From contig NZ_JABENB010000001.1 in assembly GCF_013002715.1 (NCBI RefSeq), positions 1,240,001-1,304,000 on the forward strand: 64,000 nucleotides of DNA. Direction: 5' to 3'. This document shows, piece after piece, positions 1-64,000 of the stretch. The position numbers were made by a program, and so were the translations under genes. This stretch comes from Flexivirga aerilata. GTDB lineage: Bacteria; Actinomycetota; Actinomycetes; Actinomycetales; Dermatophilaceae. The notes under the pieces were generated by a model. That model searched no databases. It was not told the DNA's origin and saw nothing but the letters and a program-made list of their open reading frames with translations. Numbering within the stretch: position 1 is the stretch's first letter; each line of letters opens with the position of its first letter.

Positions 1-173
1 CCGACGGGCACGGCGGGACGACCGTCACCGACGGGCCCTTCACCGAGTCCGTCGAGCAGATCGTCGGGTTCTACCTGATCGAGAGCGACGACCGGGACGG
101 CGTGATCGCCTGCTGCGAGCAGCTGTCCAGCACCGGTGACCTCATCGAACTGCGCGAGATGCAAGGAGAGTAG
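1..173 (+). CDS. YCII-related (DGPF) protein, 5'-truncated
   Basis: Only the last 57 codons are inside the window. The visible part carries the family signature TDGPF followed by ESVEQIVGFYLIE, and ends MQGE-stop three bases before the next start. This is the first of three tandem paralogues of the YCII/DGPF fold, a small dimeric alpha-beta barrel family. Many such genes sit beside ECF42 sigma factors, as here, and their biochemical role is not established. The start lies upstream of base 1, so length and N-terminus cannot be judged. Confidence 0.85.
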   Translation, partial: DGHGGTTVTDGPFTESVEQIVGFYLIESDDRDGVIACCEQLSSTGDLIELREMQGE

Positions 174-175
174 AG

Positions 176-538
176 ATGACCGAATACATGATCGTGATCC
201 TCGGCGACGCCGACCGATGGTGGACGACGATGACGCCGGAGGAACGCAAGCACGGTTACGCCGAATACGGGCGGTTCGCAAAGGAACTCACCGCGCGCGG
301 CCACCGCATCACCGGGGGAGCGGAGCTGCACGCCAGCGACGAGACCAAGCGCATCGCGCCGGGCAGCGACACCGTCACCGAGGGTCCGTATGCCGAGGCC
401 GTCGAACAGGTCGGTGGCTTCTACCTCGTCGAGACCGACGACGTCGACGACGTGCTCGACTGCTGCAAGATCATCACCGCGCTCGGTGACGGCGTCGAGC
501 TGCGCCGCACGGTGACCCAGCAGGAGCGGGCGTCATGA
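176..538 (+). CDS. YCII-related (DGPF) protein
   Basis: A 120-residue protein. The DGPF-type motif appears as TEGPYAEAVEQ followed by GGFYLVE near residues 65-85, and the N-terminus MTEYMIVILG is the usual first strand of this fold. A GGAG ribosome site lies 6 bases before the ATG. The stop overlaps the next ATG (ATGA), so it is probably translationally coupled to the third paralogue and then to the sigma factor. The family is known for its genomic link to ECF42 sigma factors, but no reaction is known. Function therefore stays open: a stress-linked partner or target of the sigma factor is an inference. Confidence 0.9.
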   Translation: MTEYMIVILGDADRWWTTMTPEERKHGYAEYGRFAKELTARGHRITGGAELHASDETKRIAPGSDTVTEGPYAEAVEQVGGFYLVETDDVDDVLDCCKIITALGDGVELRRTVTQQERAS

Positions 539-885
539 CGAAGTATCTCGTGCTGCTGGCCGGTCGCGAGGGCGAGTGGGAGGCCGCCACCGACGAGCAG
601 CGCGCGGGCTGGCACCGCGACCATCTCGACTTCGGGCGGGTCGTCGGCGACGACATCCTCGGCGGCGAGGCGCTCGCCGGCACCGACACCGCGACGACCG
701 TGCGACGGCGCAGCGGGAAGACCGAGCTGACCGACGGCCCGTATGCCGAGACCGCCGAACAGATCGGCGGGTTCTACCTGGTGCAGGCGCCCGATCTGGA
801 CCAGGTGCTCGCCTGGTGTGAGCTGCTGCCGGAGATCTACACCCTCGAGGTGCGCCCCTGCATCGAGGTCGACCTGTCCGCATGA
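535..885 (+). CDS. YCII-related (DGPF) protein
   Basis: A 116-residue paralogue of the two preceding genes, with TDGPYAETAEQIGGFYLVQ near residues 65-83. It starts inside the previous stop (ATGA) and its own stop overlaps the sigma-factor ATG in the same way, so the four genes form a tightly coupled operon. The three paralogues differ mainly at their ends, while the central GPF/Y...GGFYLV block is kept, which suggests one fold with divergent partners or hetero-oligomers. No catalytic residue assignment is possible from sequence alone. Confidence 0.9.
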   Translation: MTKYLVLLAGREGEWEAATDEQRAGWHRDHLDFGRVVGDDILGGEALAGTDTATTVRRRSGKTELTDGPYAETAEQIGGFYLVQAPDLDQVLAWCELLPEIYTLEVRPCIEVDLSA

Positions 886-2117
886 CCACGCTCGAGCAGG
901 TATGGCGCGACGAGTGGGGCCGGCTGCTGGCCCTGCTCGTCCGCCGGACCCGGCGGCTGGACCTGGCCGAGGACGCGCTCGCCGAGGCATTCGAGACCGC
1001 TGCCCGGCGCTGGCCGCAGGACGGCATCCCCGACAATCCCGCCGCCTGGCTGCTGACCGCGGCTCGGCGGCGGGTGCTGGACCGGCTGCGTGCCGAGGCG
1101 GTCGCGGCCCGCAAGCAGCCCCTGCTCGCGATGGAGGAGGACTCCCGGATGCGGCACCGCACGACGCCGGACGACGACCTGCTCCGCCTGGTGCTGCTCG
1201 CCGCTCATCCGTCGCTGTCGCCGGAGTCGGGCGCCGCCCTCACCCTGCGGCTGGTGCTCGGCGTGCAGACCGCCGACATCGCGCGGCTCTTCCTGGTCGG
1301 CGAGGCGACCATGGCGGCCCGGCTCACCCGCGCCCGCAAGAAGGTCGTCGCCGCGGGCGTGCCGCTCGCCATACCCGGTGACGACGTGCTGGCCGACCGG
1401 CTCGACACGGTCGCGAAGGTCGCCTATCTGGCCTTCACCGCCGGCTACGCGCCCGGCAGCGGGCCGGATGTCGTGCGTGCCGAGCTCGCCGGCGAGGCGA
1501 TCCGGCTGGTGGGACTCTTGCGGTCGAACAACCCTGCCGCACAAGCAAATCCGTCATTGATCGCGCTGGAGGCGTTGATGCTGCTGCAGCATTCCCGCCG
1601 CGACGCGCGGGTCGACGGCAGTGGCCGGATCGTGCTGCTGCCGGACCAGGACCGCACGCGCTGGCACCGCGCCGAGATCGACGAGGGTATGGCGCTGCTG
1701 CAGTCGCTCACCGGAGGCGGTGCGGCGCGGCTGTCGAGCGCGCTCGCCGCGGACTACCTGCTGCAGGCCCTGATCGCCGCCGAGCACGCGCGCGCGGCCC
1801 GGGCGCAGGACACCGACTGGGTGGTGATCAGCGACTTCTACCGGCAACTGGACGACCTCACCGGCTCACCGGTGGTGCGGCTCAACCGGGCGGTCGCCGT
1901 CGCCGAGGCGGGGGACGTCCCGGCCGCGTTCGCCCTGCTCGACGGGCTGGAGGACTCCCTCGGGCGGACGCACCGGTTGCCCGCGGTCCGGGCGGAGCTG
2001 CTGCGTCGCGCCGGGCGCGACGAGGAGGCGCTCGCGTCATACCGGCTGGCGGTGGGGATGTGCGGCAGCGACGCCGAGCGCGCCGCGCTGCAGCGCCGGA
2101 TCGACGATCTCGGCTGA
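882..2117 (+). CDS. ECF42-type RNA polymerase sigma factor
   Basis: A 411-residue protein, about twice the length of a minimal ECF sigma factor. Residues 1-75 resemble sigma region 2 (RRTRRLDLAEDALAEAFE) and residues about 110-165 region 4 (LRLVLGVQTADIARLFLV). The remaining 240 residues form the helical, TPR-like extension typical of ECF42. No anti-sigma gene is adjacent. ECF42 members are co-encoded with DGPF proteins, exactly the arrangement here, and their C-terminal extension is thought to control activity in place of an anti-sigma factor. It likely transcribes its own operon; the autoregulatory promoter would lie upstream of the window. The last codons carry a tandem 10-base duplication GATCTCGGCT (2106-2125) spanning the stop. 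Confidence 0.9.
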   Translation: MTTLEQVWRDEWGRLLALLVRRTRRLDLAEDALAEAFETAARRWPQDGIPDNPAAWLLTAARRRVLDRLRAEAVAARKQPLLAMEEDSRMRHRTTPDDDLLRLVLLAAHPSLSPESGAALTLRLVLGVQTADIARLFLVGEATMAARLTRARKKVVAAGVPLAIPGDDVLADRLDTVAKVAYLAFTAGYAPGSGPDVVRAELAGEAIRLVGLLRSNNPAAQANPSLIALEALMLLQHSRRDARVDGSGRIVLLPDQDRTRWHRAEIDEGMALLQSLTGGGAARLSSALAADYLLQALIAAEHARAARAQDTDWVVISDFYRQLDDLTGSPVVRLNRAVAVAEAGDVPAAFALLDGLEDSLGRTHRLPAVRAELLRRAGRDEEALASYRLAVGMCGSDAERAALQRRIDDLG

Positions 2118-2231
2118 TCTCGGCTGGCCTCGTAGCCGTCGTCCCAGCTGGTGCGACCACCCCGCCGCGGACGGCCGCCGCATGGAAGGATGATCCGGAA
2201 CGGCAATTCTGACGTCGAAACGGAGTTCACC

Positions 2232-3260
2232 ATGCCGATTGCGACCCCCGAGGTCTACGCCGAGATGCTCGACAAGGCCAAGAAGGGCGGCTTCGCCTAC
2301 CCGGCCATCAACGTCTCGAGCAGCCAGACCCTCAACGCGGCCATCAAGGGCTTCGCCGACGCCGGCAGCGACGGCATCATCCAGGTCTCGACCGGCGGCG
2401 CCGAATACTTCTCCGGCCTGGGTGTGAAGAACATGGTGACGGGTGCGCTCGCCATGTCGGCGTTCGCGCACGAGGTCGCATCGGCATACGACGTGAACAT
2501 CGCGCTGCACACCGACCACTGCCCGAAGGACAAGCTGGACACCTTTGTGCGTCCGCTGCTCGAGGCGTCGACCGAGCGCGTGAAGCAGGGCGGTCTGCCC
2601 TACTTCCAGTCGCACATGTGGGACGGCTCGGCGGTCGAACTGCACGAAAACCTCCAGATCGCAGAGGAATTGCTCGAGAAGTGCAAGGCCGCCAAGATCA
2701 TCCTGGAGATCGAGGTGGGCGTCGTCGGCGGCGAGGAGGACGGCGTCGAGGGCAAGATCGACGACAAGCTCTACTCCACCCCCGAGGACGCGATCGCCAC
2801 CGCGAAGGCGCTCGGCACCGGCGACAAGGGCTACTACATGACCGCCCTGACCTTCGGCAACGTGCACGGCGTCTACAAGCCGGGCAACGTCAAGCTCCGT
2901 CCCGAGGTGCTCAAGACTGCCCAGGACGCGGTGCACCAGGAGTTCAAGACCGCCGACGACAAGCCGTTCCACCTGGTCTTCCACGGCGGCTCCGGCTCCG
3001 ACCCCAAGGAGATCGAGGAAGCAGTCTCCTACGGCGTCGTCAAGATGAACGTCGACACCGACACCCAGTACGCCTTCACCCGCCCGGTCGCCGGCTGGAT
3101 GATGAGCAACTACGACGGCGTGCTCAAGATCGACGGCGAGGTCGGTGACAAGAAGAAGTACGACCCGCGCGCCTGGGGCAAGGCGGCCGAGACCGGTATG
3201 TCGGAGCGGGTCGTCGAGGCGTGCGAGCACCTCGGCTCGGCCGGCAAGCACATCTCCTGA
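2232..3260 (+). CDS. fba: Fructose-bisphosphate aldolase, class II
   Basis: A 342-residue zinc aldolase catalysing cleavage and formation of fructose 1,6-bisphosphate in the cytoplasm. Hallmarks are LHTDHCPKD near residue 93 (zinc ligand and catalytic Asp), the class IIA segment SHMWDGSAVEL, GNVHGVYKPG and the phosphate loop HGGSGSDP. The start at 2232 gives the standard N-terminus MPIATPEVYAEML and has GGAG 7 bases upstream; an in-frame upstream extension to 2151 is not expected in this family. The DUF3151 gene follows after 15 bases, an arrangement also found near fba in mycobacteria. Confidence 0.97.
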   Translation: MPIATPEVYAEMLDKAKKGGFAYPAINVSSSQTLNAAIKGFADAGSDGIIQVSTGGAEYFSGLGVKNMVTGALAMSAFAHEVASAYDVNIALHTDHCPKDKLDTFVRPLLEASTERVKQGGLPYFQSHMWDGSAVELHENLQIAEELLEKCKAAKIILEIEVGVVGGEEDGVEGKIDDKLYSTPEDAIATAKALGTGDKGYYMTALTFGNVHGVYKPGNVKLRPEVLKTAQDAVHQEFKTADDKPFHLVFHGGSGSDPKEIEEAVSYGVVKMNVDTDTQYAFTRPVAGWMMSNYDGVLKIDGEVGDKKKYDPRAWGKAAETGMSERVVEACEHLGSAGKHIS

Positions 3261-3275
3261 TCGGCGGGATATCCG

Positions 3276-3680
3276 ATGAGTGAGAACCTGCTCGGCATAC
3301 CCGAGACGAAACTGCCTGTCGATCCTGCGAGTTCGGCCCTCGAGCAGGGCGTCGACCCGCGCGACGTCGCCCGCACCAACCCGAGCTCGTCGCTCGCCTG
3401 GGCGACCCTCGCGGAGGACGCACTCGCCGACGGTGACGTGATCGAGGCCTACGCGTTTGCCCGCACCGGCTACCACCGCGGGCTCGACGCGCTGCGCAAG
3501 TCGGGCTGGCGCGGCCAGGGCCCGGTGCCGTGGGAGCACGAACCCAACCGCGGCTTCCTCCGCGCGCTCGCGGCGCTCTCCAAGGCGGCCGACGCGATCG
3601 GCGAGACCGACGAGCAGCGGCGCACAGCCGACTTCCTGCGCGACTCGTCGGCCACCGGCGCCCGCGAGCTCGGCCTGTGA
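3276..3680 (+). CDS. DUF3151 protein
   Basis: A 134-residue cytoplasmic protein with no signal or membrane segment. It matches actinobacterial DUF3151 proteins: N-terminal LLGIPETKLP, central SLAWATLAEDAL, and GYHRGLDALRKSGWRGQGPVPW..NRGFLRAL, rich in helices. It is 15 bases downstream of fba, so the two are probably co-transcribed and the protein may act in central carbon metabolism. No biochemical function is known. The second codon cluster uses the rare Ile codon ATA inside a CGGCATAC octamer (3293-3300). Confidence 0.9.
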   Translation: MSENLLGIPETKLPVDPASSALEQGVDPRDVARTNPSSSLAWATLAEDALADGDVIEAYAFARTGYHRGLDALRKSGWRGQGPVPWEHEPNRGFLRALAALSKAADAIGETDEQRRTADFLRDSSATGARELGL

Positions 3681-4786
3681 ACCCCGGCGGCCACCCGACC
3701 TCCGGGGGTGGCCGCACGCCGCGTCGGGACGAGCGGTCGCCGGGCAAGCCGGCGACCGCTCTCGACGTGGCGCACCGCGCCGGGGTCTCCCGCACGGCGG
3801 TGTCGTTCGTGCTCAACGGCAAGAGCGACGGCAACATCGCCGAGGCCACCCGGCAACGCATCCTGGAGGCCGCGCGGGAGCTGGACTACCGGCCGCACCC
3901 GGTCGCCCGGAGCCTGCGCACCAGCCGGACGCAGCTCATCGGGCTGATCACCGACTCCATCGCGTCGAGCCCGTTCGCCGGGCAGTTGCTCGGCGGCGCC
4001 ACCGACCGCGCCCGGGAGCGCGGTCACCTCGTCGCGGTCTTCGACAGCGGGGAGCGCCCGGCGCTGGAGGAGCAGGCGGCTGAGGAGTTCGCCGGGCGCC
4101 GCGTCGACGGCCTGATCTATGCGTCGATGGGACTGCGCGAGGTCGCGTCAGTGCCGGATGTCGGTCTGCCGACGGTGCTGGCCAACTGCTTCGATGCGCG
4201 CGGTGAGTTGCCCTCCGTCATACCGGCCGAGGAGGAGGCGGGTGCGACCGCTGCCCGGTGTCTGCTCGACATGGGTCATCGGCAGATCGGCGTGATCACC
4301 GGTGACCTGGTCGTCGCAGGGCCGCGCCGGCTGGCCGGTTTCACAAAGACGCTCGCCGAGTCGGGTGTGAAACCGGTTGCGGTGCAAGAGCTTCGGGGTG
4401 GATGGACGATCGACGCCGGCTTCCACGCGACCCGCGCGATGCTGACGCGGGCGGACGGGCAGCTCCGGCAGCGACGTCCGACGGCGATCTTCTGCGTCAA
4501 CGACCGGGTGGCGGCGGGGGCGCTGCTCGCGGCTGCCGGCCTGGGGCTCGCGGTGCCCGCGGACCTCAGCATCCTCGGCTTCGACGACCAGGAGGAGCTG
4601 GCGGCCAACCTCGTGCCGAGCCTTTCCACCCTGGCCCTGCCGCACCGGGAGATGGGTCGTCAGGCCGTCGACCTGCTGCTCGACGTGGTCGAGCAGCCCG
4701 ACGCCCCGGTCACGCCGACGTTGCGTGAGCTCCCGTCTCCGCTCGTATGGCGAGAGTCGGTGGCAGCTCCGCCACCCACGCGGTGA
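3677..4786 (+). CDS. LacI-family transcriptional regulator
   Basis: About 369 residues. An N-terminal LacI helix-turn-helix (VAHRAGVSRTAVSFVLN, near residues 27-45) is followed by a periplasmic-binding-protein-like sensor domain (LIGLITDSIASSPFAGQLL; FCVNDRVAAGALLAAAGLGL; LSILGFDDQEELA). I chose GTG 3677, which overlaps the DUF3151 stop (GTGA) and adds a basic tail before the HTH. A start further upstream would run inside DUF3151. It ends overlapping, tail to tail, the GH32 gene of the sugar operon by 77 bases, so it very likely controls that operon in response to the imported fructoside or its product. Confidence 0.92.
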   Translation: MNPGGHPTSGGGRTPRRDERSPGKPATALDVAHRAGVSRTAVSFVLNGKSDGNIAEATRQRILEAARELDYRPHPVARSLRTSRTQLIGLITDSIASSPFAGQLLGGATDRARERGHLVAVFDSGERPALEEQAAEEFAGRRVDGLIYASMGLREVASVPDVGLPTVLANCFDARGELPSVIPAEEEAGATAARCLLDMGHRQIGVITGDLVVAGPRRLAGFTKTLAESGVKPVAVQELRGGWTIDAGFHATRAMLTRADGQLRQRRPTAIFCVNDRVAAGALLAAAGLGLAVPADLSILGFDDQEELAANLVPSLSTLALPHREMGRQAVDLLLDVVEQPDAPVTPTLRELPSPLVWRESVAAPPPTR

Positions 4787-5978
4787 CCGGCTGCGCTGTC
4801 TCGAGCAGCCAGTGCTCGCTGCCGCTTGCGCGCAGTGTCGTCGTGGGACCGCTCGGCGGCAGGATCTCCACCACCTCGCCGTCGGTCCAGAGGTCGACAC
4901 CGGGACCGCCGAGCAGCCGGTAGGTGACGTCACCGGCTCGCAGCGTCAGGTCCGCGGCGGCGGACCAGCGGACCCGGCCCCGTGGGGGGAGCGACAGCGG
5001 CGTGTCCGGCGCGAGCGTGCGGTGAGTCTGCCGGTCGTCGGCGAGCCGGGCGAACTCGGTGGCGACCCGTTGCCGCAGACCCTCGGGCGTCAGCTCCAGC
5101 CGCCGGGGCAGGGTCAGGCAGCCGGACACCGCACCCGCGTCCGCCGGCTTGTCGACATCGCGAATCCAGCCGAACAGCAACGGTGTTGCGCCGTCCGACG
5201 CGACCTGAGGCGCGTAGAACCAGTTGTCGGTGTCGAGCAGCTGCACCGACCGTGGCGCGAAGCGGGGCAGGTCGCCATCGGCCACCAGGCGGCCGCGGAG
5301 TGCCTGCACCCGGCCGAGCACACCGTCGCGCTGCAGCGACACGATCAGCGCGCACTCGCCGGCGTCGCCGACGACCAGCTGCGGGCACTCCCAGATGTCC
5401 GCCTCCGACTCGATGCCGTCGGGCAGGTCGTCGCCACGCAGCCACACACCCTCGTAGTGCCAACTTTCCGGGTCGTCCACCGAGAACAGCAGGACGGCCG
5501 GCACGGCGTCGTCCACGCGCGCGCCGAGCAGCGCCCAGCGGCGGCCGCCCCAGGTGAAGCAGAAGGGGTCACGCATGACACTGACCTCCGGCGGGGTCCG
5601 GGCGACCACCCGGGGGGCCGACCAGAGCAGCAGGTCGTCGTCGAGCGCCTCCCGCACGCAGACCGTGCTGGCGTAGGTGTCGTCGACCACCCCGCTGTAG
5701 GCGACCGCCGGCCGATCGAGCCAGGGGAGGTGGACCCCGCTCCAGCATCCGGCTGCGTCCGGGCCGTCGGGCTCGGGCCCGAACGCGATCGGTTCGAGTT
5801 GCCAGTGCACCAGGTCGGCACTGCTCGCGTGGCCCCACTGGATGTCGCCGTGCACCGGTGCGTGCGGGTTCGCCTGGTAGAAGACGTGCCAGACGTCGCG
5901 GTGCCGGACGATGCCGTTCGGGTCGTTGAGCCAGCCGTGGGCCGGCCGGATGTGCAGTTGCGGCAGCGCGGGATTCAC
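4710..5978 (-). CDS. GH32 glycoside hydrolase (beta-fructosidase / sucrose hydrolase type)
   Basis: A 422-residue enzyme of clan GH-J. All three signatures are present: WLNDPNG (nucleophile Asp, near residue 13), MRDPF (transition-state Asp) and WECPQ (acid/base Glu). There is no signal peptide, so it should hydrolyse fructosides such as sucrose, sucrose phosphate or short fructans in the cytoplasm after uptake. Start GTG 5978 has AAAGGA about 7 bases upstream and places LHIRPAHGWLNDPNG near the N-terminus; the in-frame GTG at 6023 is less good. It is last in the binding protein-permease-permease-GH32 operon. The substrate is inferred from family and context only. Confidence 0.92.
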   Translation of the reverse strand: MNPALPQLHIRPAHGWLNDPNGIVRHRDVWHVFYQANPHAPVHGDIQWGHASSADLVHWQLEPIAFGPEPDGPDAAGCWSGVHLPWLDRPAVAYSGVVDDTYASTVCVREALDDDLLLWSAPRVVARTPPEVSVMRDPFCFTWGGRRWALLGARVDDAVPAVLLFSVDDPESWHYEGVWLRGDDLPDGIESEADIWECPQLVVGDAGECALIVSLQRDGVLGRVQALRGRLVADGDLPRFAPRSVQLLDTDNWFYAPQVASDGATPLLFGWIRDVDKPADAGAVSGCLTLPRRLELTPEGLRQRVATEFARLADDRQTHRTLAPDTPLSLPPRGRVRWSAAADLTLRAGDVTYRLLGGPGVDLWTDGEVVEILPPSGPTTTLRASGSEHWLLETAQPVTAWVAELPPTLAIRAETGAHATSA

Positions 5979-6019
5979 CCGGGGTCCTTTCGAAGTCGCT
6001 TGTGGCGCAGGAGGTTTCG

Positions 6020-6880
6020 TCACCGGAAGCTGCCGGTGGTCAGGCCCTCGCGGAGCGGGCGCTGGCCGAAGACGAAGACCAGCAGCGCCGGGATCATGGA
6101 GATCACCACGCCGGCGAGGACGACGGCGACGCTGCCGGTGCCCTTGTTGCCCTGCAGCGAGACCAGGCCGAGGGGCAGGGTGAAGTTCTTCTCGCTGATC
6201 GTCATGATCAGCGGCCGGAAAAACTCGTTCCAGTGGTAGTTGAAGGCGAGGATCCCGACGATGGCCAGGCCCGGGGTGGCGAGGGGCGCGTAGACCGACC
6301 GGAAGGTGCGCCACGGGCTGGCGCCGTCGATGGCCGCGGCTTCGGCGAGATCGGGCGGCAGCGTCATGAAGTACTGCCGCATGAGGAAGGTGCCGAACGC
6401 CGTGGGGATGGCCGGCAGGATCAGCGCGAGCAGGGTGTCCGACAAATGCATCCCGCGGATCAGCATGAAGACCGGGACGATCGTCACCTGCATCGGGACC
6501 ATCATCGTGGCCATGATCATCGAGAAGAGCACGCCGCGCCCGCGGAACGGCACCCGGGCGAAGATGTAGCCGCCGAGGCAGGCGGTGAACATCTGCCCGA
6601 CCGCGCACAGCCCGGTGACGAGCACGCTGTTGAGGATCAGCAGCCAGAGGTCCACCTGGTCGAAAACGGCTCGGAACGAATCAAATCCGAGATTGTCGAG
6701 GCTGAGCGGTGAGGAGCCGAGCGCCTCACTCGGCGGTCGTAGCGCGGTGAGGACGGTCCAGACGACGGGGCCGAGGGTGAGCGCCACGGCGACGGCCAGG
6801 AAGGCCACGCGGGGCGCGCCGGAGAGGAGCCGGCTGCGCCATACGGAACGAGGCGCGGGGTGCTGGGTGATCGTTGCCAT
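6020..6880 (-). CDS. ABC sugar transporter permease (MalG type)
   Basis: A 286-residue membrane protein with about six hydrophobic helices and the EAA loop EAAAIDGASPWRTFRSVYAPL before the C-terminus, which binds the ATPase. It is the second permease of a CUT1 carbohydrate importer. It lies 11 bases downstream of the MalF-like gene and 41 bases upstream of the GH32 gene. No ATPase gene is in the operon, so a shared ATPase (MsiK type, as known in other actinobacteria) encoded elsewhere is expected. Confidence 0.93.
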   Translation of the reverse strand: MATITQHPAPRSVWRSRLLSGAPRVAFLAVAVALTLGPVVWTVLTALRPPSEALGSSPLSLDNLGFDSFRAVFDQVDLWLLILNSVLVTGLCAVGQMFTACLGGYIFARVPFRGRGVLFSMIMATMMVPMQVTIVPVFMLIRGMHLSDTLLALILPAIPTAFGTFLMRQYFMTLPPDLAEAAAIDGASPWRTFRSVYAPLATPGLAIVGILAFNYHWNEFFRPLIMTISEKNFTLPLGLVSLQGNKGTGSVAVVLAGVVISMIPALLVFVFGQRPLREGLTTGSFR

Positions 6881-6891
6881 GTCTCTCGTCC

Positions 6892-7851
6892 TCAGGAGTA
6901 GTGGATGAAGCGGCGCGACAGGCGGAACTGCAGCGCGGTGGCGAGCATGATGAAGACCGTGAGCACGATCCCGATGGCCGAGGCGCGGCCGAATTGCAGC
7001 TGCTGGAAGGCGTTTTCGTAGATCACCATCACCACGGTGCGGGTCGAGTCGCCGGGGCCGCCTCGGGTCAGCACGTAGGGCTGGTCGAAGATCTGCAACG
7101 CCGAGATCACCGCCATGACCGAGGCGACCAAGGTCGTGGGGGACAGCAGCGGGAAGGTGATCTGCCGGAACTGCCGCCAGCCGGATGCCCCGTCGATGGC
7201 GGCGGCCTCGTAGACGTCACGCGGGATCGAGGCCAGGCCGCCGACGAAGAGCAGGAACGAGAAGCCGAAGTTCTGCCAGACATAGACCAGCACGACCAGC
7301 AACTGGGCGCCCGGGCCGGAAGTCAGCCACGGCACGTCGGGCAGCCCGACGCCGGTGAGGACCTGGTTGACCAGACCGAAGTCCTGGTTGAACAGGTAGC
7401 TCATGATGATCGAGACCGACGCGGCGGACAGGATCAGCGGGAAGAAGAACACCGAGCGCAGGATGCTGCGCAGCCAGGTCGGCAGGTGCCCCTGCACGAG
7501 CACCGCGAGCGCGAGCGCGACCGCCAGTTGCAGGAGCACGGCGACCACCACGAACGCGATCGTGTTGGCGAAGGCGACGCGCAGGGTGCGGTCGGTGCCG
7601 AGCGAGGTGAAGTTGTCCAGGCCGACGAAGCGGGGGCTGGAGATGATGTCCCAGCGGAAGAACGCGAGCAGGAACGAGCCGACGATCGGCACCACGGTGA
7701 AGACGAAGATGCCGATCACGGTCGGCGCCAGGAACACCGTGGCCAGCAGTCGCTCCTTGCGTCGCTGCGTGGAAAGCGTTGCGGTCACGCGTTTTTCACC
7801 GACCTTCGACGTCGTCGACGGCTGGGTGCGGGAAGGTGCTGAGGTCGTCAT
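6892..7851 (-). CDS. ABC sugar transporter permease (MalF type)
   Basis: A 319-residue CUT1 permease. After a 35-residue cytoplasmic tail come about six membrane helices, beginning TVFLAPTVIGIFVFTVVPIVG (residues 36 on, partly quoted), with the EAA motif YEAAAIDGASGWRQFRQIT. Start ATG 7851 overlaps the stop of the binding-protein gene (ATGA), giving translational coupling; the longer in-frame reading upstream is only the binding-protein coding region in another frame. It forms the translocation channel with the downstream permease. Confidence 0.93.
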   Translation of the reverse strand: MTTSAPSRTQPSTTSKVGEKRVTATLSTQRRKERLLATVFLAPTVIGIFVFTVVPIVGSFLLAFFRWDIISSPRFVGLDNFTSLGTDRTLRVAFANTIAFVVVAVLLQLAVALALAVLVQGHLPTWLRSILRSVFFFPLILSAASVSIIMSYLFNQDFGLVNQVLTGVGLPDVPWLTSGPGAQLLVVLVYVWQNFGFSFLLFVGGLASIPRDVYEAAAIDGASGWRQFRQITFPLLSPTTLVASVMAVISALQIFDQPYVLTRGGPGDSTRTVVMVIYENAFQQLQFGRASAIGIVLTVFIMLATALQFRLSRRFIHYS

Positions 7852-9245
7852 CGGTCGCTCCCGAGGGCCGTGCTGAGGTCGTCCTGGAGGCGGTGCATCG
7901 CACCGCGGGTGCCGGCGGCGGAGCCGGTGACGGCTCCGACGACGTTCTTGATCAGGGCCGTCTCGACGGCCGCCTGCTGCGGTGGCGCCGGGATCGGGCC
8001 GGTGCCCGGGAACTTGTCGAGCGTGTCGTAGAAGACCCGCCAGTGCGCCGGGCCCTTGCCCCGGTAGAGCGCCGCATCGACCAGGGAGCGGCGGGTCGGG
8101 GTGGTGTTCGGATCCGGGATCGACAGCTGCATGCCGCGCCGGGTGGTGCAGAACTTGATCCACTCCCACGCCTCGTCCTTGCGGTGCGAGGTGCGCATGA
8201 TCGCGTAGCCGGCCGCACCGAACTGTGCGCGCTGGCTGCGCCACCGCGGGAAGAACTGCACGTCGTAGGCGCTCCCCGGCATACCCGCCTCGTGCAGGCC
8301 CTGCACCCAGTAGCCGCCGGCGGGGGTCATGCCGACCCGGCCGCTCGCGAACTGCGGCACCAGGGTGTCGCCGCCGCCCTGGGCCGGACTGCTGCCGAGC
8401 CCCTCGGCGACGATCCGACGCAAGAAGTCGAAGGTCTCCTCCACGCGTGGGTCGAGCGCGTTCGGCTCCAGCCAGAGCGGCCCGCCGGCTCGCCCGGCAG
8501 CGGCTGGGTCACCGGAATAGAAGCGTTTCCAGAGCCATTCGCCGCCGGTGGCCTGCGTCTGCTTGAGGATCGAGGTGTCGTTGGCGTAGAGCCAGGGCAC
8601 GACGCCACCCCACAGCCGGTTGGTCCAGTAGAACGGCACGGTGCCCGCCGGCGAGGTGCGCTTGATCGCGCGCAGCATCGTGTGGAAGTCATCCTTGGTC
8701 CAGTCGTCGGCGGGCCGCTCCAGCCCGGCCCGGCGCAGCGCGGCCAGGTTGAGGTACATGTCGGCCGCGTTGAAATCGCCCGGCACCTGGTAGAGGTGGC
8801 CGCGATACATGAAGGCCTCGACCAGGGCCGGGTGCACGTCGGAGAAGTAGTCCTGCATGACGTCGGCGTCGCGCAGGACGTAGCTGTCGAGCGGTTCGGC
8901 GAGCCGGTCGGCGAACAACTGCGCGCCCTCGGTCGCCACCATCACCACGTCGGGCGGGGTGCCGGCGGCGACCAGCGTCAGCACCTTGGCGAAGAAGTCG
9001 CTCCAGTCGGCGCCCTGGATCGCCTGGAAGCGGACCGGGATGTCGGGGTGCTCGGCGTGGAAGGCCTGCAACAGGCCCTGCCGGGCCGCGGCGTCCTGCG
9101 CCGTGCCGAGGATCGCGACCGTCAGGTCGTCCGAGCCGCGCCCCGGGATGTCGCGGCCGGTCAGCCGCGGGAAGCCGGCGGTGAGGGCGGCGATCGTGCC
9201 GACTCCGGCGATGCCGAGGGCGCTGCGGCGGGTGAATTCACTCAT
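7848..9245 (-). CDS. Extracellular sugar-binding protein (family 1), Tat-type signal, no lipobox
   Basis: A 465-residue type 1 solute-binding protein and first gene of the fructoside import operon. The N-terminus MSEFTRRSALGIAGVG has a twin-arginine motif and a hydrophobic stretch to about residue 25, but no lipobox cysteine follows it. Most Gram-positive ABC binding proteins are lipid-anchored, so this one may be held by an uncleaved signal or released. Mid-region motifs such as DWTKDDFHTMLRAIK fit the MalE-like fold. GGAG lies 7 bases before the ATG. A 13-bp inverted repeat just upstream (9259-9271) is a candidate LacI-type operator. Confidence 0.9.
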   Translation of the reverse strand: MSEFTRRSALGIAGVGTIAALTAGFPRLTGRDIPGRGSDDLTVAILGTAQDAAARQGLLQAFHAEHPDIPVRFQAIQGADWSDFFAKVLTLVAAGTPPDVVMVATEGAQLFADRLAEPLDSYVLRDADVMQDYFSDVHPALVEAFMYRGHLYQVPGDFNAADMYLNLAALRRAGLERPADDWTKDDFHTMLRAIKRTSPAGTVPFYWTNRLWGGVVPWLYANDTSILKQTQATGGEWLWKRFYSGDPAAAGRAGGPLWLEPNALDPRVEETFDFLRRIVAEGLGSSPAQGGGDTLVPQFASGRVGMTPAGGYWVQGLHEAGMPGSAYDVQFFPRWRSQRAQFGAAGYAIMRTSHRKDEAWEWIKFCTTRRGMQLSIPDPNTTPTRRSLVDAALYRGKGPAHWRVFYDTLDKFPGTGPIPAPPQQAAVETALIKNVVGAVTGSAAGTRGAMHRLQDDLSTALGSDR

Positions 9246-9258
9246 GGGTGCTCCAGAT

Positions 9259-9271
9259 CACGTAAATCGTG
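9259..9271. promoter_or_regulatory. Inverted repeat, candidate operator of the sugar operon
   Basis: CACG-TAAAT-CGTG centred 20 bases upstream of the binding-protein start on the minus strand. Size and position fit a LacI-family operator for the regulator encoded at 3677-4786, but no binding data exist. Confidence 0.4.
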
Positions 9272-9367
9272 TTAGGTAGCGTGCGGGAGCGCAGGTGCGG
9301 CTGTCAAGGGATGGCGCCTGATTCGTGTCAGGTCGCTTCCGGTGACGCGAGCCGCCGTCGATTTGAA

Positions 9368-9383
9368 TTGCGAACAAATGCAA
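9368..9383. promoter_or_regulatory. Second inverted repeat between divergent transporter genes
   Basis: TTGC-N8-GCAA in an unusually A+T-rich patch (9361-9385) between the divergent sugar operon and the amino-acid permease gene. It may be an operator or part of a promoter for either gene. Four-base arms are weak evidence. Confidence 0.25.
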
Positions 9384-9441
9384 CGGGATTCGGTTCGGGA
9401 ACGGGTCGCCGGAAATGCCCCGTTCGCCCGGTCCCTGGGAA

Positions 9442-9447
9442 TACCCT
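9442..9447 (+). promoter_or_regulatory. -10 box TACCCT of a leaderless-type promoter
   Basis: TANNNT hexamer 6 bases before the ATG of the permease gene at 9454. No ribosome-binding site precedes that ATG, so transcription probably starts at or next to the start codon. Confidence 0.5.
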
Positions 9448-9453
9448 GACCCG

Positions 9454-10962
9454 ATGGGACAGACGACCGGCAAGGCGCAGTCCTCACTGCTGCGCAAGAA
9501 GTCCGTGCAACAGGCGATCCGGGACACCGAGGGCGAGCACGGCCTCAAGAAGGAGATGGGCCCGCTCCAGCTGACCATCTTCGGGGTCGGGGTCATCGTC
9601 GGCACGGGCATCTTCGTGCTGACCGGCACCGCGGCCGCCGAGAAGGCCGGCCCGGCGGTGCCGCTGTCCTTCGTGGTGGCCGCCGTCGTGTGTGGCCTGG
9701 CCGCGCTGTGTTACGCCGAGTTCGCTTCCGCCGTGCCGGTGGCCGGCTCGGCATACACCTTCTCCTACACCTCACTCGGTGAGTTGTTCGCCTGGGTGAT
9801 CGGGTGGGACCTGATCCTGGAGTTCGCGTTCGGTGCCGCGACCGTGGCGAAGGGGTGGTCGGGCTACTTCACCAGCCTGCTGGCCGACGTCGGCATCGAC
9901 CTGCCGTCGTCGATCGCCGGCGAGGATGCCGTCTTCAACCTGCCCGCCGTGGTCATCGTCGGCATCGTCGCGGCGATCCTCGTGCTCGGCGTGCGGGAGA
10001 GTTCGCGGACCAACGTGATCGTCGTGGCGATCAAGCTGACCGTGATCATGATCGTGATCCTGGTTGGCTTCTTCTACGTCACCAAGTCCAACTGGACCCC
10101 GTTCATCCCCGACAGCAAGCCCGGCGACTCCGCCTCCGGCTTCGACCAGGCGCCGCTCATCCAGGTGTTGCTCGGCCAGCCGACGAGTTCCTTCGGGGTG
10201 CCCGGCATCTTCTTCGGTGCCAGCCTGGTGTTCTTCGCGTTCATCGGCTTCGACATCGTCGCGACCGCGGCCGAGGAGACCAAGCGCCCGCAGCGCGACC
10301 TGCCGATCGGCATCTTCGCGTCGCTGGCGATCTGCACCGTGCTCTACATACTGACCAGCCTCGTGGTGACCGGCATGGTGCCCTACGACAAGCTCACCGA
10401 CTCCAACACCAACGGCGCGCCACTCGCCTACGCCTTCGATCAGGTGGGCGTCAGCTGGGCTTCGACGGTGATCTCGATCGGTGCACTCGCCGGCCTCACC
10501 TCGACGGTGCTGATCCTGATGTACGGCCAGTCGCGGGTGTTCTTCGCGATGGCCCGCGACGGGCTGCTGCCGAAGTCCTTCTCGGCCGTGCACCCGAAAT
10601 TCAAGACGCCCTACCGCATCACGATCATCACCGCCGTGGTGGTGGCCGCGCTCGCCGCGTTCCTGCCGCTCCAGGTGCTCGGTGAGGCGACCAACATCGG
10701 CACGCTCTCGGCGTTCTGCCTGGTCTCGGTCGCGGTGATCGTGCTGCGCAAGAGCCAGCCCGACCTGCCCCGGTCGTTCCGCGTGCCGTGGGTGCCCGTT
10801 ATACCGATCCTCGCGGTGATCACCAGCCTCTATCTGATGATCAACCTGCCGGTCGGCACCTGGATCCGACTGATCGTCTGGATGGCGATCGGGATCGTCA
10901 TCTACTTCGTCTACGCGCGCCACCGCAGCAACCTCGCGCGCGGCGTCGGCGTCGACGAGTAG
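9454..10962 (+). CDS. APC-family amino-acid permease (cationic amino-acid transporter type)
   Basis: A 502-residue integral membrane protein with about 12 helices. The N-terminal block KKEMGPLQLTIFGVGVIVGT, followed by GIFVLTG, is the APC substrate-binding loop of helix 1, and helix 6 region FFAFIGFDIVATAAEETKRP is typical of the CAT/YfnA group. Start ATG 9454 is preferred because a TACCCT box lies 6 bases before it, whereas the in-frame ATG at 9415 would add a proline-rich tail of no family resemblance. Substrate is probably an amino acid; which one cannot be told. Confidence 0.9.
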   Translation: MGQTTGKAQSSLLRKKSVQQAIRDTEGEHGLKKEMGPLQLTIFGVGVIVGTGIFVLTGTAAAEKAGPAVPLSFVVAAVVCGLAALCYAEFASAVPVAGSAYTFSYTSLGELFAWVIGWDLILEFAFGAATVAKGWSGYFTSLLADVGIDLPSSIAGEDAVFNLPAVVIVGIVAAILVLGVRESSRTNVIVVAIKLTVIMIVILVGFFYVTKSNWTPFIPDSKPGDSASGFDQAPLIQVLLGQPTSSFGVPGIFFGASLVFFAFIGFDIVATAAEETKRPQRDLPIGIFASLAICTVLYILTSLVVTGMVPYDKLTDSNTNGAPLAYAFDQVGVSWASTVISIGALAGLTSTVLILMYGQSRVFFAMARDGLLPKSFSAVHPKFKTPYRITIITAVVVAALAAFLPLQVLGEATNIGTLSAFCLVSVAVIVLRKSQPDLPRSFRVPWVPVIPILAVITSLYLMINLPVGTWIRLIVWMAIGIVIYFVYARHRSNLARGVGVDE

Positions 10963-10982
10963 CCCCGCCTCCGCTCCGCCCA

Positions 10983-11044
10983 CTGACGGCTTCCTCGGCG
11001 AACGACGGTCCCATCGGGGCGTCACTCGCCGAGGGAGCCGTCAG
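10983..11044. repeat. Long intergenic hairpin H1
   Basis: Arms of 18 bases, CTGACGGCTTCCTCGGCG (10983-11000) and its complement at 11027-11044 with one mismatch, enclosing a 26-base loop that can itself partly pair. It lies just after the permease stop and ends 9 bases before a -10 box. It has no U-tract, so it may be a terminator of the permease gene or a REP-like element; size (62 bases) resembles the hairpin at 18720-18782. Confidence 0.7.
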
Positions 11045-11052
11045 TCGCGCTC

Positions 11053-11058
11053 TAGGCT
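11053..11058 (+). promoter_or_regulatory. -10 box TAGGCT of a leaderless-type promoter
   Basis: TANNNT hexamer 7 bases before the ATG at 11066, with no Shine-Dalgarno sequence in between. The same TAGGCT occurs at purD and at the LLM oxidoreductase gene. Confidence 0.6.
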
Positions 11059-11065
11059 GGCCGGC

Positions 11066-12019
11066 ATGGACGGTCGCCTCGGAGTGCTCGGTGTCGGACC
11101 ACAGGGCGAACAGCTCTACCGCCACGTGCTGCGTGCCCCGGGACTGACGCTCGCGGCGCACGTTGCGCAGCTGGGCTGGACCGACTACGAGGCGGAGCAC
11201 GCGATCGAGCAGCTGCGCGCGCGGCGGTTGGTGCGGGTCACCGACCTCGGCGAAGTGGTCGCCGACCATCCGCGCGCGGCGCTCGAGCGGGTGGTCAGCG
11301 CCGAGGAGGCGCGCCTGGCGACCCGGCGACAGGATCTCGCCCGGGTGCGCGACGCGATCGACAGCTTCGTGACCGATCACCGTGTCGGACAAGAGATTTC
11401 GGCGGTCGATCAGCCGGTGCGCGAGCGCGTCGACCGGGCGGTGCTCGCGTCGGTGCACGAACACCTGATGGCCTCGACGGTGGGCGTCGTGCGGCAGACG
11501 CTCTCGGTCGTGCCGGACGGCTCGGTCGATGACTACCCGACCGTGCGGCAACAGCTGGAGTCCGGGCGCGAGCAGCGCACGCTCTATCTGCCGAGCGCCC
11601 TCGACGGTGACAGTTCGTGGGTGTCCGACTGGGCGGCGCTGGGGGAGCAGCAGCGCATCGCCGGCCAGTTGCCTTCCGACTTCGTCTGTTTCGGCGACGA
11701 GGTGGCGCTCGGGTCGACCGACTGGGGTCGCACCGACGGCGACTCCGTCGTGCTGCGCGACCCGATGGTCGTGGCCGCGTTCGTCGCGCTCTTCGACCGG
11801 TTGTGGGCCGCGGCGTCCCCGATGGACGCGACCGCGGACACCTCGCAGGCACTGGTCGACTGGATGCGGCAGGGCCTCACCGACGAGGCGATCGCGCGGG
11901 CGATGGGCATCTCGCTGCGCACCGTACGCCGGCGCATCGCGGCGCTGATGAGCGACCACGACGTCGCCACCCGCTTCCAGCTGGCGCTGCGGATCGCCGA
12001 GCGCAAGCAGTCCGACTGA
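11066..12019 (+). CDS. LuxR-type regulator with TrmB-like N-terminus
   Basis: A 317-residue protein. Residues 1-75 resemble a TrmB/wHTH domain (TLAAHVAQLGWTDYEAEHAIEQLRARRLVRV). A middle sensor-like region follows, and the C-terminus has a LuxR HTH (LTDEAIARAMGISLRTVRRRI). The second gene of this architecture is at 24012-25031 on the other strand. No receiver domain is present, so it is not a phosphorylated response regulator. Targets are unknown; such proteins are abundant orphan regulators in actinobacteria. It is preceded by a TAGGCT box with leaderless spacing. Confidence 0.85.
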   Translation: MDGRLGVLGVGPQGEQLYRHVLRAPGLTLAAHVAQLGWTDYEAEHAIEQLRARRLVRVTDLGEVVADHPRAALERVVSAEEARLATRRQDLARVRDAIDSFVTDHRVGQEISAVDQPVRERVDRAVLASVHEHLMASTVGVVRQTLSVVPDGSVDDYPTVRQQLESGREQRTLYLPSALDGDSSWVSDWAALGEQQRIAGQLPSDFVCFGDEVALGSTDWGRTDGDSVVLRDPMVVAAFVALFDRLWAAASPMDATADTSQALVDWMRQGLTDEAIARAMGISLRTVRRRIAALMSDHDVATRFQLALRIAERKQSD

Positions 12020-12040
12020 CTCGCGCCCGGCCGACCAGTC

Positions 12041-13465
12041 TTACGAGTCGAATCCGAGACCCGCCCGGTCGAGGGTGCGCAACCAGAGGTCGCGCCTGCC
12101 CTCCGCGTGGTCGGCCCGGTCGAGCGAACGCCGCGTCAGCTCGATCCCGATGCTGGCCAACGGCTCGGGCGGGAACGGCAGTGGCGCCTCCCGGACCATC
12201 CGCAGCCGGGTGCGTTCGGTGTCGAGACCGTCCAGCAGATCCAGCATCACGTCGCCGGCGAACCTGCTGGCGCCGACGCCGAGCCCGGTGAAGCCAGCCG
12301 CGTGCGCGACCCGGCCCGCCCGGGCCAGGCCGAAGAACGCGCAAAATCTGGTGCAGGTGTCGATCGGGCCGGCCCACCGGTGCGCGATGCGAATGCCCTC
12401 CAGCTGCGGGAACGTCGTCAGCAGGTGCGCGGTGAGCCGCCGATAGGTCTCCGGCCGATGCTCGTATGACGGTGCGACCCGCCCGCCGCGGTGGTGCACC
12501 GCGTCATACCCGCCGAAGAGGATGCGCCCGTCGCCGGTCAGCCGGTAGTAGTGGAACTGGTTGGCCAGGTCGTCGATCCCGCGACGGCTGTGCCAGCCGA
12601 TCGCGTCCCGCTGCTGCGCCGTCAGCGGCTCGGTGACCACGACGTAGTCGTAGACCGGCACGGTGTGCCGCCGATAGCGACGCAAGAGTGCGGGAAACAC
12701 GTTGGTGGCCAACGCGACTCGGTCCGCGGTCAGCGTGCCGCCGGAGGTCTGCAGCCGGACCGGGCCGGTGCGACCGGTCTCGACGGACCGCACCGGTGTG
12801 CGCTCCACGATCTCGACCCCGAGCGACTCGGCGAGACCGGCGAGCGCGCGCACGGCTTTCGCCGGGTGCAGCAGCGCGTCGCCGTCGGCTGTCAGCCCCG
12901 CCAGATAGGTCGGGCTGGCGACCTCGGCGCGCACGGCGGCCTCGTCGAGGAAGGTCCCCTCATCGGCTGCCGCGGCGGCTCGCAGCCACTCGACCTGGTG
13001 CGGCTCGACCGCGACCGACAGTGAGCCGGTCTGCTCGAACTCGGTGTCGAGGCCGTGGTCGGCGAAGGTCGCCGCGATGCCGGCGAGGTTGTCCCGGCCG
13101 AGCCGGTCGAGCCGTGCCAGCTCCTCGGGCCAGCGGGACCGGCCGTTCTCCTCGCCGTGGGTGAGTGACGCCGCGCAGAAGCCGCCGTTGCGGCTCGATG
13201 CGGACCACCCAAGGCGCCCGCCCTCGATGAGCGTGACTGTGCGGTGCGGATCGCGTTGCTTGGCCCGCACGGCGGTCCACAACCCGGTGAATCCGCCTCC
13301 CACCACTGCGAGTTCGGTGTGTCGGTCGGAGCGGAGGGCGGGTCGCGGGTCGCCGAGCGGCGCGTCGTCGTTCCAGAAGCAGGAGTCGCGCGCGGTCGCG
13401 AGCGACGAGGTGACGGCCGCGGGGTGGGGTGCCTGCCGCTCGAAGACCGTGTGAGAGCGCGCCAT
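12041..13465 (-). CDS. FAD-dependent amine/amino-acid oxidoreductase (DAO family)
   Basis: A 474-residue flavoprotein. The FAD Rossmann motif VVGGGFTGLWTA lies at about residues 54-65, and RNGGFCAASLTHG resembles the GGxC/S loop of gamma-glutamylputrescine oxidase-type enzymes. The C-terminus FTGLGVGASRFAGDVMLDLL is the second FAD contact. Start ATG 13465 has AGGA 7 bases upstream; the in-frame start at 13498 lacks a site. It probably oxidises a secondary amine or D-amino acid or a polyamine derivative. No clear pathway partner is adjacent. Confidence 0.85.
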   Translation of the reverse strand: MARSHTVFERQAPHPAAVTSSLATARDSCFWNDDAPLGDPRPALRSDRHTELAVVGGGFTGLWTAVRAKQRDPHRTVTLIEGGRLGWSASSRNGGFCAASLTHGEENGRSRWPEELARLDRLGRDNLAGIAATFADHGLDTEFEQTGSLSVAVEPHQVEWLRAAAAADEGTFLDEAAVRAEVASPTYLAGLTADGDALLHPAKAVRALAGLAESLGVEIVERTPVRSVETGRTGPVRLQTSGGTLTADRVALATNVFPALLRRYRRHTVPVYDYVVVTEPLTAQQRDAIGWHSRRGIDDLANQFHYYRLTGDGRILFGGYDAVHHRGGRVAPSYEHRPETYRRLTAHLLTTFPQLEGIRIAHRWAGPIDTCTRFCAFFGLARAGRVAHAAGFTGLGVGASRFAGDVMLDLLDGLDTERTRLRMVREAPLPFPPEPLASIGIELTRRSLDRADHAEGRRDLWLRTLDRAGLGFDS

Positions 13466-13512
13466 ACTCCGATCCTGCCCGACGCGAGCCGGTCGCATGT
13501 GAGGATGGCGGC

Positions 13513-14901
13513 ATGACGCAGCTCAGCAAGGGTGCGAACACCGCCCTGCCCACAGCACGCGTGCGGGTCACCCTGCACTGGACGCCCAGGCCGGGGGTGC
13601 CGGACGTGGACGCGTCGGCGCTGCTCCTGCGCGCCGGTGGCCGGGTCGGCTCCGACGACGACTTCGTCTTCTACAACCAGCCGCAGCACGCGAGCGGTGC
13701 GGTGCGGCATACGGGCAAGACACCGGGCGCCGACTCGTTGGAGGTCGACGTGACCGCGCTGCCGGGTGACGTCGAGCGCGTCGTGCTCGCCGCCTCCGCC
13801 GACGGTGGCACGTTCGGCCAGGTGCCGGGGCTGACCCTGGTCGCCACCGACGCGGACAGTGGCGCGCAGATCGCGACCTTCCCGATGGAGGCGGCCGCCG
13901 AGACCGCCTTTGTCAGCGGCGAGCTCTACCAGCGCAACGGGCAGTGGAAGTTGCGCGCCGTCGGCCAGGGCTACAGCTCCGGGCTTGCCGGATTGGCAAC
14001 GGATTTCGGCATTTCGGTCGAAGGCGACGACGGTGCGGCTCCGCAGGCGCCCGAGCCCGCGCCGGCCGCGCCCCCTGCGCCCGCTCCACAGACGCCGCCC
14101 GCTGCACAGACGCCGCCGGCCGCGCCCCCTGCGCCCGACTTCGGCGCGCCGCAGTTCGAGGCGTCCGCGGCCCCGCAGTTCGGCAGCCCGCCGCAGGGTA
14201 TGCCGCAGCAGGCGCCCCAGGCAGCTCCTGCTCCGCCGCCCCAGCCGGCCACGCCACCGATCCAGCAACCGCCGGCACCCCAGCAGCACCAGGCCCCGCC
14301 CCAGCAGTCCGCCGGCGTGGTCAACCTCGACAAGGGCCGGGTCGATCTCACCAAGGGCGCCCGCGTGGACCTGGTGAAGTCGGCTGCGCCGCCGCTCTCC
14401 AACGTCGTGATGGGGCTCGGCTGGGACCCGGCGCCCGGCCGCAAGAGCATCGACCTCGACGCGTCGGTGATCGCCTACGACCAGGGCGGCAAGAAGCTCG
14501 AGATCGTCTGGTTCATGCACAAGAAGGAGTTCGGTGGCGCGATCCTGCACACCGGCGACAACCTGACCGGTGCCGGCGACGGCGACGACGAGCAGATCAA
14601 GGTCGACCTGCTGAACCTCCCGCCACAGGTGACGTCGCTGCTGTTCACGATCAACTCCTTCAGCGGGCAGAAGTTCACCGACATCCAGCGCGCGTTCTGC
14701 CGGCTGGTCGACGGCAACACCGGTGAGGAGCTCGTGCGTTTCGATCTGTCCGCATCACAGCCGGCGACCGGTGTGCTGATGGCGCTGCTGCGGCGCACCG
14801 GCCCGCAGACCTGGCAGATGCGGGCGATCGGCGACTTCCACGACGGCCGCACCGTCAAGAAGCTCGTCGGCCCCGGGCAGGCGCACGCGGTCGCGCCGTA
14901 A
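13513..14901 (+). CDS. Tandem TerD-domain protein
   Basis: A 462-residue protein with two TerD domains. The first (about 1-170) includes PDVDASALLLRAGGRVGSDDDFVFYNQ; the second (about 285-460) includes SIDLDASVIAYDQGGKKLEIVWF and DEQIKVDLLNLP. They are joined by a 100-residue Pro/Ala/Gln-rich linker. TerD domains bind Ca2+ through acidic loops and occur in tellurite and stress-resistance systems. The first domain keeps DVDAS and the second DLDAS, so both may bind metal. No other ter gene is nearby. GAGGA lies 7 bases before the ATG. Confidence 0.9.
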   Translation: MTQLSKGANTALPTARVRVTLHWTPRPGVPDVDASALLLRAGGRVGSDDDFVFYNQPQHASGAVRHTGKTPGADSLEVDVTALPGDVERVVLAASADGGTFGQVPGLTLVATDADSGAQIATFPMEAAAETAFVSGELYQRNGQWKLRAVGQGYSSGLAGLATDFGISVEGDDGAAPQAPEPAPAAPPAPAPQTPPAAQTPPAAPPAPDFGAPQFEASAAPQFGSPPQGMPQQAPQAAPAPPPQPATPPIQQPPAPQQHQAPPQQSAGVVNLDKGRVDLTKGARVDLVKSAAPPLSNVVMGLGWDPAPGRKSIDLDASVIAYDQGGKKLEIVWFMHKKEFGGAILHTGDNLTGAGDGDDEQIKVDLLNLPPQVTSLLFTINSFSGQKFTDIQRAFCRLVDGNTGEELVRFDLSASQPATGVLMALLRRTGPQTWQMRAIGDFHDGRTVKKLVGPGQAHAVAP

Positions 14902-14940
14902 GGGCGGCGCGCGGCGCCGGGTAGCCTGAGGCACTGCTCT

Positions 14941-14966
14941 GCAACATCACTTCGGCAACATCACTT
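14941..14966 (+). promoter_or_regulatory. Direct repeat upstream of purA
   Basis: Two copies of GCAACATCACTT (14941-14952 and 14955-14966) separated by two bases, a 14-base period, ending 23 bases before the purA start. They may be a tandem binding site in the purA leader or promoter, or a small slippage duplication. A TAGCCT box lies a little upstream (near 14931). Confidence 0.45.
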
Positions 14967-14968
14967 AA

Positions 14969-16568
<1,600 letters not shown>

Positions 16569-16613
16569 GCCAAACCGCTCTCCGGGCAGCGGCTTCTTCG
16601 CCATACTCCTCGC

Positions 16614-16937
16614 ATGCGGTGGTGCGCGGCGTGCGAGACGGACGCGGAGGTCAGGGGTGGTCGCTGCGTCCTGTGCGGCGAGCCGGCGTCCGGGCCGGAC
16701 ACGGCACGGCGCGCCACGCCTGCGGCACGTCCGGTCGCCCGGCGCGGGCCGTCGGGCGTGGTGATCGTGCTCGCGATCGCGGCGGCCTTCGTGACGATGG
16801 CCTTCGTGTCCGTGCTGGCTGCGGTCGCCTTCCAGCAGCCGTCGAGCCGGCCGACCATCCAGGTGACCGACTACGTGCCGGCCAGCGAGATCGGACTTCC
16901 GCCGGGCGCGGACTCGGCGCCGGCTGCCCGCCCGTAA
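16614..16937 (+). CDS. Zinc-ribbon membrane protein of unknown function
   Basis: A 107-residue protein. The first 25 residues hold a four-cysteine zinc ribbon (CAAC and CVLC), followed by a basic linker and a single membrane helix near residues 47-72 (VVIVLAIAAAFVTMAFVSVL), then a Pro/Ser-rich exterior tail. It lies between the purA cluster and lysS. Its TAA stop is also the first half of the lysS -10 box. Confidence 0.7.
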   Translation: MRWCAACETDAEVRGGRCVLCGEPASGPDTARRATPAARPVARRGPSGVVIVLAIAAAFVTMAFVSVLAAVAFQQPSSRPTIQVTDYVPASEIGLPPGADSAPAARP

Positions 16938-16940
16938 ACT
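16935..16940 (+). promoter_or_regulatory. -10 box TAAACT overlapping a stop codon
   Basis: The hexamer begins with the TAA stop of the preceding gene and sits 8 bases before the lysS GTG. No Shine-Dalgarno sequence lies between, so lysS is probably read from a leaderless mRNA. Confidence 0.6.
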
Positions 16941-16948
16941 GAGCGGTC

Positions 16949-18688
16949 GTGACTGAGCTGCAGCTTGACGACTGGGTGTCCCGACTCGCCGACGAAGTGA
17001 TCGCCGACGCGAAGGCCAAGGACACCAAGGTCGTCTGCGCGTCGGGCATCTCGCCCTCCGGCCCGATCCACCTCGGCAACCTGCGCGAGGTGATGACGCC
17101 GCACCTGGTGGCCGACGAGGTGCGCCGCCGTGGCGTCGAGGTCGAGCACATCATCAGCTGGGACGACTACGACCGCTTCCGCAAGGTCCCGAACGTGCCT
17201 GGTGTCACTGCCGATTGGGAGCAGCACATCGGCAAGCCGCTGACCGAGGTGCCGCCGCCCGAGGGTTCGACCGCGTCGAGCTGGGCCGAGCACTTCCGGC
17301 TGCAGCTGGAGCAGAGCCTGGCCGAGCTCGGCATCACCTACCGCGGCATCAGCCAGACGCAGATGTATGCCGCAGGCGCCTACACCGAGCAGATCCTCTT
17401 CGCGATGTCGCAGCGCGCCGAGATCGACAAGGTGCTCGGCCAATACCGCACGCTCAGCCCGAAGAAGGCCAAGCAGCAGAAGCTCTCTGAGGAGGAGGCG
17501 GCCGCTGCGGCAGAGGCCGAGGCGGGCTCGGGCGCAGCCGCCGAGGCCGACGGCTCCGGCTCGAGCGGTTACTACCCCTACAAGCCCTACTGCACGGTGT
17601 GCGGCACCGACTTCACCACCGTCACCGCCTACGACGACACCACCACCGAGCTGACCTACACCTGCCGGTGCGGTCACACCGAGACCGTGGTGCTGCGCGA
17701 CTTCCGGCACGGCAAGCTGGTCTGGAAGGTCGACTGGCCGATGCGCTGGTCCTACGAGAAGGTCGTGTTCGAGCCGTCGGGCGTGGACCACCAGTCGCCG
17801 GGCTCGTCATACGTCGTCGGCAAGGAGCTGGCGCCGATGTTCGGCTGGGAGCGCCCGATCGGCCCGATGTATGCCTTCGTCGGCATCAAGGGCATGGCCA
17901 AGATGTCGTCCTCGCGCGGTGGCGTGCCGATCCCCGCGGACGCCCTGCAGATCATGGAGCCGCAGCTGCTGCGCTGGCTCTACGCGCGGCGCAAGCCGTC
18001 CCAGGCGTTCAACGTCGCCTTCGACGCCGAGATCCAGCGGATGTATGACGAGTGGGACTCCCTCGCCGGCAAGATCGCGAGCGGAGCCGGTCAGCCCGGG
18101 GACGTCGCGGCCTACACCCGCGCGGCCTCGGTCGTGCAGGGTCCGCTGCCCGCGACCCCGCGGCCGGTGTCCTACCGCACGCTCGCCTCGATCGTCGACA
18201 TCACCACCGGCGACGAGGAGCAAACGCTGCGCATCGTGAGCGCGCTCGATGCCGACAACCCGGTCACCTCCCTGGACGAGCTGCGGCCGCGGCTGACCTG
18301 CGTCGAGCACTGGGTGCGCACGCAGATGGCCGACGAGGACCGCACCGTCGTGCGTGCCGAGCCGGACACCGAGCGACTGGCCGCGCTCTCCGACGACGAG
18401 CGTCAAGCCTTGCGAATCCTGTTGGACGGCAACGGATCCGACCTGCCGCGCCTGGACGACGCATGGTCGCTCGACGGCCTCACCCACCAGGTCTACGGCG
18501 TGCCCAAGGTGCAGCGCGGCCTCGCCGCCGACGAGATCGTCAAGGGCGACAAGGAGCTCGCAGCGGCCCAGCGGCAGTTCTTCAAGCTGCTCTACAACCT
18601 GCTGGTCGACAAGGACACCGGCCCGCGGCTGCCGACGCTGCTGCTCGCCGTCGGTGCCGAGCGCACCCGCGCGCTGCTCGGCGGCTGA
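16949..18688 (+). CDS. lysS: Lysyl-tRNA synthetase, class I
   Basis: A 579-residue class I enzyme, not the class II LysRS found in most bacteria. The class I HIGH equivalent is HLGN (residues 41-44, SPSGPIHLGN) and the KMSKS equivalent is MAKMSSSRG near 315. A zinc-ribbon insertion (CTVC..CRCG, about 213-236) follows an alanine-rich loop. It charges tRNA-Lys. Class I LysRS occurs in archaea and a minority of bacteria, including several actinobacteria, so it is a useful lineage marker. Start GTG 16949 follows a TAAACT box. Confidence 0.95.
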   Translation: MTELQLDDWVSRLADEVIADAKAKDTKVVCASGISPSGPIHLGNLREVMTPHLVADEVRRRGVEVEHIISWDDYDRFRKVPNVPGVTADWEQHIGKPLTEVPPPEGSTASSWAEHFRLQLEQSLAELGITYRGISQTQMYAAGAYTEQILFAMSQRAEIDKVLGQYRTLSPKKAKQQKLSEEEAAAAAEAEAGSGAAAEADGSGSSGYYPYKPYCTVCGTDFTTVTAYDDTTTELTYTCRCGHTETVVLRDFRHGKLVWKVDWPMRWSYEKVVFEPSGVDHQSPGSSYVVGKELAPMFGWERPIGPMYAFVGIKGMAKMSSSRGGVPIPADALQIMEPQLLRWLYARRKPSQAFNVAFDAEIQRMYDEWDSLAGKIASGAGQPGDVAAYTRAASVVQGPLPATPRPVSYRTLASIVDITTGDEEQTLRIVSALDADNPVTSLDELRPRLTCVEHWVRTQMADEDRTVVRAEPDTERLAALSDDERQALRILLDGNGSDLPRLDDAWSLDGLTHQVYGVPKVQRGLAADEIVKGDKELAAAQRQFFKLLYNLLVDKDTGPRLPTLLLAVGAERTRALLGG

Positions 18689-18719
18689 GCGCGGCGCCGC
18701 GGGCCTCGAACCTTTCACC

Positions 18720-18782
18720 CGCCGAGGTAGCACTCGCGGTCGTTATGACGGCCGTTTAGCGAACGGGAGTGCTACCTCGGCG
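18720..18782. repeat. Palindromic repeat H2, downstream flank of DUF559 gene
   Basis: Perfect 16-base arms CGCCGAGGTAGCACTC (18720-18735) and its complement (18767-18782). The 31-base loop contains two smaller hairpins (around TATG and TAGCG). The 3' half reads TTAGCGA-A-CGGGAGTGCTACC, shared with the copy at 19736-19793 in the same orientation. It lies 8 bases beyond the stop of the DUF559 gene and may end both it and lysS transcripts. Confidence 0.85.
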
Positions 18783-18789
18783 AGGGGAG

Positions 18790-19668
18790 TCAGCTCCCGG
18801 GCAGGCGCAGCGCACGGGCGAGGGCCCGCATGGCCGGCTCGGGATTGCGATTGTCGGCGCCGTTGAGCTCGATGACCGCCCAGTCGGCCGCGCGCATCGC
18901 CCGGCGGCGAGCCTGATCGAGCCGGCGCTGGTCGACGGTGAAGTGGTAGTCGCCGTCGTATTCCGCGACGACGCGCTGCTCCCGCCATACGAAATCGCCC
19001 ATCCCGAGCCGGAACCCATGGGCGTCATGCACGTCGACGTTGAGCGCGGGCGCGGGGAAGCCGGCCTTGCGAAAACGCAAGCGCCACAACGTTTCCTGCG
19101 GCGACAGCACGCCGGGTTGGATGAGTGCGGCGGCAGCACGAGCGGTCCGTATGCCGCGCCGGCCAGCAGAGCTGTCGACGATCCTGGCGAAGCCCGGGAG
19201 CAGCTCGGGCGCCCGGTTCGCGATCGCATCCCCGAGGATGACGAGGTCGTCGATCGACAGCTCCGCCGCGAGGTCCAGCCAGGTGGTCAGCGCCGAAGTG
19301 ACCGGAAGATCGCCGGTCCGACGGATCTCCCGCGAGTCCAGGCCGTGGTGCATCACGACGCCGCGCCGTCGCACGAACACCCCGCGGGGCAGCGTGACGT
19401 GCAGGCGCTCGTCGCGCGGTGCCGGAAGGTCGAGGAGTGCGGCGGCAGTCGCGTGGGAGAAGGCGACCCGGCCGGCCGGGAGGAGGAGCAGGTATGCCGC
19501 GGCGCGCTCGCGTAGCGCCCGCGTTTCGTCGGTCAGGCGGAGCCCGCGCGTCGGGATGACCAGCCCGCGGTGGCGCAGCCGGCGTGGGGTCAGGCCGCGC
19601 TCGCGGGCTGCGTCATACGTGAAGGCAGCGCCGAGCTCGGGTGGGAGCGGAGTGGCGCGCCGGGACAT
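18790..19668 (-). CDS. DUF559/AbiEi-like protein with Vsr-type nuclease fold
   Basis: A 292-residue protein. The N-terminal half resembles the AbiEi antitoxin winged helix (AARERGLTPRRLRHRGLVIPTRG). The C-terminal 110 residues carry the DUF559 PD-(D/E)XK-like pattern: SPQETLWRLRFRKAGF (Glu), LGMGDFVW (Asp), VVAEYDGDYHF (Glu) and WAVIELNG. Members are common as scattered single genes in actinobacteria and have no established role; nuclease activity is an inference from fold. It is alone between lysS and a metal exporter, with one copy of the same palindromic repeat on each side. Confidence 0.8.
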   Translation of the reverse strand: MSRRATPLPPELGAAFTYDAARERGLTPRRLRHRGLVIPTRGLRLTDETRALRERAAAYLLLLPAGRVAFSHATAAALLDLPAPRDERLHVTLPRGVFVRRRGVVMHHGLDSREIRRTGDLPVTSALTTWLDLAAELSIDDLVILGDAIANRAPELLPGFARIVDSSAGRRGIRTARAAAALIQPGVLSPQETLWRLRFRKAGFPAPALNVDVHDAHGFRLGMGDFVWREQRVVAEYDGDYHFTVDQRRLDQARRRAMRAADWAVIELNGADNRNPEPAMRALARALRLPGS

Positions 19669-19735
19669 CCCGGAAGTCTGCTCGGAGACGACCTGCTCTC
19701 GCTGACGTCATCCACAGGGAGGTGCTGGGCCCCCA

Positions 19736-19793
19736 CGAGGTAGTAGTCCCGGTCGGTATGGCGCTGTTCTTAGCGACCGGGAGTGCTACCTCG
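19736..19793. repeat. Palindromic repeat H3, upstream flank of DUF559 gene
   Basis: Arms CGAGGTAGTAGTCCCGGTCG (19736-19755) and CGACCGGGAGTGCTACCTCG (19774-19793) pair at 17 of 20 positions. Loop and 3' arm resemble H2 (18720-18782), in the same orientation, so the two are direct copies of a palindromic unit. The loop contains GTATGGCG, the window's dispersed octamer. It lies 68 bases upstream of the DUF559 start. Confidence 0.8.
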
Positions 19794-19833
19794 GCGGAGG
19801 AGAGGAGGCGAGGGGAGTGCGCCGCGGCCGGGC

Positions 19834-20838
19834 TCAGTGCGTGCCGGACTCGTGCGCGGCGTGACCGGCGGGCTCGAGCTGGAAGGTCGAGTGCTCCAGA
19901 TCGAAGTGGCCGTGCAGGCAGGCCTGCAGCTCGTCGAGTGTGCGCGGGGCGTCGCAGTTGGTGAAGCACTCGTCGCTCACCACCACGTGCGCGGACACCG
20001 CGGGCAGGTCGGAGGTCACGGTCCAGACGTGCAGGTCGTGCACCGACAGCACGTGCGGGGTCTCGAGCAGGTGCTTCTGCAGGTCCTCGAGGTCGACGTC
20101 CTTGGGTGCGCCCTCGAGCAGCACGCGGCCGCTCTCGCGGAGCAGGCCCCAGGCGGCATACAGCATCAGGCCGACGACGATGAGGGAGGCGATCGGGTCC
20201 GCGCGGGTCCAGCAGGTCAGGAGGATGACGACACCGGCGATCACCGTGCCGATGAAGCCGTAGAGGTCGGTGAGGATGTGCTGGTAGGCGCCCTCGACGT
20301 TGAGGCTGGTGCGGTTGGCGCGGGCGACCAGCCAGGCGGCGCCGATGTTCACCGCGACGCCGACGAGCGCGACGATCAGCACCGCGCCACCCTCGACCGC
20401 GGGTGGGTTGATGAGGCGCCGGATCGCCTCGAACGCGACGATGCCCGACACCACGAGCAGCGTGATGCCGTTGCCGGCGGCGGAGAGGATCTCGGCGCGC
20501 TTCCAGCCGAAGGTCCAGCTGCCGCGGGCGGGCTTGGCCGACAGGTGCATCGCCCAGAGCGCGGCGCCGATCGCGCCGACGTCGCTCAGCATGTGCCCCG
20601 CGTCGGAGAGCAGCGCGAGCGAGCCGGAGATGAAGGCCACGACGACCTCGGCGACCATGAACGACCCGAGCAGCAGGAGTGCTCCCCAGAGGTAGCGCCG
20701 GTCGGCGTTGGAGCTCACGCCGTGCGTGTGCCCGCCGCTGCCGTGCGCGTGGCCCTTGTGGTCGTCGTGACCGGGGGCGACGGCATGGCTGCGGCTGCCG
20801 TCGTCCGATCCGGTGCACAGCGGTGCGCGCTCGCTCAT
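19834..20838 (-). CDS. Cation diffusion facilitator (metal exporter)
   Basis: A 334-residue CDF/ZitB-type exporter. A histidine-rich cytoplasmic N-terminus (HDDHKGHAHGSGGHTHG) precedes six membrane helices. Helix 2 has the metal site LSDAGHMLSD and helix 5 has HILTDLYGF. A C-terminal cytoplasmic domain follows (VHDLHVWTVTSDLPAVSAHV). It moves Zn2+, Co2+ or Ni2+ out in exchange for protons. It is divergent from an ArsR-family sensor across an 88-base promoter region, the arrangement of metal-induced efflux. Start ATG 20838. Confidence 0.93.
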   Translation of the reverse strand: MSERAPLCTGSDDGSRSHAVAPGHDDHKGHAHGSGGHTHGVSSNADRRYLWGALLLLGSFMVAEVVVAFISGSLALLSDAGHMLSDVGAIGAALWAMHLSAKPARGSWTFGWKRAEILSAAGNGITLLVVSGIVAFEAIRRLINPPAVEGGAVLIVALVGVAVNIGAAWLVARANRTSLNVEGAYQHILTDLYGFIGTVIAGVVILLTCWTRADPIASLIVVGLMLYAAWGLLRESGRVLLEGAPKDVDLEDLQKHLLETPHVLSVHDLHVWTVTSDLPAVSAHVVVSDECFTNCDAPRTLDELQACLHGHFDLEHSTFQLEPAGHAAHESGTH

Positions 20839-20877
20839 TCGCCGGCCTTCCTGGGGGTGATGCTCGTTTTCATTATC

Positions 20878-20918
20878 GTTGCCTGCGCAACTGCGCATAT
20901 ATCGAAAATCACTATAAT
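20878..20918 (+). promoter_or_regulatory. Divergent metal-response promoter region
   Basis: The A+T-rich spacer between the CDF exporter and the ArsR gene holds a perfect TATAAT (20913-20918) 8 bases before the ArsR ATG, an inverted repeat GTTGC-N4-GCAAC (20878-20891) and a repeated TGCGCA (20884-20889, 20892-20897). The inverted repeat is a candidate operator for the ArsR protein; TATAAT would give a leaderless mRNA. Confidence 0.55.
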
Positions 20919-20926
20919 CCCGATGT

Positions 20927-21274
20927 ATGCCGACAACCAACTCCGCACGGGCCGAATCCGACCGGCACGGCGACGAGCTCTCCGACGACCAGGTCGAGGC
21001 CGCCGTCACCACCTTCGCGCTGCTGGCCGACGCCACCCGCGTGCGGATCCTGTGGGCATTGCGCGACGAGGAACTCGACGTCGCGACCCTCGCCGACATC
21101 GCCGGCTGCCGGCCCACCGTGGCCAGTCAGCACCTGGCCAAGCTGCGGCTGGCCGGCCTCGTCGTGGGCACCCGCGACGGTCGCCGGGTGGTCTACCGGC
21201 TGCGCGGCGAACATACCCGTCCGCTGCTTACCGAGGGGCTCTTCCACGCCGACCATCAGGTCGACGAAGGCTGA
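20927..21274 (+). CDS. ArsR/SmtB-family metal sensor (KmtR/NmtR-like)
   Basis: A 115-residue winged-helix repressor. The HTH is LADIAGCRPTVASQHLAKLRLAG, and the C-terminal end GLFHADHQVDEG resembles the alpha5 His-rich metal site of NmtR and KmtR, which sense Ni2+/Co2+. In Mycobacterium, KmtR controls a CDF exporter, matching the divergent gene here, so Ni/Co or Zn sensing is the best guess. Start ATG 20927 follows TATAAT with leaderless spacing and overlaps a GTATGCCG octamer. Confidence 0.88.
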   Translation: MPTTNSARAESDRHGDELSDDQVEAAVTTFALLADATRVRILWALRDEELDVATLADIAGCRPTVASQHLAKLRLAGLVVGTRDGRRVVYRLRGEHTRPLLTEGLFHADHQVDEG

Positions 21275-21295
21275 CCTGGGCCGCCCTGAGCTGGC

Positions 21296-21607
21296 CTACT
21301 CGCCGGCGGTTTCCCGGATGCGCTCGTGGTGGTGGATCACCTCGTCGATCACGAAGCGCAGGAACTTCTCACTGAACTCCGGGTCCAGCCCTGACTCGGT
21401 CGCGAGCGCGCGCAGCCGCTCGATCTGCCGGTCCTCGCGCGCCGGGTCGGCGGGCGGCAACTCGTGGGTCGCCTTGTATTCGCCGACCGCCTGGGTGATG
21501 CGGAAGCGCTCGGCGAGCATGTGGATCAGCGCGGCGTCGATGTTGTCGATCGACCGCCGGTATGCCGCAAGTGTCTCGTCCGGCGTCGGCTGCGGTGGCG
21601 TGCTCAT
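21296..21607 (-). CDS. Chorismate mutase, AroQ type
   Basis: A 103-residue all-helical protein converting chorismate to prephenate (Phe/Tyr synthesis). YRRSIDNIDAALIHMLAERFRITQAVGEYKA (partly quoted: RRSIDNIDAALIHMLAERF) is the first long helix with the active-site Arg and Lys, and ARQIERL-type Arg residues follow in the second helix (REDRQIERLRALA). It is unfused, as in many actinobacteria. It follows the helicase gene on the same strand after 58 bases, with a GC-rich repeat between. Confidence 0.9.
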   Translation of the reverse strand: MSTPPQPTPDETLAAYRRSIDNIDAALIHMLAERFRITQAVGEYKATHELPPADPAREDRQIERLRALATESGLDPEFSEKFLRFVIDEVIHHHERIRETAGE

Positions 21608-21619
21608 GCGGGGTCCTCG

Positions 21620-21657
21620 CGAAGTATCCGGAGGAGCGGAGCGGGGGAGGAACTTCG
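21620..21657. repeat. Imperfect hairpin sharing a core with the purL repeat
   Basis: CGAAGT (21620-21625) and ACTTCG (21652-21657) bracket the purine-rich core GGAGGAGCGGAGCGGGGGAG (21630-21649). That 20-base core differs by one base from the minus strand of the repeat inserted in purL (31468-31487), so both look like members of one dispersed family. Confidence 0.55.
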
Positions 21658-21665
21658 TGGGGTGC

Positions 21666-23894
21666 TCATGCTTCCTTCATTTGGATGACGGTCATCCGGT
21701 GCGCGGCGCGGGTGAGGGCGACATAGAGCACCCGGACGCCGCCGGGGGATTCGGCGACGATCGCGTCGGGGTCGACCACGACGGTCGCGTCGTGCTCGAG
21801 GCCCTTGGTCGACATGGGGTCGGCGAGCACGACCCGGCCGGGCGCGACCTGCGGCAGGTCGGCGAGCAGCGCGCGGTGACTGTCGGGGGTGATGACGGCG
21901 ATCGAGCCGTCGACCTCGTCGAGCAGGCTCTTGGTGGCGCCGAGCACGGTGTCGTGCAGGGTGCCGGCCGTGGCGACGAGTTCGACTGGCAGCACACCGG
22001 TTTCGCGCACCGCCTGCGGGATGTCGGCATCCGGCACGGAGCGGCGGATGACGTCGGCGGCGTAGTCGAAGATCTCGCGCGCGTTGCGGTAGTTGGTGTC
22101 CATGTGGAACACCTGCCGCGGCTTGGTGCCGAACGCCTCGTCGCGGGCGGCCACCGACTCCTCGGCGAGCGGCCACGAGCTCTGCGCGGCGTCGCCGACG
22201 ACGGTCCAGGACGCGTAGCGCCCGCGCCGGCCGAGCGACCGCCACTGCATCGGCGACAGGTCCTGCGCCTCGTCGACCAGCACGTGCGCGTATTCGTCGG
22301 GCCGTCCGATCCGGCCGGCCAGCAGGCGCTCGCGACGATCGGAGGGGGTCACCTCGTAGCCGACCTCAACGGCCGGGATGCGCCGCGCCGGCTGGAGTTC
22401 GGAGACCCCGAGGTCGTCGAGCTCCTCAATCTCGTAGAAGCCACGTTCCTCGCGGGGCTGCTCGGGCACGACGCCGAGCCGGGCGGTCAGGTCGTCGACG
22501 AGCGCGACGTCGGCGACCGACCAGCTGCCCTCGTCGAGCGCGACCTGCATCGACCGGTGGAGCGCGTCGCGCTCGGCGGCGTCGAGCACGCCGTCGGTGT
22601 AGCGGCGCACCCGCTCCTCGTCGGTCAGCCAGAGCAGCACCTCCCGCGGGTCGATCGGCCGCCACCAGTCGCGCATGAACGCCTCGACCTCGAGGTGGTC
22701 GGTGAACCGGTCGACGAACTCCGACTTCTCGCCCTTGTCACCGCTGCGCACCTGCGCCCAGGCGGCGTCGGCGAGCGCGGACGTCGCGGCCTCGGCGGCC
22801 GCGTTGTGCTGGTGGTGGCGCAGCACCTGACGCCGCAGCTGGCGCAGTTGCGGCGCGTCGATGCGGATCGGGTGGCCGGCGACCATCGCCCGGAACTGGG
22901 TGGGCGCGTCGGGTGGCAGGTCACGGGCGGCGCGGGAGAGCACGCGCCGGATCCGCAGCGAGCCCTTCACCTCCGCGGCGGCCGGGGCGTCGAGGCGCGT
23001 TGCCGTCATACCGTCGACCAGGTCGCCGAGCGAGCGCAGCGTCACGCTGTCCTCGCCGAGGGACGGCAGCACTCGCTCGATGTATGCCGTGTAGGCCGCG
23101 GACGGCCCGACGACCAGGATGCCGCCGGACTCGTAGCGTCGCCGGTCGGAGTAGAGCAGGTAGGCGGCGCGGTGCAGCGCGACCACGGTCTTGCCGGTGC
23201 CCGGACCGCCGGTGATCTCGGTGACGCCGCGGCTGGAGGCGCGGATCGCCTCGTCCTGGTGGGCCTGGATGGTGGCGACGATGTCGCGCATGCGGCCGCC
23301 GCGTGAGCGGGTCAGCGCCGCCATCAGGGCGCCGTCGCCGACCACGACCATGCCCTCGGGCGCCTCGGGCACCATGAGGTCGTCCTCGACGCCGAGCACC
23401 GTGGAGTCGCGGCAGCGCAGCACGCGCCGGCGGACCACGCCCTCGGGGTGGACCGGCGTCGCCCGGTAGAAGGGGGACGCGGCGGGAGCCCGCCAGTCGA
23501 TGACGAGCGGCTCGTAGTCGTCGTCGCGCACGCCGATGCGGCCGATGTAGCGCACCTCGTCGGTGCTGCCGTCGGCGGCGGGCTTGTCGTGCTCGAGGTC
23601 GAGCCGGCCGAAGACCAGGCCTTCGTACTGCGTCTCCAGTGCCTGCCGGCGGCGGCCGGCGTTGAAGACCAGGGCGTCGCGTTCGAACAGGCCGGTGATC
23701 TCCTCCTCGCGCGCCTCGCCGGTGCGGTCGGTGCGGCCACGGGCCAGGCCCTCGGCCTCGACCAGCTTGGCCCGGTCGCCGGCCTTGGCCAGCTCGGCGT
23801 AGACCCGGTCGACATACGCCTGCTCCGCGGCGATCTCCGCGGTCACGGCGGGCGGCACGGCAGGTGCACCGGCGCGGTCACTGGTAACGCTCAA
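21666..23894 (-). CDS. helD: HelD-family helicase-like RNA polymerase recycling factor
   Basis: About 742 residues. An N-terminal coiled region (EIAAEQAYVDRVYAELAKAG) that enters RNA polymerase channels precedes a UvrD-like ATPase: Walker A GGPGTGKTVVALHRAAYLL near 195, DEAQDLSPMQ, WPLAEES/GDAAQSS and C-terminal LYVALTRAAHRMTV. In actinobacteria such proteins remove stalled RNA polymerase and some protect against rifampicin. The start is uncertain: TTG 23894 has GGGGGA upstream and gives MSVTSDRAGAP; TTG 23942 and GTG 23846 are alternatives. It may share an operon with chorismate mutase. Confidence 0.9.
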   Translation of the reverse strand: MSVTSDRAGAPAVPPAVTAEIAAEQAYVDRVYAELAKAGDRAKLVEAEGLARGRTDRTGEAREEEITGLFERDALVFNAGRRRQALETQYEGLVFGRLDLEHDKPAADGSTDEVRYIGRIGVRDDDYEPLVIDWRAPAASPFYRATPVHPEGVVRRRVLRCRDSTVLGVEDDLMVPEAPEGMVVVGDGALMAALTRSRGGRMRDIVATIQAHQDEAIRASSRGVTEITGGPGTGKTVVALHRAAYLLYSDRRRYESGGILVVGPSAAYTAYIERVLPSLGEDSVTLRSLGDLVDGMTATRLDAPAAAEVKGSLRIRRVLSRAARDLPPDAPTQFRAMVAGHPIRIDAPQLRQLRRQVLRHHQHNAAAEAATSALADAAWAQVRSGDKGEKSEFVDRFTDHLEVEAFMRDWWRPIDPREVLLWLTDEERVRRYTDGVLDAAERDALHRSMQVALDEGSWSVADVALVDDLTARLGVVPEQPREERGFYEIEELDDLGVSELQPARRIPAVEVGYEVTPSDRRERLLAGRIGRPDEYAHVLVDEAQDLSPMQWRSLGRRGRYASWTVVGDAAQSSWPLAEESVAARDEAFGTKPRQVFHMDTNYRNAREIFDYAADVIRRSVPDADIPQAVRETGVLPVELVATAGTLHDTVLGATKSLLDEVDGSIAVITPDSHRALLADLPQVAPGRVVLADPMSTKGLEHDATVVVDPDAIVAESPGGVRVLYVALTRAAHRMTVIQMKEA

Positions 23895-24011
23895 TGGATC
23901 CCCCAGGCTGAATGGGTCGGCACCCGCCCCGCACAAGGACAAGCGAACGCCAAAGTCTAGTAGGCGGGGCGGACGCCGGTCCGGCCCCGTCCGTCAGTCG
24001 GAGTGCAGAGG

Positions 24012-25031
24012 TTAGATCAATCCTTGACGGGCGGCCAGCACACCCGCCTGGAAGCGCGTCGTGGCGTTGACCCGGTCCATGATGACGCGCACCCGCCGCT
24101 CGACCGTGCGGGAGGAGATGCCGAGCTGCCGGGAGATGGCCGCGTCCGAGACGCCGTTGGCCATCAGGCGCAGGATGCGCCGGTCGCGCGAGTCGAGCAG
24201 GTCCTGGTCGGACGCGGGGTCGTCGGCCGGCCGCCACGGCACCCCGAGCCGCCAGGCGAACTCCAGGCAGGCGCGCACGACGTCGCCGCCGTTGGCGAAG
24301 TTGAGCAGCACGCCCACCGGAGTGCCGCCGCGGTCCTGCAGGTCCAGCATCGCCAGGCCGCGGTCGTTGACGGCGCCGGTGAAGGGCATGCCGGCGGTGA
24401 GCCGGATCTCGTCGCCCGCGGCGGCGCGCGCGTGCATGATCTCGCCGGCGTTGGGGTCGGTCAGCAGTGCCGGGTCGATGTCGAGCCGGACGTGCAGCGA
24501 GTCGCCCTGGCTGTTGAGGTAGGGCGTGGTCGAGACCGAGCTGGGCGCCTCCAGCAGGTAGCGACTGAGGGGGGAGTCGGTGCGGCTGGACAGCACCCAC
24601 GACTGCGCCGTCGACGTCACCTGGTGCAGCGCTTGGGTGACCTCGACCAGTGAGGTGAGCGGCAGGATGCCGACATCGGTGTTGAGGCGCCGCTCGGACT
24701 GGGTGCGCGTGTAGACGCGGGACATCGCCTGGGTGGACGCGCGGACGAAGCGTGCGCGGTCCTCGAGTGCGGCGGCGTATGCCGGCATCGCCACCTCGGG
24801 CGGCACGACATACCAATTGTCGTCGTCGACGGACTGAATCAGCCCGCGCTGCACCAGGATCGGCAGCTGTTCGTCGAGTTGCTCCTGGGCGAATCCCTGC
24901 GCGCGCAGCCCCTCCGCAGTGGGGTTGGCGCACTGCAGGATCGCCAGGTAGAGCGAGGTGGTCTGGTCGTCACCGGACTGGATCGAGATGACGTCACCTG
25001 AGGGGGACGGGCCTTTGTTGCGATGCGGCAC
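24012..25031 (-). CDS. LuxR-type regulator with TrmB-like N-terminus
   Basis: A 339-residue orphan regulator of the same architecture as the gene at 11066: N-terminal wHTH-like part ([20 protein letters not shown]), a middle sensor-like domain and a C-terminal LuxR HTH ([21 protein letters not shown]). No receiver domain, so it is probably controlled by a ligand or by its own level. The 305-base region upstream contains paired AGTCNGACANGT sites that may be its operators. Target genes are not evident. Confidence 0.85.
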
Positions 25032-25122
25032 GGGTGGCTTCCGTTCGGGTCTGCGGTGTCAGAAACCGTAGGGTGCAGCCGACGCCGGAACGGCGAGTTG
25101 GCGGGTTTCCGACAAAGACGCT

Positions 25123-25164
25123 AGTCCGACACGTATTGATTAACAACATCCCAGTCGGACATGT
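25123..25164. promoter_or_regulatory. Paired sites AGTCNGACANGT between luxR-type gene and purD
   Basis: AGTCCGACACGT (25123-25134) and AGTCGGACATGT (25153-25164) are 30 bases apart, about three helix turns. Their cores GTCCGAC and GTCGGAC are also inverted to each other. The position, 90-130 bases upstream of the LuxR-type gene, suits an operator pair. Confidence 0.4.
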
Positions 25165-25177
25165 CATAGTTGTTTCA

Positions 25178-25194
25178 ACGACCCCTTGGGTCGT
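25178..25194. repeat. Short perfect hairpin
   Basis: ACGACCC-CTT-GGGTCGT, 7-base arms with a 3-base loop, in the otherwise geneless stretch 25032-25336. Could be a minus-strand leader element or an operator; no downstream U-tract. Confidence 0.4.
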
Positions 25195-25246
25195 GCGAGC
25201 GTGGCAGCGTCGCCGAGTCCCCCTCCGGCCGACCACCATTGCTCGT

Positions 25247-25297
25247 GGTGGGTCCCTCCCGAGAGACCTCCCCCCTGACTTTCGGGAGGGATCCACC
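25247..25297 (+). promoter_or_regulatory. Stable hairpin upstream of purD
   Basis: GGTGGGTCCCTCCCGA (25247-25262) and its complement (25282-25297) pair at 15 of 16 positions around a 19-base pyrimidine-rich loop, ending 26 bases before the purD -10 box. No U-tract follows. It could end transcription coming from upstream or be a repeat. It is the main structure in the 305-base gap 25032-25336, which holds no gene that I can see. Confidence 0.55.
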
Positions 25298-25322
25298 GTC
25301 ACCTCCTTCGCTCCGCGCCCCG

Positions 25323-25328
25323 TAGGCT
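25323..25328 (+). promoter_or_regulatory. -10 box TAGGCT of purD, leaderless type
   Basis: TAGGCT 8 bases before the purD GTG with no ribosome-binding site; the same hexamer and spacing occur at 11053 and 43090. Confidence 0.6.
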
Positions 25329-25336
25329 CGATCTCC

Positions 25337-26608
25337 GTGAGAGCACTCGTCATCGGCTCCGGAGCCCGCGAACACGCAATCGTCCACGGCCTGCTGGCGG
25401 ACCCGTCGGTGACCGAGGTCGCCGCCGCGCCCGGCAACCCGGGCATCGCAGCGCAGGCTCGCTGCCTGCCGCTCGCGGACGTCACCGACGCCGACGCCGT
25501 CGTGGGCACGGCACGGGAGTTTGCGCCCGACCTGGTGATCGTCGGCCCGGAGGCGCCGCTCGTCGCGGGTGTCGCCGACGCGCTGCGAGAGGCCGGCTTC
25601 GCCGTCTTCGGACCGTCACGCGAGGCCGCCCAGCTCGAGGGCAGCAAGGCCTTCGCCAAGGACGTGATGGCCGCGGCCGACGTCCCGACTGCGCGTAGCT
25701 ACGTCGCAACCTCCGAGGCGGAGGTGCGTGAGGCGCTGGACGCGACCGGTGCGCCATACGTCGTGAAGGACGACGGGCTGGCTGCGGGCAAGGGCGTCGT
25801 CGTCACCGAATCCATCGACGCCGCAGTCGATCACGCGCTCGCCTGTTTCGCTGCGGGCGGCAGTGTGGTGGTCGAGGAGTTTCTCGACGGGCCGGAGGTC
25901 TCGATCTTCTGTGTCACCGACGGCGATGTCATCGTGCCGCTCGCGCCCTCGCAGGACTTCAAACGCATCGGCGACGGTGACGAAGGCCCGAACACCGGTG
26001 GCATGGGCGCGTATTCGCCGTTGCCCTGGGCGCCCGAGGGGCTGGTCGACGAGGTGGTGCGTCGCATCGCTCAGCCGACGATCGACGAAATGCGCCGCCG
26101 CGGAACGCCTTTCGCTGGCGTGCTCTACGTCGGACTGGCTCTGACGAGTGCGGGCCCGCGGGTGATCGAGTTCAATGCGCGCTTCGGGGACCCCGAGACG
26201 CAGGTCGTGCTCGCCCGGTTGCAGGCCCCGTTGGGCACGCTCCTGCAGGCGGCCGCCGAGGGCCGGCTCGCCGAACAGCCCCCGCTCGTATGGCGCGACG
26301 ACTTCGCGGTCACGGTCGTCGTGGCGAGCGAGGGCTATCCGCGCAGCCCCCGCACCGGCGACGAGATCAGCGGCGTGCCCGAGGCGGCGGACGATCGTTA
26401 CGTGTTGCACGCGGGCACGGCCCGCGACGGCGACGGGACGCTGGTCTCCGCCGGCGGCCGGGTGCTGTCGGCCGTCGGGGTGGGCCCGGATCTGCCGGCG
26501 GCGCGAGCCGCGGCATACGCAGTGGTCGACGGCATCGCGCTGCGCGGCTCGCAGCACCGCACCGACATCGCGAAGGCGGCGGCCGAGGGGCAGGTCATCG
26601 TCTCCTGA
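25337..26608 (+). CDS. purD: Phosphoribosylamine-glycine ligase
   Basis: A 423-residue ATP-grasp enzyme for the second step of purine synthesis (PRA + glycine + ATP to GAR). N-terminal [22 protein letters not shown]-grasp loop [15 protein letters not shown] and the GARS signature [11 protein letters not shown] are intact. Start GTG 25337 gives the canonical N-terminus and follows a TAGGCT box; the open frame continues upstream to 25034 without family similarity. A strong hairpin follows the stop. In this window it is unlinked from other pur genes by 0.4-8 kb. Confidence 0.97.
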
Positions 26609-26630
26609 CGCGGGCCTGCCCGCAGGCATG

Positions 26631-26670
26631 ACAACGGCCGGCACCCGTGACGGGTGCCGGCCGCTGTTGT
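26631..26670. terminator. Bidirectional hairpin terminator between purD and csbD
   Basis: GGCCGGCACCCG-TGA-CGGGTGCCGGCC, 12-base perfect arms, extended by ACAAC and GTTGT outside. It sits between convergent genes. There is no long U-run, so termination may rely on the very stable stem. Confidence 0.8.
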
Positions 26671-26689
26671 CAGTGACCTCGGGGGAGCG

Positions 26690-26896
26690 TCAGCTCAGGC
26701 CGTCCTTGGTGTCGTTGAAGGCACCCTTGACATCGCCGTCCTTGAGGTTCTCGCCGGCCTGCTTGAAGTTGGCGTCGGACTGGGTGGCCTCACCCTCCGC
26801 CTGCTTCTGCTCGTTGCCGGTGGCCTTGCCGACGGCCTCCTGCGCCTTGCCCTTGGCTTCCTCGGCCATGTTGCTCAGGTTGTCCTTGAGACCCAT
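26690..26896 (-). CDS. CsbD-family stress protein
   Basis: A 68-residue, highly charged, cysteine-free protein: MGLKDNLSNMAEEAKGKAQE with the repeated heptad-like AEGEATQSDANFKQAGENLKD segment of CsbD. The family is induced in general stress; molecular role unknown. Start ATG 26896 has AGGAG 8 bases upstream; the GTG nine bases earlier lies within that spacer. Gene is monocistronic, ending at the hairpin that also ends purD. Confidence 0.88.
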   Translation of the reverse strand: MGLKDNLSNMAEEAKGKAQEAVGKATGNEQKQAEGEATQSDANFKQAGENLKDGDVKGAFNDTKDGLS

Positions 26897-27009
26897 GTCG
26901 TCCACTCCTCACTCATCGGGCGAATGTTATTGGCAATTATGCACAATACGACGGAGCTGTCGCTTCACCCGAAGGGGTGCCGCCCGGCAGGTGCTGGAAC
27001 ACTGTGCGC

Positions 27010-27906
27010 ATGACGAGCCCGATCGCATTGCCCGGCTTCGCCCACGTCTACTCGGGAAAGGTACGCGACCTCTACGCCCCGCTCGACGAGGTGGGGCGCC
27101 CGCGCGAGGACCAGGTGCTGCTGGTCGCCTCCGACCGCATCTCGGCCTTCGACTTCGTGCTCCGCACCCCGATCCCGGACAAGGGCAAGGTGCTGACCCA
27201 GCTGTCGCTGTGGTGGTTCGAGCAGATCGAGTCGCTGGTGCCCAACCAGGTGATCTCCACCGACGTGCCAGCCGAGGTCGCCGGGCGTGCCGTGCTGGTC
27301 GAGCGGCTCGACATGGTGCCGGTCGAGTGCGTGGCGCGCGCCTACCTCACCGGCGGCGGCCTGGCCGAATACGAAGCGGACGGAACGGTTTCCGGGCTGG
27401 AGCTGCCCACTGGCCTCGTCGACGGCTCGCGGATCGAACCGCCGGTCTTCACCCCGTCGACCAAGGCGCCGATGGGTGAGCACGATCAGCCGATGCCCTA
27501 CGCCGACGTCGAGGCCGCGGTCGGCTCCGAACGTGCTGCCCAGCTGCGTGACCTCACCGTGCGGATCCTGGAGCGCGCCAACGAGATTGCCGCACCCAAG
27601 GGGGTGCTGATCGCCGACACGAAGGTGGAGTACGGCGTGCGCCCGGACGGCCAGCTGGTGATCGCCGACGAGGTGCTGACCCCCGACTCCTCGCGCTTCT
27701 GGTCGGCGGCCGACTGGCAGCCCGGGCGCCGGCAGGCGTCATACGACAAGCAATTCGTGCGCGACTGGCTCACCTCGCCGGCCAGCGGCTGGGACCGCGC
27801 CTCCGGCGACGAGCCGCCGGCGCTGCCCGACGACGTCGTCGAGCGCACGCGCGCGAAGTATGTCGAGGCCTACGAGACGATCACCGGGCGCACCTTCGAG
27901 GCCTGA
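27010..27906 (+). CDS. purC: SAICAR synthase
   Basis: A 298-residue enzyme joining CAIR and aspartate with ATP. GKVRDLYAP at the N-terminus is the ATP loop, RISAFDFVL the typical next block, and LIADTKVEYG and LTPDSSRFW the substrate-binding signatures. Start ATG 27010; the upstream in-frame ATG at 26977 would add MPPGRCWNTVR, unlike the family. No Shine-Dalgarno is evident. It lies alone between csbD and an MFS gene in the other direction. Confidence 0.97.
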   Translation: MTSPIALPGFAHVYSGKVRDLYAPLDEVGRPREDQVLLVASDRISAFDFVLRTPIPDKGKVLTQLSLWWFEQIESLVPNQVISTDVPAEVAGRAVLVERLDMVPVECVARAYLTGGGLAEYEADGTVSGLELPTGLVDGSRIEPPVFTPSTKAPMGEHDQPMPYADVEAAVGSERAAQLRDLTVRILERANEIAAPKGVLIADTKVEYGVRPDGQLVIADEVLTPDSSRFWSAADWQPGRRQASYDKQFVRDWLTSPASGWDRASGDEPPALPDDVVERTRAKYVEAYETITGRTFEA

Positions 27907-27933
27907 TCACCGGCGCCTGATCAGACCGCCTGT

Positions 27934-29319
27934 TCACACCGCGTCGGCCGAGCGGCCGGTGCTGCGGTGACCGAGCACGCTCACCTCGATCATCAGCAGC
28001 ACCATCGCGGCGGCGACCACGGCGAACACCGGGCCGCTGCCGTGGTTGTCGAGCACCGGCAACAGGATGAACGGCAGGAATGCCGTGACCAGCTTCGACA
28101 GCGAATAGGCAATGCCCGCAGCGGTGCCGCGGATCGCCGTCGGGTAGGAGTCGGCGAGGTAGACGTGGTAGGCGTTGGAGAAGAGGTTTGACGCCACGCT
28201 GTAGAGGAAGCCGGCCAGGATGATCTGGGTGCGGCCGTCGGCCAGGCCGAACCACAGCCCGAAGACGGCCATCAGCCCGGCGGTCGACACGACCAGCACC
28301 TTGCGCTCCACCCGCTCCACGATCGGCACGGCGAGGATCGACCCGAGCGGGTAGCCGAGGTAGGAAAGCGCCACGAACAGTAGGGAACTGGTGACGCTGT
28401 AACCCTTGGCGACGAGGGCGAGCGGCGCGACCGTGCCGAAGCCGTAGTAGCCGAACACCTCGAGCGCCGACATCAGCCAGAGCATCACGCTGCGCCTGGT
28501 GTAGGGCGGACGGAACAGCGACCGGATCGAGATCTGTTGTGCCCGAGGAGGTTTCAGGGCGGGGTCCGGATCCGCCAGTTGATGGCCCTCCGCGATCGCC
28601 TGCTGCTCGAACCGCGTGGTGATCGCGTCGGCCTCCGCGGTGCGGCCCTGGGTCTCCAGCCAGCGCGGCGACTCCGGCAGCCCGCGGCGGACGAACCAGA
28701 CCACGACCGACCCGATCGAGCCGATCACGAACAGGTAGCGCCAGCCGTCGATCCCCAACGGCTGCAACGGCGTCAGCCACCGGGCGAGGAAGCCGACCGC
28801 CGGCACCCCGAGGAAGGAGACCGTGTAGGCCCACGAGATCAGCCGGCCGCGGGCGTTCTTGGGGAGGATGTCGGACAGGTAGGAGTCGCCGAGGGCGTAT
28901 TCGGCGCCGATGCCGATGCCGGCGAAGAAGCGGGTGACGACCAGGAACGTCGCGTTGGGGCTGAATGCGCCGAGCAGCGAAAACGTCGAGTAGAACAGCA
29001 GATTGACCATGAAGGCCGAGCGCCGACCGACTCGGTCGGCGAAGCGTCCCATGAGGATGGCGCCGAGGAACTGCCCGATGAAGGCCGACGCCAGGAGCCA
29101 CTTGAGCTGGTCGCCGCCGAGGTCGAACTGGTTCTTCAGCACCACCGAGATGGTGCCGGCGAGGAAGTTCTCGTAGGCGTCGAAGAACAGCCCGAGTCCG
29201 ATGACTCCCGTCGCCACCCAGTGGAGGCGGGTGACCGGGAGCCGGTCCAGGCGTGCGGAGATCGACGGTGCGGCAGTGGTGTTCGGCTGCCCGGGAAGCT
29301 CGGGGTGCTGGATAGACAC
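27934..29319 (-). CDS. MFS transporter (sugar/aromatic-acid porter type)
   Basis: A 461-residue 12-helix carrier. GRFADRVGRRSAFMVNLLFY is the MFS motif A loop between helices 2 and 3, and RFFAGIGIGAEYALGDSYLSD matches the metabolite:H+ symporter group, with LPESPRWL in the central loop. The central loop (about 215-255) is long and charged. Substrate cannot be told; relatives carry sugars, organic acids or aromatic acids. It is 45 bases downstream of purL on the same strand and may be co-transcribed with it. Confidence 0.88.
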   Translation of the reverse strand: MSIQHPELPGQPNTTAAPSISARLDRLPVTRLHWVATGVIGLGLFFDAYENFLAGTISVVLKNQFDLGGDQLKWLLASAFIGQFLGAILMGRFADRVGRRSAFMVNLLFYSTFSLLGAFSPNATFLVVTRFFAGIGIGAEYALGDSYLSDILPKNARGRLISWAYTVSFLGVPAVGFLARWLTPLQPLGIDGWRYLFVIGSIGSVVVWFVRRGLPESPRWLETQGRTAEADAITTRFEQQAIAEGHQLADPDPALKPPRAQQISIRSLFRPPYTRRSVMLWLMSALEVFGYYGFGTVAPLALVAKGYSVTSSLLFVALSYLGYPLGSILAVPIVERVERKVLVVSTAGLMAVFGLWFGLADGRTQIILAGFLYSVASNLFSNAYHVYLADSYPTAIRGTAAGIAYSLSKLVTAFLPFILLPVLDNHGSGPVFAVVAAAMVLLMIEVSVLGHRSTGRSADAV

Positions 29320-29364
29320 CCGAAGCAGCGTAGTGACGCCGGCCGGCGCGCGGGCGGGTGTGGG

Positions 29365-32300
29365 TCAGCCGATCTGGGCGCGGGCGTTGCGGAACATCCG
29401 CAGCCACGGGCTCGGGTCGGCCGGCGGCCCGTCGGTCCAGGACAGCTGGATGTTGCGCTGCACGCGCTCGGGGTGCGGCATCATCGCGGTGAACCGTCCG
29501 TCCGGGGTGGTGACCGCGGTCAGGCCGTCGGGGGAGCCGTTGGGGTTGGCCGGGTAGGCCGACACCGGTGCACCCGATGCGTCGACGAATCGCATTGCCC
29601 GGTGCACGTTTTCGAGGCTGCCACGGGCGGAGAAGTCGGCCTTGCCCTCGCCGTGCGCGACCGCGATGGGCAGCAGACTCCCCGCCATACCGGAGAAGAA
29701 GAGTGAGGGTGAGTCGAGCACCTCGACCTGGCTGAGGCGTGCTTCGTACTGCTCGGACAGGTTGCGGGTGAAGCGCGGCCACGCCTCCGCACCGGGGATC
29801 AGCTCGGCGAGCGCGGCGAACATCTGGCAGCCGTTGCAGATGCCGAGCCCGAAGGTGTCCGGCCGGTGGAAGAAGTCACCGAAGACCGCCCGCAGCCGCT
29901 CGTTGAAGAGCACCGAGCGCGCCCAGCCCTCGCCGGCGCCCAGGGTGTCGCCGTAGGAGAAGCCGCCGCAGGCGACCAGGCCGGCGACGTCGGTGAGGTC
30001 GTGGCGGCCGGCTTGCAGGTCGGTCATGTGCACGTCGACGGCCTCGAAACCTGCACGGTGGAAGGCAAATGCCGTCTCGACGTGGGAGTTGACGCCCTGC
30101 TCCCGCAGGATCGCGACCTTGGGTGCCGCACCGCGATTGACGTATGGCGCGGCGACGTCGTCCGTCGGGTCGAAGGTGGGGCGCACGACCAGCCCGGGCG
30201 ACGGTGCGCCGACCGACGAGTGTTCCTCGTCCGCGCACTCCGGGTTGTCGCGGAGCGCGCTGATGCGCCAGGACACCTCGTCCCAGGCCTGCGCCAGGTC
30301 GCGGGTGCTCTCGGTCAGCGCCACCTCACCGTCGATCGCGACGGTGACCGACGCGTCCGTCGTCGGCTCGCCGATGAAGTGAGCGAGCGGCGTGAGACCG
30401 GAGTCGGCGATCGCCCGCTCGACGTCCGCGCGGCGGGCAGCAGGCACCTCGAGGACCGCACCGAGCTCCTCGGTGAGCAGGGCCTCGACCGAGGGGAGGT
30501 CGACGGTCAGACCGCATCCGCCGGCGAACGCCATCTCGGCGAGGGTCGCCCAGAGGCCGCCGTCCGACCGGTCGTGGTATGCCGAGACGAGCCCCTCGGC
30601 GCGCAGCCGCGCCACGAGGCGGACGAGTGCGAGCAGCCGCTCGGGATCGTCCAGATCGGCTGGGACACCACCGAATTCGCCATGGACCTGGGCGGCGATC
30701 GAGCCGCCGAGACGGTGCTTGCCGGCGCCGAGGTCGACCAGCAGCAGCTCGGTGCCGGCGTCCGGGTGCAGCTGCGGGGTCAGCGTGCCGCGCACGTCCG
30801 GCAGCGACGCGAAGGAGGTCACGACGAGCGAGACGGGGGAGCGGACCTCGCGGGCGTCACCGTCGGACTCCCAGCGGGTGCTCATCGACAGGCTGTCCTT
30901 GCCGACCGGCACGCTCACGCCGAGGGCCGGGCACAGCTCCATCGCGACCGCGTGCACGGTGTCGTAGAGCGCCGCGTCCTCGCCGGGCCGGCCGGCTGCC
31001 GCCATCCAGTTGCAGGAGAGCTTCACCCCGTCGAGCGTGTCGACCGGGGCCGCGATGAGGTTGGTGATCGACTCGCCGACGGCCATCCGGCCGGAGGCCG
31101 GGGCGTCGACCGCGGCGACCGGCATGCGCTCACCGGACGTCATTGCCTGACCGGCGAATCCGCTCAGATCCGAAAGGGTTACGGCCACATCGGCGACCGG
31201 CACCTGCCAGGGGCCGACCATCTGGTCGCGGTGGGTGAGACCGCCGACCGTGCGGTCGGCGATCGTGATGAGGAAGCGCTTGCTGGCGACCGTGGGGTGT
31301 CGCAGGACGGCGTAGGCAAGTTCGCGCAGGTCGACGTCCCGCACGTCGAGGTCGTCGCTGGTGTGCGGCAGGCGGGCCGCGTCGCGGGTCATCCGCGGTG
31401 GTTTGCCGAGCAGCACCTCCATCGGCATGTCGATGGGCAGGTCGGGGTGGGGGTCTCGATACGCGGGCTCCCCCGCTTCGCTCCTCCGCCCGCTACTCGA
31501 CCGGCGCTGGTCGTCGACGACGAGCATGCCGTCGTCGGATGCGGTGCCGATGACGGCGAAGGGGCAGCGTTCGCGCTCGGCCAGCCGGGCGAACTCGTCG
31601 AGCGAATCCGGTGCGATCGCAAGGACATAACGCTCCTGCGACTCGTTGCACCAGATCTCCTTGGGCGACAGCCCGCGCTCCTCGAGCGGCACCGAGTCGA
31701 GGTGGAAGCGCGCACCGAGCCCGGCGTCGTCGACGAGCTCGGGGAAGGCGTTGGACAGGCCGCCCGCGCCGACGTCGTGGATCGCGAGGATCGGGTTGGC
31801 CTCGCCGAGCGACCAGCAGTGGTTGATGACCTCCTGCGCGCGACGCTCGATCTCCGGGTTGCCGCGCTGCACCGAGTCGAAGTCGAGGTCGGCGGCATTG
31901 TCACCGGACGCCATCGAGGACGCGGCACCGCCGCCCATGCCGATGCGCATGCCGGGGCCGCCGAGCTGCACGAGCAGCGATCCGCTCGGGAAGCGGACCT
32001 TCTCGGTCTGGCTCGCGCTGATCGCGCCGAGGCCGCCGGCGCTCATGATCGGCTTGTGGTAGCCGCGGCGGATGCCGTCGACCGTCTGCTCGTAGACCCG
32101 GAAGAACCCGCCCAGCCCCGGCCGCCCGAACTCGTTGTTGAACGCGGCGGCACCGATCGGGCCGTCCAGCATGATCTCGAGCGGGGTCGCGATGTGCTCG
32201 GGTGCGCCGTATTGCTGGGTCTCCCAAGGCTCTTCGGCCTCCGGCAGGTGCAGATTGGAGACCACGAAGCCGGTCAGTCCGGCCTTCGGCTGCGAGCCGC

Positions 32301-33294
32301 GACCGGTCGCGCCCTCGTCGCGGATCTCGCCGCCGGCACCGGTCGCCGCGCCGGCGAAGGGTGAGATCGCCGTCGGGTGGTTGTGCGTCTCGACCTTCAT
32401 CAGCACGTGCACGTCGTCGGCGCGCTCGACGTACTTGCTTGGTGCGTCAGGGGATTCGGGGATCCACCGGGTGATCGTGCCGCCCTGCATGATCGACGCG
32501 TTGTCCTTGTAGGCCACGATCGTGCCGGCGCCCGCCACCTCCTCGGTGTGCCGGATCATCCCGAAGAGCGACTTCGCCTGCGGCTGCCCGTCGACGACGA
32601 AGTCGGCGTTGAAGATCTTGTGCCGGCAGTGCTCGGAGTTGGCCTGCGCGAACATCATCAGCTCGACGTCGCTCGGGTTGCGCTGCAGCCCGGTGAACGA
32701 CTCGACCAGGTAGTCGATCTCGTCGTCGGACAGGGCGAGCCCGAGCTGGGTGTTGGCGGCCACGAGGGCGGCGCGTCCGCCGCCGAGCACGTCGATGCGC
32801 TCCATCGGTTCGGCGTCGGGTTCGTCGAAGAGGGCGCCGGCCTGCTCCCGGGAGTCGAGCACGCTCTGCGTCATACGGTCGTGGAGGAGTGCTGCGACGG
32901 CGGCGCGTTCGGAGTCGCTGAGTGGCCCTGTCTGCAGGGCGAACTCGGTGACCCGCTCCACCCGGTAGATGTCGAAGCCGCAGCTGTGCGCGATGTCGGT
33001 CGCCTTGGACGCCCAGGGGGAGACCGTGCCCACGCGGGGGCTGACGACGAACGTCTCGGTGGCGCCGTCGATCGGCTGGTATACCGGGCCGTAGCTCAGC
33101 AGCTCGGCGAGCTGCTGCTCGGCGCGGTCGTCCAGCGGCTGATCGGTCGCGACCAGATGCACGAATCGTGCGGTGACGCCGGTGATCTGCGGGGCGACGG
33201 CCCGCAGCCGGGTAAGCAGCGCTGCCGCGCGGAAGGGTGAGAGGGCGGCGCCGCCGTCGAAGGTGGTGAGCGACAGGCCGTGGGTCGGCGTCAT
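29365..33294 (-). CDS. purL: Phosphoribosylformylglycinamidine synthase, fused long form
   Basis: A 1309-residue single-chain FGAM synthase of the E. coli/eukaryote type. The N-terminal PurS-like domain (to about 170) is followed by two synthetase halves ([48 protein letters not shown]) and a C-terminal class I glutaminase ([16 protein letters not shown]; nucleophile in GICNGCQM). Many actinobacteria instead use separate PurS, PurQ and PurL. About residues 597-614 ([17 protein letters not shown]) are encoded by an inserted palindromic repeat, in frame, just before [16 protein letters not shown]. Start ATG 33294. Confidence 0.95.
31452..31504. repeat. REP-like palindrome inserted in frame in purL
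   Basis: Reads TCTCGATACGCGGGC (from 31454) through GCCCGCTACTCGACC, with GCGGGC (31463-31468) and GCCCGC (31488-31493) as the inner stem. Elements with TCTCGATACGC...GCTACTCGACC ends are frequent intergenic repeats in Micrococcales. Here it lies inside purL and keeps the reading frame. Its core matches a second element at 21630-21649. Confidence 0.75.
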
Positions 33295-33379
33295 GGGTGT
33301 GCGGGCTCCAAGGCTCTGGCCGGTATGACGCTCCAGGGTATCGACTCGCCGTGCGTGCGCGGAAAGCGCGCTCGCCGCT

Positions 33380-33802
33380 TCAGCGCGCGATGCCGTAGAT
33401 GCGGTCGACGTGCAGGTGCAGCGGCACTCGCCGGTCGGCCACCATGGCCGCGCGGTAGTCGTCCCAGTCGGGGTGTTCGCCGCCGATGGCGCGGTAGATC
33501 GAGATGAGCTCCTCGACGGATGCGTCGTCCGGCGCCTGCGCCACCGGCAGCAGGGTCGCGGTCGCGTCGACCGCGGCGTAGGACCAGCCGCCCTTGCCGT
33601 TGACCAGCAGGGTCGCGCGCGGGTCACGGCGCAGGTTGGCGGTCTTGGCCCGGTCGTCGGTGATCGAGACCCGGATCAGGTCGCGCTGGGGGTCGTAGGT
33701 GTAACTGACGTTGGACAGCTGGGGCCGTCCGTCGCGGCGGATCGTCGCGAGCGTGGCGAGGTCGTGGTCCTTCACGATGTCGACGAGTGCCTGGTCGGTC
33801 AT
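33380..33802 (-). CDS. PPOX-class F420/FMN-dependent oxidoreductase
   Basis: A 140-residue split-barrel protein. [23 protein letters not shown] and [26 protein letters not shown] are the cofactor-binding strands of PPOX-class flavin or F420-dependent enzymes of the Rv1155 type. ATG 33802 has AAGGA 7 bases upstream. Substrate unknown. It follows the ArsR-like regulator gene on the same strand after 34 bases, so the two may be co-transcribed. Confidence 0.88.
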
Positions 33803-33836
33803 CCGGATTCCTTGGGGTGAGAACGGGTATGGCGGG

Positions 33837-34328
33837 TCAGCTGCGTTGGTAGACACCGACGAGCACGCCGTAGCTCGGCGCACCCGGTGGCGCCTCGGGC
33901 AGCTCGTCGACGAGTCGCTCGAGGTGGTCGGCGAGGTGCTGCGCCTGCTCGTGGGTCAGTCGCAGGCGCCGGTTGCTCAGCAGGTGATCGTCATCGTGCG
34001 GGATCTCGTCGGCGATTGCCTGCAGCATGGCCCGAGTGGCCGCACCATCCTCGCCGGTGGGGAACAGCAGCCGCCGCGCAGCGGGCAGGTAATAACGCTC
34101 GGTGCCGCCGCGGACCGTGCGGGTTGGTCCCTGGCGCACGAGACCGGCGTCGAGGAGCACGCGCAGGTGATGGGAGATGTTGCCCTTGTTGGTGTTCACC
34201 AGCCTCGACAACTGGCTGATGGTGGCGCCGTCGGGCGGCAGCGCACGCAGGATCCGGTGGCGCAGCGGGTGCTCCAGAGCCTTGTGCTGCGCGGGCCTGT
34301 CCACGACGAGTCGGTCCGGCAGGATCAC
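33837..34328 (-). CDS. ArsR-like winged-helix regulator
   Basis: A 163-residue protein with an N-terminal wHTH (ALEHPLRHRILRALPPDGATISQLSRLVN, recognition NTNKGNISHHLRVLLDAG) and a helical C-terminal half (HEQAQHLADHLERLVDEL). No metal-site cysteines are seen, so ligand is unknown. Start GTG 34328 is close to a weak inverted pair CAAG/CTTG (34334-34352) in the 57-base divergent spacer, which may hold its operator. It probably controls itself, the PPOX gene and the divergent S41 peptidase gene. Confidence 0.82.
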   Translation of the reverse strand: MILPDRLVVDRPAQHKALEHPLRHRILRALPPDGATISQLSRLVNTNKGNISHHLRVLLDAGLVRQGPTRTVRGGTERYYLPAARRLLFPTGEDGAATRAMLQAIADEIPHDDDHLLSNRRLRLTHEQAQHLADHLERLVDELPEAPPGAPSYGVLVGVYQRS

Positions 34329-34385
34329 ACAATCAAGCGTTAAGACTTCTTGTCACTTTGTCAACGTCGTCGATCTACTGGCCAT

Positions 34386-35243
34386 ATGCAGCCGACGACC
34401 GAGCCGATCGACATCCTCCGCGCTCTGGTGCGCGACCACTACGTCTTCGTCGACCGCGGCGTGCAGATCGCCGGCGCGCTCGACGCTGCTGGTCTGCCGT
34501 CGCCGGAGCAGCGACCGGCCGATTTCGCGGCCGAGATGACGGCACAGCTGGAGGCGCTCAGTCATGATCGCCACCTGCGGGTGCGGCACCGACCGGCGGG
34601 CGCCGCGGACGGCTTCGGCGGGGATGCCTACCGGGAGCAGTTCGGCCGGGAAGCGGTCGCGAACGCCGGTGGGGTCAGGTGCGTTTCGCGCATCGGAGAC
34701 GGCATCGGGCTCCTGGAGGTGGCGCCCTATCTGTCGCCGATGCCGATGGCGCAGCCCTATCTCGATGCCGCGTTCGGGATGCTGGCCGGGGTCGAGCGTC
34801 TGGCGATCGACCTGCGCGCCGGACGTGGCGGGACGCCGGAGACCGTCGCCTATGTGTGCGGCTTCCTACTCGGCGAGGAGGCCGTGCGCCTGCAGGACAT
34901 GGTGGCCCGGGACGGGACGACCCAGCAGTTCTGGACCAACCCCCGCGCCGGCCGCCTGCCCGAGGAGGTGCCGGTTGCGGTGCTGACCAGCCGCGAGACC
35001 TTCTCCGGTTGCGAGGAGCTTGCCTACAACCTGCAATCACTCGGCAGGGCAACGCTTTTCGGCGAGGTCACCGGGGGTGGTGCTCACCCGGTCGAGACCT
35101 TCCGCCTCACTGACGTCCTCGAGGTGACGGTGCCGGTCGCGCGATCGGTGAACGCGACAACCGGCGCCAACTGGGAGGGGACCGGCGTCATACCCGACGT
35201 CGGGTGTGCGGCGAGCGAGGCGCTGGACCGGGTTACGGAGTGA
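34386..35243 (+). CDS. S41-family peptidase-like protein, cytoplasmic
   Basis: A 285-residue protein. The N-terminal three-helix S41_N part (ILRALVRDHYVFVDRGVQIAG) is followed by the catalytic-fold core: IDLRAGRGGTPETVAY and VAVLTSRETFSGCEELAYNLQ, where Ser of TFSG is the expected nucleophile, and FGEVTGGGAHP. There is no PDZ domain, signal peptide or membrane helix, unlike CtpA-type proteases, so it resembles the retinol-binding-protein-like S41 branch and should be cytoplasmic. Its 3' end overlaps nei2 by 11 bases, tail to tail. Confidence 0.82.
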   Translation: MQPTTEPIDILRALVRDHYVFVDRGVQIAGALDAAGLPSPEQRPADFAAEMTAQLEALSHDRHLRVRHRPAGAADGFGGDAYREQFGREAVANAGGVRCVSRIGDGIGLLEVAPYLSPMPMAQPYLDAAFGMLAGVERLAIDLRAGRGGTPETVAYVCGFLLGEEAVRLQDMVARDGTTQQFWTNPRAGRLPEEVPVAVLTSRETFSGCEELAYNLQSLGRATLFGEVTGGGAHPVETFRLTDVLEVTVPVARSVNATTGANWEGTGVIPDVGCAASEALDRVTE

Positions 35244-36069
35244 CCTTGCGTCGGCGGGAGCGCGGCTGACAATGCTTGCACCAGAAGAGGTTTCGCCCAG
35301 CAAGCTCCTTTACTGACACCGGCGTGCCACACACCAGACACGGCAGGCCGGCGCGGCGATAGACGTAGACCTCGCCGCCGTGCTTGTCCACCCGTGGATC
35401 GCGGCCCATCGCCTCGGGCGTGTGCTCGGGGTAGACGGTGTCGATGCGGCCGTCGCGGACTCCGAGTGGCATCAGCTCGGTGAGGTCGTCCCAGAGCGCG
35501 TCGAATTCGCTTCTGCGCAGGTACTTCCCGGACATCATCGGGTCGATGCGGTGCCGGAAGAGCGTCTCGGCGCGGTAGATGTTGCCGACCCCGGCAAAGA
35601 TCTTCTGGTCCATCATCAGCACTCCGATCGGTGTGCTGGACCGGTGGATCCGCGCCCAGGCGACCTCGGGATCGGCGTCCGGGCGCAGCGGGTCCGGCCC
35701 GAGCTTGCCGACGATCTCGGCGATTTCGTCGGGCGAGCGCAGCTGACAGACGTTCGGCCCGCGCAACTCCATCGTCACGTCCGGGGCGTATGCCGTCAGA
35801 CGCCACCGCGCGTTCTCCGTCGGCGGCTCGGCCTCGGCAAAGAAGAAGAACTTGCCGATCAGTCCGAGATGGATGTGCACCTGCTCGGGCACACCCGCGA
35901 ACCTCAGAAACATGTGCTTGCCGAACGCCTCGGCACCCTCGAACTCGCGACCGTCGAGCAGCGCAGCTTCGGTGAACTTGCCCTGCGGGCTGGTGGAGCG
36001 GATCGTGCGATGGCCGAACTCGCGCCCCAGCTCACCGGCGATGCGGTGCGTGACGTGACCCTCCGGCAT
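35233..36069 (-). CDS. nei2: Fpg/Nei-family DNA glycosylase (Nei2-like)
   Basis: A 278-residue bifunctional base-excision-repair enzyme. The mature N-terminus is PEGH (catalytic Pro2 and Glu3), followed by GKFTEAA and GKHMFLRF. The H2TH region contains MDQKIFAGVGNIYRAETLFR, and the C-terminal zinc finger has CLVCGTPV and FWCKHC. The gene starts 3 bases after panD, so it is in the same transcript. Substrates are inferred to be oxidised pyrimidines, as for mycobacterial Nei2. Confidence 0.92.
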   Translation of the reverse strand: MPEGHVTHRIAGELGREFGHRTIRSTSPQGKFTEAALLDGREFEGAEAFGKHMFLRFAGVPEQVHIHLGLIGKFFFFAEAEPPTENARWRLTAYAPDVTMELRGPNVCQLRSPDEIAEIVGKLGPDPLRPDADPEVAWARIHRSSTPIGVLMMDQKIFAGVGNIYRAETLFRHRIDPMMSGKYLRRSEFDALWDDLTELMPLGVRDGRIDTVYPEHTPEAMGRDPRVDKHGGEVYVYRRAGLPCLVCGTPVSVKELAGRNLFWCKHCQPRSRRRKVTP

Positions 36070-36072
36070 ACG

Positions 36073-36492
36073 TCAGGTCGTCGCCGGGTGGCGTGGGTCC
36101 TGCAGCCCGCTGCCCTCGGGGGCCGAGGCGGGGTCGTGCCCGCAGTCGAACGCCTTGTTGTGCTCGTCGACGAAGACGACGTTGCCGGTGAACCCCCGCG
36201 CCTCGTCGTCGTCGACCTGCCCGTAACCGATGATGATCACCAGGTCGCCGACGTCGATCAGGTGGGCGGCGGCGCCGTTGATGCCGATGATCCCGCTGCC
36301 GGCGTCACCGGTGATGACGTAGGTCGTCAGGCGGTTGCCGTTGGTGATGTCGACCACGTCCACCTGCTCGCCCTCCAGCAGGTCGGCGTCCTGCATCAGC
36401 AGTGCGTCGATGGTGATCGAGCCGACGTAGTGCAGGTCGGCCTGGGTCACCGTGGCGCGGTGGATCTTGGACTTCATCATCGTCCGGAGCAT
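36073..36492 (-). CDS. panD: Aspartate 1-decarboxylase
   Basis: A 139-residue pyruvoyl enzyme making beta-alanine for pantothenate. Self-cleavage occurs between Gly24 and Ser25 in [24 protein letters not shown] and [15 protein letters not shown] are conserved. It is expressed as one chain that splits into alpha and beta. The C-terminal tail ([18 protein letters not shown]) is an extension typical of actinobacteria. Cotranscribed with nei2; panB and panC are not in the window. Confidence 0.95.
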
Positions 36493-36543
36493 GCTCCGAT
36501 CGTAGTCTCGCCCCGGCATACCTCCTCATCGAGCGGCCCACAA

Positions 36544-36596
36544 ACGCCTCGAGGGGCACAGCCGATCACGTGAATCGTCTGTGCCCCTCGAGGCGT
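36544..36596. terminator. Perfect 18-base-arm hairpin H4
   Basis: ACGCCTCGAGGGGCACAG (36544-36561) and its exact complement (36579-36596) around a 17-base loop that can pair CGAT with ATCG. It lies 15 bases after the importer binding-protein stop, toward panD, and probably terminates the minus-strand importer operon. The loop lacks similarity to H2/H3. Confidence 0.75.
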
Positions 36597-36611
36597 AGCT
36601 GTGCCCGTCGA

Positions 36612-37664
36612 TCACTTGGCGTTCTTGGCGAACTCCGTGGTGTAGGTCTTGGTGATGTCGATGGTGTCCTTCTTCGGCTTCACCGAGGGGGAGAAGGAGC
36701 CGAGCACCTCCAGGGCGTTCTTGGCGCCGGCCTCGTCGATCACGCCGGTGTCGTTGAACATGCCCTTGGAGTCGGTCAGCGCCTTGGTGTAGAGGCTCGG
36801 GTCGCTGCCCTTGTAGTCGGTCGGCATCTTGGCCGCGATCTGTGACGCATCGTTGGCCTTGATCCACTTCAGCGTCTTGACGAACGCGTTGGCGAGCTTC
36901 TGCACGGTCTGCGGGTTCTGCTTGACGTAGTCGCAGGACATGTAGAGCGAGCTCGCCGGGTAGAGGCCGCCGAGCGCGTCCTTCGTGCCGGCCTCGGTGC
37001 GCATGTCGAGCAGGATCTTGCCCTCGCCGGTCTTGGTCAGCTGGGCGACGGTCGGGTCGGTCGTCATGCCCGCGTTGATGCCGCCGGACTTCATCGACGC
37101 GATGAACGTCGAGTCGGCGCCCGCCTTGACCGTCGTGTACTGCGTGCCCGTGATGCCGGCCTTGCCGGTGAGGTATTGCGTGAGGAAGTCGGTCGAGCTG
37201 CCCTGACTGGTGACGCCGAGCTTCTTGCCCTTGAGGTGCTTGGTCGAGGTGATCGAGGCGGCGTCCTTCTTGGAGACCATCTCGACCTCGCCGGGCACGT
37301 TGGCGAACTGTACGACGCTCTCGAGGCACTTGCCCTTGGACTGCATGTCGATCGTGTGGTCGTAGAAACCGACCACGCCCTGCGCCTTGTTGGCCACCAA
37401 CGCCGTCTCGGCGGTGACGCCGGCCGGGGTGTCGACGAGTTCGACGTTGAGGCCCTGGTCCTTGAAGTAGCCGAGCTGCTGGGTCAGCGCGGCCGGCAGG
37501 TAGATCACCTTGCTCATCCCGCCGACCATGATCTGGACCTTGTCGCTCGAGCCGCCGCCGCTGGCGCCGCTCGCCGCGTTGTCCTTCTTGGTGGCGCACC
37601 CGCCGAGGGCGAGGACTCCCGCCATACCGAGGGCGGCCACACCGGCAATTCGCTTGTGCATCAT
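36612..37664 (-). CDS. ABC transporter binding lipoprotein (NitT/TauT type)
   Basis: A 350-residue lipoprotein. The signal peptide ends with lipobox LGGC (Cys23). The NMT1/THI5-like fold is recognised by YLPAALTQQLGYFKDQGLNVELVD and GITGTQYTTVKAGADSTFIASM. These proteins bind nitrate, taurine, sulfonates, thiamine precursors or similar small anions. AGGA precedes ATG 37664. It is the last gene of a three-gene importer operon (ATPase, permease, binding protein). The ligand cannot be told from sequence. Confidence 0.9.
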   Translation of the reverse strand: MMHKRIAGVAALGMAGVLALGGCATKKDNAASGASGGGSSDKVQIMVGGMSKVIYLPAALTQQLGYFKDQGLNVELVDTPAGVTAETALVANKAQGVVGFYDHTIDMQSKGKCLESVVQFANVPGEVEMVSKKDAASITSTKHLKGKKLGVTSQGSSTDFLTQYLTGKAGITGTQYTTVKAGADSTFIASMKSGGINAGMTTDPTVAQLTKTGEGKILLDMRTEAGTKDALGGLYPASSLYMSCDYVKQNPQTVQKLANAFVKTLKWIKANDASQIAAKMPTDYKGSDPSLYTKALTDSKGMFNDTGVIDEAGAKNALEVLGSFSPSVKPKKDTIDITKTYTTEFAKNAK

Positions 37665-37695
37665 GAGTTTTCCTGACTTTCGTGAAGGGGAGGGG

Positions 37696-38589
37696 TCAGA
37701 CCGCGACGGACTCGGACTGCGACGGGGGACGCCACTTGAGCAGGCGCCGCTCGACATACCCGAGGACGAGTTCGGCGATCAGGGCGAGCACCGTGCTGAT
37801 GACCATGCCGGCGTAGATCGCGGCCGAGTCGAACGAGGCGAGACCGGTCGAGATGAGCAGGCCGATGCCCTTGGTGGAGCCGGCGAACTCGCCGACGATC
37901 GCGCCGATCAGCGCGAAGCCGAACGCGGTGTGCAGCGACGCGAGGATCCACGAGGTGGCGCTGGGTACGACGATCGAGCGCAGCACCTGGAAGCGGCTCG
38001 CGCCGAGGATGCGGGCGTTGTTGACCAGGTTGCGGTCGACCTCGCGGGCGCCCTGGAAGGCGTTGAAGAAGACCGGGAAGAACACCAGCACCGTCGCGGT
38101 CGCGATCTTGGACTCCATGCCGAGCCCGAACCAGATGATGAAGATGGCGGCGAGCACGATGCGGGGCACGGCGTTGGCGGCCTGGATGAACGGCGCGAGC
38201 ACCTCCGACAACAACCGCGCCCGGCCGAGCAGGATGCCGAGGATGACGCCGGCGACGGCGCCGATGACGAATCCGTAGACCGCCTCCTGCATGGTGACCG
38301 AGATCTGCTCCCAGATCGAACCCTGCGCGGTGCCGTCGGTGAACCAGGTGACGAGCTTCTTCCAGATCAGGCTCGGCTTGGAGTAGAAGAACGGGTCGAA
38401 CCACAGGTTGACCGAGATCTCCCAGAACGCCAGCACCGCGACCAGCAGCGCGACGCGCAGCGTGTAGACGAGGGCCTTGTGGCGGCGGATCTGGGCGCGG
38501 GGGTCCTTCGTGGCGAGCGGCGTCGCCATACGGCCACTGGAAGCGCTGGCTTCGTCGGTCCCCGGGGCGTCGAGGGTGCTATGCGACAC
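37696..38589 (-). CDS. ABC transporter permease (NitT/TauT/SsuC type)
   Basis: A 297-residue permease with six membrane helices. The EAA-type loop is NNARILGASRFQVLRSIVVP, and PRIVLAAIFIIWFGLGM is the characteristic preceding segment of SsuC-like permeases. Start GTG 38589 overlaps the ATPase gene by 11 bases, so the two are coupled. It forms a homodimeric channel with the adjacent ATPase. Confidence 0.92.
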   Translation of the reverse strand: MSHSTLDAPGTDEASASSGRMATPLATKDPRAQIRRHKALVYTLRVALLVAVLAFWEISVNLWFDPFFYSKPSLIWKKLVTWFTDGTAQGSIWEQISVTMQEAVYGFVIGAVAGVILGILLGRARLLSEVLAPFIQAANAVPRIVLAAIFIIWFGLGMESKIATATVLVFFPVFFNAFQGAREVDRNLVNNARILGASRFQVLRSIVVPSATSWILASLHTAFGFALIGAIVGEFAGSTKGIGLLISTGLASFDSAAIYAGMVISTVLALIAELVLGYVERRLLKWRPPSQSESVAV

Positions 38590-39385
38590 GGGCTGCTCCT
38601 TGCTTGCGCGCCGTCTCCACCTCGGAGGACAGCGATTGCCAGACCTTGGAATAGGTTTCGATGAATTCGGGGGTGAGCCGCAGCTCCTCGACGTTGCGGG
38701 GACGCGGCAGGTTGATGCGGAAGTCGTCCTTGATCCGGGCCGGGCTCGCGGTCATCACCACGACGCGGTCGGCGAGGGCGATGGCCTCCTCCAGGTCGTG
38801 CGTGACGAAGATGACCGCCGTGCCGGTGCCCGACCAGAGGTCGAGCAGTTCGTTCTGCATGAGGGCCCGGGTCTGCACGTCGAGGGCGGAGAAGGGCTCG
38901 TCCATCAACAGGATGCGCGGCTCGTTGACCAGCGTCTGGGCGAGCGCGACGCGCTTGCGCATGCCGCCGGACAGCTGGTGCATGTAGGACTTCTCGAAGC
39001 CGGCGAGGCCGACGCGGGTGATCCAGTCCTGCGCGCGGTCGTGCGCCTCCGACTTGGAGACACCGCGCCAGATCGGGCCGGCGGCGACGTTGGCGATCAC
39101 GTTGCGCCAGGGGAGCATTGCGTCCGCCTGGAACATGTAGCCGACGCCGTCGGGGATGCCGCGCACCGGCGATCCGGCGACGTCGACCGTGCCCTCCGAC
39201 GGCGGCTCGAGGCCGGAGACGAGCGACAGGGTCGTCGACTTGCCGCAGCCGGTCGGGCCGACGACCGCGACGAATTCGCCTTCACCCACGGTCATCGAGA
39301 TGTCCGACACGGCGGTGTGGGTGCCGCCGTCGGCCTTGAGGAATCGTTTGGTCGCGTGTGACAGCTCGACGAGCGGTGGTGTCAT
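38579..39385 (-). CDS. ABC transporter ATPase (NitT/TauT type)
   Basis: A 268-residue ATPase. Walker A GPTGCGKST near 42-50, Q-loop in YMFQADAMLPW, signature LSGGMRKRVALAQ, Walker B ILLMDEPFSALD and H-loop VTHDLEEA are all intact. Start ATG 39385 has GGAAGGGGG upstream; further upstream in-frame starts run through the promoter region. A perfect CRP-type site (39410-39425) lies 25 bases upstream of the start, so the importer is probably under cAMP-CRP/GlxR control. Confidence 0.94.
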   Translation of the reverse strand: MTPPLVELSHATKRFLKADGGTHTAVSDISMTVGEGEFVAVVGPTGCGKSTTLSLVSGLEPPSEGTVDVAGSPVRGIPDGVGYMFQADAMLPWRNVIANVAAGPIWRGVSKSEAHDRAQDWITRVGLAGFEKSYMHQLSGGMRKRVALAQTLVNEPRILLMDEPFSALDVQTRALMQNELLDLWSGTGTAVIFVTHDLEEAIALADRVVVMTASPARIKDDFRINLPRPRNVEELRLTPEFIETYSKVWQSLSSEVETARKQGAARVA

Positions 39386-39409
39386 CGCGGCCCCCTTCCG
39401 TGGCGTTTT

Positions 39410-39425
39410 TGTGACCGCAGTCACA
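39410..39425. promoter_or_regulatory. CRP/GlxR-type site upstream of the ABC importer
   Basis: TGTGA-CCGCAG-TCACA exactly matches the CRP/FNR-family consensus TGTGA-N6-TCACA. Its 5' base lies 25 bases upstream of the ATPase start on the minus strand. Which CRP-family protein binds is unknown. Confidence 0.7.
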
Positions 39426-39538
39426 TCGTTCGGTTCGGGGCTGGACGTTAGGGGCAGCGCGGGATGGCGCGGCAGTCTTGCTCGCGTTGCTGCGTTTTCG
39501 CGCGCTCGGCGCGTTTTGCGCGTTTCGCACCGAGGGGG

Positions 39539-39554
39539 TGTGAGCCGTGTCACG
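39539..39554. promoter_or_regulatory. Second CRP/GlxR-type half-matched site
   Basis: TGTGA-GCCGTG-TCACG, one mismatch to the consensus, ending 3 bases before the kinase -10 box. It overlaps the expected -35 area, which for a CRP-family protein suggests repression or activation of the kinase promoter. Confidence 0.55.
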
Positions 39555-39557
39555 CAC

Positions 39558-39563
39558 TAGGGT
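39558..39563 (+). promoter_or_regulatory. -10 box TAGGGT of the kinase gene, leaderless type
   Basis: Hexamer 7 bases before the ATG at 39571, with no ribosome-binding site. Confidence 0.5.
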
Positions 39564-39570
39564 GACCGCC

Positions 39571-41205
39571 ATGATCCGCGCCACCGGACGCGATCAGCGG
39601 GCCCGCCGAGTCCCCTTCACCCGCCAGATGGTGCTGCTGCAGGTTGCCGTCGTCGCGGCGCTCGGTCTCGGCAGCCTGCTGGTTGCCGGCTTCTTCCTGC
39701 GCAGCACGCTGTCGACGCAGTATGAACAGCGTGCGCTCGCGGTTGCCCGCGCGGTCGCGTCGGATCCGGGACTCGCCGACGCCGTGGTGCGCGAGGACCA
39801 GCCACGGGTGCAGCAGATGGCGATGGCGCAGCAGAAGTCGACCCACGCGCTCTTCGTGGTCGTCACCGACGATCGCGGCATCCGGCTGGCGCACCCGGAC
39901 AGCGACGAGATCGGGAAGATGGTCAGCACCAACCCGCGCGAGGCGCTCGCCGGACGGGAGAACACCTCGATCGACCGCGGCACCCTGGGCCTGTCGGCGC
40001 GGGGCAAGGTGCCGCTGCGTGACGACACCGGCCGGGTGGTCGGCGAGGTGAGTGTCGGCTTCGCCGCGAGCGAGGTCGGCCACGCGCTGCGCAAGGCGTT
40101 GTTCGTCACCGCGCCCTGGACGTTGCTGGCGCTGCTCGTCGCGGTGCTGCTGACGACCATGCTCGGCCGCCGGCTCAAGCGGCTGACCCTCGGGCTGGAG
40201 CCGTCGGAGGTGGCCGACCTCGTGCGCGAACGCGAGGCGGTGCTGCACGGCATCAGCGAGGGTGTGCTCGCCGTCGACACCCGGCGGCGCGTCACGATGT
40301 GCAACGCAGAGGCAAAACGGCTGCTGGACAAGCAGATCGTGGTGGGTATGACGCTCGACGACCTCGAGTTGCCCGCCGGGCTGTCGCGATCGCTCTCGGC
40401 ACCCAGCCACGGGGACTCCGAGCTCGTGACCGCCGTCTCGGGCAGCCGGGTGCTGGTCGCGAAGCATCGACCGGTGCAACTGGAGGACGGCACCGACCTG
40501 GGTGCGGTGCTCACTGTGCAGGACCGCACCGAGCTCGAGCAGCTCACCAGCGAGCTCGCGGCGGTGCGCAACCTGACCGGTGCGCTCCGGGCACAGCGGC
40601 ACGAATTCGCCAACCGCATGCACACCGTCATGGGCCTGCTGCACACGCGCGCAGTGGACGACGCTATCGAATACCTTAGCGACAGTGCGAAATTCGCCAC
40701 CACCGACCAGTCGGAGAACTCCTCGGCGGTGCAGTCGAACACGATCCGGGCTTTCTTCGCCGGCAAGCAGTCGTATGCCGCGGAATCCGGCGTGCGGCTC
40801 ACTCTCTCGGAAGAGACCTGGGTGCCGCGCAAGCTGGTCGCGCCGGTCGAGGTGATCACCGTGCTCGGCAACCTGGTGGACAACGCGATCGAAGCGGCAC
40901 GCACGTCGGCGGCGCGGCCCGCCGTCGTCGAGGTCGACCTGCTCGCGGACGGCCGGACGCTCGTGATGTCGGTCGCCAACACCGGCGACGGCATCAGCGA
41001 GGAGCGCGCGGCGGCGATCTTCGTGGAGGGCGTCAGCTCCCGCGGGACTGGGCGCGGCATGGGTCTGGCGATCGCCTGCAGGACCGCGGAGGCACTCGGG
41101 GGTCAGCTGCGGCTCACGGCGCGCGGCGACGACAACGGCGAGACGGTGTTCGTGGCACACCTGCCGGGTGTGCTCGCGGACGAGGACCTCCGGGAGGGTC
41201 AGTGA
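39571..41205 (+). CDS. Sensor histidine kinase, CitA/DcuS type
   Basis: A 544-residue membrane kinase. TM1 (about 17-37), an extracellular Cache/PAS sensor (HALFVVVTDDRGIRLAHPDSDEIGK), TM2 (about 172-192), a cytoplasmic PAS domain (LHGISEGVLAVDTRRRV) and a SpoOB-like H-box (RAQRHEFANRMHTVMGLLH) come before the ATPase (NLVDNAIEAA, GDGIS, GTGRGMGLAIA). CitA/DcuS kinases sense citrate or C4-dicarboxylates outside the cell. The response regulator gene overlaps by 4 bases. An ATG at 39571 is preferred over GTG 39547. Confidence 0.92.
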   Translation: MIRATGRDQRARRVPFTRQMVLLQVAVVAALGLGSLLVAGFFLRSTLSTQYEQRALAVARAVASDPGLADAVVREDQPRVQQMAMAQQKSTHALFVVVTDDRGIRLAHPDSDEIGKMVSTNPREALAGRENTSIDRGTLGLSARGKVPLRDDTGRVVGEVSVGFAASEVGHALRKALFVTAPWTLLALLVAVLLTTMLGRRLKRLTLGLEPSEVADLVREREAVLHGISEGVLAVDTRRRVTMCNAEAKRLLDKQIVVGMTLDDLELPAGLSRSLSAPSHGDSELVTAVSGSRVLVAKHRPVQLEDGTDLGAVLTVQDRTELEQLTSELAAVRNLTGALRAQRHEFANRMHTVMGLLHTRAVDDAIEYLSDSAKFATTDQSENSSAVQSNTIRAFFAGKQSYAAESGVRLTLSEETWVPRKLVAPVEVITVLGNLVDNAIEAARTSAARPAVVEVDLLADGRTLVMSVANTGDGISEERAAAIFVEGVSSRGTGRGMGLAIACRTAEALGGQLRLTARGDDNGETVFVAHLPGVLADEDLREGQ

Positions 41206-41867
41206 GGAAGGTGCTGGTCGTCGACGACGACTTCCGGGTGGCGGGCGTGCACGCGTCCTACGCCGCCGCGGTGGACGGGCTGGAGGTCGCGGCCGTCGCG
41301 CACACCGCCGCGGCGGCGCTGGAAGCGGCCGATGCGCTGCGGCCGGAGCTGGTGCTCCTGGACAACTACCTGCCCGACCGTCCGGGTCTGGAGGTGTGCG
41401 CCGAGCTCGCGGCGACGTCGTGCGACGTCATCATGATCACGGCCGACTCCTCTGCGGAGACGGTGCGCGCCGCCTTCTCGGCGGGGGCGCTCAACTATGT
41501 CGTCAAACCCTTCCCGGCCGATCAGCTGATCCGGCGACTGAAGGCGTGGCAGCGTTATCGCGGGCGCGTCGACCGCGGCCTGCTCGACCAGGATCAGATC
41601 GACACCGCGCTGCGCGCGCTGCACGAGGGTGATCGTCCGCAGACCCCGAAGGGGCAGTCGTCGGTCACGGCGTCCCTGGTGCGCGACGCGCTCGAAGCCG
41701 CCGACGGGCCGACGACCGCGGCCGAGCTCGGCAGCGAGCTGGGCGTCGCACGGGCGACTGCACAGCGCTATCTGGCGGCGCTCGTCGACGAGGGCGTCGC
41801 GTCCATGCGCCTCAGGTATGGCGGGACCGGTCGGCCGGAACACGAATATGTCTGGAAGCGCGGCTGA
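41202..41867 (+). CDS. Response regulator, CitB/DcuR type
   Basis: A 221-residue partner of the preceding kinase, starting GTG 41202 inside its stop. The receiver has DDD at 8-10, phosphoryl Asp54 (LLDNYLPD) and Lys near 105 (VVKPF). The C-terminal domain has a wHTH (TAAELGSELGVARATAQRYL). No transporter gene of the usual citrate or C4-dicarboxylate type is adjacent; the divergent NitT/TauT importer is the only transport operon nearby and may be its target. Confidence 0.92.
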   Translation: MRKVLVVDDDFRVAGVHASYAAAVDGLEVAAVAHTAAAALEAADALRPELVLLDNYLPDRPGLEVCAELAATSCDVIMITADSSAETVRAAFSAGALNYVVKPFPADQLIRRLKAWQRYRGRVDRGLLDQDQIDTALRALHEGDRPQTPKGQSSVTASLVRDALEAADGPTTAAELGSELGVARATAQRYLAALVDEGVASMRLRYGGTGRPEHEYVWKRG

Positions 41868-41868
41868 T

Positions 41869-42678
41869 TCAGCGCACGCGCCACTTGCCCGGATCGGGCG
41901 GCGCCGGTGACGGTTGGATGTCGTCGTCGGTGAAGGGCTTCGCGGTGCCCCGCAGCGCAGCGGCCGGTCTGGCGGTCGCCGGCGCGGCCAGCCTGGGCAG
42001 CCGGCGCCTGACCTCGTCGATGTCGATCGGCGAATCCGACGCGAAGACAACGTAATTGCCGAAGCGCCGGCCTTTCATCACCTCGGCCGTGGCGAGCACG
42101 ATAGCGTGCGGGAAGCAGGTGGCGATGGTCGCGAGCGCCCTCGCGAGGTGCCGCCGGTCCGGCTCGTCCGCCAGGTTGAGCAGCGCGAGACCGCCCGGCT
42201 TGAGGACGCGGGCGTAGTGGGCGATCGCGGTCGGGGACAACAGGTCCGCGGGCACGCGGCCTGCGTCATACGCATCGAGGACGAGGGTGTCGGCGGCATC
42301 GTCGCGGAGCGCGGGAAGTCCGGTTGCCCCGTCCTGCGGGCGGATTCGGATGCGGTGGCCGCGGGGGAGCGGCAGTGCACCGCGCACTGCGTCGGTGAGG
42401 GCGGCGTCGGGTTCGAGGACGATCTGCGTCGAGCCGGGACGGGTGTGCTGGACGTATCGCGCGAGGGTGAGCCCGGCACCGCCGATGTGGGTGGCCGCGA
42501 CCGGCCCGGGTGGCAAGAGATCGATCCCGATCGCGAGCTGGGCGACGTACTCGAAGACGAGCAGCTCCGGGTCGGCCGGGTCGACGTGCGACTGCGGGTG
42601 ACCGTCGCGCAGCACGGTCACTCCACCGCGGTCGTCCGGCACGAACTCGAAGCCGCCGTCGGCGCTCGTGGGGCTCAC
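41869..42678 (-). CDS. Spermidine-synthase-like methyltransferase-fold protein
   Basis: A 269-residue protein of the spermine/spermidine synthase superfamily, resembling actinobacterial stand-alone members without the membrane half. ATHIGGAGLTLARYVQHTRPGSTQIVLEPD is the nucleotide-binding block (GGAG) and DTLVLDAYDAGRVPADLL the second signature. RARLKPGGLALLNLAD-type end (YARVLKPGGLALLNLAD) is intact. True aminopropyl transfer needs specific acidic residues that I cannot assign, so activity is open. Start GTG 42678 follows a TACCCT box on the minus strand. Confidence 0.8.
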   Translation of the reverse strand: MSPTSADGGFEFVPDDRGGVTVLRDGHPQSHVDPADPELLVFEYVAQLAIGIDLLPPGPVAATHIGGAGLTLARYVQHTRPGSTQIVLEPDAALTDAVRGALPLPRGHRIRIRPQDGATGLPALRDDAADTLVLDAYDAGRVPADLLSPTAIAHYARVLKPGGLALLNLADEPDRRHLARALATIATCFPHAIVLATAEVMKGRRFGNYVVFASDSPIDIDEVRRRLPRLAAPATARPAAALRGTAKPFTDDDIQPSPAPPDPGKWRVR

Positions 42679-42684
42679 CGGATC

Positions 42685-42690
42685 AGGGTA
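42685..42690 (-). promoter_or_regulatory. -10 box TACCCT, leaderless type
   Basis: Read on the minus strand, TACCCT lies 6 bases before the GTG at 42678. It overlaps a GTATGGCG octamer (42688-42695). Confidence 0.45.
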
Positions 42691-42726
42691 TGGCGCGGCG
42701 CGCGCCCTGCGGCAAGATGGTGCGAC

Positions 42727-43092
42727 GTGGCGGCTCGGAAGATCGACGCGGAGCAGGGACGTGCGGCAGTGCTGGCGTGGTGCGCCGACGCCGCGGTCGA
42801 TCGGGCGACCCTGGCGACGGCGGTGCGCTTCACCCTGCAAGAGCTCGCGCTGCAGGCGCCGGGCCGCAGCGTGGAGGTGCGGGTGCCGCCGTTCGGGGCG
42901 GTCCAGGTGGTGGAGGGGCTGACCCATCGTCGGGGCACGCCGCCGAACGTTGTTGAGTTGCAGCCGGATTCGTGGATGCAGCTGGTCGTGGGCGATGTCA
43001 CCTGGGAGCAGGCGGAGGCGGCCGGCCAGGTGTCCGCGTCCGGTTCGCGTGCTGACCTGTCGGCATACCTGCCGTTGCTGCGTCGGCCGTAG
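42727..43092 (+). CDS. SCP-like protein
   Basis: A 121-residue protein beginning VAARKIDAEQGRAAVLAWC. It resembles the bacterial sterol-carrier-like (SCP) proteins found near purF in actinobacteria; VRFTLQELALQAPGRSVEVRVPPFGAVQVV is the recognised central block. Cytoplasmic, no signal peptide. Whether it binds a lipid is unknown. Its TAG stop forms the first half of the next gene's -10 box. Confidence 0.8.
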   Translation: MAARKIDAEQGRAAVLAWCADAAVDRATLATAVRFTLQELALQAPGRSVEVRVPPFGAVQVVEGLTHRRGTPPNVVELQPDSWMQLVVGDVTWEQAEAAGQVSASGSRADLSAYLPLLRRP

Positions 43093-43095
43093 GCT
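43090..43095 (+). promoter_or_regulatory. -10 box TAGGCT overlapping the SCP stop codon
   Basis: TAG (43090-43092) is the stop of the SCP-like gene and the first half of TAGGCT, 7 bases before ATG 43103. A second case of a stop codon used as -10 box is at 16935. Confidence 0.6.
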
Positions 43096-43102
43096 TGGCG
43101 GC

Positions 43103-43981
43103 ATGCGCGTCGGCATCACGATCCTGCCCGAAGACCGCTGGGCGACCGCGGCCCCCAAGTGGGAGGCCGCGGAGCAGCTCGGCTTCGACCATGCCTGGAC
43201 CTATGACCACCTGGTCTGGGGCGGCCTGCCCGACGCACCCTGGTTCGGGACGACTCCGACGCTGACCGCGGCAGCCATGGTGACCTCGACGATCGGCCTC
43301 GGCACCTTCGTCACCTCGCCGAACTTCCGCCACCCGGTGACGTTCTCCCGCGACGTGCTGTCGCTGGACGACATCTCGGGCGGTCGCTTCCTGTGCGGCA
43401 TGGGCACCGGCGGAGACCTCGACTCGACCCTCCTCGGCGACTCCTACACGCTGCGGGAGCGGACCGACCGCTTCGCGGAGTTTGCGAGGCTGCTCGACCG
43501 GATCCTGCGTGAGGACCATGTCACGTATGACGGAAAGTTCTTCTCCGCCAACGACGCTCGCAGTCTGCCGGGCTGTGTGCAGCAGCCGCGCGTGCCGTTC
43601 CTGATCGCCGCGAACGGCCCGAAGGGGATGAAGCTGGCCGCTGAACTCGGTCAGGGCTGGGTCACCTACGGCAAGCCCGACGGCACCGAGGAGGAGTGGT
43701 GGGCGAGCCTCGCGTCGCTCGGTGCGCGGATGAGCGAGACGCTCGAGCAGGCCGGACGCGGCGACGAGGAAGGCTTCCAGCGGCACCTCAACCTGGACCC
43801 GTTCCGCAGGTCGTCGTTCGAGAGCGTCGGGCGTTTCGAGGACCTCGTCGGACGGGCCGGTGAGCTGGGGTTCACCGACGTGATCACGCACTGGCCGCGG
43901 TCGTCCGAGCCATATGAAGCGTCGGTCGAGACGATGGAAACCGTTGCGGCCGAGGTGCTTCCGCGGTTGAAGGTCAGCTGA
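43103..43981 (+). CDS. LLM-class flavin/F420-dependent oxidoreductase
   Basis: A 292-residue TIM-barrel enzyme of the luciferase-like family. Motifs: AWTYDHLVWGG, RHPVTFSRDVLSLDDISGGR (partly quoted: FSRDVLSLDDISGGRFLCGM), GPKGMKLAAELGQGW, and length near 290. In actinobacteria these often use F420. The substrate is unknown. TAGGCT gives a leaderless promoter. The last 8 bases overlap the GH gene on the opposite strand. Confidence 0.9.
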   Translation: MRVGITILPEDRWATAAPKWEAAEQLGFDHAWTYDHLVWGGLPDAPWFGTTPTLTAAAMVTSTIGLGTFVTSPNFRHPVTFSRDVLSLDDISGGRFLCGMGTGGDLDSTLLGDSYTLRERTDRFAEFARLLDRILREDHVTYDGKFFSANDARSLPGCVQQPRVPFLIAANGPKGMKLAAELGQGWVTYGKPDGTEEEWWASLASLGARMSETLEQAGRGDEEGFQRHLNLDPFRRSSFESVGRFEDLVGRAGELGFTDVITHWPRSSEPYEASVETMETVAAEVLPRLKVS

Positions 43982-45605
43982 CCGCGACACCCGCGCTCTC
44001 GTTGCCGGCCCGGTCGACGGCACTGACGACGTAGGCGACGGGTGACGTGCCGGCCGGCTGCGGGTCGGTCCAGGTGCCGGCTGCGCCGGCACGCGGGATG
44101 ACCGCCAGCAGGTGACGCGCGTCCGCCAGTGTCTCGCTCGTGGCGCGGGAACGCTTGGCCGGCAACGGGATGCGGTAGATGGCGAAGTGTGCGGAGTCGG
44201 CCGATCCGGCCCGCCAGCGCAGGGCGGCGCCGCCGGGTCCCGACCGTTTCAATGCCTCGACCGGCGCCGGTGGTCGCGGTTTCAGCCAGGGGCTGGCCGG
44301 CAGGAGGGCCGGGCGGGTGTACCACGTGTCGCGCACCAGGCTGGTCGCGCCGAGGGCGTCGGTGCGCACCGAGACCGCCGAGAAGTAGATGTTGCCCTGC
44401 ACCTGGGGGTAGCGGGTGTTGAACCGCAGGTGGGACGAAAGCTCGTCAGGATGGGACCAATTGGGGTCGGCGTTGGCGTTGACCTTGTAGGTCGCTTGCC
44501 CGGTGTAGAGGTGCACACGGGTGCCGGAGACCGTCCGCGCCCACCAGTCGGTGACCTTGGCGTAGTCGGCCGCCGCGAAGCCGATCGACCAGTAGATCTG
44601 TGGGGCGATGTAGTCGATCAGCTCGCGCCGCACCCAGTCGCGGGTGTCGGCGTAGAGGTCGTCATAGGTCTGGGCGCCGGCCGTGGTGTCGGAGCCGCGC
44701 GGGTCCGTGGCCTTGTTGCGCCATACGGCAAACGGCGAAATGCCAAACTGCACAAGGGGTTTCGCGGCTTTGATGCGCTGCCCGAGCTCGGTGATGAGAC
44801 TTGTGATGTTGGAGCGTCGCCAGTCGGCGAGGGGCTGCCCTGCGCCATACCGTGCGTAGGTGGCGTCGTCCGGGAAGGGCTTGCCCGCCACCGGGTAGGG
44901 ATAGAAGTAGTCGTCGAAGTGCACCGCGTCGATGTCATAGCGCGTGACGGCGTCCATGATCGCGTCCTGGACGAAGCGGCGGACGTCCGGCTCACCGGGG
45001 TTGTAGTAGAGCTTGCCGCCGTAGGGGATCGTCCAGTCGGGGTGCTGCCGGGCGGGGTGTGAGGGGAGCAGGGTGGCTGGGTCCTCGGTCATCGCCACCC
45101 GGAACGGGTTGAACCAGGCGTGCAGCTCCAGGTTGCGCTTGTGCGCCTCGGCGACCGCGAAGCCGAGCGGGTCGTAGCCCGGGTCGGTGCCCTGCGTGCC
45201 GGTGAGCCAGGCCGACCACGGTTCGTAGGGCGACGGCCACAACGCGTCGGCGGTCGGGCGCACCTGCAGGACGACCGCGTTGTGCTTGTGCCGCACGGCC
45301 AGGTCCAGCCAGTCGATCAGCTCGGCCTTCTGTTGCGCCGCGGGCAGGCCGGGCTTCGAGGGCCAGTCGATGTTGGCGACGACCGACACCCACATCTCGC
45401 GAAGCTCGTGCTTCGGCGTCGTCGGCTGGGTCGGGAATTGGCCCGGAAGGGGTTGTGGCACAAGGTAATTGCGGCCCGGTCCGCCGGCCGTTCGGGCGGC
45501 TTGTGCTGAACTGGCAGGCGCCAGCGCTGCGGCGAGCGGCGCGGCGGCGAGCCCGCAGAGGATGGTGCGCCGGCCGGGGTGGCGGGTTGGCTGGTCGGCG
45601 GTCAT
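43974..45605 (-). CDS. Exported glycosidase-like protein (GHL10/DUF187 type)
   Basis: A 543-residue protein. The N-terminus has a Tat signal (GRRTILCGLAAAPLAAALAP, cut near AQA). The catalytic TIM barrel resembles GHL10 (ELREMWVSVVANIDWP, AVHFDDYFYPYPV, APQIYWSIGF). A C-terminal Fn3-like region ends at NESAGVAVS. These enzymes act on cell-wall or uronic-acid-containing glycans; precise activity unknown. AAGGAG lies upstream of ATG 45605. It follows the repeat protein on the same strand. Confidence 0.88.
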   Translation of the reverse strand: MTADQPTRHPGRRTILCGLAAAPLAAALAPASSAQAARTAGGPGRNYLVPQPLPGQFPTQPTTPKHELREMWVSVVANIDWPSKPGLPAAQQKAELIDWLDLAVRHKHNAVVLQVRPTADALWPSPYEPWSAWLTGTQGTDPGYDPLGFAVAEAHKRNLELHAWFNPFRVAMTEDPATLLPSHPARQHPDWTIPYGGKLYYNPGEPDVRRFVQDAIMDAVTRYDIDAVHFDDYFYPYPVAGKPFPDDATYARYGAGQPLADWRRSNITSLITELGQRIKAAKPLVQFGISPFAVWRNKATDPRGSDTTAGAQTYDDLYADTRDWVRRELIDYIAPQIYWSIGFAAADYAKVTDWWARTVSGTRVHLYTGQATYKVNANADPNWSHPDELSSHLRFNTRYPQVQGNIYFSAVSVRTDALGATSLVRDTWYTRPALLPASPWLKPRPPAPVEALKRSGPGGAALRWRAGSADSAHFAIYRIPLPAKRSRATSETLADARHLLAVIPRAGAAGTWTDPQPAGTSPVAYVVSAVDRAGNESAGVAVS

Positions 45606-45738
45606 CGGCGGCTCCTTCGTCGGGTATGCCGACTCTGCCACCGCGGGCCGCCCCGTGGGTGATTTACAGGGCGAGGAGTTTTGCTGGAAAGAACTCACCC
45701 CCGAGGCGCGTGCGGCGCCGCCCCGGGGAGTGAGTCGA

Positions 45739-47466
45739 TCAGCCCTTTCCGCCCGGGTTCTCGAACTCGTCCAGGGGCAACGGCGGAGTGTCCCAGTCGT
45801 CGCGCGGCTTGGTCGGCGCCTCGGTCGGCGCCTCGGTCGGCGCCTCGGTCGGCGTTTCGGCCGGGTTTTCGTCCGGGGCCGGCGCCGGGGTAGGCGGCTC
45901 CTCGCGGTTGGGCTCGGCCTGCGTGGCCGGCGCAGCGGTTGCTGCGGGGGCTTGCGCCTCGGTCGCGGGTGCCGCCGTCGGTGCGGGTGCGCTGTCGTCC
46001 AGGGCCGGGGGCGGGGTGTCCCAGTCGTCGCCGGAGCCGGTGGATGCGGCGGGGGCGGCAGGTGCCGACGTCTCGGCGGCCGGTGTGGTGGCGGCGGGTT
46101 CGGCCGGCGTCTCGGTGGCGGGCGTCTCAGCCGCGTCGGGTTTGGCCGGAGTCGCTGTTTCGGCCGGCTTCGCGGGGGTGGAGTCGTCGAGCGCCGGGGG
46201 TGGGGTGTCCCAGTCGTCGCCGGAGCCGGAGGATGCGGCGGGGGCGGCAGGTGTCGACGGCTCGGCGGGTGCTTCGGCGGCGTCGGGCTTGGCCGGGGCC
46301 GCCGTTTCGGTCGGCTTGGCCGGGGCGGAGTCGTCGAGGGCCGGGGGTGGGGTGTCCCAGTCGTCGCCGGAGCCGGAGGCGGCAGCGGGTGCGGTGGGCT
46401 CGGCCGGTGCCGGTGCCTCGGCGGCCTCGTTCTTGGCGGCGGGTTCAGCCGGCTTCACCGGCGCGGAGTCGTCCAGAGCGGGCGGCGGCGAGTCCCAGTC
46501 GTCGCCGGAGCCGGACGATGCGGCCGGGGTGGTGGCGGCAGGTTCGGCCGGCGCGGCGGTTTCGGTCGGCTTCGCGGGGGCGGAGTCGTCCAGCGCTGGT
46601 GGCGGGGTGTCCCAGTCGTCACCCGAGCCGGAGGATGCGGCTGGGGCGGCAGGTGCCAACGGTTCGGCGGGCGGGGCGGTGGCGTCGGGCTCGGTCTTGG
46701 CGGCCGGCGCCGAGTCGTCGAGCGCCGGGGGCGGGGAGTCCCAGTCGTCGCCAGAGTTGGACGCCGCGGCGGGTGCGGCCGGTGCTCTGTCTGCCTCTGT
46801 CTTGGCCGCTGGTGCCGAGTCGTCGAGCGCGGGCGGCGGCGCGTCCCAGTCGTCGTTAGAGCCGGAGTCGGCAGCGGGTGCGGCCGGCGCGCTGGCTGCC
46901 TCCGTCTTGGCCGCTGGTGCCGAGTCGTCGAGCGCGGGCGGCGGCGCGTCCCAGTCGTCGCCAGAGCCGGAGGCGGCAGGGGATGCGCTGGCTGCCTCGG
47001 TCTTGGCGGCCGGTGCCGAGTCGTCCAGTGCGGGCGGCGGCGCGTCCCAATCGTCAGCGGCCGGCGCGGCGGGTGTGGCGGACTCGGTCTTCGCGGCGGG
47101 TGCCGAGTCGTCCAGTGCGGGCGGCGCTGCGTCCCAGTCGTCCGCGGCCGGCGCGGCGGGTTCTTCGCTCTTGCCCGCCGGTGCCGAGGCTGCCGGTGCC
47201 GCCGGCTTCGTGGCCGCCGCACCCGCACCCGCGGCTGTGGCGGTGCCGGCTGCCGCCATACCGGCGCCGACTGCCGCGGCTTCCTTGGCGGACTTCGCGT
47301 CGGCCTGCTCGACCTCTTCGGTGGCGACCTCGTCGGCGGCGCTGATCTTGTGCTTGCCGGTCACGCCGTGGATGCCGACAGACCCTCCCTTCTGCGGGTC
47401 GCGCAGGAAGAGCCAGAGCGCGACCGCGAGCACCACGATCACGATCGCCAGAATGAGCCAGGGCAT
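45739..47466 (-). CDS. Membrane-anchored protein with 11 DDWD repeats
   Basis: A 575-residue protein. One N-terminal helix (MPWLILAIVIVVLAVALWL) is followed by a charged region (to about 70) and an Ala-rich part. Then come 11 copies of a unit with core DDWDxPPPALDDSAP, spaced by 20-50 residues of Ala/Pro/Glu/Thr-rich linker. The last copy is degenerate (DDWDTPPLPLDEF). A block of four EAPT units (encoded by a 12-base tandem repeat near 45816-45855) precedes the last copy. No family is recognised. The invariant Trp-Asp motif in an otherwise disordered, acidic tail looks like a multivalent binding surface. Confidence 0.85.
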   Translation of the reverse strand: MPWLILAIVIVVLAVALWLFLRDPQKGGSVGIHGVTGKHKISAADEVATEEVEQADAKSAKEAAAVGAGMAAAGTATAAGAGAAATKPAAPAASAPAGKSEEPAAPAADDWDAAPPALDDSAPAAKTESATPAAPAADDWDAPPPALDDSAPAAKTEAASASPAASGSGDDWDAPPPALDDSAPAAKTEAASAPAAPAADSGSNDDWDAPPPALDDSAPAAKTEADRAPAAPAAASNSGDDWDSPPPALDDSAPAAKTEPDATAPPAEPLAPAAPAASSGSGDDWDTPPPALDDSAPAKPTETAAPAEPAATTPAASSGSGDDWDSPPPALDDSAPVKPAEPAAKNEAAEAPAPAEPTAPAAASGSGDDWDTPPPALDDSAPAKPTETAAPAKPDAAEAPAEPSTPAAPAASSGSGDDWDTPPPALDDSTPAKPAETATPAKPDAAETPATETPAEPAATTPAAETSAPAAPAASTGSGDDWDTPPPALDDSAPAPTAAPATEAQAPAATAAPATQAEPNREEPPTPAPAPDENPAETPTEAPTEAPTEAPTKPRDDWDTPPLPLDEFENPGGKG

Positions 47467-47545
47467 GTCGATCACCTTCGAGCAGGAGCGGGCATGTGAA
47501 CCTGAGGGTTCACCCTAGTCGGCGCCGGTCGCCCGCGGCGGCGAC

Positions 47546-47561
47546 CCTACTGACGAGTAGG
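47546..47561. repeat. Short perfect hairpin
   Basis: CCTACT-GACG-AGTAGG directly before the tandem 51-base repeats. Six-base arms; could be a regulatory hairpin or operator. Confidence 0.35.
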
Positions 47562-47562
47562 T

Positions 47563-47703
47563 GTGCACAAGTCGAAACGGTTGCGGCGTACGCACGCGGG
47601 AGCGGCCGGGGGCGTGCAGAAGTCGCAACGGTCGCGGGATGCGCACGCGGGAGGGGCCCGGGGCGTGCAGAAGTCGCAACGGTCGCGGGATACGCCCGCC
47701 GCC
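47563..47703. repeat. 51-base tandem direct repeat, about 2.75 copies
   Basis: Units begin at 47563, 47614 and 47665 with GTGCACAAG or GTGCAGAAG and share GTCGCAACGGTCGCGGGAT and CGCACGCGGGAG. The last copy is cut short. Period 51 (17 codons) leaves every frame open. It occupies most of the 327-base gap between the repeat protein and the next gene. No protein start fits: the frame that continues into the next gene has no reason to start here. Confidence 0.85.
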
Positions 47704-47780
47704 ACGCCCGCCGCGGGACCGACCAGCCGACTCCACCCCCCTCCTCCAGCCCGCCTGGCGGAGAGGCCGAGACCGCGGGT

Positions 47781-47786
47781 TACCGT
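47781..47786 (+). promoter_or_regulatory. -10 box TACCGT, leaderless type
   Basis: Seven bases before GTG 47794, no ribosome-binding site. Confidence 0.4.
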
Positions 47787-47793
47787 GGAAGGC

Positions 47794-48078
47794 GTGCCAG
47801 AACCACCGAAACCCACCGACGCGGCGTCGACCGGGCGCCCCGCCGTCGTGCGCCGCCGGGTGCGTCGTACGCCGAACTTCGGTGCGTTCATCATTACCGG
47901 CGCGGTCGTCGGCCTGATCGTCGGCATGCTGCTGGCTGCCGGCGGCCCAAACCAGGCGGACTACGCCGGCCGCACCAGCGTCGCGTTGCTCGGCGGGGTG
48001 GGCGCCGCGCTCGGCGCGTTGGCCGGCGCGATCGCCGGGCTGCTGCTGGAGTGGCTGCTCAACCGCGGCCGAGACTGA
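47794..48078 (+). CDS. Small two-helix membrane protein
   Basis: A 94-residue protein with a basic, proline-rich N-terminus (VRRRVRRTPNFG) and two glycine-rich helices (IITGAVVGLIVGMLLAAGG; VALLGGVGAALGALAGAIAG). Start GTG 47794 follows a TACCGT box; a start at 47563 would add a tail made only of repeats. It lies 57 bases upstream of purF. Function unknown. Confidence 0.75.
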   Translation: MPEPPKPTDAASTGRPAVVRRRVRRTPNFGAFIITGAVVGLIVGMLLAAGGPNQADYAGRTSVALLGGVGAALGALAGAIAGLLLEWLLNRGRD

Positions 48079-48135
48079 CCGGTCGCGCGCGACGCCGGTT
48101 CGGCGTGACGGCGTCGCCGTGTCACACTGGAGCAC

Positions 48136-49725
48136 GTGGCTCGCGGTGACGGACGGCTCTCCCACGACCTATCCCCCGACGACAAGGGCCCGCAGGATGC
48201 CTGCGGCGTCTTCGGTGTCTGGGCTCCCGGCGAGGACGTCGCCAAACTGACCTACTTCGGGCTCTACGCCCTGCAGCACCGCGGTCAGGAGTCGGCGGGC
48301 ATCGCCACCAGCGACGGCGACAGCATCCTGGTCTACAAGGACATGGGCTTGGTGTCGCAGGTCTTCGACGAGTCCAGCCTCGGCTCGCTGCGCGGCCACC
48401 TCGCGATCGGGCACGCGCGCTACTCGACCACCGGCGGCAGCACCTGGGAGAACGCCCAGCCGACCCTCGGCGGCAGCGACCGCGGCACTGTCGCCCTCGC
48501 CCACAACGGCAACCTGATCAACACCGCCGCCCTGCACGACCTGCTCGAGGAGCGGCTCGACGGCCGCGCGGCACGTGGCGAGCTCGCCCGCGGCAACACC
48601 TCCGACACCGCGGTCGTCACCGCGCTGCTGTCGGAAAACCCGGACAAGCCCCTCGAGGAGACCGCGCTCGAGGTGCTGCCCCTGCTGCAGGGCGCCTTCT
48701 GCTTCGTCTTCATGGACGAGCGCACCCTCTATGCCGCCAGGGACCCGTATGGCGTGCGCCCCCTCGCGCTCGGACGTCTCGAACGCGGCTGGGTGGTCGC
48801 GTCGGAGACGGCCGCGCTGCAGACGATCGGCGCCAGCGTCATCCGCGAGGTCGAACCGGGCGAGCTGATCGCGATCGACGAATTCGGTTTGCGCAGCCAC
48901 AAATTCGCCGAGCCGAAGCCGAAGGGCTGCGTGTTCGAGTACGTCTACCTGGCCCGCCCCGATGCGGTGATCCGCGGCCGGGTCGTGCACGAGGCGCGCG
49001 TCGAGATGGGCCGCGCCCTGGCCCGTGAGCACCCGGTCGACGCCGACCTGGTGATCGGCGTGCCCGAGTCGGGAGTGCCCGCGGCGACCGGCTACGCGCA
49101 GGAGTCCGGCATCCCCTTCGGGCAGGGCTTTGTGAAGAACGCCTACGTCGGGCGCACGTTCATCCAGCCGAGCCAGACGCTGCGGCAGCTCGGCATCCGG
49201 CTGAAACTCAACGCGCTGGAGCACGCGGTCAAGGGCAAGCGGCTGGTGGTCGTGGACGACTCGATCGTGCGCGGCAACACCCAGCGCGCCCAGATCCGGA
49301 TGCTGCGCGAGGCCGGCGCCGCCGAGGTGCACGTGCGCATCTCCTCGCCGCCGGTGAAATGGCCCTGCTTCTACGGCATCGACTTCGCCACCCGCGCCGA
49401 GCTCATCGCCAACGGTCTCGGCGTGGAGGAGATCCGCGCGTCGATCGGCGCCGACTCGCTCGGCTACATCTCCGAGGACGGCATGATCGCCGCCACCGAG
49501 CAGCCGGCGAGCGAGTTGTGCTCGGCGTGCTTCACCGGTGACTACCCGATCGCGCTGCCCGAGGACGGCCGCATCGGCAAGCACGTGCTCGAGACCCTGC
49601 CCATCCAGGTGCGCACCGGCCACGACAGCTCGGTCGACGTCGCGCCGCAGGACCAGCGGCACGACGCCGAGGGCGTCTCGCTCGGCGTCGCCGGCGGGGC
49701 CGAAAACGCCCTGCTGCAGCCGTAA
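48136..49725 (+). CDS. purF: Amidophosphoribosyltransferase
   Basis: A 529-residue first enzyme of purine synthesis (PRPP + Gln to phosphoribosylamine). The N-terminal glutaminase starts with propeptide ..DKGPQDA before catalytic Cys in CGVFGVW; YALQHRGQESAGIA follows. The PRPP loop is VVVDDSIVRGNT. C-terminal cysteines (ELCSACFTGDYP) fit an iron-sulfur ligand set of the Bacillus type. Start GTG 48136 has CACACT 7 bases upstream, a possible leaderless -10. It ends 37 bases before purM. Confidence 0.97.
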   Translation: MARGDGRLSHDLSPDDKGPQDACGVFGVWAPGEDVAKLTYFGLYALQHRGQESAGIATSDGDSILVYKDMGLVSQVFDESSLGSLRGHLAIGHARYSTTGGSTWENAQPTLGGSDRGTVALAHNGNLINTAALHDLLEERLDGRAARGELARGNTSDTAVVTALLSENPDKPLEETALEVLPLLQGAFCFVFMDERTLYAARDPYGVRPLALGRLERGWVVASETAALQTIGASVIREVEPGELIAIDEFGLRSHKFAEPKPKGCVFEYVYLARPDAVIRGRVVHEARVEMGRALAREHPVDADLVIGVPESGVPAATGYAQESGIPFGQGFVKNAYVGRTFIQPSQTLRQLGIRLKLNALEHAVKGKRLVVVDDSIVRGNTQRAQIRMLREAGAAEVHVRISSPPVKWPCFYGIDFATRAELIANGLGVEEIRASIGADSLGYISEDGMIAATEQPASELCSACFTGDYPIALPEDGRIGKHVLETLPIQVRTGHDSSVDVAPQDQRHDAEGVSLGVAGGAENALLQP

Positions 49726-49762
49726 TTCGCGGGGACTCCCGTCATACATGAAGGAAAACCAG

Positions 49763-50872
49763 ATGCCGGACACCCCGCAGACCACGTATGCCGATGCCGG
49801 CGTCGACGTCGAGGCGGGTGACAGGGCCGTCGAGCTGATGAAGGCGTCGGTGCGCCGCGCCACGCGCCCCGAGGTGCTCGGCGGACTCGGCGGCTTCGCC
49901 GGGCTGTTCGACGCGTCCGTGCTGGGCCGTATGGCGCACCCCGTGCTCGCCACCTCCACCGACGGGGTCGGCACCAAGGTCGCGATCGCGCAGGCGATGG
50001 ACGTGCACGACACGATCGGTTTCGACCTGGTCGGCATGGTCGTCGACGACATCGTGGTGTGCGGCGCGGAGCCGCTGTTCATGACCGACTACATCGCGAC
50101 CGGGAAGGTCGTGCCCGAGCGGATCGCCGCCATCGTCGGCGGCATCGCCCGCGCCTGCGAGCAGGCCGGCGTTGCGCTGGTCGGCGGGGAGACCGCCGAG
50201 CACCCGGGGCTGCTCGAGCCCGGTGAGTATGACGTGGCCGGCGCCGCGACCGGCGTCGTCGAGCGGGCCGACCTGCTCACCCCCGAGCTCGTCCAGCCGG
50301 GCGACGTGGTGCTCGGCGTCGCGTCGAGCGGGCTGCACGCCAACGGCTTCTCGCTGGTGCGCCGGGTGATCGCCGACGCCGGGTGGCGGCTGGACCGCGA
50401 CGTCCCGGAGTTCGGGCGCACCCTCGGTGAGGAGCTACTCACCCCGACCCGCGTGTATGCCGCCGACCTGCTGCGGCTGGTGCGCACCGTGCCGGTGCAC
50501 GCGCTCTCACACGTGACCGGCGGCGGCCTCGCCGCCAACCTCGCGCGGGTGCTGCCGTCCGGCACGACCGCGGTGCTGGATCGCGCGAGCTGGACGCCGC
50601 CGGCGGTCTTCTCAGTGATCGGCGACCTCGGCAACGTGCCGCAGGCCGACCTGGAGCGCACCCTCAACGTCGGGGTCGGCTTCGCGGTCGTGCTGCCGGC
50701 CGATCAGGTGGACGCCGCACTTGAGGTGCTGTCCGACTGCGAACTGCCGGCGTGGGTGCTCGGTGAGGTCCGGCGCACCGATCAGGTGGACGGTGCGGCC
50801 GCCGAGGTCGTCACCGGCGCGAAGGGTGTCGACGCCGGCGGCGCGCAATTGATCGGGGTGCACCCGGCCTGA
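49763..50872 (+). CDS. purM: Phosphoribosylformylglycinamidine cyclo-ligase
   Basis: A 369-residue AIR synthase. DAGVDVEAGDRAVELMK, GLGGFAGLFD, TDGVGTKVAIAQ, VDDIVVCGAEPLFMTDY, GGETAEHPG and SSGLHANGFSLVR are the ATP- and substrate-binding blocks. AAGGA lies 7 bases before ATG 49763, preferred over ATG 49748, which overlaps the upstream octamer region. It is in the same transcript as purF. Confidence 0.97.
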   Translation: MPDTPQTTYADAGVDVEAGDRAVELMKASVRRATRPEVLGGLGGFAGLFDASVLGRMAHPVLATSTDGVGTKVAIAQAMDVHDTIGFDLVGMVVDDIVVCGAEPLFMTDYIATGKVVPERIAAIVGGIARACEQAGVALVGGETAEHPGLLEPGEYDVAGAATGVVERADLLTPELVQPGDVVLGVASSGLHANGFSLVRRVIADAGWRLDRDVPEFGRTLGEELLTPTRVYAADLLRLVRTVPVHALSHVTGGGLAANLARVLPSGTTAVLDRASWTPPAVFSVIGDLGNVPQADLERTLNVGVGFAVVLPADQVDAALEVLSDCELPAWVLGEVRRTDQVDGAAAEVVTGAKGVDAGGAQLIGVHPA

Positions 50873-50949
50873 GTGGCTCCGGGGCCGTGGCCGGACGTGG
50901 CGCCCGGGCCAGTGCGGGCCGGCTTGGGCCGATGGTCGGCCGGATGTGG

Positions 50950-51147
50950 TCAGCGGTTGTGTGACGCCCAGTCGGCGTAGTCGCCGTAGTCGTCGTCGTC
51001 GCGAGAGTCGTCCGCGGTTACGTCGTCCGGCTCGTGCGACTTGGAGCGGAGTTCGCGCTCCAGCGCGTTCAAGTCGGTGTCGGGAGAGAAGTACTTCAGC
51101 TCCCGGGCAACCTTGGTCTGCTTTGCTTTGGCCCGGCCGCGCCCCAT
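50950..51147 (-). CDS. DUF3073 protein
   Basis: A 65-residue protein: basic start MGRGRAKAKQTKVARELKYFSPDTD, then an acidic tail rich in Asp (DDSRDDDDYGDYADW). This family is found beside purM in many actinobacteria; function unknown. Start ATG 51147; the upstream in-frame start at 51207 lies in the palindrome region. A 20-bp perfect palindrome lies 44-63 bases upstream. Confidence 0.9.
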   Translation of the reverse strand: MGRGRAKAKQTKVARELKYFSPDTDLNALERELRSKSHEPDDVTADDSRDDDDYGDYADWASHNR

Positions 51148-51190
51148 GGCGAGACCCCCTCGTGTGTGTTGCCGGGACGCTGGTGACGCG

Positions 51191-51210
51191 GACATGCGAT
51201 ATCGCATGTC
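51191..51210. promoter_or_regulatory. 20-bp perfect palindrome upstream of DUF3073
   Basis: GACATGCGATATCGCATGTC reads the same on both strands with no spacer. Position 44-63 bases upstream of the DUF3073 ATG on the minus strand fits an operator for a symmetric dimer. Confidence 0.6.
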
Positions 51211-51249
51211 ACATCGTCCCAGGACCCCGGGATCCTCGGTCTATGTCGT

Positions 51250-51266
51250 GAGGTAAACGGTACCTC
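51250..51266. promoter_or_regulatory. Inverted repeat GAGGTA-N5-TACCTC
   Basis: Six-base perfect arms (51250-51255, 51261-51266) in the geneless patch between the DUF3073 start and the copC-like stop. Could be an operator or a weak terminator. Confidence 0.3.
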
Positions 51267-51326
51267 AGCCGTGATTCATTCCGGGCACCGACCGGCCGAC
51301 GACTGCCCGCCCGGGGCTGCCGCCGC

Positions 51327-51971
51327 TCAGAGGTCGGCGTTGTCGCCCCGTGCGCGGGTGCGCAGCATCGCCACGACGCCGCCGATCACGAGCAGGCCGA
51401 GGACCACGCCGCCGGCGATCAGCCACGGCTGGTTGTTGGTGCTGTCGGTCGGTGTCTGGCTGGTCGGCACCGGGCTGAGGTAGCTGGTCGACGCGCTGCT
51501 GGAGACGGTGCCGCCGCTCCCGGAGGCCGCGCTGCTGCCGGTGGCCGGGGGTACTGCGGAGTTGGTGGCGGCGGTCGACGACGACGATGCCCCACCGGTG
51601 ACGGTGAAGGCGAAGTTGCCCGAGATGGGGTGCCCGTCGGCGGAGCCGGCCCGCCATACGACCTGGAAGGTGCCGGCCGGCAGGCCCGCCTTCAACGGCT
51701 GGGTGACCTTCGCGCCGCTGACCTGCGGGCTGCCCTGCTGCACCTCGGCGCCGTCCGGTCCCTTGACCACGATCGCGGTGCCGGTCGTGCGGACGGTGTC
51801 GCTGAAGGTCAGCGTCACCTCCTGGGGAGCCGTCGCCACCGTGGCCCCCTTCGACGGCGTGGTGCTCGTCAATTCGTCGTGGGCGAGCGCCGTGCCGGTG
51901 CCGGTGAACCACAACACCGCGAGGACGGGCGTGAGCAGGAGCGCGAGGAGGCGTCGTGACATACCGAACAT
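51327..51971 (-). CDS. CopC-domain copper-binding membrane-anchored protein
   Basis: A 214-residue exported protein. After the signal peptide (LLALLLTPVLAVLWFTGTGTA) the mature protein starts HDELTSTTPSKGATV, the CopC motif whose N-terminal His binds Cu2+. The beta domain (TLTFSDTVRTTGTAIVVKG, VVWRAGSADGHPISGNFAF) has the second His in DGHPISG. A Ser/Thr/Ala-rich linker leads to a C-terminal membrane helix (WLIAGGVVLGLLVIGGVVAM). A CopD partner is not adjacent. Start 51971 or 51962. Confidence 0.88.
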   Translation of the reverse strand: MFGMSRRLLALLLTPVLAVLWFTGTGTALAHDELTSTTPSKGATVATAPQEVTLTFSDTVRTTGTAIVVKGPDGAEVQQGSPQVSGAKVTQPLKAGLPAGTFQVVWRAGSADGHPISGNFAFTVTGGASSSSTAATNSAVPPATGSSAASGSGGTVSSSASTSYLSPVPTSQTPTDSTNNQPWLIAGGVVLGLLVIGGVVAMLRTRARGDNADL

Positions 51972-52097
51972 ACGGAGGAGTATGCCGGGGCGCCTGCGCG
52001 CGACACGACGGTGGTCAACTGTCAAGACACGAACGGACAGCTTCCGGACAGCTTCCGGCGGCTCGCGCGGCTCGGGCAGCTCAGCAGTTCGGTCCGT

Positions 52098-52343
52098 TCA
52101 GTCCAAGTAATTCTCCACCGTCGACGCGGAGCGCTCCTCCGGCTGCGGTGCGGCGTCGGGGAACTCCCGTTTGGCGTCGCGCTGCCGCAGCAGATCCCAG
52201 AGCCGGTCGAGCTCGGCCTCCACCGAACGGAGCCGCTCCTGCTCCTCCGGGGCCGAGATCTTGCCGTCGGCCAGCTGCTGACGCAGGCTCTTCTCGGTGG
52301 CGACGAGGTCGTTGATGTGGTCGTGAATGCTGCGGTCATTCAT
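52098..52343 (-). CDS. DUF2630 protein
   Basis: An 81-residue, highly charged helical protein: MNDRSIHDHINDLVATEKSLRQQL, then EEQERLRSVEAELDRLWDLLRQRDAKREF, a coiled-coil hairpin. The tail is Pro/Glu rich. The family has no known function. It is divergent from the GMC oxidoreductase gene. Confidence 0.85.
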   Translation of the reverse strand: MNDRSIHDHINDLVATEKSLRQQLADGKISAPEEQERLRSVEAELDRLWDLLRQRDAKREFPDAAPQPEERSASTVENYLD

Positions 52344-52439
52344 CGTCCAAGCATGCACCCATCGGGTTTCGCGTGGGCGAACACAGGCAGGGGAGGGTGC
52401 GATAGCGTCGATCCCACACGAGCCGCAGGGGAGCATGGC

Positions 52440-54290
52440 ATGGCCGAAAGTGCAGCAACCGCAGGCGAATACGACTTCGTGATCGTGGGATCCGGGGCGG
52501 GTGGCGGTCCGCTCGCGGCCAATCTTGCGCTGGCCGGACACTCCGTGCTGGTGCTCGAAGCCGGCGACGACCACGCGTGCCCGTACTACTCGGTGCCGAT
52601 CATGCAGGCCTACGCCAGCGAGGACGCGGCGATGCGGTGGGACTTCTTCGTGCGGCACTGGGACGAGGACGCCGAGCAGCGGCGGGACGGCAAGTTCGTG
52701 CCGGAGCACGACGGTGTGCTCTACCCCCGCGGCAGCACCCTGGGCGGCAGCACCGCGATCAGCGCGCTGGTCACCATCTACCCGCACCCGGACGACTGGG
52801 ACCGGCTCGCCGCGCTCACCGGCGACGACGGATTTGCCGCGACGGCGATGCGCGAGCACTTCCAGCGGCTGGAGGCGTGGCGTGGCGCGGACGCCGAGCC
52901 GCTGCCCGGCGACGACGCGGCCACCCGCGACGCCAAGGCGCTGCACGGCACCGACGGCTGGCTGGGCACCACCCGCGCCAACCCGAAGCTGGCCGGCCGG
53001 GAGCCGATGTTCCTGGACGTGATCGGCGCGATGGAGTCGACGGCGCGCGAACGCTTCGGCATACCGCAGGAGGTGTCGCTGCCACGCGACCCGAATGCCG
53101 CCGACACCCCTGCCGACTTCGAGGGGATGACCTTCATCCCGGTGGCCGTGCAGGACGGCCACCGCAACGGCAGCCGGGAGCGGTTGCAGTCGGTGCAGGC
53201 GCAGGTGCCGGGGAAGCTGGAGATCCGGCTGGGTGCGCTCGCCACCCGCGTCGTCTTCGAGGACGACCGCGCGATCGGCGTGGAGTATCTCGCCGGCGAG
53301 CACCTGTATGCCGCGAGCCCCGAAGCCGCCACCCCCGATCCGCAGCTGCAGTTCGTGCGTGCCCGGCGCGAGGTCATCCTCGCCGGGGGAGCGTTCAACA
53401 CCCCGCAACTGCTGATGTTGTCCGGCATCGGCCCGCGCGAGCACCTCGACGAGCACGGCGTCGCGGTGCGCGCCGACCTGCCGGGGGTGGGCGCCAATCT
53501 GCATGACCGCTATGAGGTTTCGGTCGTCACGGAGTTGGCGAAGGACTACTCGATCTTCGAGGGCGAGGACCTCGACGTGCCGCACGGTTCGGAGCAGGGC
53601 GACTCGCTCTATGCCGAGTGGCGGGACGACGCCGACGGCCCCTACGCCACGAACGGGTCACTGGCCGCGATCATCGCGCGTTCGCAGTCGCGACGCCCCG
53701 GTGACGACTCGGACCTGATCGTCTTCGCGCTGCCGATCGAATTCCGCGGCTACTACCCCGGATATGCCAAAGACGCTGTCGCACACCATGATCGCCTCTC
53801 GGTGCTGGTCCTCAAGGGGCACACCAACAACCGGGCCGGCACGGTGCGTCTCCGGTCCGCCGACCCGACCGACGTGCCCGAGATCGGCTTCCGCTACTTC
53901 GAGGAGGGCAGCCCCGGCTTCGAGCAGGACCTCGACGGCGTGGTCGACGGCGTCGAGATCGCCCGCGACATCGTGGCGCACCTGCCGGCCGGGGTGCCGG
54001 TGAAGAGCGAATTGCTGCCGGGCGCAGCGGTTTCCGATCGCACGCAGCTGCGCGACTACGTCCGCGACAACGCCTGGGGGCATCACGCCTGCGGCACGGC
54101 CCGCATCGGCCGCGACGACGACCCGGGCGCGGTGCTCGACGGCGACTTCCGGGTGCGCGGGGTGCAGGGACTGCGGGTGGTCGACGCGTCGGTGTTTCCC
54201 GACATACCCGGGTTCTTCATCGCCACCGCCGTCTACCTGATCAGCGAAAAGGCAAGCGCGGCAATCATTTCCGAGTATGCCGACGGCTGA
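52440..54290 (+). CDS. GMC-family FAD oxidoreductase
   Basis: A 616-residue flavoprotein. N-terminal FAD motif [17 protein letters not shown], second signature [31 protein letters not shown], and C-terminal catalytic His in [12 protein letters not shown] with [12 protein letters not shown]. It probably oxidises an alcohol, such as choline or another polyol, but substrate is not evident. AGGGGAG lies 7 bases before ATG 52440; an ATG five bases earlier is out of frame. No signal peptide. Confidence 0.9.
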
Positions 54291-54291
54291 T

Positions 54292-54321
54292 CGCCGCCTC
54301 CCGGCACAGTGGGAGACGGCG
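54292..54321. terminator. Hairpin between convergent genes
   Basis: CGCCGCCTCCC (54292-54302) and GGGAGACGGCG (54311-54321) pair with one mismatch around an 8-base loop between the GMC and the DUF4352-like genes. Likely a shared terminator. Confidence 0.6.
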
Positions 54322-54352
54322 ACCAGGTCGAGGCGAGTCTGAGCACGTCCGC

Positions 54353-55108
54353 TCAGCGCAACTGCACGGTCTCGGCGTCGTCGAACAGGCCGCCGCCCTT
54401 GAAGTCGATCGCGGTCGCCCGCACGCTGGCCGGCATGTCGTAGACGAGCACTCCGTCGACCGCGTTGCCGGGGTTGATCTGCTCGAGGAACAGGTTGTTG
54501 TCGGGGTTCAACGCGATCTGCGCCGTCGTGTCCGGCGAGTAGGTCTTGCTGTCGGCGTCCTTGATCTTCTGGTCAGAGTCCAGCAGCGTCTGCGACTCCT
54601 TGCCGACGTTGCGGACCGTGACATAGACGAGGGTGAACCTGCCCTGCGCCTTCTGGGCCAGGAAGTCCTGACCGACGCTCGCCTGGTCGCGAACCACCTT
54701 GGTGACGGTGAACTGCAGGTCTCCGGACTTCACCGCGGTGCCGACGCCGGGCTTGCCTTTGCCCTCGTCCTTGCCCTGGTCCTTCGGCGCACTCGTCGTG
54801 GTGGGCTCGCTCTCGGGGGCCGCGCTGTCGGTCGGCTCGGTCGTGGTCGACTGGGCGCCGGCCCCCTGCGCGGTGGCGGTGTCGGAGGCCGCGGCGTCGC
54901 CGGAGCTCTTGCCGCCCTGGCTCGCCACGCTGACCACGACGATGAAGGCGACCAGCGCGAGCAGGCCGGTGAGGATCTTGTGCCGCGCGAACCAGCTGCG
55001 CTTCCTGGGCGCCGGGCCGGGCGGGACCGGCGGGTACGGGCCGCCCTGCGGCGGCTGCCCGCCCCACTGCTGGGAGAAGTTCGGGTCCTGGCCGTTGTGG
55101 TTGCTCAT
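54353..55108 (-). CDS. Membrane-anchored DUF4352-like protein
   Basis: A 251-residue protein. A Pro/Gly/Gln-rich cytoplasmic N-terminus (HNGQDPNFSQQWGGQPPQGG) precedes one membrane helix (ILTGLLALVAFIVVVSVASQ), a Ser/Thr/Ala-rich stalk and a beta domain (LQFTVTKVVRD, GRFTLVYVTVRNVGK) of the DUF4352 immunoglobulin-like type. No lipobox. Function unknown; it lies next to a NarL-type two-component system, with direct repeats in the shared spacer. Confidence 0.8.
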   Translation of the reverse strand: MSNHNGQDPNFSQQWGGQPPQGGPYPPVPPGPAPRKRSWFARHKILTGLLALVAFIVVVSVASQGGKSSGDAAASDTATAQGAGAQSTTTEPTDSAAPESEPTTTSAPKDQGKDEGKGKPGVGTAVKSGDLQFTVTKVVRDQASVGQDFLAQKAQGRFTLVYVTVRNVGKESQTLLDSDQKIKDADSKTYSPDTTAQIALNPDNNLFLEQINPGNAVDGVLVYDMPASVRATAIDFKGGGLFDDAETVQLR

Positions 55109-55202
55109 GACGGTGCTCCTTGCTCGGGGTGTTGTTGTCGTGCCCCAGTAGGCCGTCCGCGCCCGGCGCCGCACCTCCCGCGACCGGCTCGTCATACCTC
55201 CG

Positions 55203-55239
55203 CCGATCGGGGGAGCAGGCCGGCTCCGATCGGGGGAGC
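55203..55239. promoter_or_regulatory. Direct repeat CCGATCGGGGGAGC, two copies
   Basis: Copies at 55203-55216 and 55226-55239, 23 bases apart; the second lies in an inverted GGCTCC-N7-GGAGCC. They sit between the divergent DUF4352-like gene and the kinase gene, a good place for binding sites of the response regulator. Confidence 0.55.
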
Positions 55240-55260
55240 CGCGGCGTCGGCCGTCGGCTC

Positions 55261-55266
55261 TAGAGT
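55261..55266 (+). promoter_or_regulatory. -10 box TAGAGT, leaderless type
   Basis: Six bases before ATG 55273 of the kinase gene. Confidence 0.5.
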
Positions 55267-55272
55267 GCCGCC

Positions 55273-56535
55273 ATGACCACCGCACCGACCGCCTCCTGGT
55301 GGCGTTCCCGCCGCCCGCTGGCGGTGCTGTGCACCGTGCTGATCGTCGTGGTGGCGATGAGCGCGCAGGTCATGGCGGCCGCATTCGCGCAATACCGTCA
55401 CGACGGTGTCACCGACCAGCGGCTGGCCGACCAGACGCAGATCGACGGGGTGTTCCTCGCGGTCGGATTGCTGGGCATCTGCCTCGCGGTGCTGCTGATC
55501 TGGCGGCACCGCCGGCCGGTGTGGATCAGCCTCGGCATCAGCGCGCTCACGATCGTGCTCCCGCTCGACGGGCTGACCCCGCTCTTCGCCCTGTATGCCG
55601 TGGCGCTCGCGGTGACCGGTCCCTGGCTGTGGGGCTGCATCGCGGCCGCCGTGGCCGCCGAGGTCGCCGCGACGTGGCGCGACACCCGCGGCACCCAGGT
55701 GTCGTCGTGGCTGCGCGGCCTCGTGTCAGTGCGCGACGGCGCGCAATTCCCTTGGTGGCTGGTCGGATTGGTGGCGTTGCTCTTCGTCGCCGTCACCGTC
55801 GGCCTGGCGCTGCTGGTGCGCAGCCGTCGCGACCTCAGCGTCAGCCGTGCCCACGAAACTCGCAGCGAGACCAAGCTGCACGCGCTCGGTGAGGAGCTCG
55901 CGCGGCAGACCGAGCGTGAGCGCATCGCCCGCGAGGTGCACGACGTGCTCGGTCACCGGTTGTCGCTGCTGTCGTTGCACGCCGCCGGGCTCGAGCTCGT
56001 GGCCGACGACCCGAAGCTGGCCAAGAGCGCGTCGCTGGTGCGGCAGGGCGCCCAGGAGTCGATGAACGACCTGCGCTCGCTGCTCGCGGTGCTGCGTCGC
56101 CCCGAGGACCCGGACGTCAGCGAGACCGTGCCGACCCTGCGCGAGCTCCCGTCGCTGATCGACGAGTCGCTCGCCGCGGGCAGCCCGGTCGCGGCGTCGG
56201 TCTTCATCGACCAGTCGGCGACGCTCGACGACCGGGTCGGTCGCAGCGCTTACCGGATCACCCAGGAGCTGCTCACCAACGCCCGCCGGCACGCGCCCGG
56301 GGTGCCCGTGCGGTTGCAGATCGACGCCGGGCCCGAGCGCGGCGTCGAGATCAGCACCGCCAACCGGGCCGCGGACCCGAGCGACCGCCGGGTGCGCCCG
56401 GGCAACGGCCTGACCGGGGTGCACGAGCGGGTGCAGCAGGCGGGCGGCGAGTCGTGGGTGTGGATCGACGACGAGGGTGCCTTCCGCACGCTGGTGCGGT
56501 TGCCGTGGGAATGGAGAGGGGCCGGCAATGAGTGA
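55273..56535 (+). CDS. Sensor histidine kinase, NarL-system type
   Basis: A 420-residue kinase with four to five membrane helices in the N-terminal half (VLCTVLIVVVAMSAQVMA; VFLAVGLLGICLAVLLIW), a HisKA_3 domain (ERERIAREVHDVLGHRLSLL, His phosphorylated) and an HATPase (ELLTNARRHAPGVPV; GNGLTGVHERV). Typical for actinobacterial kinases without an extracellular sensor. It pairs with the overlapping NarL-type regulator; the stimulus is unknown. Confidence 0.92.
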   Translation: MTTAPTASWWRSRRPLAVLCTVLIVVVAMSAQVMAAAFAQYRHDGVTDQRLADQTQIDGVFLAVGLLGICLAVLLIWRHRRPVWISLGISALTIVLPLDGLTPLFALYAVALAVTGPWLWGCIAAAVAAEVAATWRDTRGTQVSSWLRGLVSVRDGAQFPWWLVGLVALLFVAVTVGLALLVRSRRDLSVSRAHETRSETKLHALGEELARQTERERIAREVHDVLGHRLSLLSLHAAGLELVADDPKLAKSASLVRQGAQESMNDLRSLLAVLRRPEDPDVSETVPTLRELPSLIDESLAAGSPVAASVFIDQSATLDDRVGRSAYRITQELLTNARRHAPGVPVRLQIDAGPERGVEISTANRAADPSDRRVRPGNGLTGVHERVQQAGGESWVWIDDEGAFRTLVRLPWEWRGAGNE

Positions 56536-57196
56536 GCAGGAGGAGCGCCCGATCCGGGTGCTGCTGGTCGACGACGACGCGCTGGTCTGCCAGGGCCTGG
56601 AGCTGATCCTGTCGAGCGCACCGGACATCGAGGTGGTCGGGTCGGTCGACGACGGCGACCGAGCGGTGCCCGCCGTGCAACAGCATTTCCCGGACGTGGT
56701 GCTGCTCGACGTGCGGATGCAACGGCTCGACGGCATCGCCGCGACCGGTGCGCTGCGTGCCCTCGCCAACCCGCCGAAGGTCATCGTGCTCACCACTTTC
56801 GACGCCGACGACGTCGTGATGCGGGCCATCGGGGCGGGCGCGTCCGGCTTCCTGCTCAAGACCGCCGCCGCGACCGAGATCATCGATGCCATCCGCAACG
56901 TAGCCGGTGGCGCCGGCGCGCTCTCGCCGCAGAGCATCCGCCAGGTGTTCCAGCAGGTGCAGGCGAGCAACGACCAGGACCGGCAGCGGGCGCGGGCGGC
57001 GCTCGCGACCCTCACCGACCGCGAACTCGCAGTGGTCCGCCTCTTGGTCAAGGGGTTGAGCAACCCCGAGATCGCCAGGGAGCTCTATCTCGGGGAGGCC
57101 ACGGTCAAGACGCACCTCACGGCGGCGCAGCAGAAGCTCGGCGCGACCAACCGGGTGCAGGCCGCGGTGGAGGCGACCCGCGGCGGGCTGGGGTGA
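56528..57196 (+). CDS. Response regulator, NarL/FixJ type
   Basis: A 222-residue partner of the kinase, with 8 bases of overlap. Receiver with DDD near 15-17, phosphoryl Asp61 (LLDVRMQ) and Lys near 117 (LLKTAAAT), linker, and a LuxR HTH (LTDRELAVVRLLVKGLSN; ATVKTHL). Candidate sites upstream of the operon are the direct repeats at 55203-55239. Confidence 0.93.
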   Translation: MSEQEERPIRVLLVDDDALVCQGLELILSSAPDIEVVGSVDDGDRAVPAVQQHFPDVVLLDVRMQRLDGIAATGALRALANPPKVIVLTTFDADDVVMRAIGAGASGFLLKTAAATEIIDAIRNVAGGAGALSPQSIRQVFQQVQASNDQDRQRARAALATLTDRELAVVRLLVKGLSNPEIARELYLGEATVKTHLTAAQQKLGATNRVQAAVEATRGGLG

Positions 57197-57258
57197 GCTT
57201 CGTCATACGGCATCGGACGCCGGGAGACACCCGGCACCAGAGGAGCTGACGGGAAAGA

Positions 57259-57288
57259 AAACGGACCCGCCCGAAGGCGAGTCCGTTT
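57259..57288 (-). terminator. Terminator of the tRNA cluster
   Basis: On the minus strand AAACGGAC-type stem (57259-57266 with 57281-57288; inner CGCC/GGCG) is followed by TTTTCTTT, a good intrinsic terminator for the Glu-Asp-Phe transcript; it also faces the end of the response-regulator gene. Confidence 0.8.
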
Positions 57289-57310
57289 CGTGCGCGGCCG
57301 AAGCGACCGG

Positions 57311-57386
57311 TGGTGGCCAGAGACGGGGTCGAACCGCCGACCTAGCGATTTTCAGTCGCTCGCTCTACCAACTGAGCTATCTGGCC
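57311..57386 (-). tRNA. tRNA-Phe (GAA)
   Basis: Minus strand GGCCAGATAGCTCAGTTGG start, anticodon stem ACTGAAAATC (GAA), T-loop GGTTCGAACC. CCA is encoded (57311-57313). The acceptor stem is complete (GGCCAGA with TCTGGCC). Confidence 0.95.
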
Positions 57387-57420
57387 TTGAGCCCTATGGA
57401 CTTGATTCCCAGGGAAGGGA

Positions 57421-57497
57421 TGGCGACCCCGACGGGACTCGAACCCGCGACCTCCGCCGTGACAGGGCGGCGCGCTAACCAACTGCGCTACGGGGCC
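57421..57497 (-). tRNA. tRNA-Asp (GTC)
   Basis: Minus strand GGCCCCGTAGCGCAG start, anticodon loop CCTGTCAC (GTC), T-loop GGTTCGAGTCC, encoded CCA (57421-57423). The acceptor stem pairs with one G-T wobble. Confidence 0.95.
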
Positions 57498-57530
57498 TTG
57501 CGGCCATACTGCATCATCGCGAACGATGCG

Positions 57531-57603
57531 TATCCCCAACGGGATTCGAACCCGTGCTACCGCCGTGAAAGGGCGGGGTCCTAGGCCGCTAGACGATGGG
57601 GAC
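57531..57603 (-). tRNA. tRNA-Glu (TTC)
   Basis: Minus strand GTCCCCATCGTCTAGCGG start, anticodon loop CCTTTCAC (TTC), T-loop GGTTCGAATCC. No CCA is encoded, unlike the two neighbours in the same cluster. Confidence 0.93.
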
Positions 57604-57706
57604 CTTGTCCTGCGACCCAGTCCTCAGCATCAAGCCGCCTCGGCTGGTGACGAGGACTAGATGACTATAGGGGAGGGAAGCGCGAACCACCAAAACGGCG
57701 GCGGCC

Positions 57707-58753
57707 TCACCCCTTCTTCGCCCACTCCAGCAGGCGATCGAGCGGCCAGGTGTCGACGATCCGCTCCAGTGGTACGCCGAGTCGCTGCGCGCGCTCGCAG
57801 CCGTATTCGACGAAATCCAGCTGCCCCGGCGCGTGCGCATCGCTGTCGATCGAGAACAAGCAGCCGGCGGCCATCGCCTGCTCGATCAGCTCGTCGGGCG
57901 GGTCGCAGCGCTCGGGCCGGGAGTTGATCTCGACGGCGACGTCGTGCTCCACGCAGGCCGCGAAGACCGCCGCAGCGTCGAAGGCCGACTGCTCCCGGCG
58001 CAACTTCTTGCCACGGCGTTCGCCGTCGATCATCCGGCCGGTGCAGTGACCGAGGATGTTGGTGCGCGGGTCGCCGATCGCGGCGACCATCCGCCGCGTC
58101 ATCGGCGCCGACGGCATCTTCAGCTTCGAGTGCACCGACGCGACCCGGATGTCGAGGCGGTCCAGCAGCTTCGGGTCCTGGTCGAGCGCGCCCTCGTCGA
58201 GGATGTCGACCTCGATGCCCTTGAGCAGCCGGAAATCGGTCAGCTGCTCGTTCATCTTGTCGATGAGCCGCAGCTGTTTGCCCAGGCGTTCGGCGGACAA
58301 TCCATTCGCGACCCGCAGGCTGGGGGAGTGATCGGTGAGCGCGATGTAGTCGTGGCCGAGTTCCATTGCGGTCGCGACCATCTCGGGGATCGGCGACCCT
58401 CCGTCGCTCCAGTCGGAGTGGCAGTGCAGATCGCCCTTGAGCGCAGCGCGGTACTTCTCGCCGCCCTCGACGAGCCGCTCGGGCGACTTGTCCTCCAGGC
58501 TGACCAGGTATGCCGGGCGTTTCCCCGCGAGCGCCTCCGCGACCACCGCCTCGGTCGACTTGCCGATGCCCGGCAGCTGGTCGAGGGTGCCGGTGTCGGC
58601 GAGGCGGCGCAGCTCGTCGGCGGGGGTGCGCAGCACGGTGTCCGCGGCCTGCCGGAACGCCTTGACCCGGTAGGTGCCGGCCCGGGATCGCTCCAGCAGG
58701 AAGGCGATCCGGCGCAGCGCGTCCACCGGTTCGATCGAGGCGTGAGTCGTCAT
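57707..58753 (-). CDS. PHP-domain protein with PolX-type N-terminal domain
   Basis: A 348-residue protein. Residues 1-90 resemble the PolX helix-hairpin-helix region (YRVKAFRQAADTV; DQLPGIGKSTEAVVAEAL). The rest is a PHP phosphoesterase with metal motifs DLHCHSDWSDG, YIALTDHS, ASVHSK, EINS and SDAHA. The DNA polymerase palm of PolX is missing, so it is a nuclease/phosphatase-type relative rather than a repair polymerase. Metal ligands look complete. Start ATG 58753. Confidence 0.9.
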   Translation of the reverse strand: MTTHASIEPVDALRRIAFLLERSRAGTYRVKAFRQAADTVLRTPADELRRLADTGTLDQLPGIGKSTEAVVAEALAGKRPAYLVSLEDKSPERLVEGGEKYRAALKGDLHCHSDWSDGGSPIPEMVATAMELGHDYIALTDHSPSLRVANGLSAERLGKQLRLIDKMNEQLTDFRLLKGIEVDILDEGALDQDPKLLDRLDIRVASVHSKLKMPSAPMTRRMVAAIGDPRTNILGHCTGRMIDGERRGKKLRREQSAFDAAAVFAACVEHDVAVEINSRPERCDPPDELIEQAMAAGCLFSIDSDAHAPGQLDFVEYGCERAQRLGVPLERIVDTWPLDRLLEWAKKG

Positions 58754-58776
58754 ACGGCGATTATCGGGTGTTCGCG

Positions 58777-58782
58777 TAGGGT
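58777..58782 (+). promoter_or_regulatory. -10 box TAGGGT, leaderless type
   Basis: Eight bases before GTG 58791. Confidence 0.45.
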
Positions 58783-58790
58783 TCGTGCCC

Positions 58791-59261
58791 GTGCGGGCAA
58801 CGGTTCTGATCGCGCTGGTCGCGGCGGGCGTGTGCTGGGTGTGGTGGGCTCGGCGCCGGACCCAGGAGGGGCACCTGCGGCGCCTCGTGGCCGCCGCGCG
58901 CGGCAACCCCGGCCGCGGAGTGCGGGCGACGGTGCTCAGCCAGACGGTCGCAGCCGTGCTCGCGATCGTGGTGCTGGGCGTCGGCCTCTGGGCCGAGGAC
59001 GCGCACCGGCTGTTCTGGGTGCGCATCCCGCTCGCGCTCGCGGTGATCGCGTTCTACGTGCCGTTCGCGACCGCGCTCGCGCAGCCGTCGTTCAACGTCA
59101 AGAACCTGCGCCGCACGCCCGAGCGGCGGCTCGTCGAACTCGGCGCCCCACCGGAGGTCGCCCGCCGCATCGCCGCGGTCGGTAAGCCGTTCGCCGTGCT
59201 CGGGTCGGTGATCTTCCTGTGCTCGGTGATGGTGCTCGTCTGGCACCACCTGCGTGCCTGA
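58791..59261 (+). CDS. Small membrane protein of unknown function
   Basis: A 156-residue protein with an N-terminal helix, a central helix pair (VLAIVVLGVGLWAEDA; IPLALAVIAFYVPFA) and a C-terminal helix (AVLGSVIFLCSVMVLVWHHL), about four in all, with a basic loop between (NLRRTPERRLVELGAPPEVA). No recognised family. Start GTG 58791 fits the TAGGGT box; GTG 58785 is an alternative. Confidence 0.7.
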   Translation: MRATVLIALVAAGVCWVWWARRRTQEGHLRRLVAAARGNPGRGVRATVLSQTVAAVLAIVVLGVGLWAEDAHRLFWVRIPLALAVIAFYVPFATALAQPSFNVKNLRRTPERRLVELGAPPEVARRIAAVGKPFAVLGSVIFLCSVMVLVWHHLRA

Positions 59262-59300
59262 GCCGCGTGATCGCGCGCGGTAGCGCCCGATCGCCCCGCG

Positions 59301-60266
59301 TCAGCCGGCGTCGGCGACCAACCGCGCGAACCGGTCCAGGTCGACGTTCCCGCCCGAGAGGATGACGCCGACCCGCGCGCCCGGCATCGTCGGCGCGAGG
59401 ACACGGGCCGCCGCGTAGGCGAGTGCACCGGTCGGCTCCACCACCAGCTTGCAGGTGTGCGCGAGGCTGCGCATGCCGGCCGCCAGCTCGTCGTCCGTCG
59501 CGAGCACGATGTCCTCGACCTGCTCCCGGATGATCGGGAAGGTCAGCGCGCCGAGTGCGGTCGTCTGGGCCCCGTCAGCGAGCGTCTCCGGCACGTCGAT
59601 CGTGACGATCTCACCGCTGTCGAAGGACCGTTTGCCGTCGTTGCCCGCGGCCGGTTCTGCGCCGAAAACCCTTGTTGCAGAGCGCATTCCGTGCACCGCG
59701 ACCGCCGTGCCGGAGAGCAGTCCGCCGCCGCCGAGCGGTGCGATCACCGCGTCGAGGTCGGCGACCTCCTGCATCAGCTCCAGTGCCGCGGTGCCCTGCC
59801 CGGCCATGATCGCCGGGTCGTCGAACGGCGGCACCACCGTGCGGCTCTCGCGCTCGGCGAGGTCCGCGGCGATCGCGGCGCGATCCTCGGTGCGGCGGTC
59901 ATAGGGCACGATCGTGGCGCCATACCCTCTGGTCGCCACCAACTTGATCTGCGGGGCGTCCGTCGGCATGACGATCGTCGCGGGTATGCCGAGCAGCCCC
60001 GCGGCCAGCGCGACCGCCTGGGCGTGATTGCCCGACGAGAACGCGACGACGCCGGCGCGACGCTCGTCGGGTGACAGCTGGGCCAGCCGGTTGTAGGCGC
60101 CGCGGAACTTGAACGCGCCCATCCGCTGGAGGTTCTCGCACTTCAGGTGCAGCTCGATGCCGAGCTCGTCATCGAGCCGGCGCGAGGTGACGACGGGTGT
60201 GCGGTGGGCGACTCCGGCGATGCGCGACGCTGCCGCCTGCACATCGGCGAAGTCGATCGCGCTCAC
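59301..60266 (-). CDS. Threonine/serine dehydratase (PLP)
   Basis: A 321-residue fold-type II PLP enzyme. The Schiff-base Lys is in FKFRGAYN near residue 51, the phosphate loop in SSGNHAQAVA and GGGGLLSG, and the C-terminal SGGNVD. There is no ACT or regulatory domain, so it is the catabolic or serine-racemase-like type rather than biosynthetic IlvA. Start GTG 60266 overlaps the preceding gene's stop by 4 bases. Confidence 0.93.
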   Translation of the reverse strand: MSAIDFADVQAAASRIAGVAHRTPVVTSRRLDDELGIELHLKCENLQRMGAFKFRGAYNRLAQLSPDERRAGVVAFSSGNHAQAVALAAGLLGIPATIVMPTDAPQIKLVATRGYGATIVPYDRRTEDRAAIAADLAERESRTVVPPFDDPAIMAGQGTAALELMQEVADLDAVIAPLGGGGLLSGTAVAVHGMRSATRVFGAEPAAGNDGKRSFDSGEIVTIDVPETLADGAQTTALGALTFPIIREQVEDIVLATDDELAAGMRSLAHTCKLVVEPTGALAYAAARVLAPTMPGARVGVILSGGNVDLDRFARLVADAG

Positions 60267-60772
60267 CGGGTGCCGTCGGCGATGTTCCGGTTGATCGTGG
60301 CGTCGGTCTTGCCGATCGCCGTCTTCTCGTCCTGCTCGGCGCTCTTGAACTGCTCGCGCATCGCCTCGGCCTTCTTGCTGCCGGCGTCCTGCAGCGTCTT
60401 GGCGAGGAAGACCACGCCCACGACGCCGACCGCCATCCACACCCGCGGGTGCTTGAAGCCGCGCTTGACGAGGAACTGCTCGATCTTGTCGTCGGCCTTC
60501 AGGCCGATGCCCGACGTGACGAGCATGAGGCCGCCGGTCGCGGCCGCGATGAGGTCGCTCGACGACACCGCGCGGTGCAGCGGGTGCTCGGGCGGCAGGT
60601 CGTCCCGGTTGCGGACGGTCAGGAAGACCGATCCGGCGGTGCCGGCGGTGTTGGCCCAGACCAGTCCACGCCGGGCCCAGCGCGGGAACCGGGCTGGACG
60701 CACCAGCGTCACCGCTCCGGCGAGGGCAGCGGACGCGAGGTTGAGGGCGGGAACGCTTTTCGAGGTCGCCAT
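60263..60772 (-). CDS. Actinobacterial membrane protein of unknown function
   Basis: A 169-residue protein with about four hydrophobic segments (ALNLASAALAGAVTLV; VWANTAGTAGSVFL; LIAAATGGLMLVTSGIGL; VWMAVGVVGVVFLAKTL) and a charged helical tail (SKKAEAMREQFKSAEQDEK). No function assigned. It is coupled to the downstream dehydratase (GTGA overlap). Confidence 0.75.
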   Translation of the reverse strand: MATSKSVPALNLASAALAGAVTLVRPARFPRWARRGLVWANTAGTAGSVFLTVRNRDDLPPEHPLHRAVSSSDLIAAATGGLMLVTSGIGLKADDKIEQFLVKRGFKHPRVWMAVGVVGVVFLAKTLQDAGSKKAEAMREQFKSAEQDEKTAIGKTDATINRNIADGTR

Positions 60773-60800
60773 GGGGCAAACCCTAATCGCAGCCGCCGGG

Positions 60801-62054
60801 TCAGGCGTGTTCGCCCGCCGGCATCGCCGCTGCGGGAGCGACCCTCGCGGCGTGGGCGTCGAGCAGCAGCCGCCCGGCGACGGCCGCCAGCACGGCGGCG
60901 AGGGCTCCGGCGGTGACCGTCACCGCGAACGCCGGCGTCTCCCCGCCGAGGTCGGCCAGCCGGCCGGCCAGTGCGGCACCCACGGCATAGCCGAGCCCGG
61001 TGGCCGCGGCCAGCAACGTCATCGCGGCGCCGGTGCGGGACGGCGGCGTGAGCTGCTCACCGAGCGTGAACGTCGTGATCATGTATGGCGCAACGCAGCA
61101 CCCGAGCAGCACCAGCGCGGGGGCGAGCGCCGCGAGCGAGTGGATGAGCAGCAGCGGAGTGGCGAGCACGAACAGCCCGACCGCGGTCACCCGCCACCGG
61201 GTGACGTAGCCGATCCGGGTGGGCAGCGCCGCCATACTGATGCCGGCGACGACGCTACCCACGCCGAGCAGCGCCTGCACCAGACCGGCGAGGCCTTCGT
61301 GCCCGGCGGCGGTCGCGATGACGGTCGTGCCGGTCTGCACCGAGCCGAAGACGTTGCCGATCACGAACTGCGCGAGCGCGAGCACCGCGAGCGCGGGGGT
61401 CAGCAGCCGTCCGGCCGCGGCGGTGTGCGCGCTCGCGGTGCGCAGCCGGGCGGTCGGGTGCACCGCGAACCAGGTGCCGAAGACGACCAGCAGCACGGCG
61501 GCGGTGCCGATGCCGACGCCCGGCTCGAGCAGCGCCGCGATGGTGCCGACGATGGCCGGGCCGAGCACGAACGACGCCTCGTCGGCCGAGCCTTCGTAGG
61601 AGAAGGCGGTGTCGATGAGCCGGCCGGACTGGGCGCCGCGGCTGCGGGCGCCGATGATCGGCCGCCAGCGCACCCGGGCGAGCGGACCCGCCTGCGGCAT
61701 CGTCAGTCCCGCGAACGCCGACGCGGCCGCCGCCCAGCCCCACGCGATGCCGGTCTCGGCGGCCACCACGACCAGCGCCAGGCCGACCGCGCTCGCCCAC
61801 GACTGCACGAGGACGACCGGGCGCTGCCCGAACCGGTCGGACGCCGCGCCCAGCACCGGGGCACCGATCGCGTTGGCGATGGCGAGCGCGCCGGCGCAGG
61901 CACCGCCCGCGCCGAAACTTCCGGTGGTGTGCGCGACGAGCAGCAGCACGCCCATCTGGCTCATCGCGAGCGGCAGTCGGGCGAGGAAGGCGACGAGGAT
62001 GTAGGTGGGTCCGGTCAGGCCGAACAGGTGGCGGTATGACGCAGCGGGTGACAC
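60801..62054 (-). CDS. MFS exporter
   Basis: A 417-residue 12-helix carrier with DRFGQRPVVLVQSW (motif A loop after helix 2), GWAAAASAFAGLTMPQAGPLARVRW and symmetric second half. It resembles actinobacterial multidrug/efflux-type MFS proteins. Start GTG 62054 is a guess; AAAGG lies 12 bases upstream. The in-frame start at 62108 is less likely. Substrate unknown. Confidence 0.85.
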   Translation of the reverse strand: MSPAASYRHLFGLTGPTYILVAFLARLPLAMSQMGVLLLVAHTTGSFGAGGACAGALAIANAIGAPVLGAASDRFGQRPVVLVQSWASAVGLALVVVAAETGIAWGWAAAASAFAGLTMPQAGPLARVRWRPIIGARSRGAQSGRLIDTAFSYEGSADEASFVLGPAIVGTIAALLEPGVGIGTAAVLLVVFGTWFAVHPTARLRTASAHTAAAGRLLTPALAVLALAQFVIGNVFGSVQTGTTVIATAAGHEGLAGLVQALLGVGSVVAGISMAALPTRIGYVTRWRVTAVGLFVLATPLLLIHSLAALAPALVLLGCCVAPYMITTFTLGEQLTPPSRTGAAMTLLAAATGLGYAVGAALAGRLADLGGETPAFAVTVTAGALAAVLAAVAGRLLLDAHAARVAPAAAMPAGEHA

Positions 62055-62309
62055 GGGGGTCGGACGCCTTTCGGGGGTAGCGCGATGCGGTGCGCGGCTT
62101 CCCTCCACCAGCCACGCGGGACCCTTGGCTACCCCTCGATTCTACGAACGCCGTCAAACCGGGGCGTCCCGTCATACGAGCGTCAGGTAACGGTGGAGGA
62201 ACGATCGGGAAAACGCCTGTCGCGATCGTTGGTGCGCGCCCGGCGGTTTGTCATGGTGGATGAAGACGGTCACAACGGGGAGGCCGTCAGTCGACTATTC
62301 GGGGAAGTC

Positions 62310-63533
62310 ATGGCACAGGTGGACAGGCGCACGGCCATCGCAACAGGGGCAACGATCAGCGCGACGGCCGCATTGGCCGCGTGCGGCACCCTGAAGAACC
62401 CGACCACGGCTCCGCCGACGAGCGCCCGTCCGGTCGGCAGCACCTCCAGCTCGGCCCCACCGAAGGCCCGGCTCATCGGGGACGGATCGACCTCGGACAC
62501 CGGGCCGCAGCCCCACCAGCCGACGGCGGAGAAGTTGGAGCCGGGACAGGCGCCGCCGCAGTTCGTGGTGATCTCCTGGGACGGCGCCGGCGAGGTCGCC
62601 GGGCTCAACCTGCTGTCCCACTTCCGTGAGGTGGCCAAGGAGACCAAGGCGTCGATGACGCTCTTCCTCTCCGGGCTGTTCCTGCTGCCGGCCGCCAAGA
62701 AGGACCTCTACCGGCCGCCGCGGCACCAGGTCGGCGCCTCCGACATCGGCTACCTCGACGACCGCGACATCCACGCCACCATCGACAACATCGGCAAGGC
62801 GTGGCTCGAGGGGCACGAGATCGGCACTCATTTCAACGGCCACTTCTGCGGCCGGGGCGGCGTCAGCGAATGGTCGCCGGCCGAGTGGCGCAGCGAGATC
62901 GAGCAGGCGAAGTCGTTCGTGAAGAACTGGCGGACCAACACCGGCTTCACCGACCTGCCGCCGCTGCCGTTCGACTACGACAAGGAGCTCGTCGGCGGCC
63001 GCACGCCGTGCCTGGAGGGTGCGGACAACCTGCGGGTGGCGGCCTCGCAGCTGGGCTGGCGCTACGACACCAGCAAGACCGGCATCCAGATGTGGCCCGG
63101 CAGGGACCGCAATCTCTGGGACGTGTCCATGCAGTCGATCCCGTTCGCCGGGCACTCCGGCCAGGTGATCTCGATGGACTACAACATCATGTACAACCAG
63201 TCCGGCGGCACCCGTGGCAAGCCGTCGATGCGGCCGAAGTGGCAGCAGGAGGCGGTCGACACCTACCTGGCCGGCTTCCTGCGCGCCTACGACTTCAACC
63301 GGGCGCCGCTGATCATCGGCAACCACTTCGAGGGCTGGAACGGTGGCATCTACATGACAGCCGTCGAGCAGGTCATGCGCAAGATCGTCGATTATCCGGA
63401 CGCGCGGATCGTGTCCTTCCGGCAGCTGATCGACTGGGTGGAGGAGCAGGACCCGGCCGTGCTGGCCAAGCTGCGCAGCCTGCCCTACGGCAGCAAGCCG
63501 ACCGGTGGCTGGGCCCAGTTCCTCGCTGTATGA
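62310..63533 (+). CDS. Tat-exported lipoprotein, polysaccharide-deacetylase-like
   Basis: A 407-residue lipoprotein. The signal has the twin-arginine DRRTAIATGATISATAALAA and lipobox LAAC (Cys near 28). A Thr/Ser/Pro-rich stalk follows. The core begins QFVVISWDGAGE and has SMTLFLSGLFLL and HEIGTHFNGHFC, which fit a divergent NodB-like deacetylase: a metal Asp and the HxxxH pair. I cannot confirm every catalytic residue, so activity is inferred. GGGGAAG lies before ATG 62310. The gap 62055-62309 holds no gene that I see. Confidence 0.75.
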   Translation: MAQVDRRTAIATGATISATAALAACGTLKNPTTAPPTSARPVGSTSSSAPPKARLIGDGSTSDTGPQPHQPTAEKLEPGQAPPQFVVISWDGAGEVAGLNLLSHFREVAKETKASMTLFLSGLFLLPAAKKDLYRPPRHQVGASDIGYLDDRDIHATIDNIGKAWLEGHEIGTHFNGHFCGRGGVSEWSPAEWRSEIEQAKSFVKNWRTNTGFTDLPPLPFDYDKELVGGRTPCLEGADNLRVAASQLGWRYDTSKTGIQMWPGRDRNLWDVSMQSIPFAGHSGQVISMDYNIMYNQSGGTRGKPSMRPKWQQEAVDTYLAGFLRAYDFNRAPLIIGNHFEGWNGGIYMTAVEQVMRKIVDYPDARIVSFRQLIDWVEEQDPAVLAKLRSLPYGSKPTGGWAQFLAV

Positions 63534-63550
63534 CGGGAGTCGCGCCCGGC

Positions 63551-64000
63551 TCAGCCCTCTGATCTGACCGCCGAAAGCGCTTCTGCCGCAACGGGTTCGG
63601 CGAGCGCCCGGTCCGCGGGCACCAGGCCTACCCGGGTGCGCCGGTCGAGCAGGTCGTCGACGTCGAGAGCGCCCTCGTGACTGAGTGCGAAGTCCAGCTC
63701 GGCGGGCGTGGTCGGCACCGTGTCGCCGATCGGGAGGTTGCGGGCCGGGTCGGCAGACAGCACCTCGGCCGCCTCGGCGCCGTAACGGCGGACCAGCCGG
63801 TCGGGGAGCTCGCCGTTGACGGGACCAGCCGGATCTGCGCCGACGAGAGCTGTTTTCGCGGTCACGCAGGGCCCGGCGGTGAGGCTGCTCCGGCGGACTG
63901 CGGCGTCGACCGCGTCCTGCGCCATACGGCGGTAGGTGGTGAGTTTGCCGCCGACGACGGTGATCATCCCGCTCGACCCGGTCAGCACCGCGTGTTTGCG
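63551..64000 (-). CDS. glpD: Glycerol-3-phosphate dehydrogenase, C-terminal part (N-terminus outside window)
   Basis: The visible 145-150 residues include GMITVVGGKLTTYRRMAQDAVDAAV, the FAD-domain end of GlpD, and the C-terminal helical cap (TPAELDFALSHEGALDVDDLLDRRTRVGL). The reading frame continues past base 64000. It oxidises glycerol-3-phosphate to DHAP at the membrane with FAD. Ends with GTVRSEG-like tail just before the window's geneless 63534-63550 spacer. Confidence 0.9.
   Translation of the reverse strand, partial: RKHAVLTGSSGMITVVGGKLTTYRRMAQDAVDAAVRRSSLTAGPCVTAKTALVGADPAGPVNGELPDRLVRRYGAEAAEVLSADPARNLPIGDTVPTTPAELDFALSHEGALDVDDLLDRRTRVGLVPADRALAEPVAAEALSAVRSEG

Follow-up and report, generated by a model that had tools for sequence, protein, structure and literature searches.

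Short words dispersed through the chromosome serve a small number of Gram-negative bacteria as self-recognition tags in DNA uptake. The DUS of the Neisseriaceae are reported to number 943-5,918 copies per genome and to occur as close dialects by genus, all sharing the core CTG, with some members of the family having none (PMC3630211), and for both these and the USS of the Pasteurellaceae no orientation bias round the chromosome is reported in PMC1939737. Chi and KOPS, in turn, are described as strand-skewed octamers (PMC3269016), and transformation of Micrococcus luteus is reported to require Flp/Tad genes (PMC4322843).

The octamer GTATGNCG considered here resembles the neisserial DUS, as far as these are covered in PMC3630211 and PMC1939737, in its thousands of copies, genus-level variants, wordless relatives and freedom from orientation bias, and it resembles the USS, as described in PMC1939737 and PMC2346458, in its short core, lack of orientation bias and presence in both genes and spacers. 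It differs from the DUS in having eight letters with one free position, in reaching 5,000-27,000 copies in rich genomes, in being hosted by high-GC actinobacteria with a Flp/Tad rather than a type IVa pilus, in the orientation-specific repulsion between its copies, and in that its role in uptake is one that we infer; the CTG core is absent from GTATGNCG, from its variants GTACGNCG and GGATGCCG, and from the complements of all three. From the USS it differs as a word and in being without conserved flanking segments. With KOPS, the FtsK loading sequences, it has in common that it is short, dispersed and non-palindromic, but the strand skew that marks KOPS (PMC3269016), there towards dif, is absent from the sampled stretches.

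An octamer in excess, independently of codons

The window, by which we mean the whole 64,000-nt stretch analysed (Flexivirga aerilata contig NZ_JABENB010000001.1, positions 1,240,001 to 1,304,000), contains 95 exact copies of GTATGNCG, 47 on the forward and 48 on the reverse strand (Table 1), against a mean of 4.11 (sd 1.99) and a maximum of 10 in 100 dinucleotide-preserving shuffles. The hand count of about 95 in the preliminary description is thereby borne out, as is its estimate that about 93 % of the GTATG pentamers, of which the window has 102, sit within the octamer. Among the window copies the free position is C in 34, G in 30, A in 25 and T in 6, and the flanking bases carry little information at any position. 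As had been described, copies lie in genes and spacers alike: 80 of the 95 overlap by more than half with genes called by a simple in-house gene caller, such genes making up 90 % of the window, and the density is 1.64 per kb in non-coding DNA versus 1.39 in genes. One copy, at 19756, falls, as earlier noted, within the loop side of a hairpin predicted to be strong.

The excess extends beyond the window to the entire genome, with 5,019 copies (2,555 forward and 2,464 reverse) in 4,007,297 bases, as compared to 434/419 by strand for the reversed pattern GCNGTATG, which is a conservative control in that it has GTATG within it. Across 49 stretches of the GTATGNCG clade, leaving out those with <10 copies, the strand counts are more equal than chance would have them (chi-square 17.8, 49 df, lower-tail p 1e-5), and no consistent strand skew is seen in the sampled stretches. 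Like an uptake sequence, the octamer is over-represented independently of codons, is equally distributed between strands with no bias round the chromosome in these stretches, and occurs in genes and spacers with few copies in foreign DNA, as judged from the few possibly mobile stretches sampled: a possibly foreign 24.7-kb contig (C4) is sparse, with 5 copies in 20 kb, and an 11.0-kb element within the tadA gene of one relative (G011) has 1 copy versus 10 in 9.0 kb of its flanks.

Table 1. Exact copies of the octamer, with coordinates in the window
Sequence	Position	Strand	Remark
GTATGCCG	388..395	+	
GTATGCCG	741..748	+	
GTATGGCG	900..907	+	
GTATGGCG	1367..1374	-	ATA codon forced
GTATGGCG	1687..1694	+	
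GTATGACG	2035..2042	-	
GTATGCCG	2482..2489	-	
GTATGTCG	3196..3203	+	
GTATGCCG	3293..3300	-	ATA codon forced
GTATGACG	4216..4223	-	ATA codon forced
GTATGGCG	4745..4752	+	
GTATGGCG	6837..6844	-	
GTATGCCG	8277..8284	-	
GTATGCCG	9749..9756	-	
GTATGACG	12464..12471	+	close opposite pair with 12502
GTATGACG	12502..12509	-	
GTATGGCG	13460..13467	-	
GTATGCCG	13705..13712	-	
GTATGCCG	14198..14205	+	
GTATGACG	15321..15328	-	
GTATGCCG	15577..15584	+	
GTATGGCG	15889..15896	+	
GTATGACG	16039..16046	+	
GTATGGCG	16508..16515	-	ATA codon forced
GTATGGCG	16599..16606	-	
GTATGCCG	17365..17372	+	
GTATGACG	17805..17812	-	
GTATGACG	18043..18050	+	
GTATGGCG	18983..18990	-	
GTATGCCG	19149..19156	+	
GTATGCCG	19492..19499	+	
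GTATGACG	19611..19618	-	
GTATGGCG	19756..19763	+	within loop side of predicted hairpin
GTATGCCG	20154..20161	-	
GTATGCCG	20925..20932	+	
GTATGCCG	21560..21567	+	
GTATGACG	23004..23011	-	close opposite pair with 23082
GTATGCCG	23082..23089	+	
GTATGTCG	23810..23817	-	
GTATGCCG	24777..24784	+	close opposite pair with 24806
GTATGTCG	24806..24813	-	
GTATGGCG	25752..25759	-	
GTATGGCG	26288..26295	+	
GTATGCCG	26511..26518	-	
GTATGACG	27737..27744	-	
GTATGTCG	27858..27865	+	
GTATGGCG	29683..29690	-	
GTATGGCG	30142..30149	+	
GTATGCCG	30577..30584	+	
GTATGACG	32869..32876	-	
GTATGACG	33323..33330	+	
GTATGGCG	33827..33834	+	
GTATGACG	35186..35193	-	
GTATGCCG	35788..35795	+	
GTATGCCG	36064..36071	-	
GTATGCCG	36514..36521	-	
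GTATGGCG	37620..37627	-	
GTATGTCG	37752..37759	-	
GTATGGCG	38524..38531	-	
GTATGACG	40346..40353	+	
GTATGCCG	40773..40780	+	
GTATGGCG	41816..41823	+	
GTATGACG	42264..42271	-	
GTATGGCG	42688..42695	+	
GTATGCCG	43061..43068	-	
GTATGACG	43525..43532	+	
GTATGGCG	44719..44726	-	
GTATGGCG	44843..44850	-	
GTATGCCG	45624..45631	+	
GTATGGCG	47254..47261	-	
GTATGGCG	48747..48754	+	
GTATGACG	49740..49747	-	close opposite pair with 49786
GTATGCCG	49786..49793	+	
GTATGGCG	49929..49936	+	
GTATGACG	50227..50234	+	
GTATGCCG	50455..50462	+	
GTATGGCG	51652..51659	-	
GTATGCCG	51980..51987	+	
GTATGCCG	53057..53064	-	
GTATGCCG	53306..53313	+	
GTATGTCG	54200..54207	-	close opposite pair with 54275
GTATGCCG	54275..54282	+	
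GTATGACG	55190..55197	-	
GTATGCCG	55593..55600	+	
GTATGACG	57201..57208	-	
GTATGCCG	58508..58515	+	
GTATGACG	58748..58755	-	
GTATGGCG	59918..59925	-	close opposite pair with 59984
GTATGCCG	59984..59991	+	
GTATGGCG	61083..61090	+	
GTATGGCG	61230..61237	-	
GTATGACG	62034..62041	+	
GTATGACG	62170..62177	-	
GTATGACG	63528..63535	+	
GTATGGCG	63920..63927	-	

That codon usage, codon-pair bias or amino-acid repeats might account for the excess has next to no probability. Copies are indeed commonest in a single register, which holds 27 of the 76 in window genes, but synonymous shuffles that hold the protein and the within-gene codon usage fixed yield 8.2 copies versus the 76 observed there and 50.6 versus 399 in 17 other stretches; all six registers are enriched and the non-coding density exceeds the genic one, and by these three lines of evidence a codon-based origin is refuted. 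The earlier claim that the sequence rather than the codons is conserved, with all frames used, holds accordingly. The word also comes at a cost to coding: in the sampled genes, ATA is used as a codon 104 times, and 82 of these fall inside the octamer; the four forced ATA codons singled out in the preliminary description are all present, but of the Gly-Ile-Pro or Val-Ile-Pro contexts given for them only those at 3293 (Gly-Ile-Pro) and 4216 (Val-Ile-Pro) stand, those at 1367 and 16508 being Ala-Ile-Pro.

Dialects, retention and competence genes among relatives

The GTATGNCG excess recurs in 5/5 genomes of the genus, and, spelled this way, the word is not clearly over-represented in the order's other families. 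Other genera carry the variant words GGATGCCG and GTACGNCG, the latter found across nine or more of the class's families and reaching 27,065 copies in a Kribbella, the dialects of different genera being one or two letters apart, and in some genera no word was found. GTATGNCG is one dialect of a wider word family in the actinobacterial class; these dialects, like the orientation-specific spacing, go beyond what was earlier foreseen. A related 10-mer in one genome (G019) lies mainly outside genes (27/34) and may be something else.

Octamer copies are also better kept in congeners than control words, pointing to selective retention: exact retention is 65/78 in G004 and 35/53 in G001, as against 129/228 and 34/176 for two abundant control words. 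Among changed sites, those one base off number 3/18, 7/27 and 5/28 for the octamer in G001, G002 and G003, respectively, versus 78/142, 65/128 and 55/98 for the control words. Against the uptake reading, the nearest congener, G004, has one-base-off states at 10/13 of its changed sites.

The check for competence and pilus genes suggested in the preliminary description came out positive, those for ComEA, ComEC and the Flp/Tad pilus being present in the genus; among 58 relatives, ComEC is found in 56, HHH_3 over the cut-off (ComEA) in 55 and TadE in 57. The Flp/Tad genes are of the type on which M. luteus transformation depends (PMC4322843), a comparison drawn from the literature, in which the main text of three M. 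luteus papers is without the terms 'uptake sequence' and 'sequence-specific'. In a family sample of 24 genomes counted as bearers and 12 others, an at least partial tadA ortholog occurs in 24/24 bearers and in 9/12 non-bearers, being absent from 3/12. In the class, it is missing from 5/32 GTACGNCG-rich genomes (G122, G162, G198, G208 and G263, rated 98-100 % complete, with only 41-45 % identical paralogs) and present in 17/30 GTACGNCG-poor ones. As com and tad genes are near-universal in the order, they cannot explain which genera bear a word. The receptor of the neisserial DUS is ComP, a minor type IV pilin of class III; by contrast, the corresponding domain PF07963 was undetected in the five genomes of the genus (0/5), and was found in 12/58 relatives and, among bearers, in only 2/24 (G009 and G029), so that no ComP-like receptor is in sight. 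In three genera tadA is interrupted at its Walker A codons, one insert having two Pfam-confirmed serine recombinases and another a recombinase-like gene; mobile elements may thus gain by switching off the Flp/Tad pilus.

Orientation-specific spacing and the competing explanations

Copies pointing the same way keep apart in the GTATGNCG clade, repelling one another up to ~600-1,000 bp, whereas no repulsion is found between those in opposite orientation, and convergent pairs do not differ consistently from divergent ones; in GTACGNCG and GGATGCCG genomes same-orientation repulsion is not seen beyond 100 bp. Since only same-orientation copies repel, the octamer can be seen as acting directionally or strand-specifically. 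Such orientation-specific repulsion is not among the known properties of uptake sequences, because Haemophilus uptake, and with it the USS, is reported in PMC1939737 as orientation-independent.

A Chi-like signal would offer a directional reading of its own: the octamer might be read one way by some helicase-nuclease that is not RecBCD (AdnAB, in actinobacteria, or else AddAB), which would thereupon stop degrading DNA and load RecA. Copies of one orientation would then serve the enzymes arriving from one side, so that further copies in that orientation would be redundant; the reach of ~0.6-1 kb and the lack of a consistent contrast between convergent and divergent pairs are just what a directional Chi predicts, and the octamer shares with Chi its length and over-representation and, in a way that the same-orientation repulsion is compatible with, may share its directional action. 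Chi words also differ between bacteria, and that of E. coli has about 1,000 copies per genome, far rarer than the 5,000-27,000 seen here. Further, the octamer is without the consistent skew, and the replication-strand skew in particular, of Chi, and RecC (PF04257), a part of RecBCD, is undetected in 16/24 family bearers, 14 of which are at least 96 % complete (8/24 bearers have it versus 7/12 others). The preliminary description had argued against Chi from equal strand use, which is weak alone; RecBCD-Chi is excluded instead by the finding that most bearers are without RecC, and a Chi-like signal in general appears unlikely.

We consider it quite improbable that ordinary selection keeps the octamer as a site bound by a nucleoid or chromosome-organising protein, or for another strand-reading process. 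Even spacing and balanced strands would suit such a site, and a role in replication, repair or compaction for evenly spaced USS is cited from Karlin, and doubted, in PMC1939737; yet the octamer is non-palindromic, it has a coding cost in ATA codons, the word varies by genus and is not found in some, and the spacing depends on orientation. That selection maintains the octamer as a target of modification or restriction, such as a non-palindromic methylation motif, is very improbable: with its asymmetry, its eight letters and its single free position the word does resemble a methyltransferase target, but modification alone gives no cause for a more than tenfold excess and leaves the orientation-specific spacing and the rarity of one-base-off states unaccounted for.

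A possible uptake language of actinomycetes

In light of this, we think it rather likely that GTATGNCG is an actinobacterial DNA-uptake sequence, the word by which this actinomycete recognises its own DNA in natural transformation and one dialect of a family that recurs widely in the class, and that this putative uptake sequence is probably strand-specific. The uptake-type reading of the preliminary description withstood the tests set against it, the excess persisting genome-wide and with codon context held fixed, and is partly supported overall, with uptake itself being what we infer. Under the proposed model, a sequence-specific receptor on the cell surface would bind octamer-bearing DNA, which would be handed to ComEA and then pass through ComEC as a single strand. 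This receptor would probably be one of the minor pilins in the conserved Flp/Tad pilus, or else a partner protein. If import or recombination required the octamer on the entering strand, perfect-octamer alleles would be imported more often, and such biased import could create and maintain thousands of copies per strand by molecular drive. The drive on a new copy would be weak where the same strand already had one within ~0.6-1 kb, which would give rise to the orientation-specific spacing.

The manner in which the word is scattered by the thousand, here and with altered spelling in many relatives, recalls these Gram-negative self-recognition tags. More tentatively, it is possible that monoderm actinomycetes have an uptake language extending through a large part of the class, in which GTACGNCG would be ancestral or widespread and altered to GTATGNCG and GGATGCCG in particular lineages. 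A receptor dissimilar to ComP would read it strand-specifically in the course of Flp/Tad-dependent transformation. Mobile elements might counter it through insertion at the Walker A codons of tadA, and the per-strand spacing may record the typical length of imported DNA (< ~1 kb).

Abundance of the octamer and its dialects

The preliminary description put the copies of the octamer GTATGNCG, with its one free position, at about 95 in the window in near-equal numbers on the two strands, and a count returns 95, with 47 and 48 by strand, where dinucleotide shuffles of the window (n=100) give a mean of 4.11 and a maximum of 10. The flanking bases carry little information, and one-letter variants are rarer than the octamer itself, the commonest, GGATGNCG, occurring 234 times in 464 kb with 620 copies of GTATGNCG. 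That description would have been refuted by an excess limited to the window or vanishing at fixed codon context; neither is the case. It is not local, because across the genome (4,007,297 bases in 6 contigs, the window sitting in C1) there are 2,555 forward and 2,464 reverse copies, far above the 434 and 419 of the reversed pattern, a control word which for GTATGNCG itself includes GTATG. Likewise, under synonymous shuffling that keeps the proteins and the codon usage within each gene fixed, 76 copies are seen vs 8.2 expected in the window genes, and 399 vs 50.6 in 17 other stretches, with all six registers raised. This null is conservative since the octamer itself supplies rare codons: among the sampled genes, 82 of 104 ATA codons lie wholly within it, as do 219 of 568 TAT and 27 of 139 GTA codons. 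With the low-density stretches L049 and L050 omitted, 536 of 631 sites lie inside called genes and 95 in the remaining DNA, at densities of 1.39 and 1.64 per kb, respectively. Those two stretches, at the start of contig C3 and on contig C4, look like acquired DNA; they are listed in the table with the other located features of the source genome.

Located features in the Flexivirga aerilata genome (G000)
Feature	Sequence	Position	Observation
Strong predicted hairpin	window	19736-19793	outside called genes; an octamer inside its loop side
Conserved Tad cluster	C1	1663502 onward	tadA-tadB-tadC-flp and three small pilin-like genes (tadB, tadC and flp named from gene order and size; the three pilin-like genes from weak Pfam matches)
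Second Tad cluster	C1	2506984-2507501	
Low-density stretch L050	C4		contig of 24.7 kb, lower GC (0.634), just 5 octamers in 20 kb
Low-density stretch L049	C3	start	7 octamers in a 20-kb stretch

The same octamer recurs in related genomes; the preliminary description had proposed looking for it there and for its decay outside the clade. In a set of 58 genomes, the source genome among them, copy numbers run from 5,019 to 8,019 in the genus (5 of 5 genomes), 15 further genera in the family have it at 3 to 12 times control, and the remaining family members at 0.8 to 2.5 times (34-1,232 copies); in the other families of the order in this set no clear excess is seen. With a ratio to control of at least 3 as the threshold, 20 of the 36 family genomes pass, and adding G019 and the three that use other dialects gives the 24 bearers discussed below.

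The dialects emerged when words were sought, with no motif given in advance, in further genera of this family: GTATGCCG in G011, where the free position is C in 32/32 copies of one stretch, GGATGCCG in G020 and G030 (71 vs 19.4 and 67 vs 15.4 by codon shuffling, five registers each), and GTACGNCG in G027 (134 vs 37.8, six registers). The last also recurs elsewhere, prominent in four to six registers in Austwickia, Nocardioides pocheonensis, Kribbella pittospori and a Marmoricola MAG, with genome-wide counts of 4,637, 8,151, 27,065 and 5,491, respectively, where the reversed pattern gives 817, 1,000, 1,939 and 747. A survey of 246 class genomes finds up to 12,732 copies of it in 5.3 Mb, and a level no less than about 5 times control in 32 well-completed genomes spread over nine families; several groups, including the ones whose genomes are smallest, do not exceed control. 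For GTACGNCG the ratio to the reversed pattern gives no more than a rough guide, because Streptomyces canus scores 3.4 without the word appearing in the top words found at its locus.

Several further words occupy a less certain position. The 10-mer GTATGCCGCT of G019 is a genuine word, with 34 occurrences in 100 kb (L161, L162, L220, L221, L293); since 27 of these copies lie outside called genes it may be an intergenic repeat, or else a dialect with an intergenic bias, and in genes it reaches 7 vs 0.2 by shuffling; G019 is kept among the bearers. Not counted as dialects are GTATGCG in G024 (L149, L150), with 17 copies in 40 kb and 11 in genes vs 2.6 (shuffle maximum 8), possibly a shortened dialect equal to the octamer minus its free letter; GGAGNCGG in G010 (65 vs 32.8 by codon shuffling); CGGCGTCG in Promicromonospora (L064; 40 vs about 14.6-14.8, five registers); GTACGNCG in G028 (67 vs 38.1); and GGATGCCG in G005 (13 vs 4.3). 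The same holds for GGACGATGCG in two Demequina species (L054, L107; 8 vs 1.5 and 11 vs 1.8 by codon shuffling), maybe another dialect, of which the third Demequina locus, L076, has no copy, and for CGCCGAGG in Brevibacterium (L084, L124), which gives 33 vs 4.7 and 31 vs 7.2 under a Markov model and, after codon shuffling in one species (L084), 30 vs 9.8 in only three registers. The palindrome GACGCGTC in G031 (L157, L158) has all six registers raised at 30 vs 7.0, with each site counted twice. Apparent words in Arthrobacter, Kocuria, Blastococcus, Modestobacter and Cellulomonas were dropped, being outside the top three after codon shuffling or mainly in one to three registers.

Retention and orientation-specific spacing

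When window copies are compared in aligned orthologous DNA of the congeners, exact retention is seen at 65/78 sites in G004 (88 % identity overall), 35/53 in G001, 28/55 in G002 and 20/48 in G003, vs 129/228, 34/176, 42/170 and 37/135 for two pooled control words, the most abundant of six computed and chosen post hoc, the other four being rarer. Changed octamer sites are one base off in 3/18 cases in G001, 7/27 in G002 and 5/28 in G003, vs 78/142, 65/128 and 55/98 of the changed control sites (p 0.002 for G001). This bimodality is confined to the larger distances, because in the nearest congener, G004, 10/13 changed sites are one base off, as recent changes would be.

The orientation-specific spacing of the copies is the most informative new result. 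In the source genome (the low-density stretches L049 and L050 left out), neighbours at most 80 bp apart comprise 21 divergent, 19 convergent and only 4 same-orientation pairs. Relative to uniform placement, same-orientation pairs stand at 0.05 below 50 bp, 0.27 at 50-100, 0.48-0.70 at 100-500, 0.76 at 500-700 and 0.85 at 700-1,000 bp, approaching 1 further out, whereas opposite pairs scatter round 1 (0.86 to 1.25), except for convergent ones at short range (0.61 at 0-50 bp, 2.0 at 50-100 bp). Against permuted orientations at unchanged positions, a shared orientation occurs in 7 of the 64 pairs closer than 100 bp vs 31.4 expected, followed in successive distance classes by 49/144 vs 70.9 and 90/234 vs 114.6, and at 600-1,000 bp by 146/332 vs 162.8 (p 0.038). 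The repulsion repeats up to 600 bp in each of G003, the other three congeners (G001/G002/G004) and a pool of seven other genera, with none of these sets significant past that distance, and it is absent from three control words. Genomes with GTACGNCG or GGATGCCG show none past 100 bp in the smaller sets of sites available for them (112 to 192 per set). Below 100 bp the orientation result for GTACGNCG is confounded because GTAC is self-complementary: CGNCGTACGNCG amounts to two overlapping copies, so the opposite-pair excess is at least partly trivial, and divergent copies below 50 bp (L087, L114, L116, L051) indeed stand at 4.9 times expectation, as overlapping CGNCGTACGNCG double sites would give.

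Across 49 stretches from the GTATGNCG clade, the strand balance is itself tighter than a coin-toss would produce (chi-square 17.8 on 49 df). The two strands thus appear each to bear a separate, evenly distributed set of octamers, and the word would therefore act directionally or on one strand, with a reach of about 0.6-1 kb. This spacing offers a measurable property for testing models of uptake and recombination.

Competence genes and interrupted tadA

The competence and pilus genes that the preliminary description suggested looking for are present: among the 58 relatives, ComEC is found in 56, HHH_3 above cut-off (the ComEA domain, adjoining ComEC where coordinates were compared) in 55 and TadE in 57, the pilus being of the Flp/Tad type. 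Class III pilins were not detected in the five genus genomes and occur in 12/58 relatives, the bearers G009 and G029 among them. Candidate receptors would be the Tad minor-pilin-like proteins of 133, 144 and 153 aa and ComEA. Transformation of Micrococcus luteus is reported to require Flp/Tad genes (PMC4322843).

The tadA of the conserved cluster is found in 52/58 relatives; in the family it was not found in G010, G017 and G018, none of which shows a clear excess of GTATGNCG. Within the family it is present in 24/24 bearers vs 9/12 others (Fisher p 0.031; 23/23 vs 10/13 if G019 is not counted as a bearer), and across the class an ortholog occurs in 27/32 GTACGNCG-rich vs 17/30 GTACGNCG-poor genomes (Fisher p 0.025), both associations being weak and ignoring relatedness. 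For the class comparison, rich and poor genomes were chosen by eye among the 246 (ratio of at least about 5 for rich and at most about 1.2 for poor, completeness of at least about 90 %), the 30 poor ones being a selection from a larger number. Of the 27 rich genomes with tadA, 3 have it split in two and 3 more give partial matches. The 5 rich genomes lacking an ortholog count against a strict need for it, unless another Tad set serves.

In three genera, represented by G011 (L302), G031 (L303/L304) and G021 (L305), tadA breaks at the codons for the Walker A motif GGTQAGKT. In G011 the gene is interrupted by 11 kb of inserted DNA encoding two serine recombinases (Pfam Resolvase/Recombinase); in G031 the halves lie 35 kb apart with a recombinase-like gene, judged from its N-terminal sequence rather than Pfam, beside the first; and in G021 the first part alone was found, with no recombinase seen in the 3.5 kb past it. 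It is possible that these codons form a recurrent attachment site whose use disables the pilus. Splits of 4 to 54 kb in other families (G132, G188, G146, G246), read from match coordinates only, suggest further independent insertions. Mobile elements are known to break competence genes, e.g., the comK prophage of Listeria, and the interrupted tadA offers a parallel to that case.

Candidate roles of the octamer

Dispersed words of this kind could serve recombination rather than import. RecBCD-Chi is ruled out, with RecC in only 8/24 bearers vs 7/12 other family genomes and none detected in G007 and G008, which have 6,035 and 5,258 copies of GTATGNCG. Moreover, Chi and KOPS are described as strand-skewed (PMC3269016), whereas GTATGNCG is without consistent skew. 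That the word behaves directionally suggests either strand-specific import or an enzyme other than RecBCD reading it in a Chi-like role. Uptake sequences are described as established in two Gram-negative families, Pasteurellaceae and Neisseriaceae (PMC7811141), and identity with the neisserial DUS is ruled out, there being no ComP-type pilin detected in the genus and no CTG core. Taking together density, dialects, strand balance, retention and gene background, we moderately favour the octamer as a candidate DNA-uptake sequence. No actinobacterial uptake sequence appears in the titles and abstract openings among the literature matches listed, from a search with subscription journals and bioRxiv largely outside it.

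If the octamer is indeed an uptake sequence, self-recognising transformation would exist in some sections of a class that matters to medicine and industry, e.g., in Kribbella and Nocardioides; the dialects would forecast partners in gene exchange, and DNA given the matching octamer could make hard-to-engineer actinomycetes accessible.
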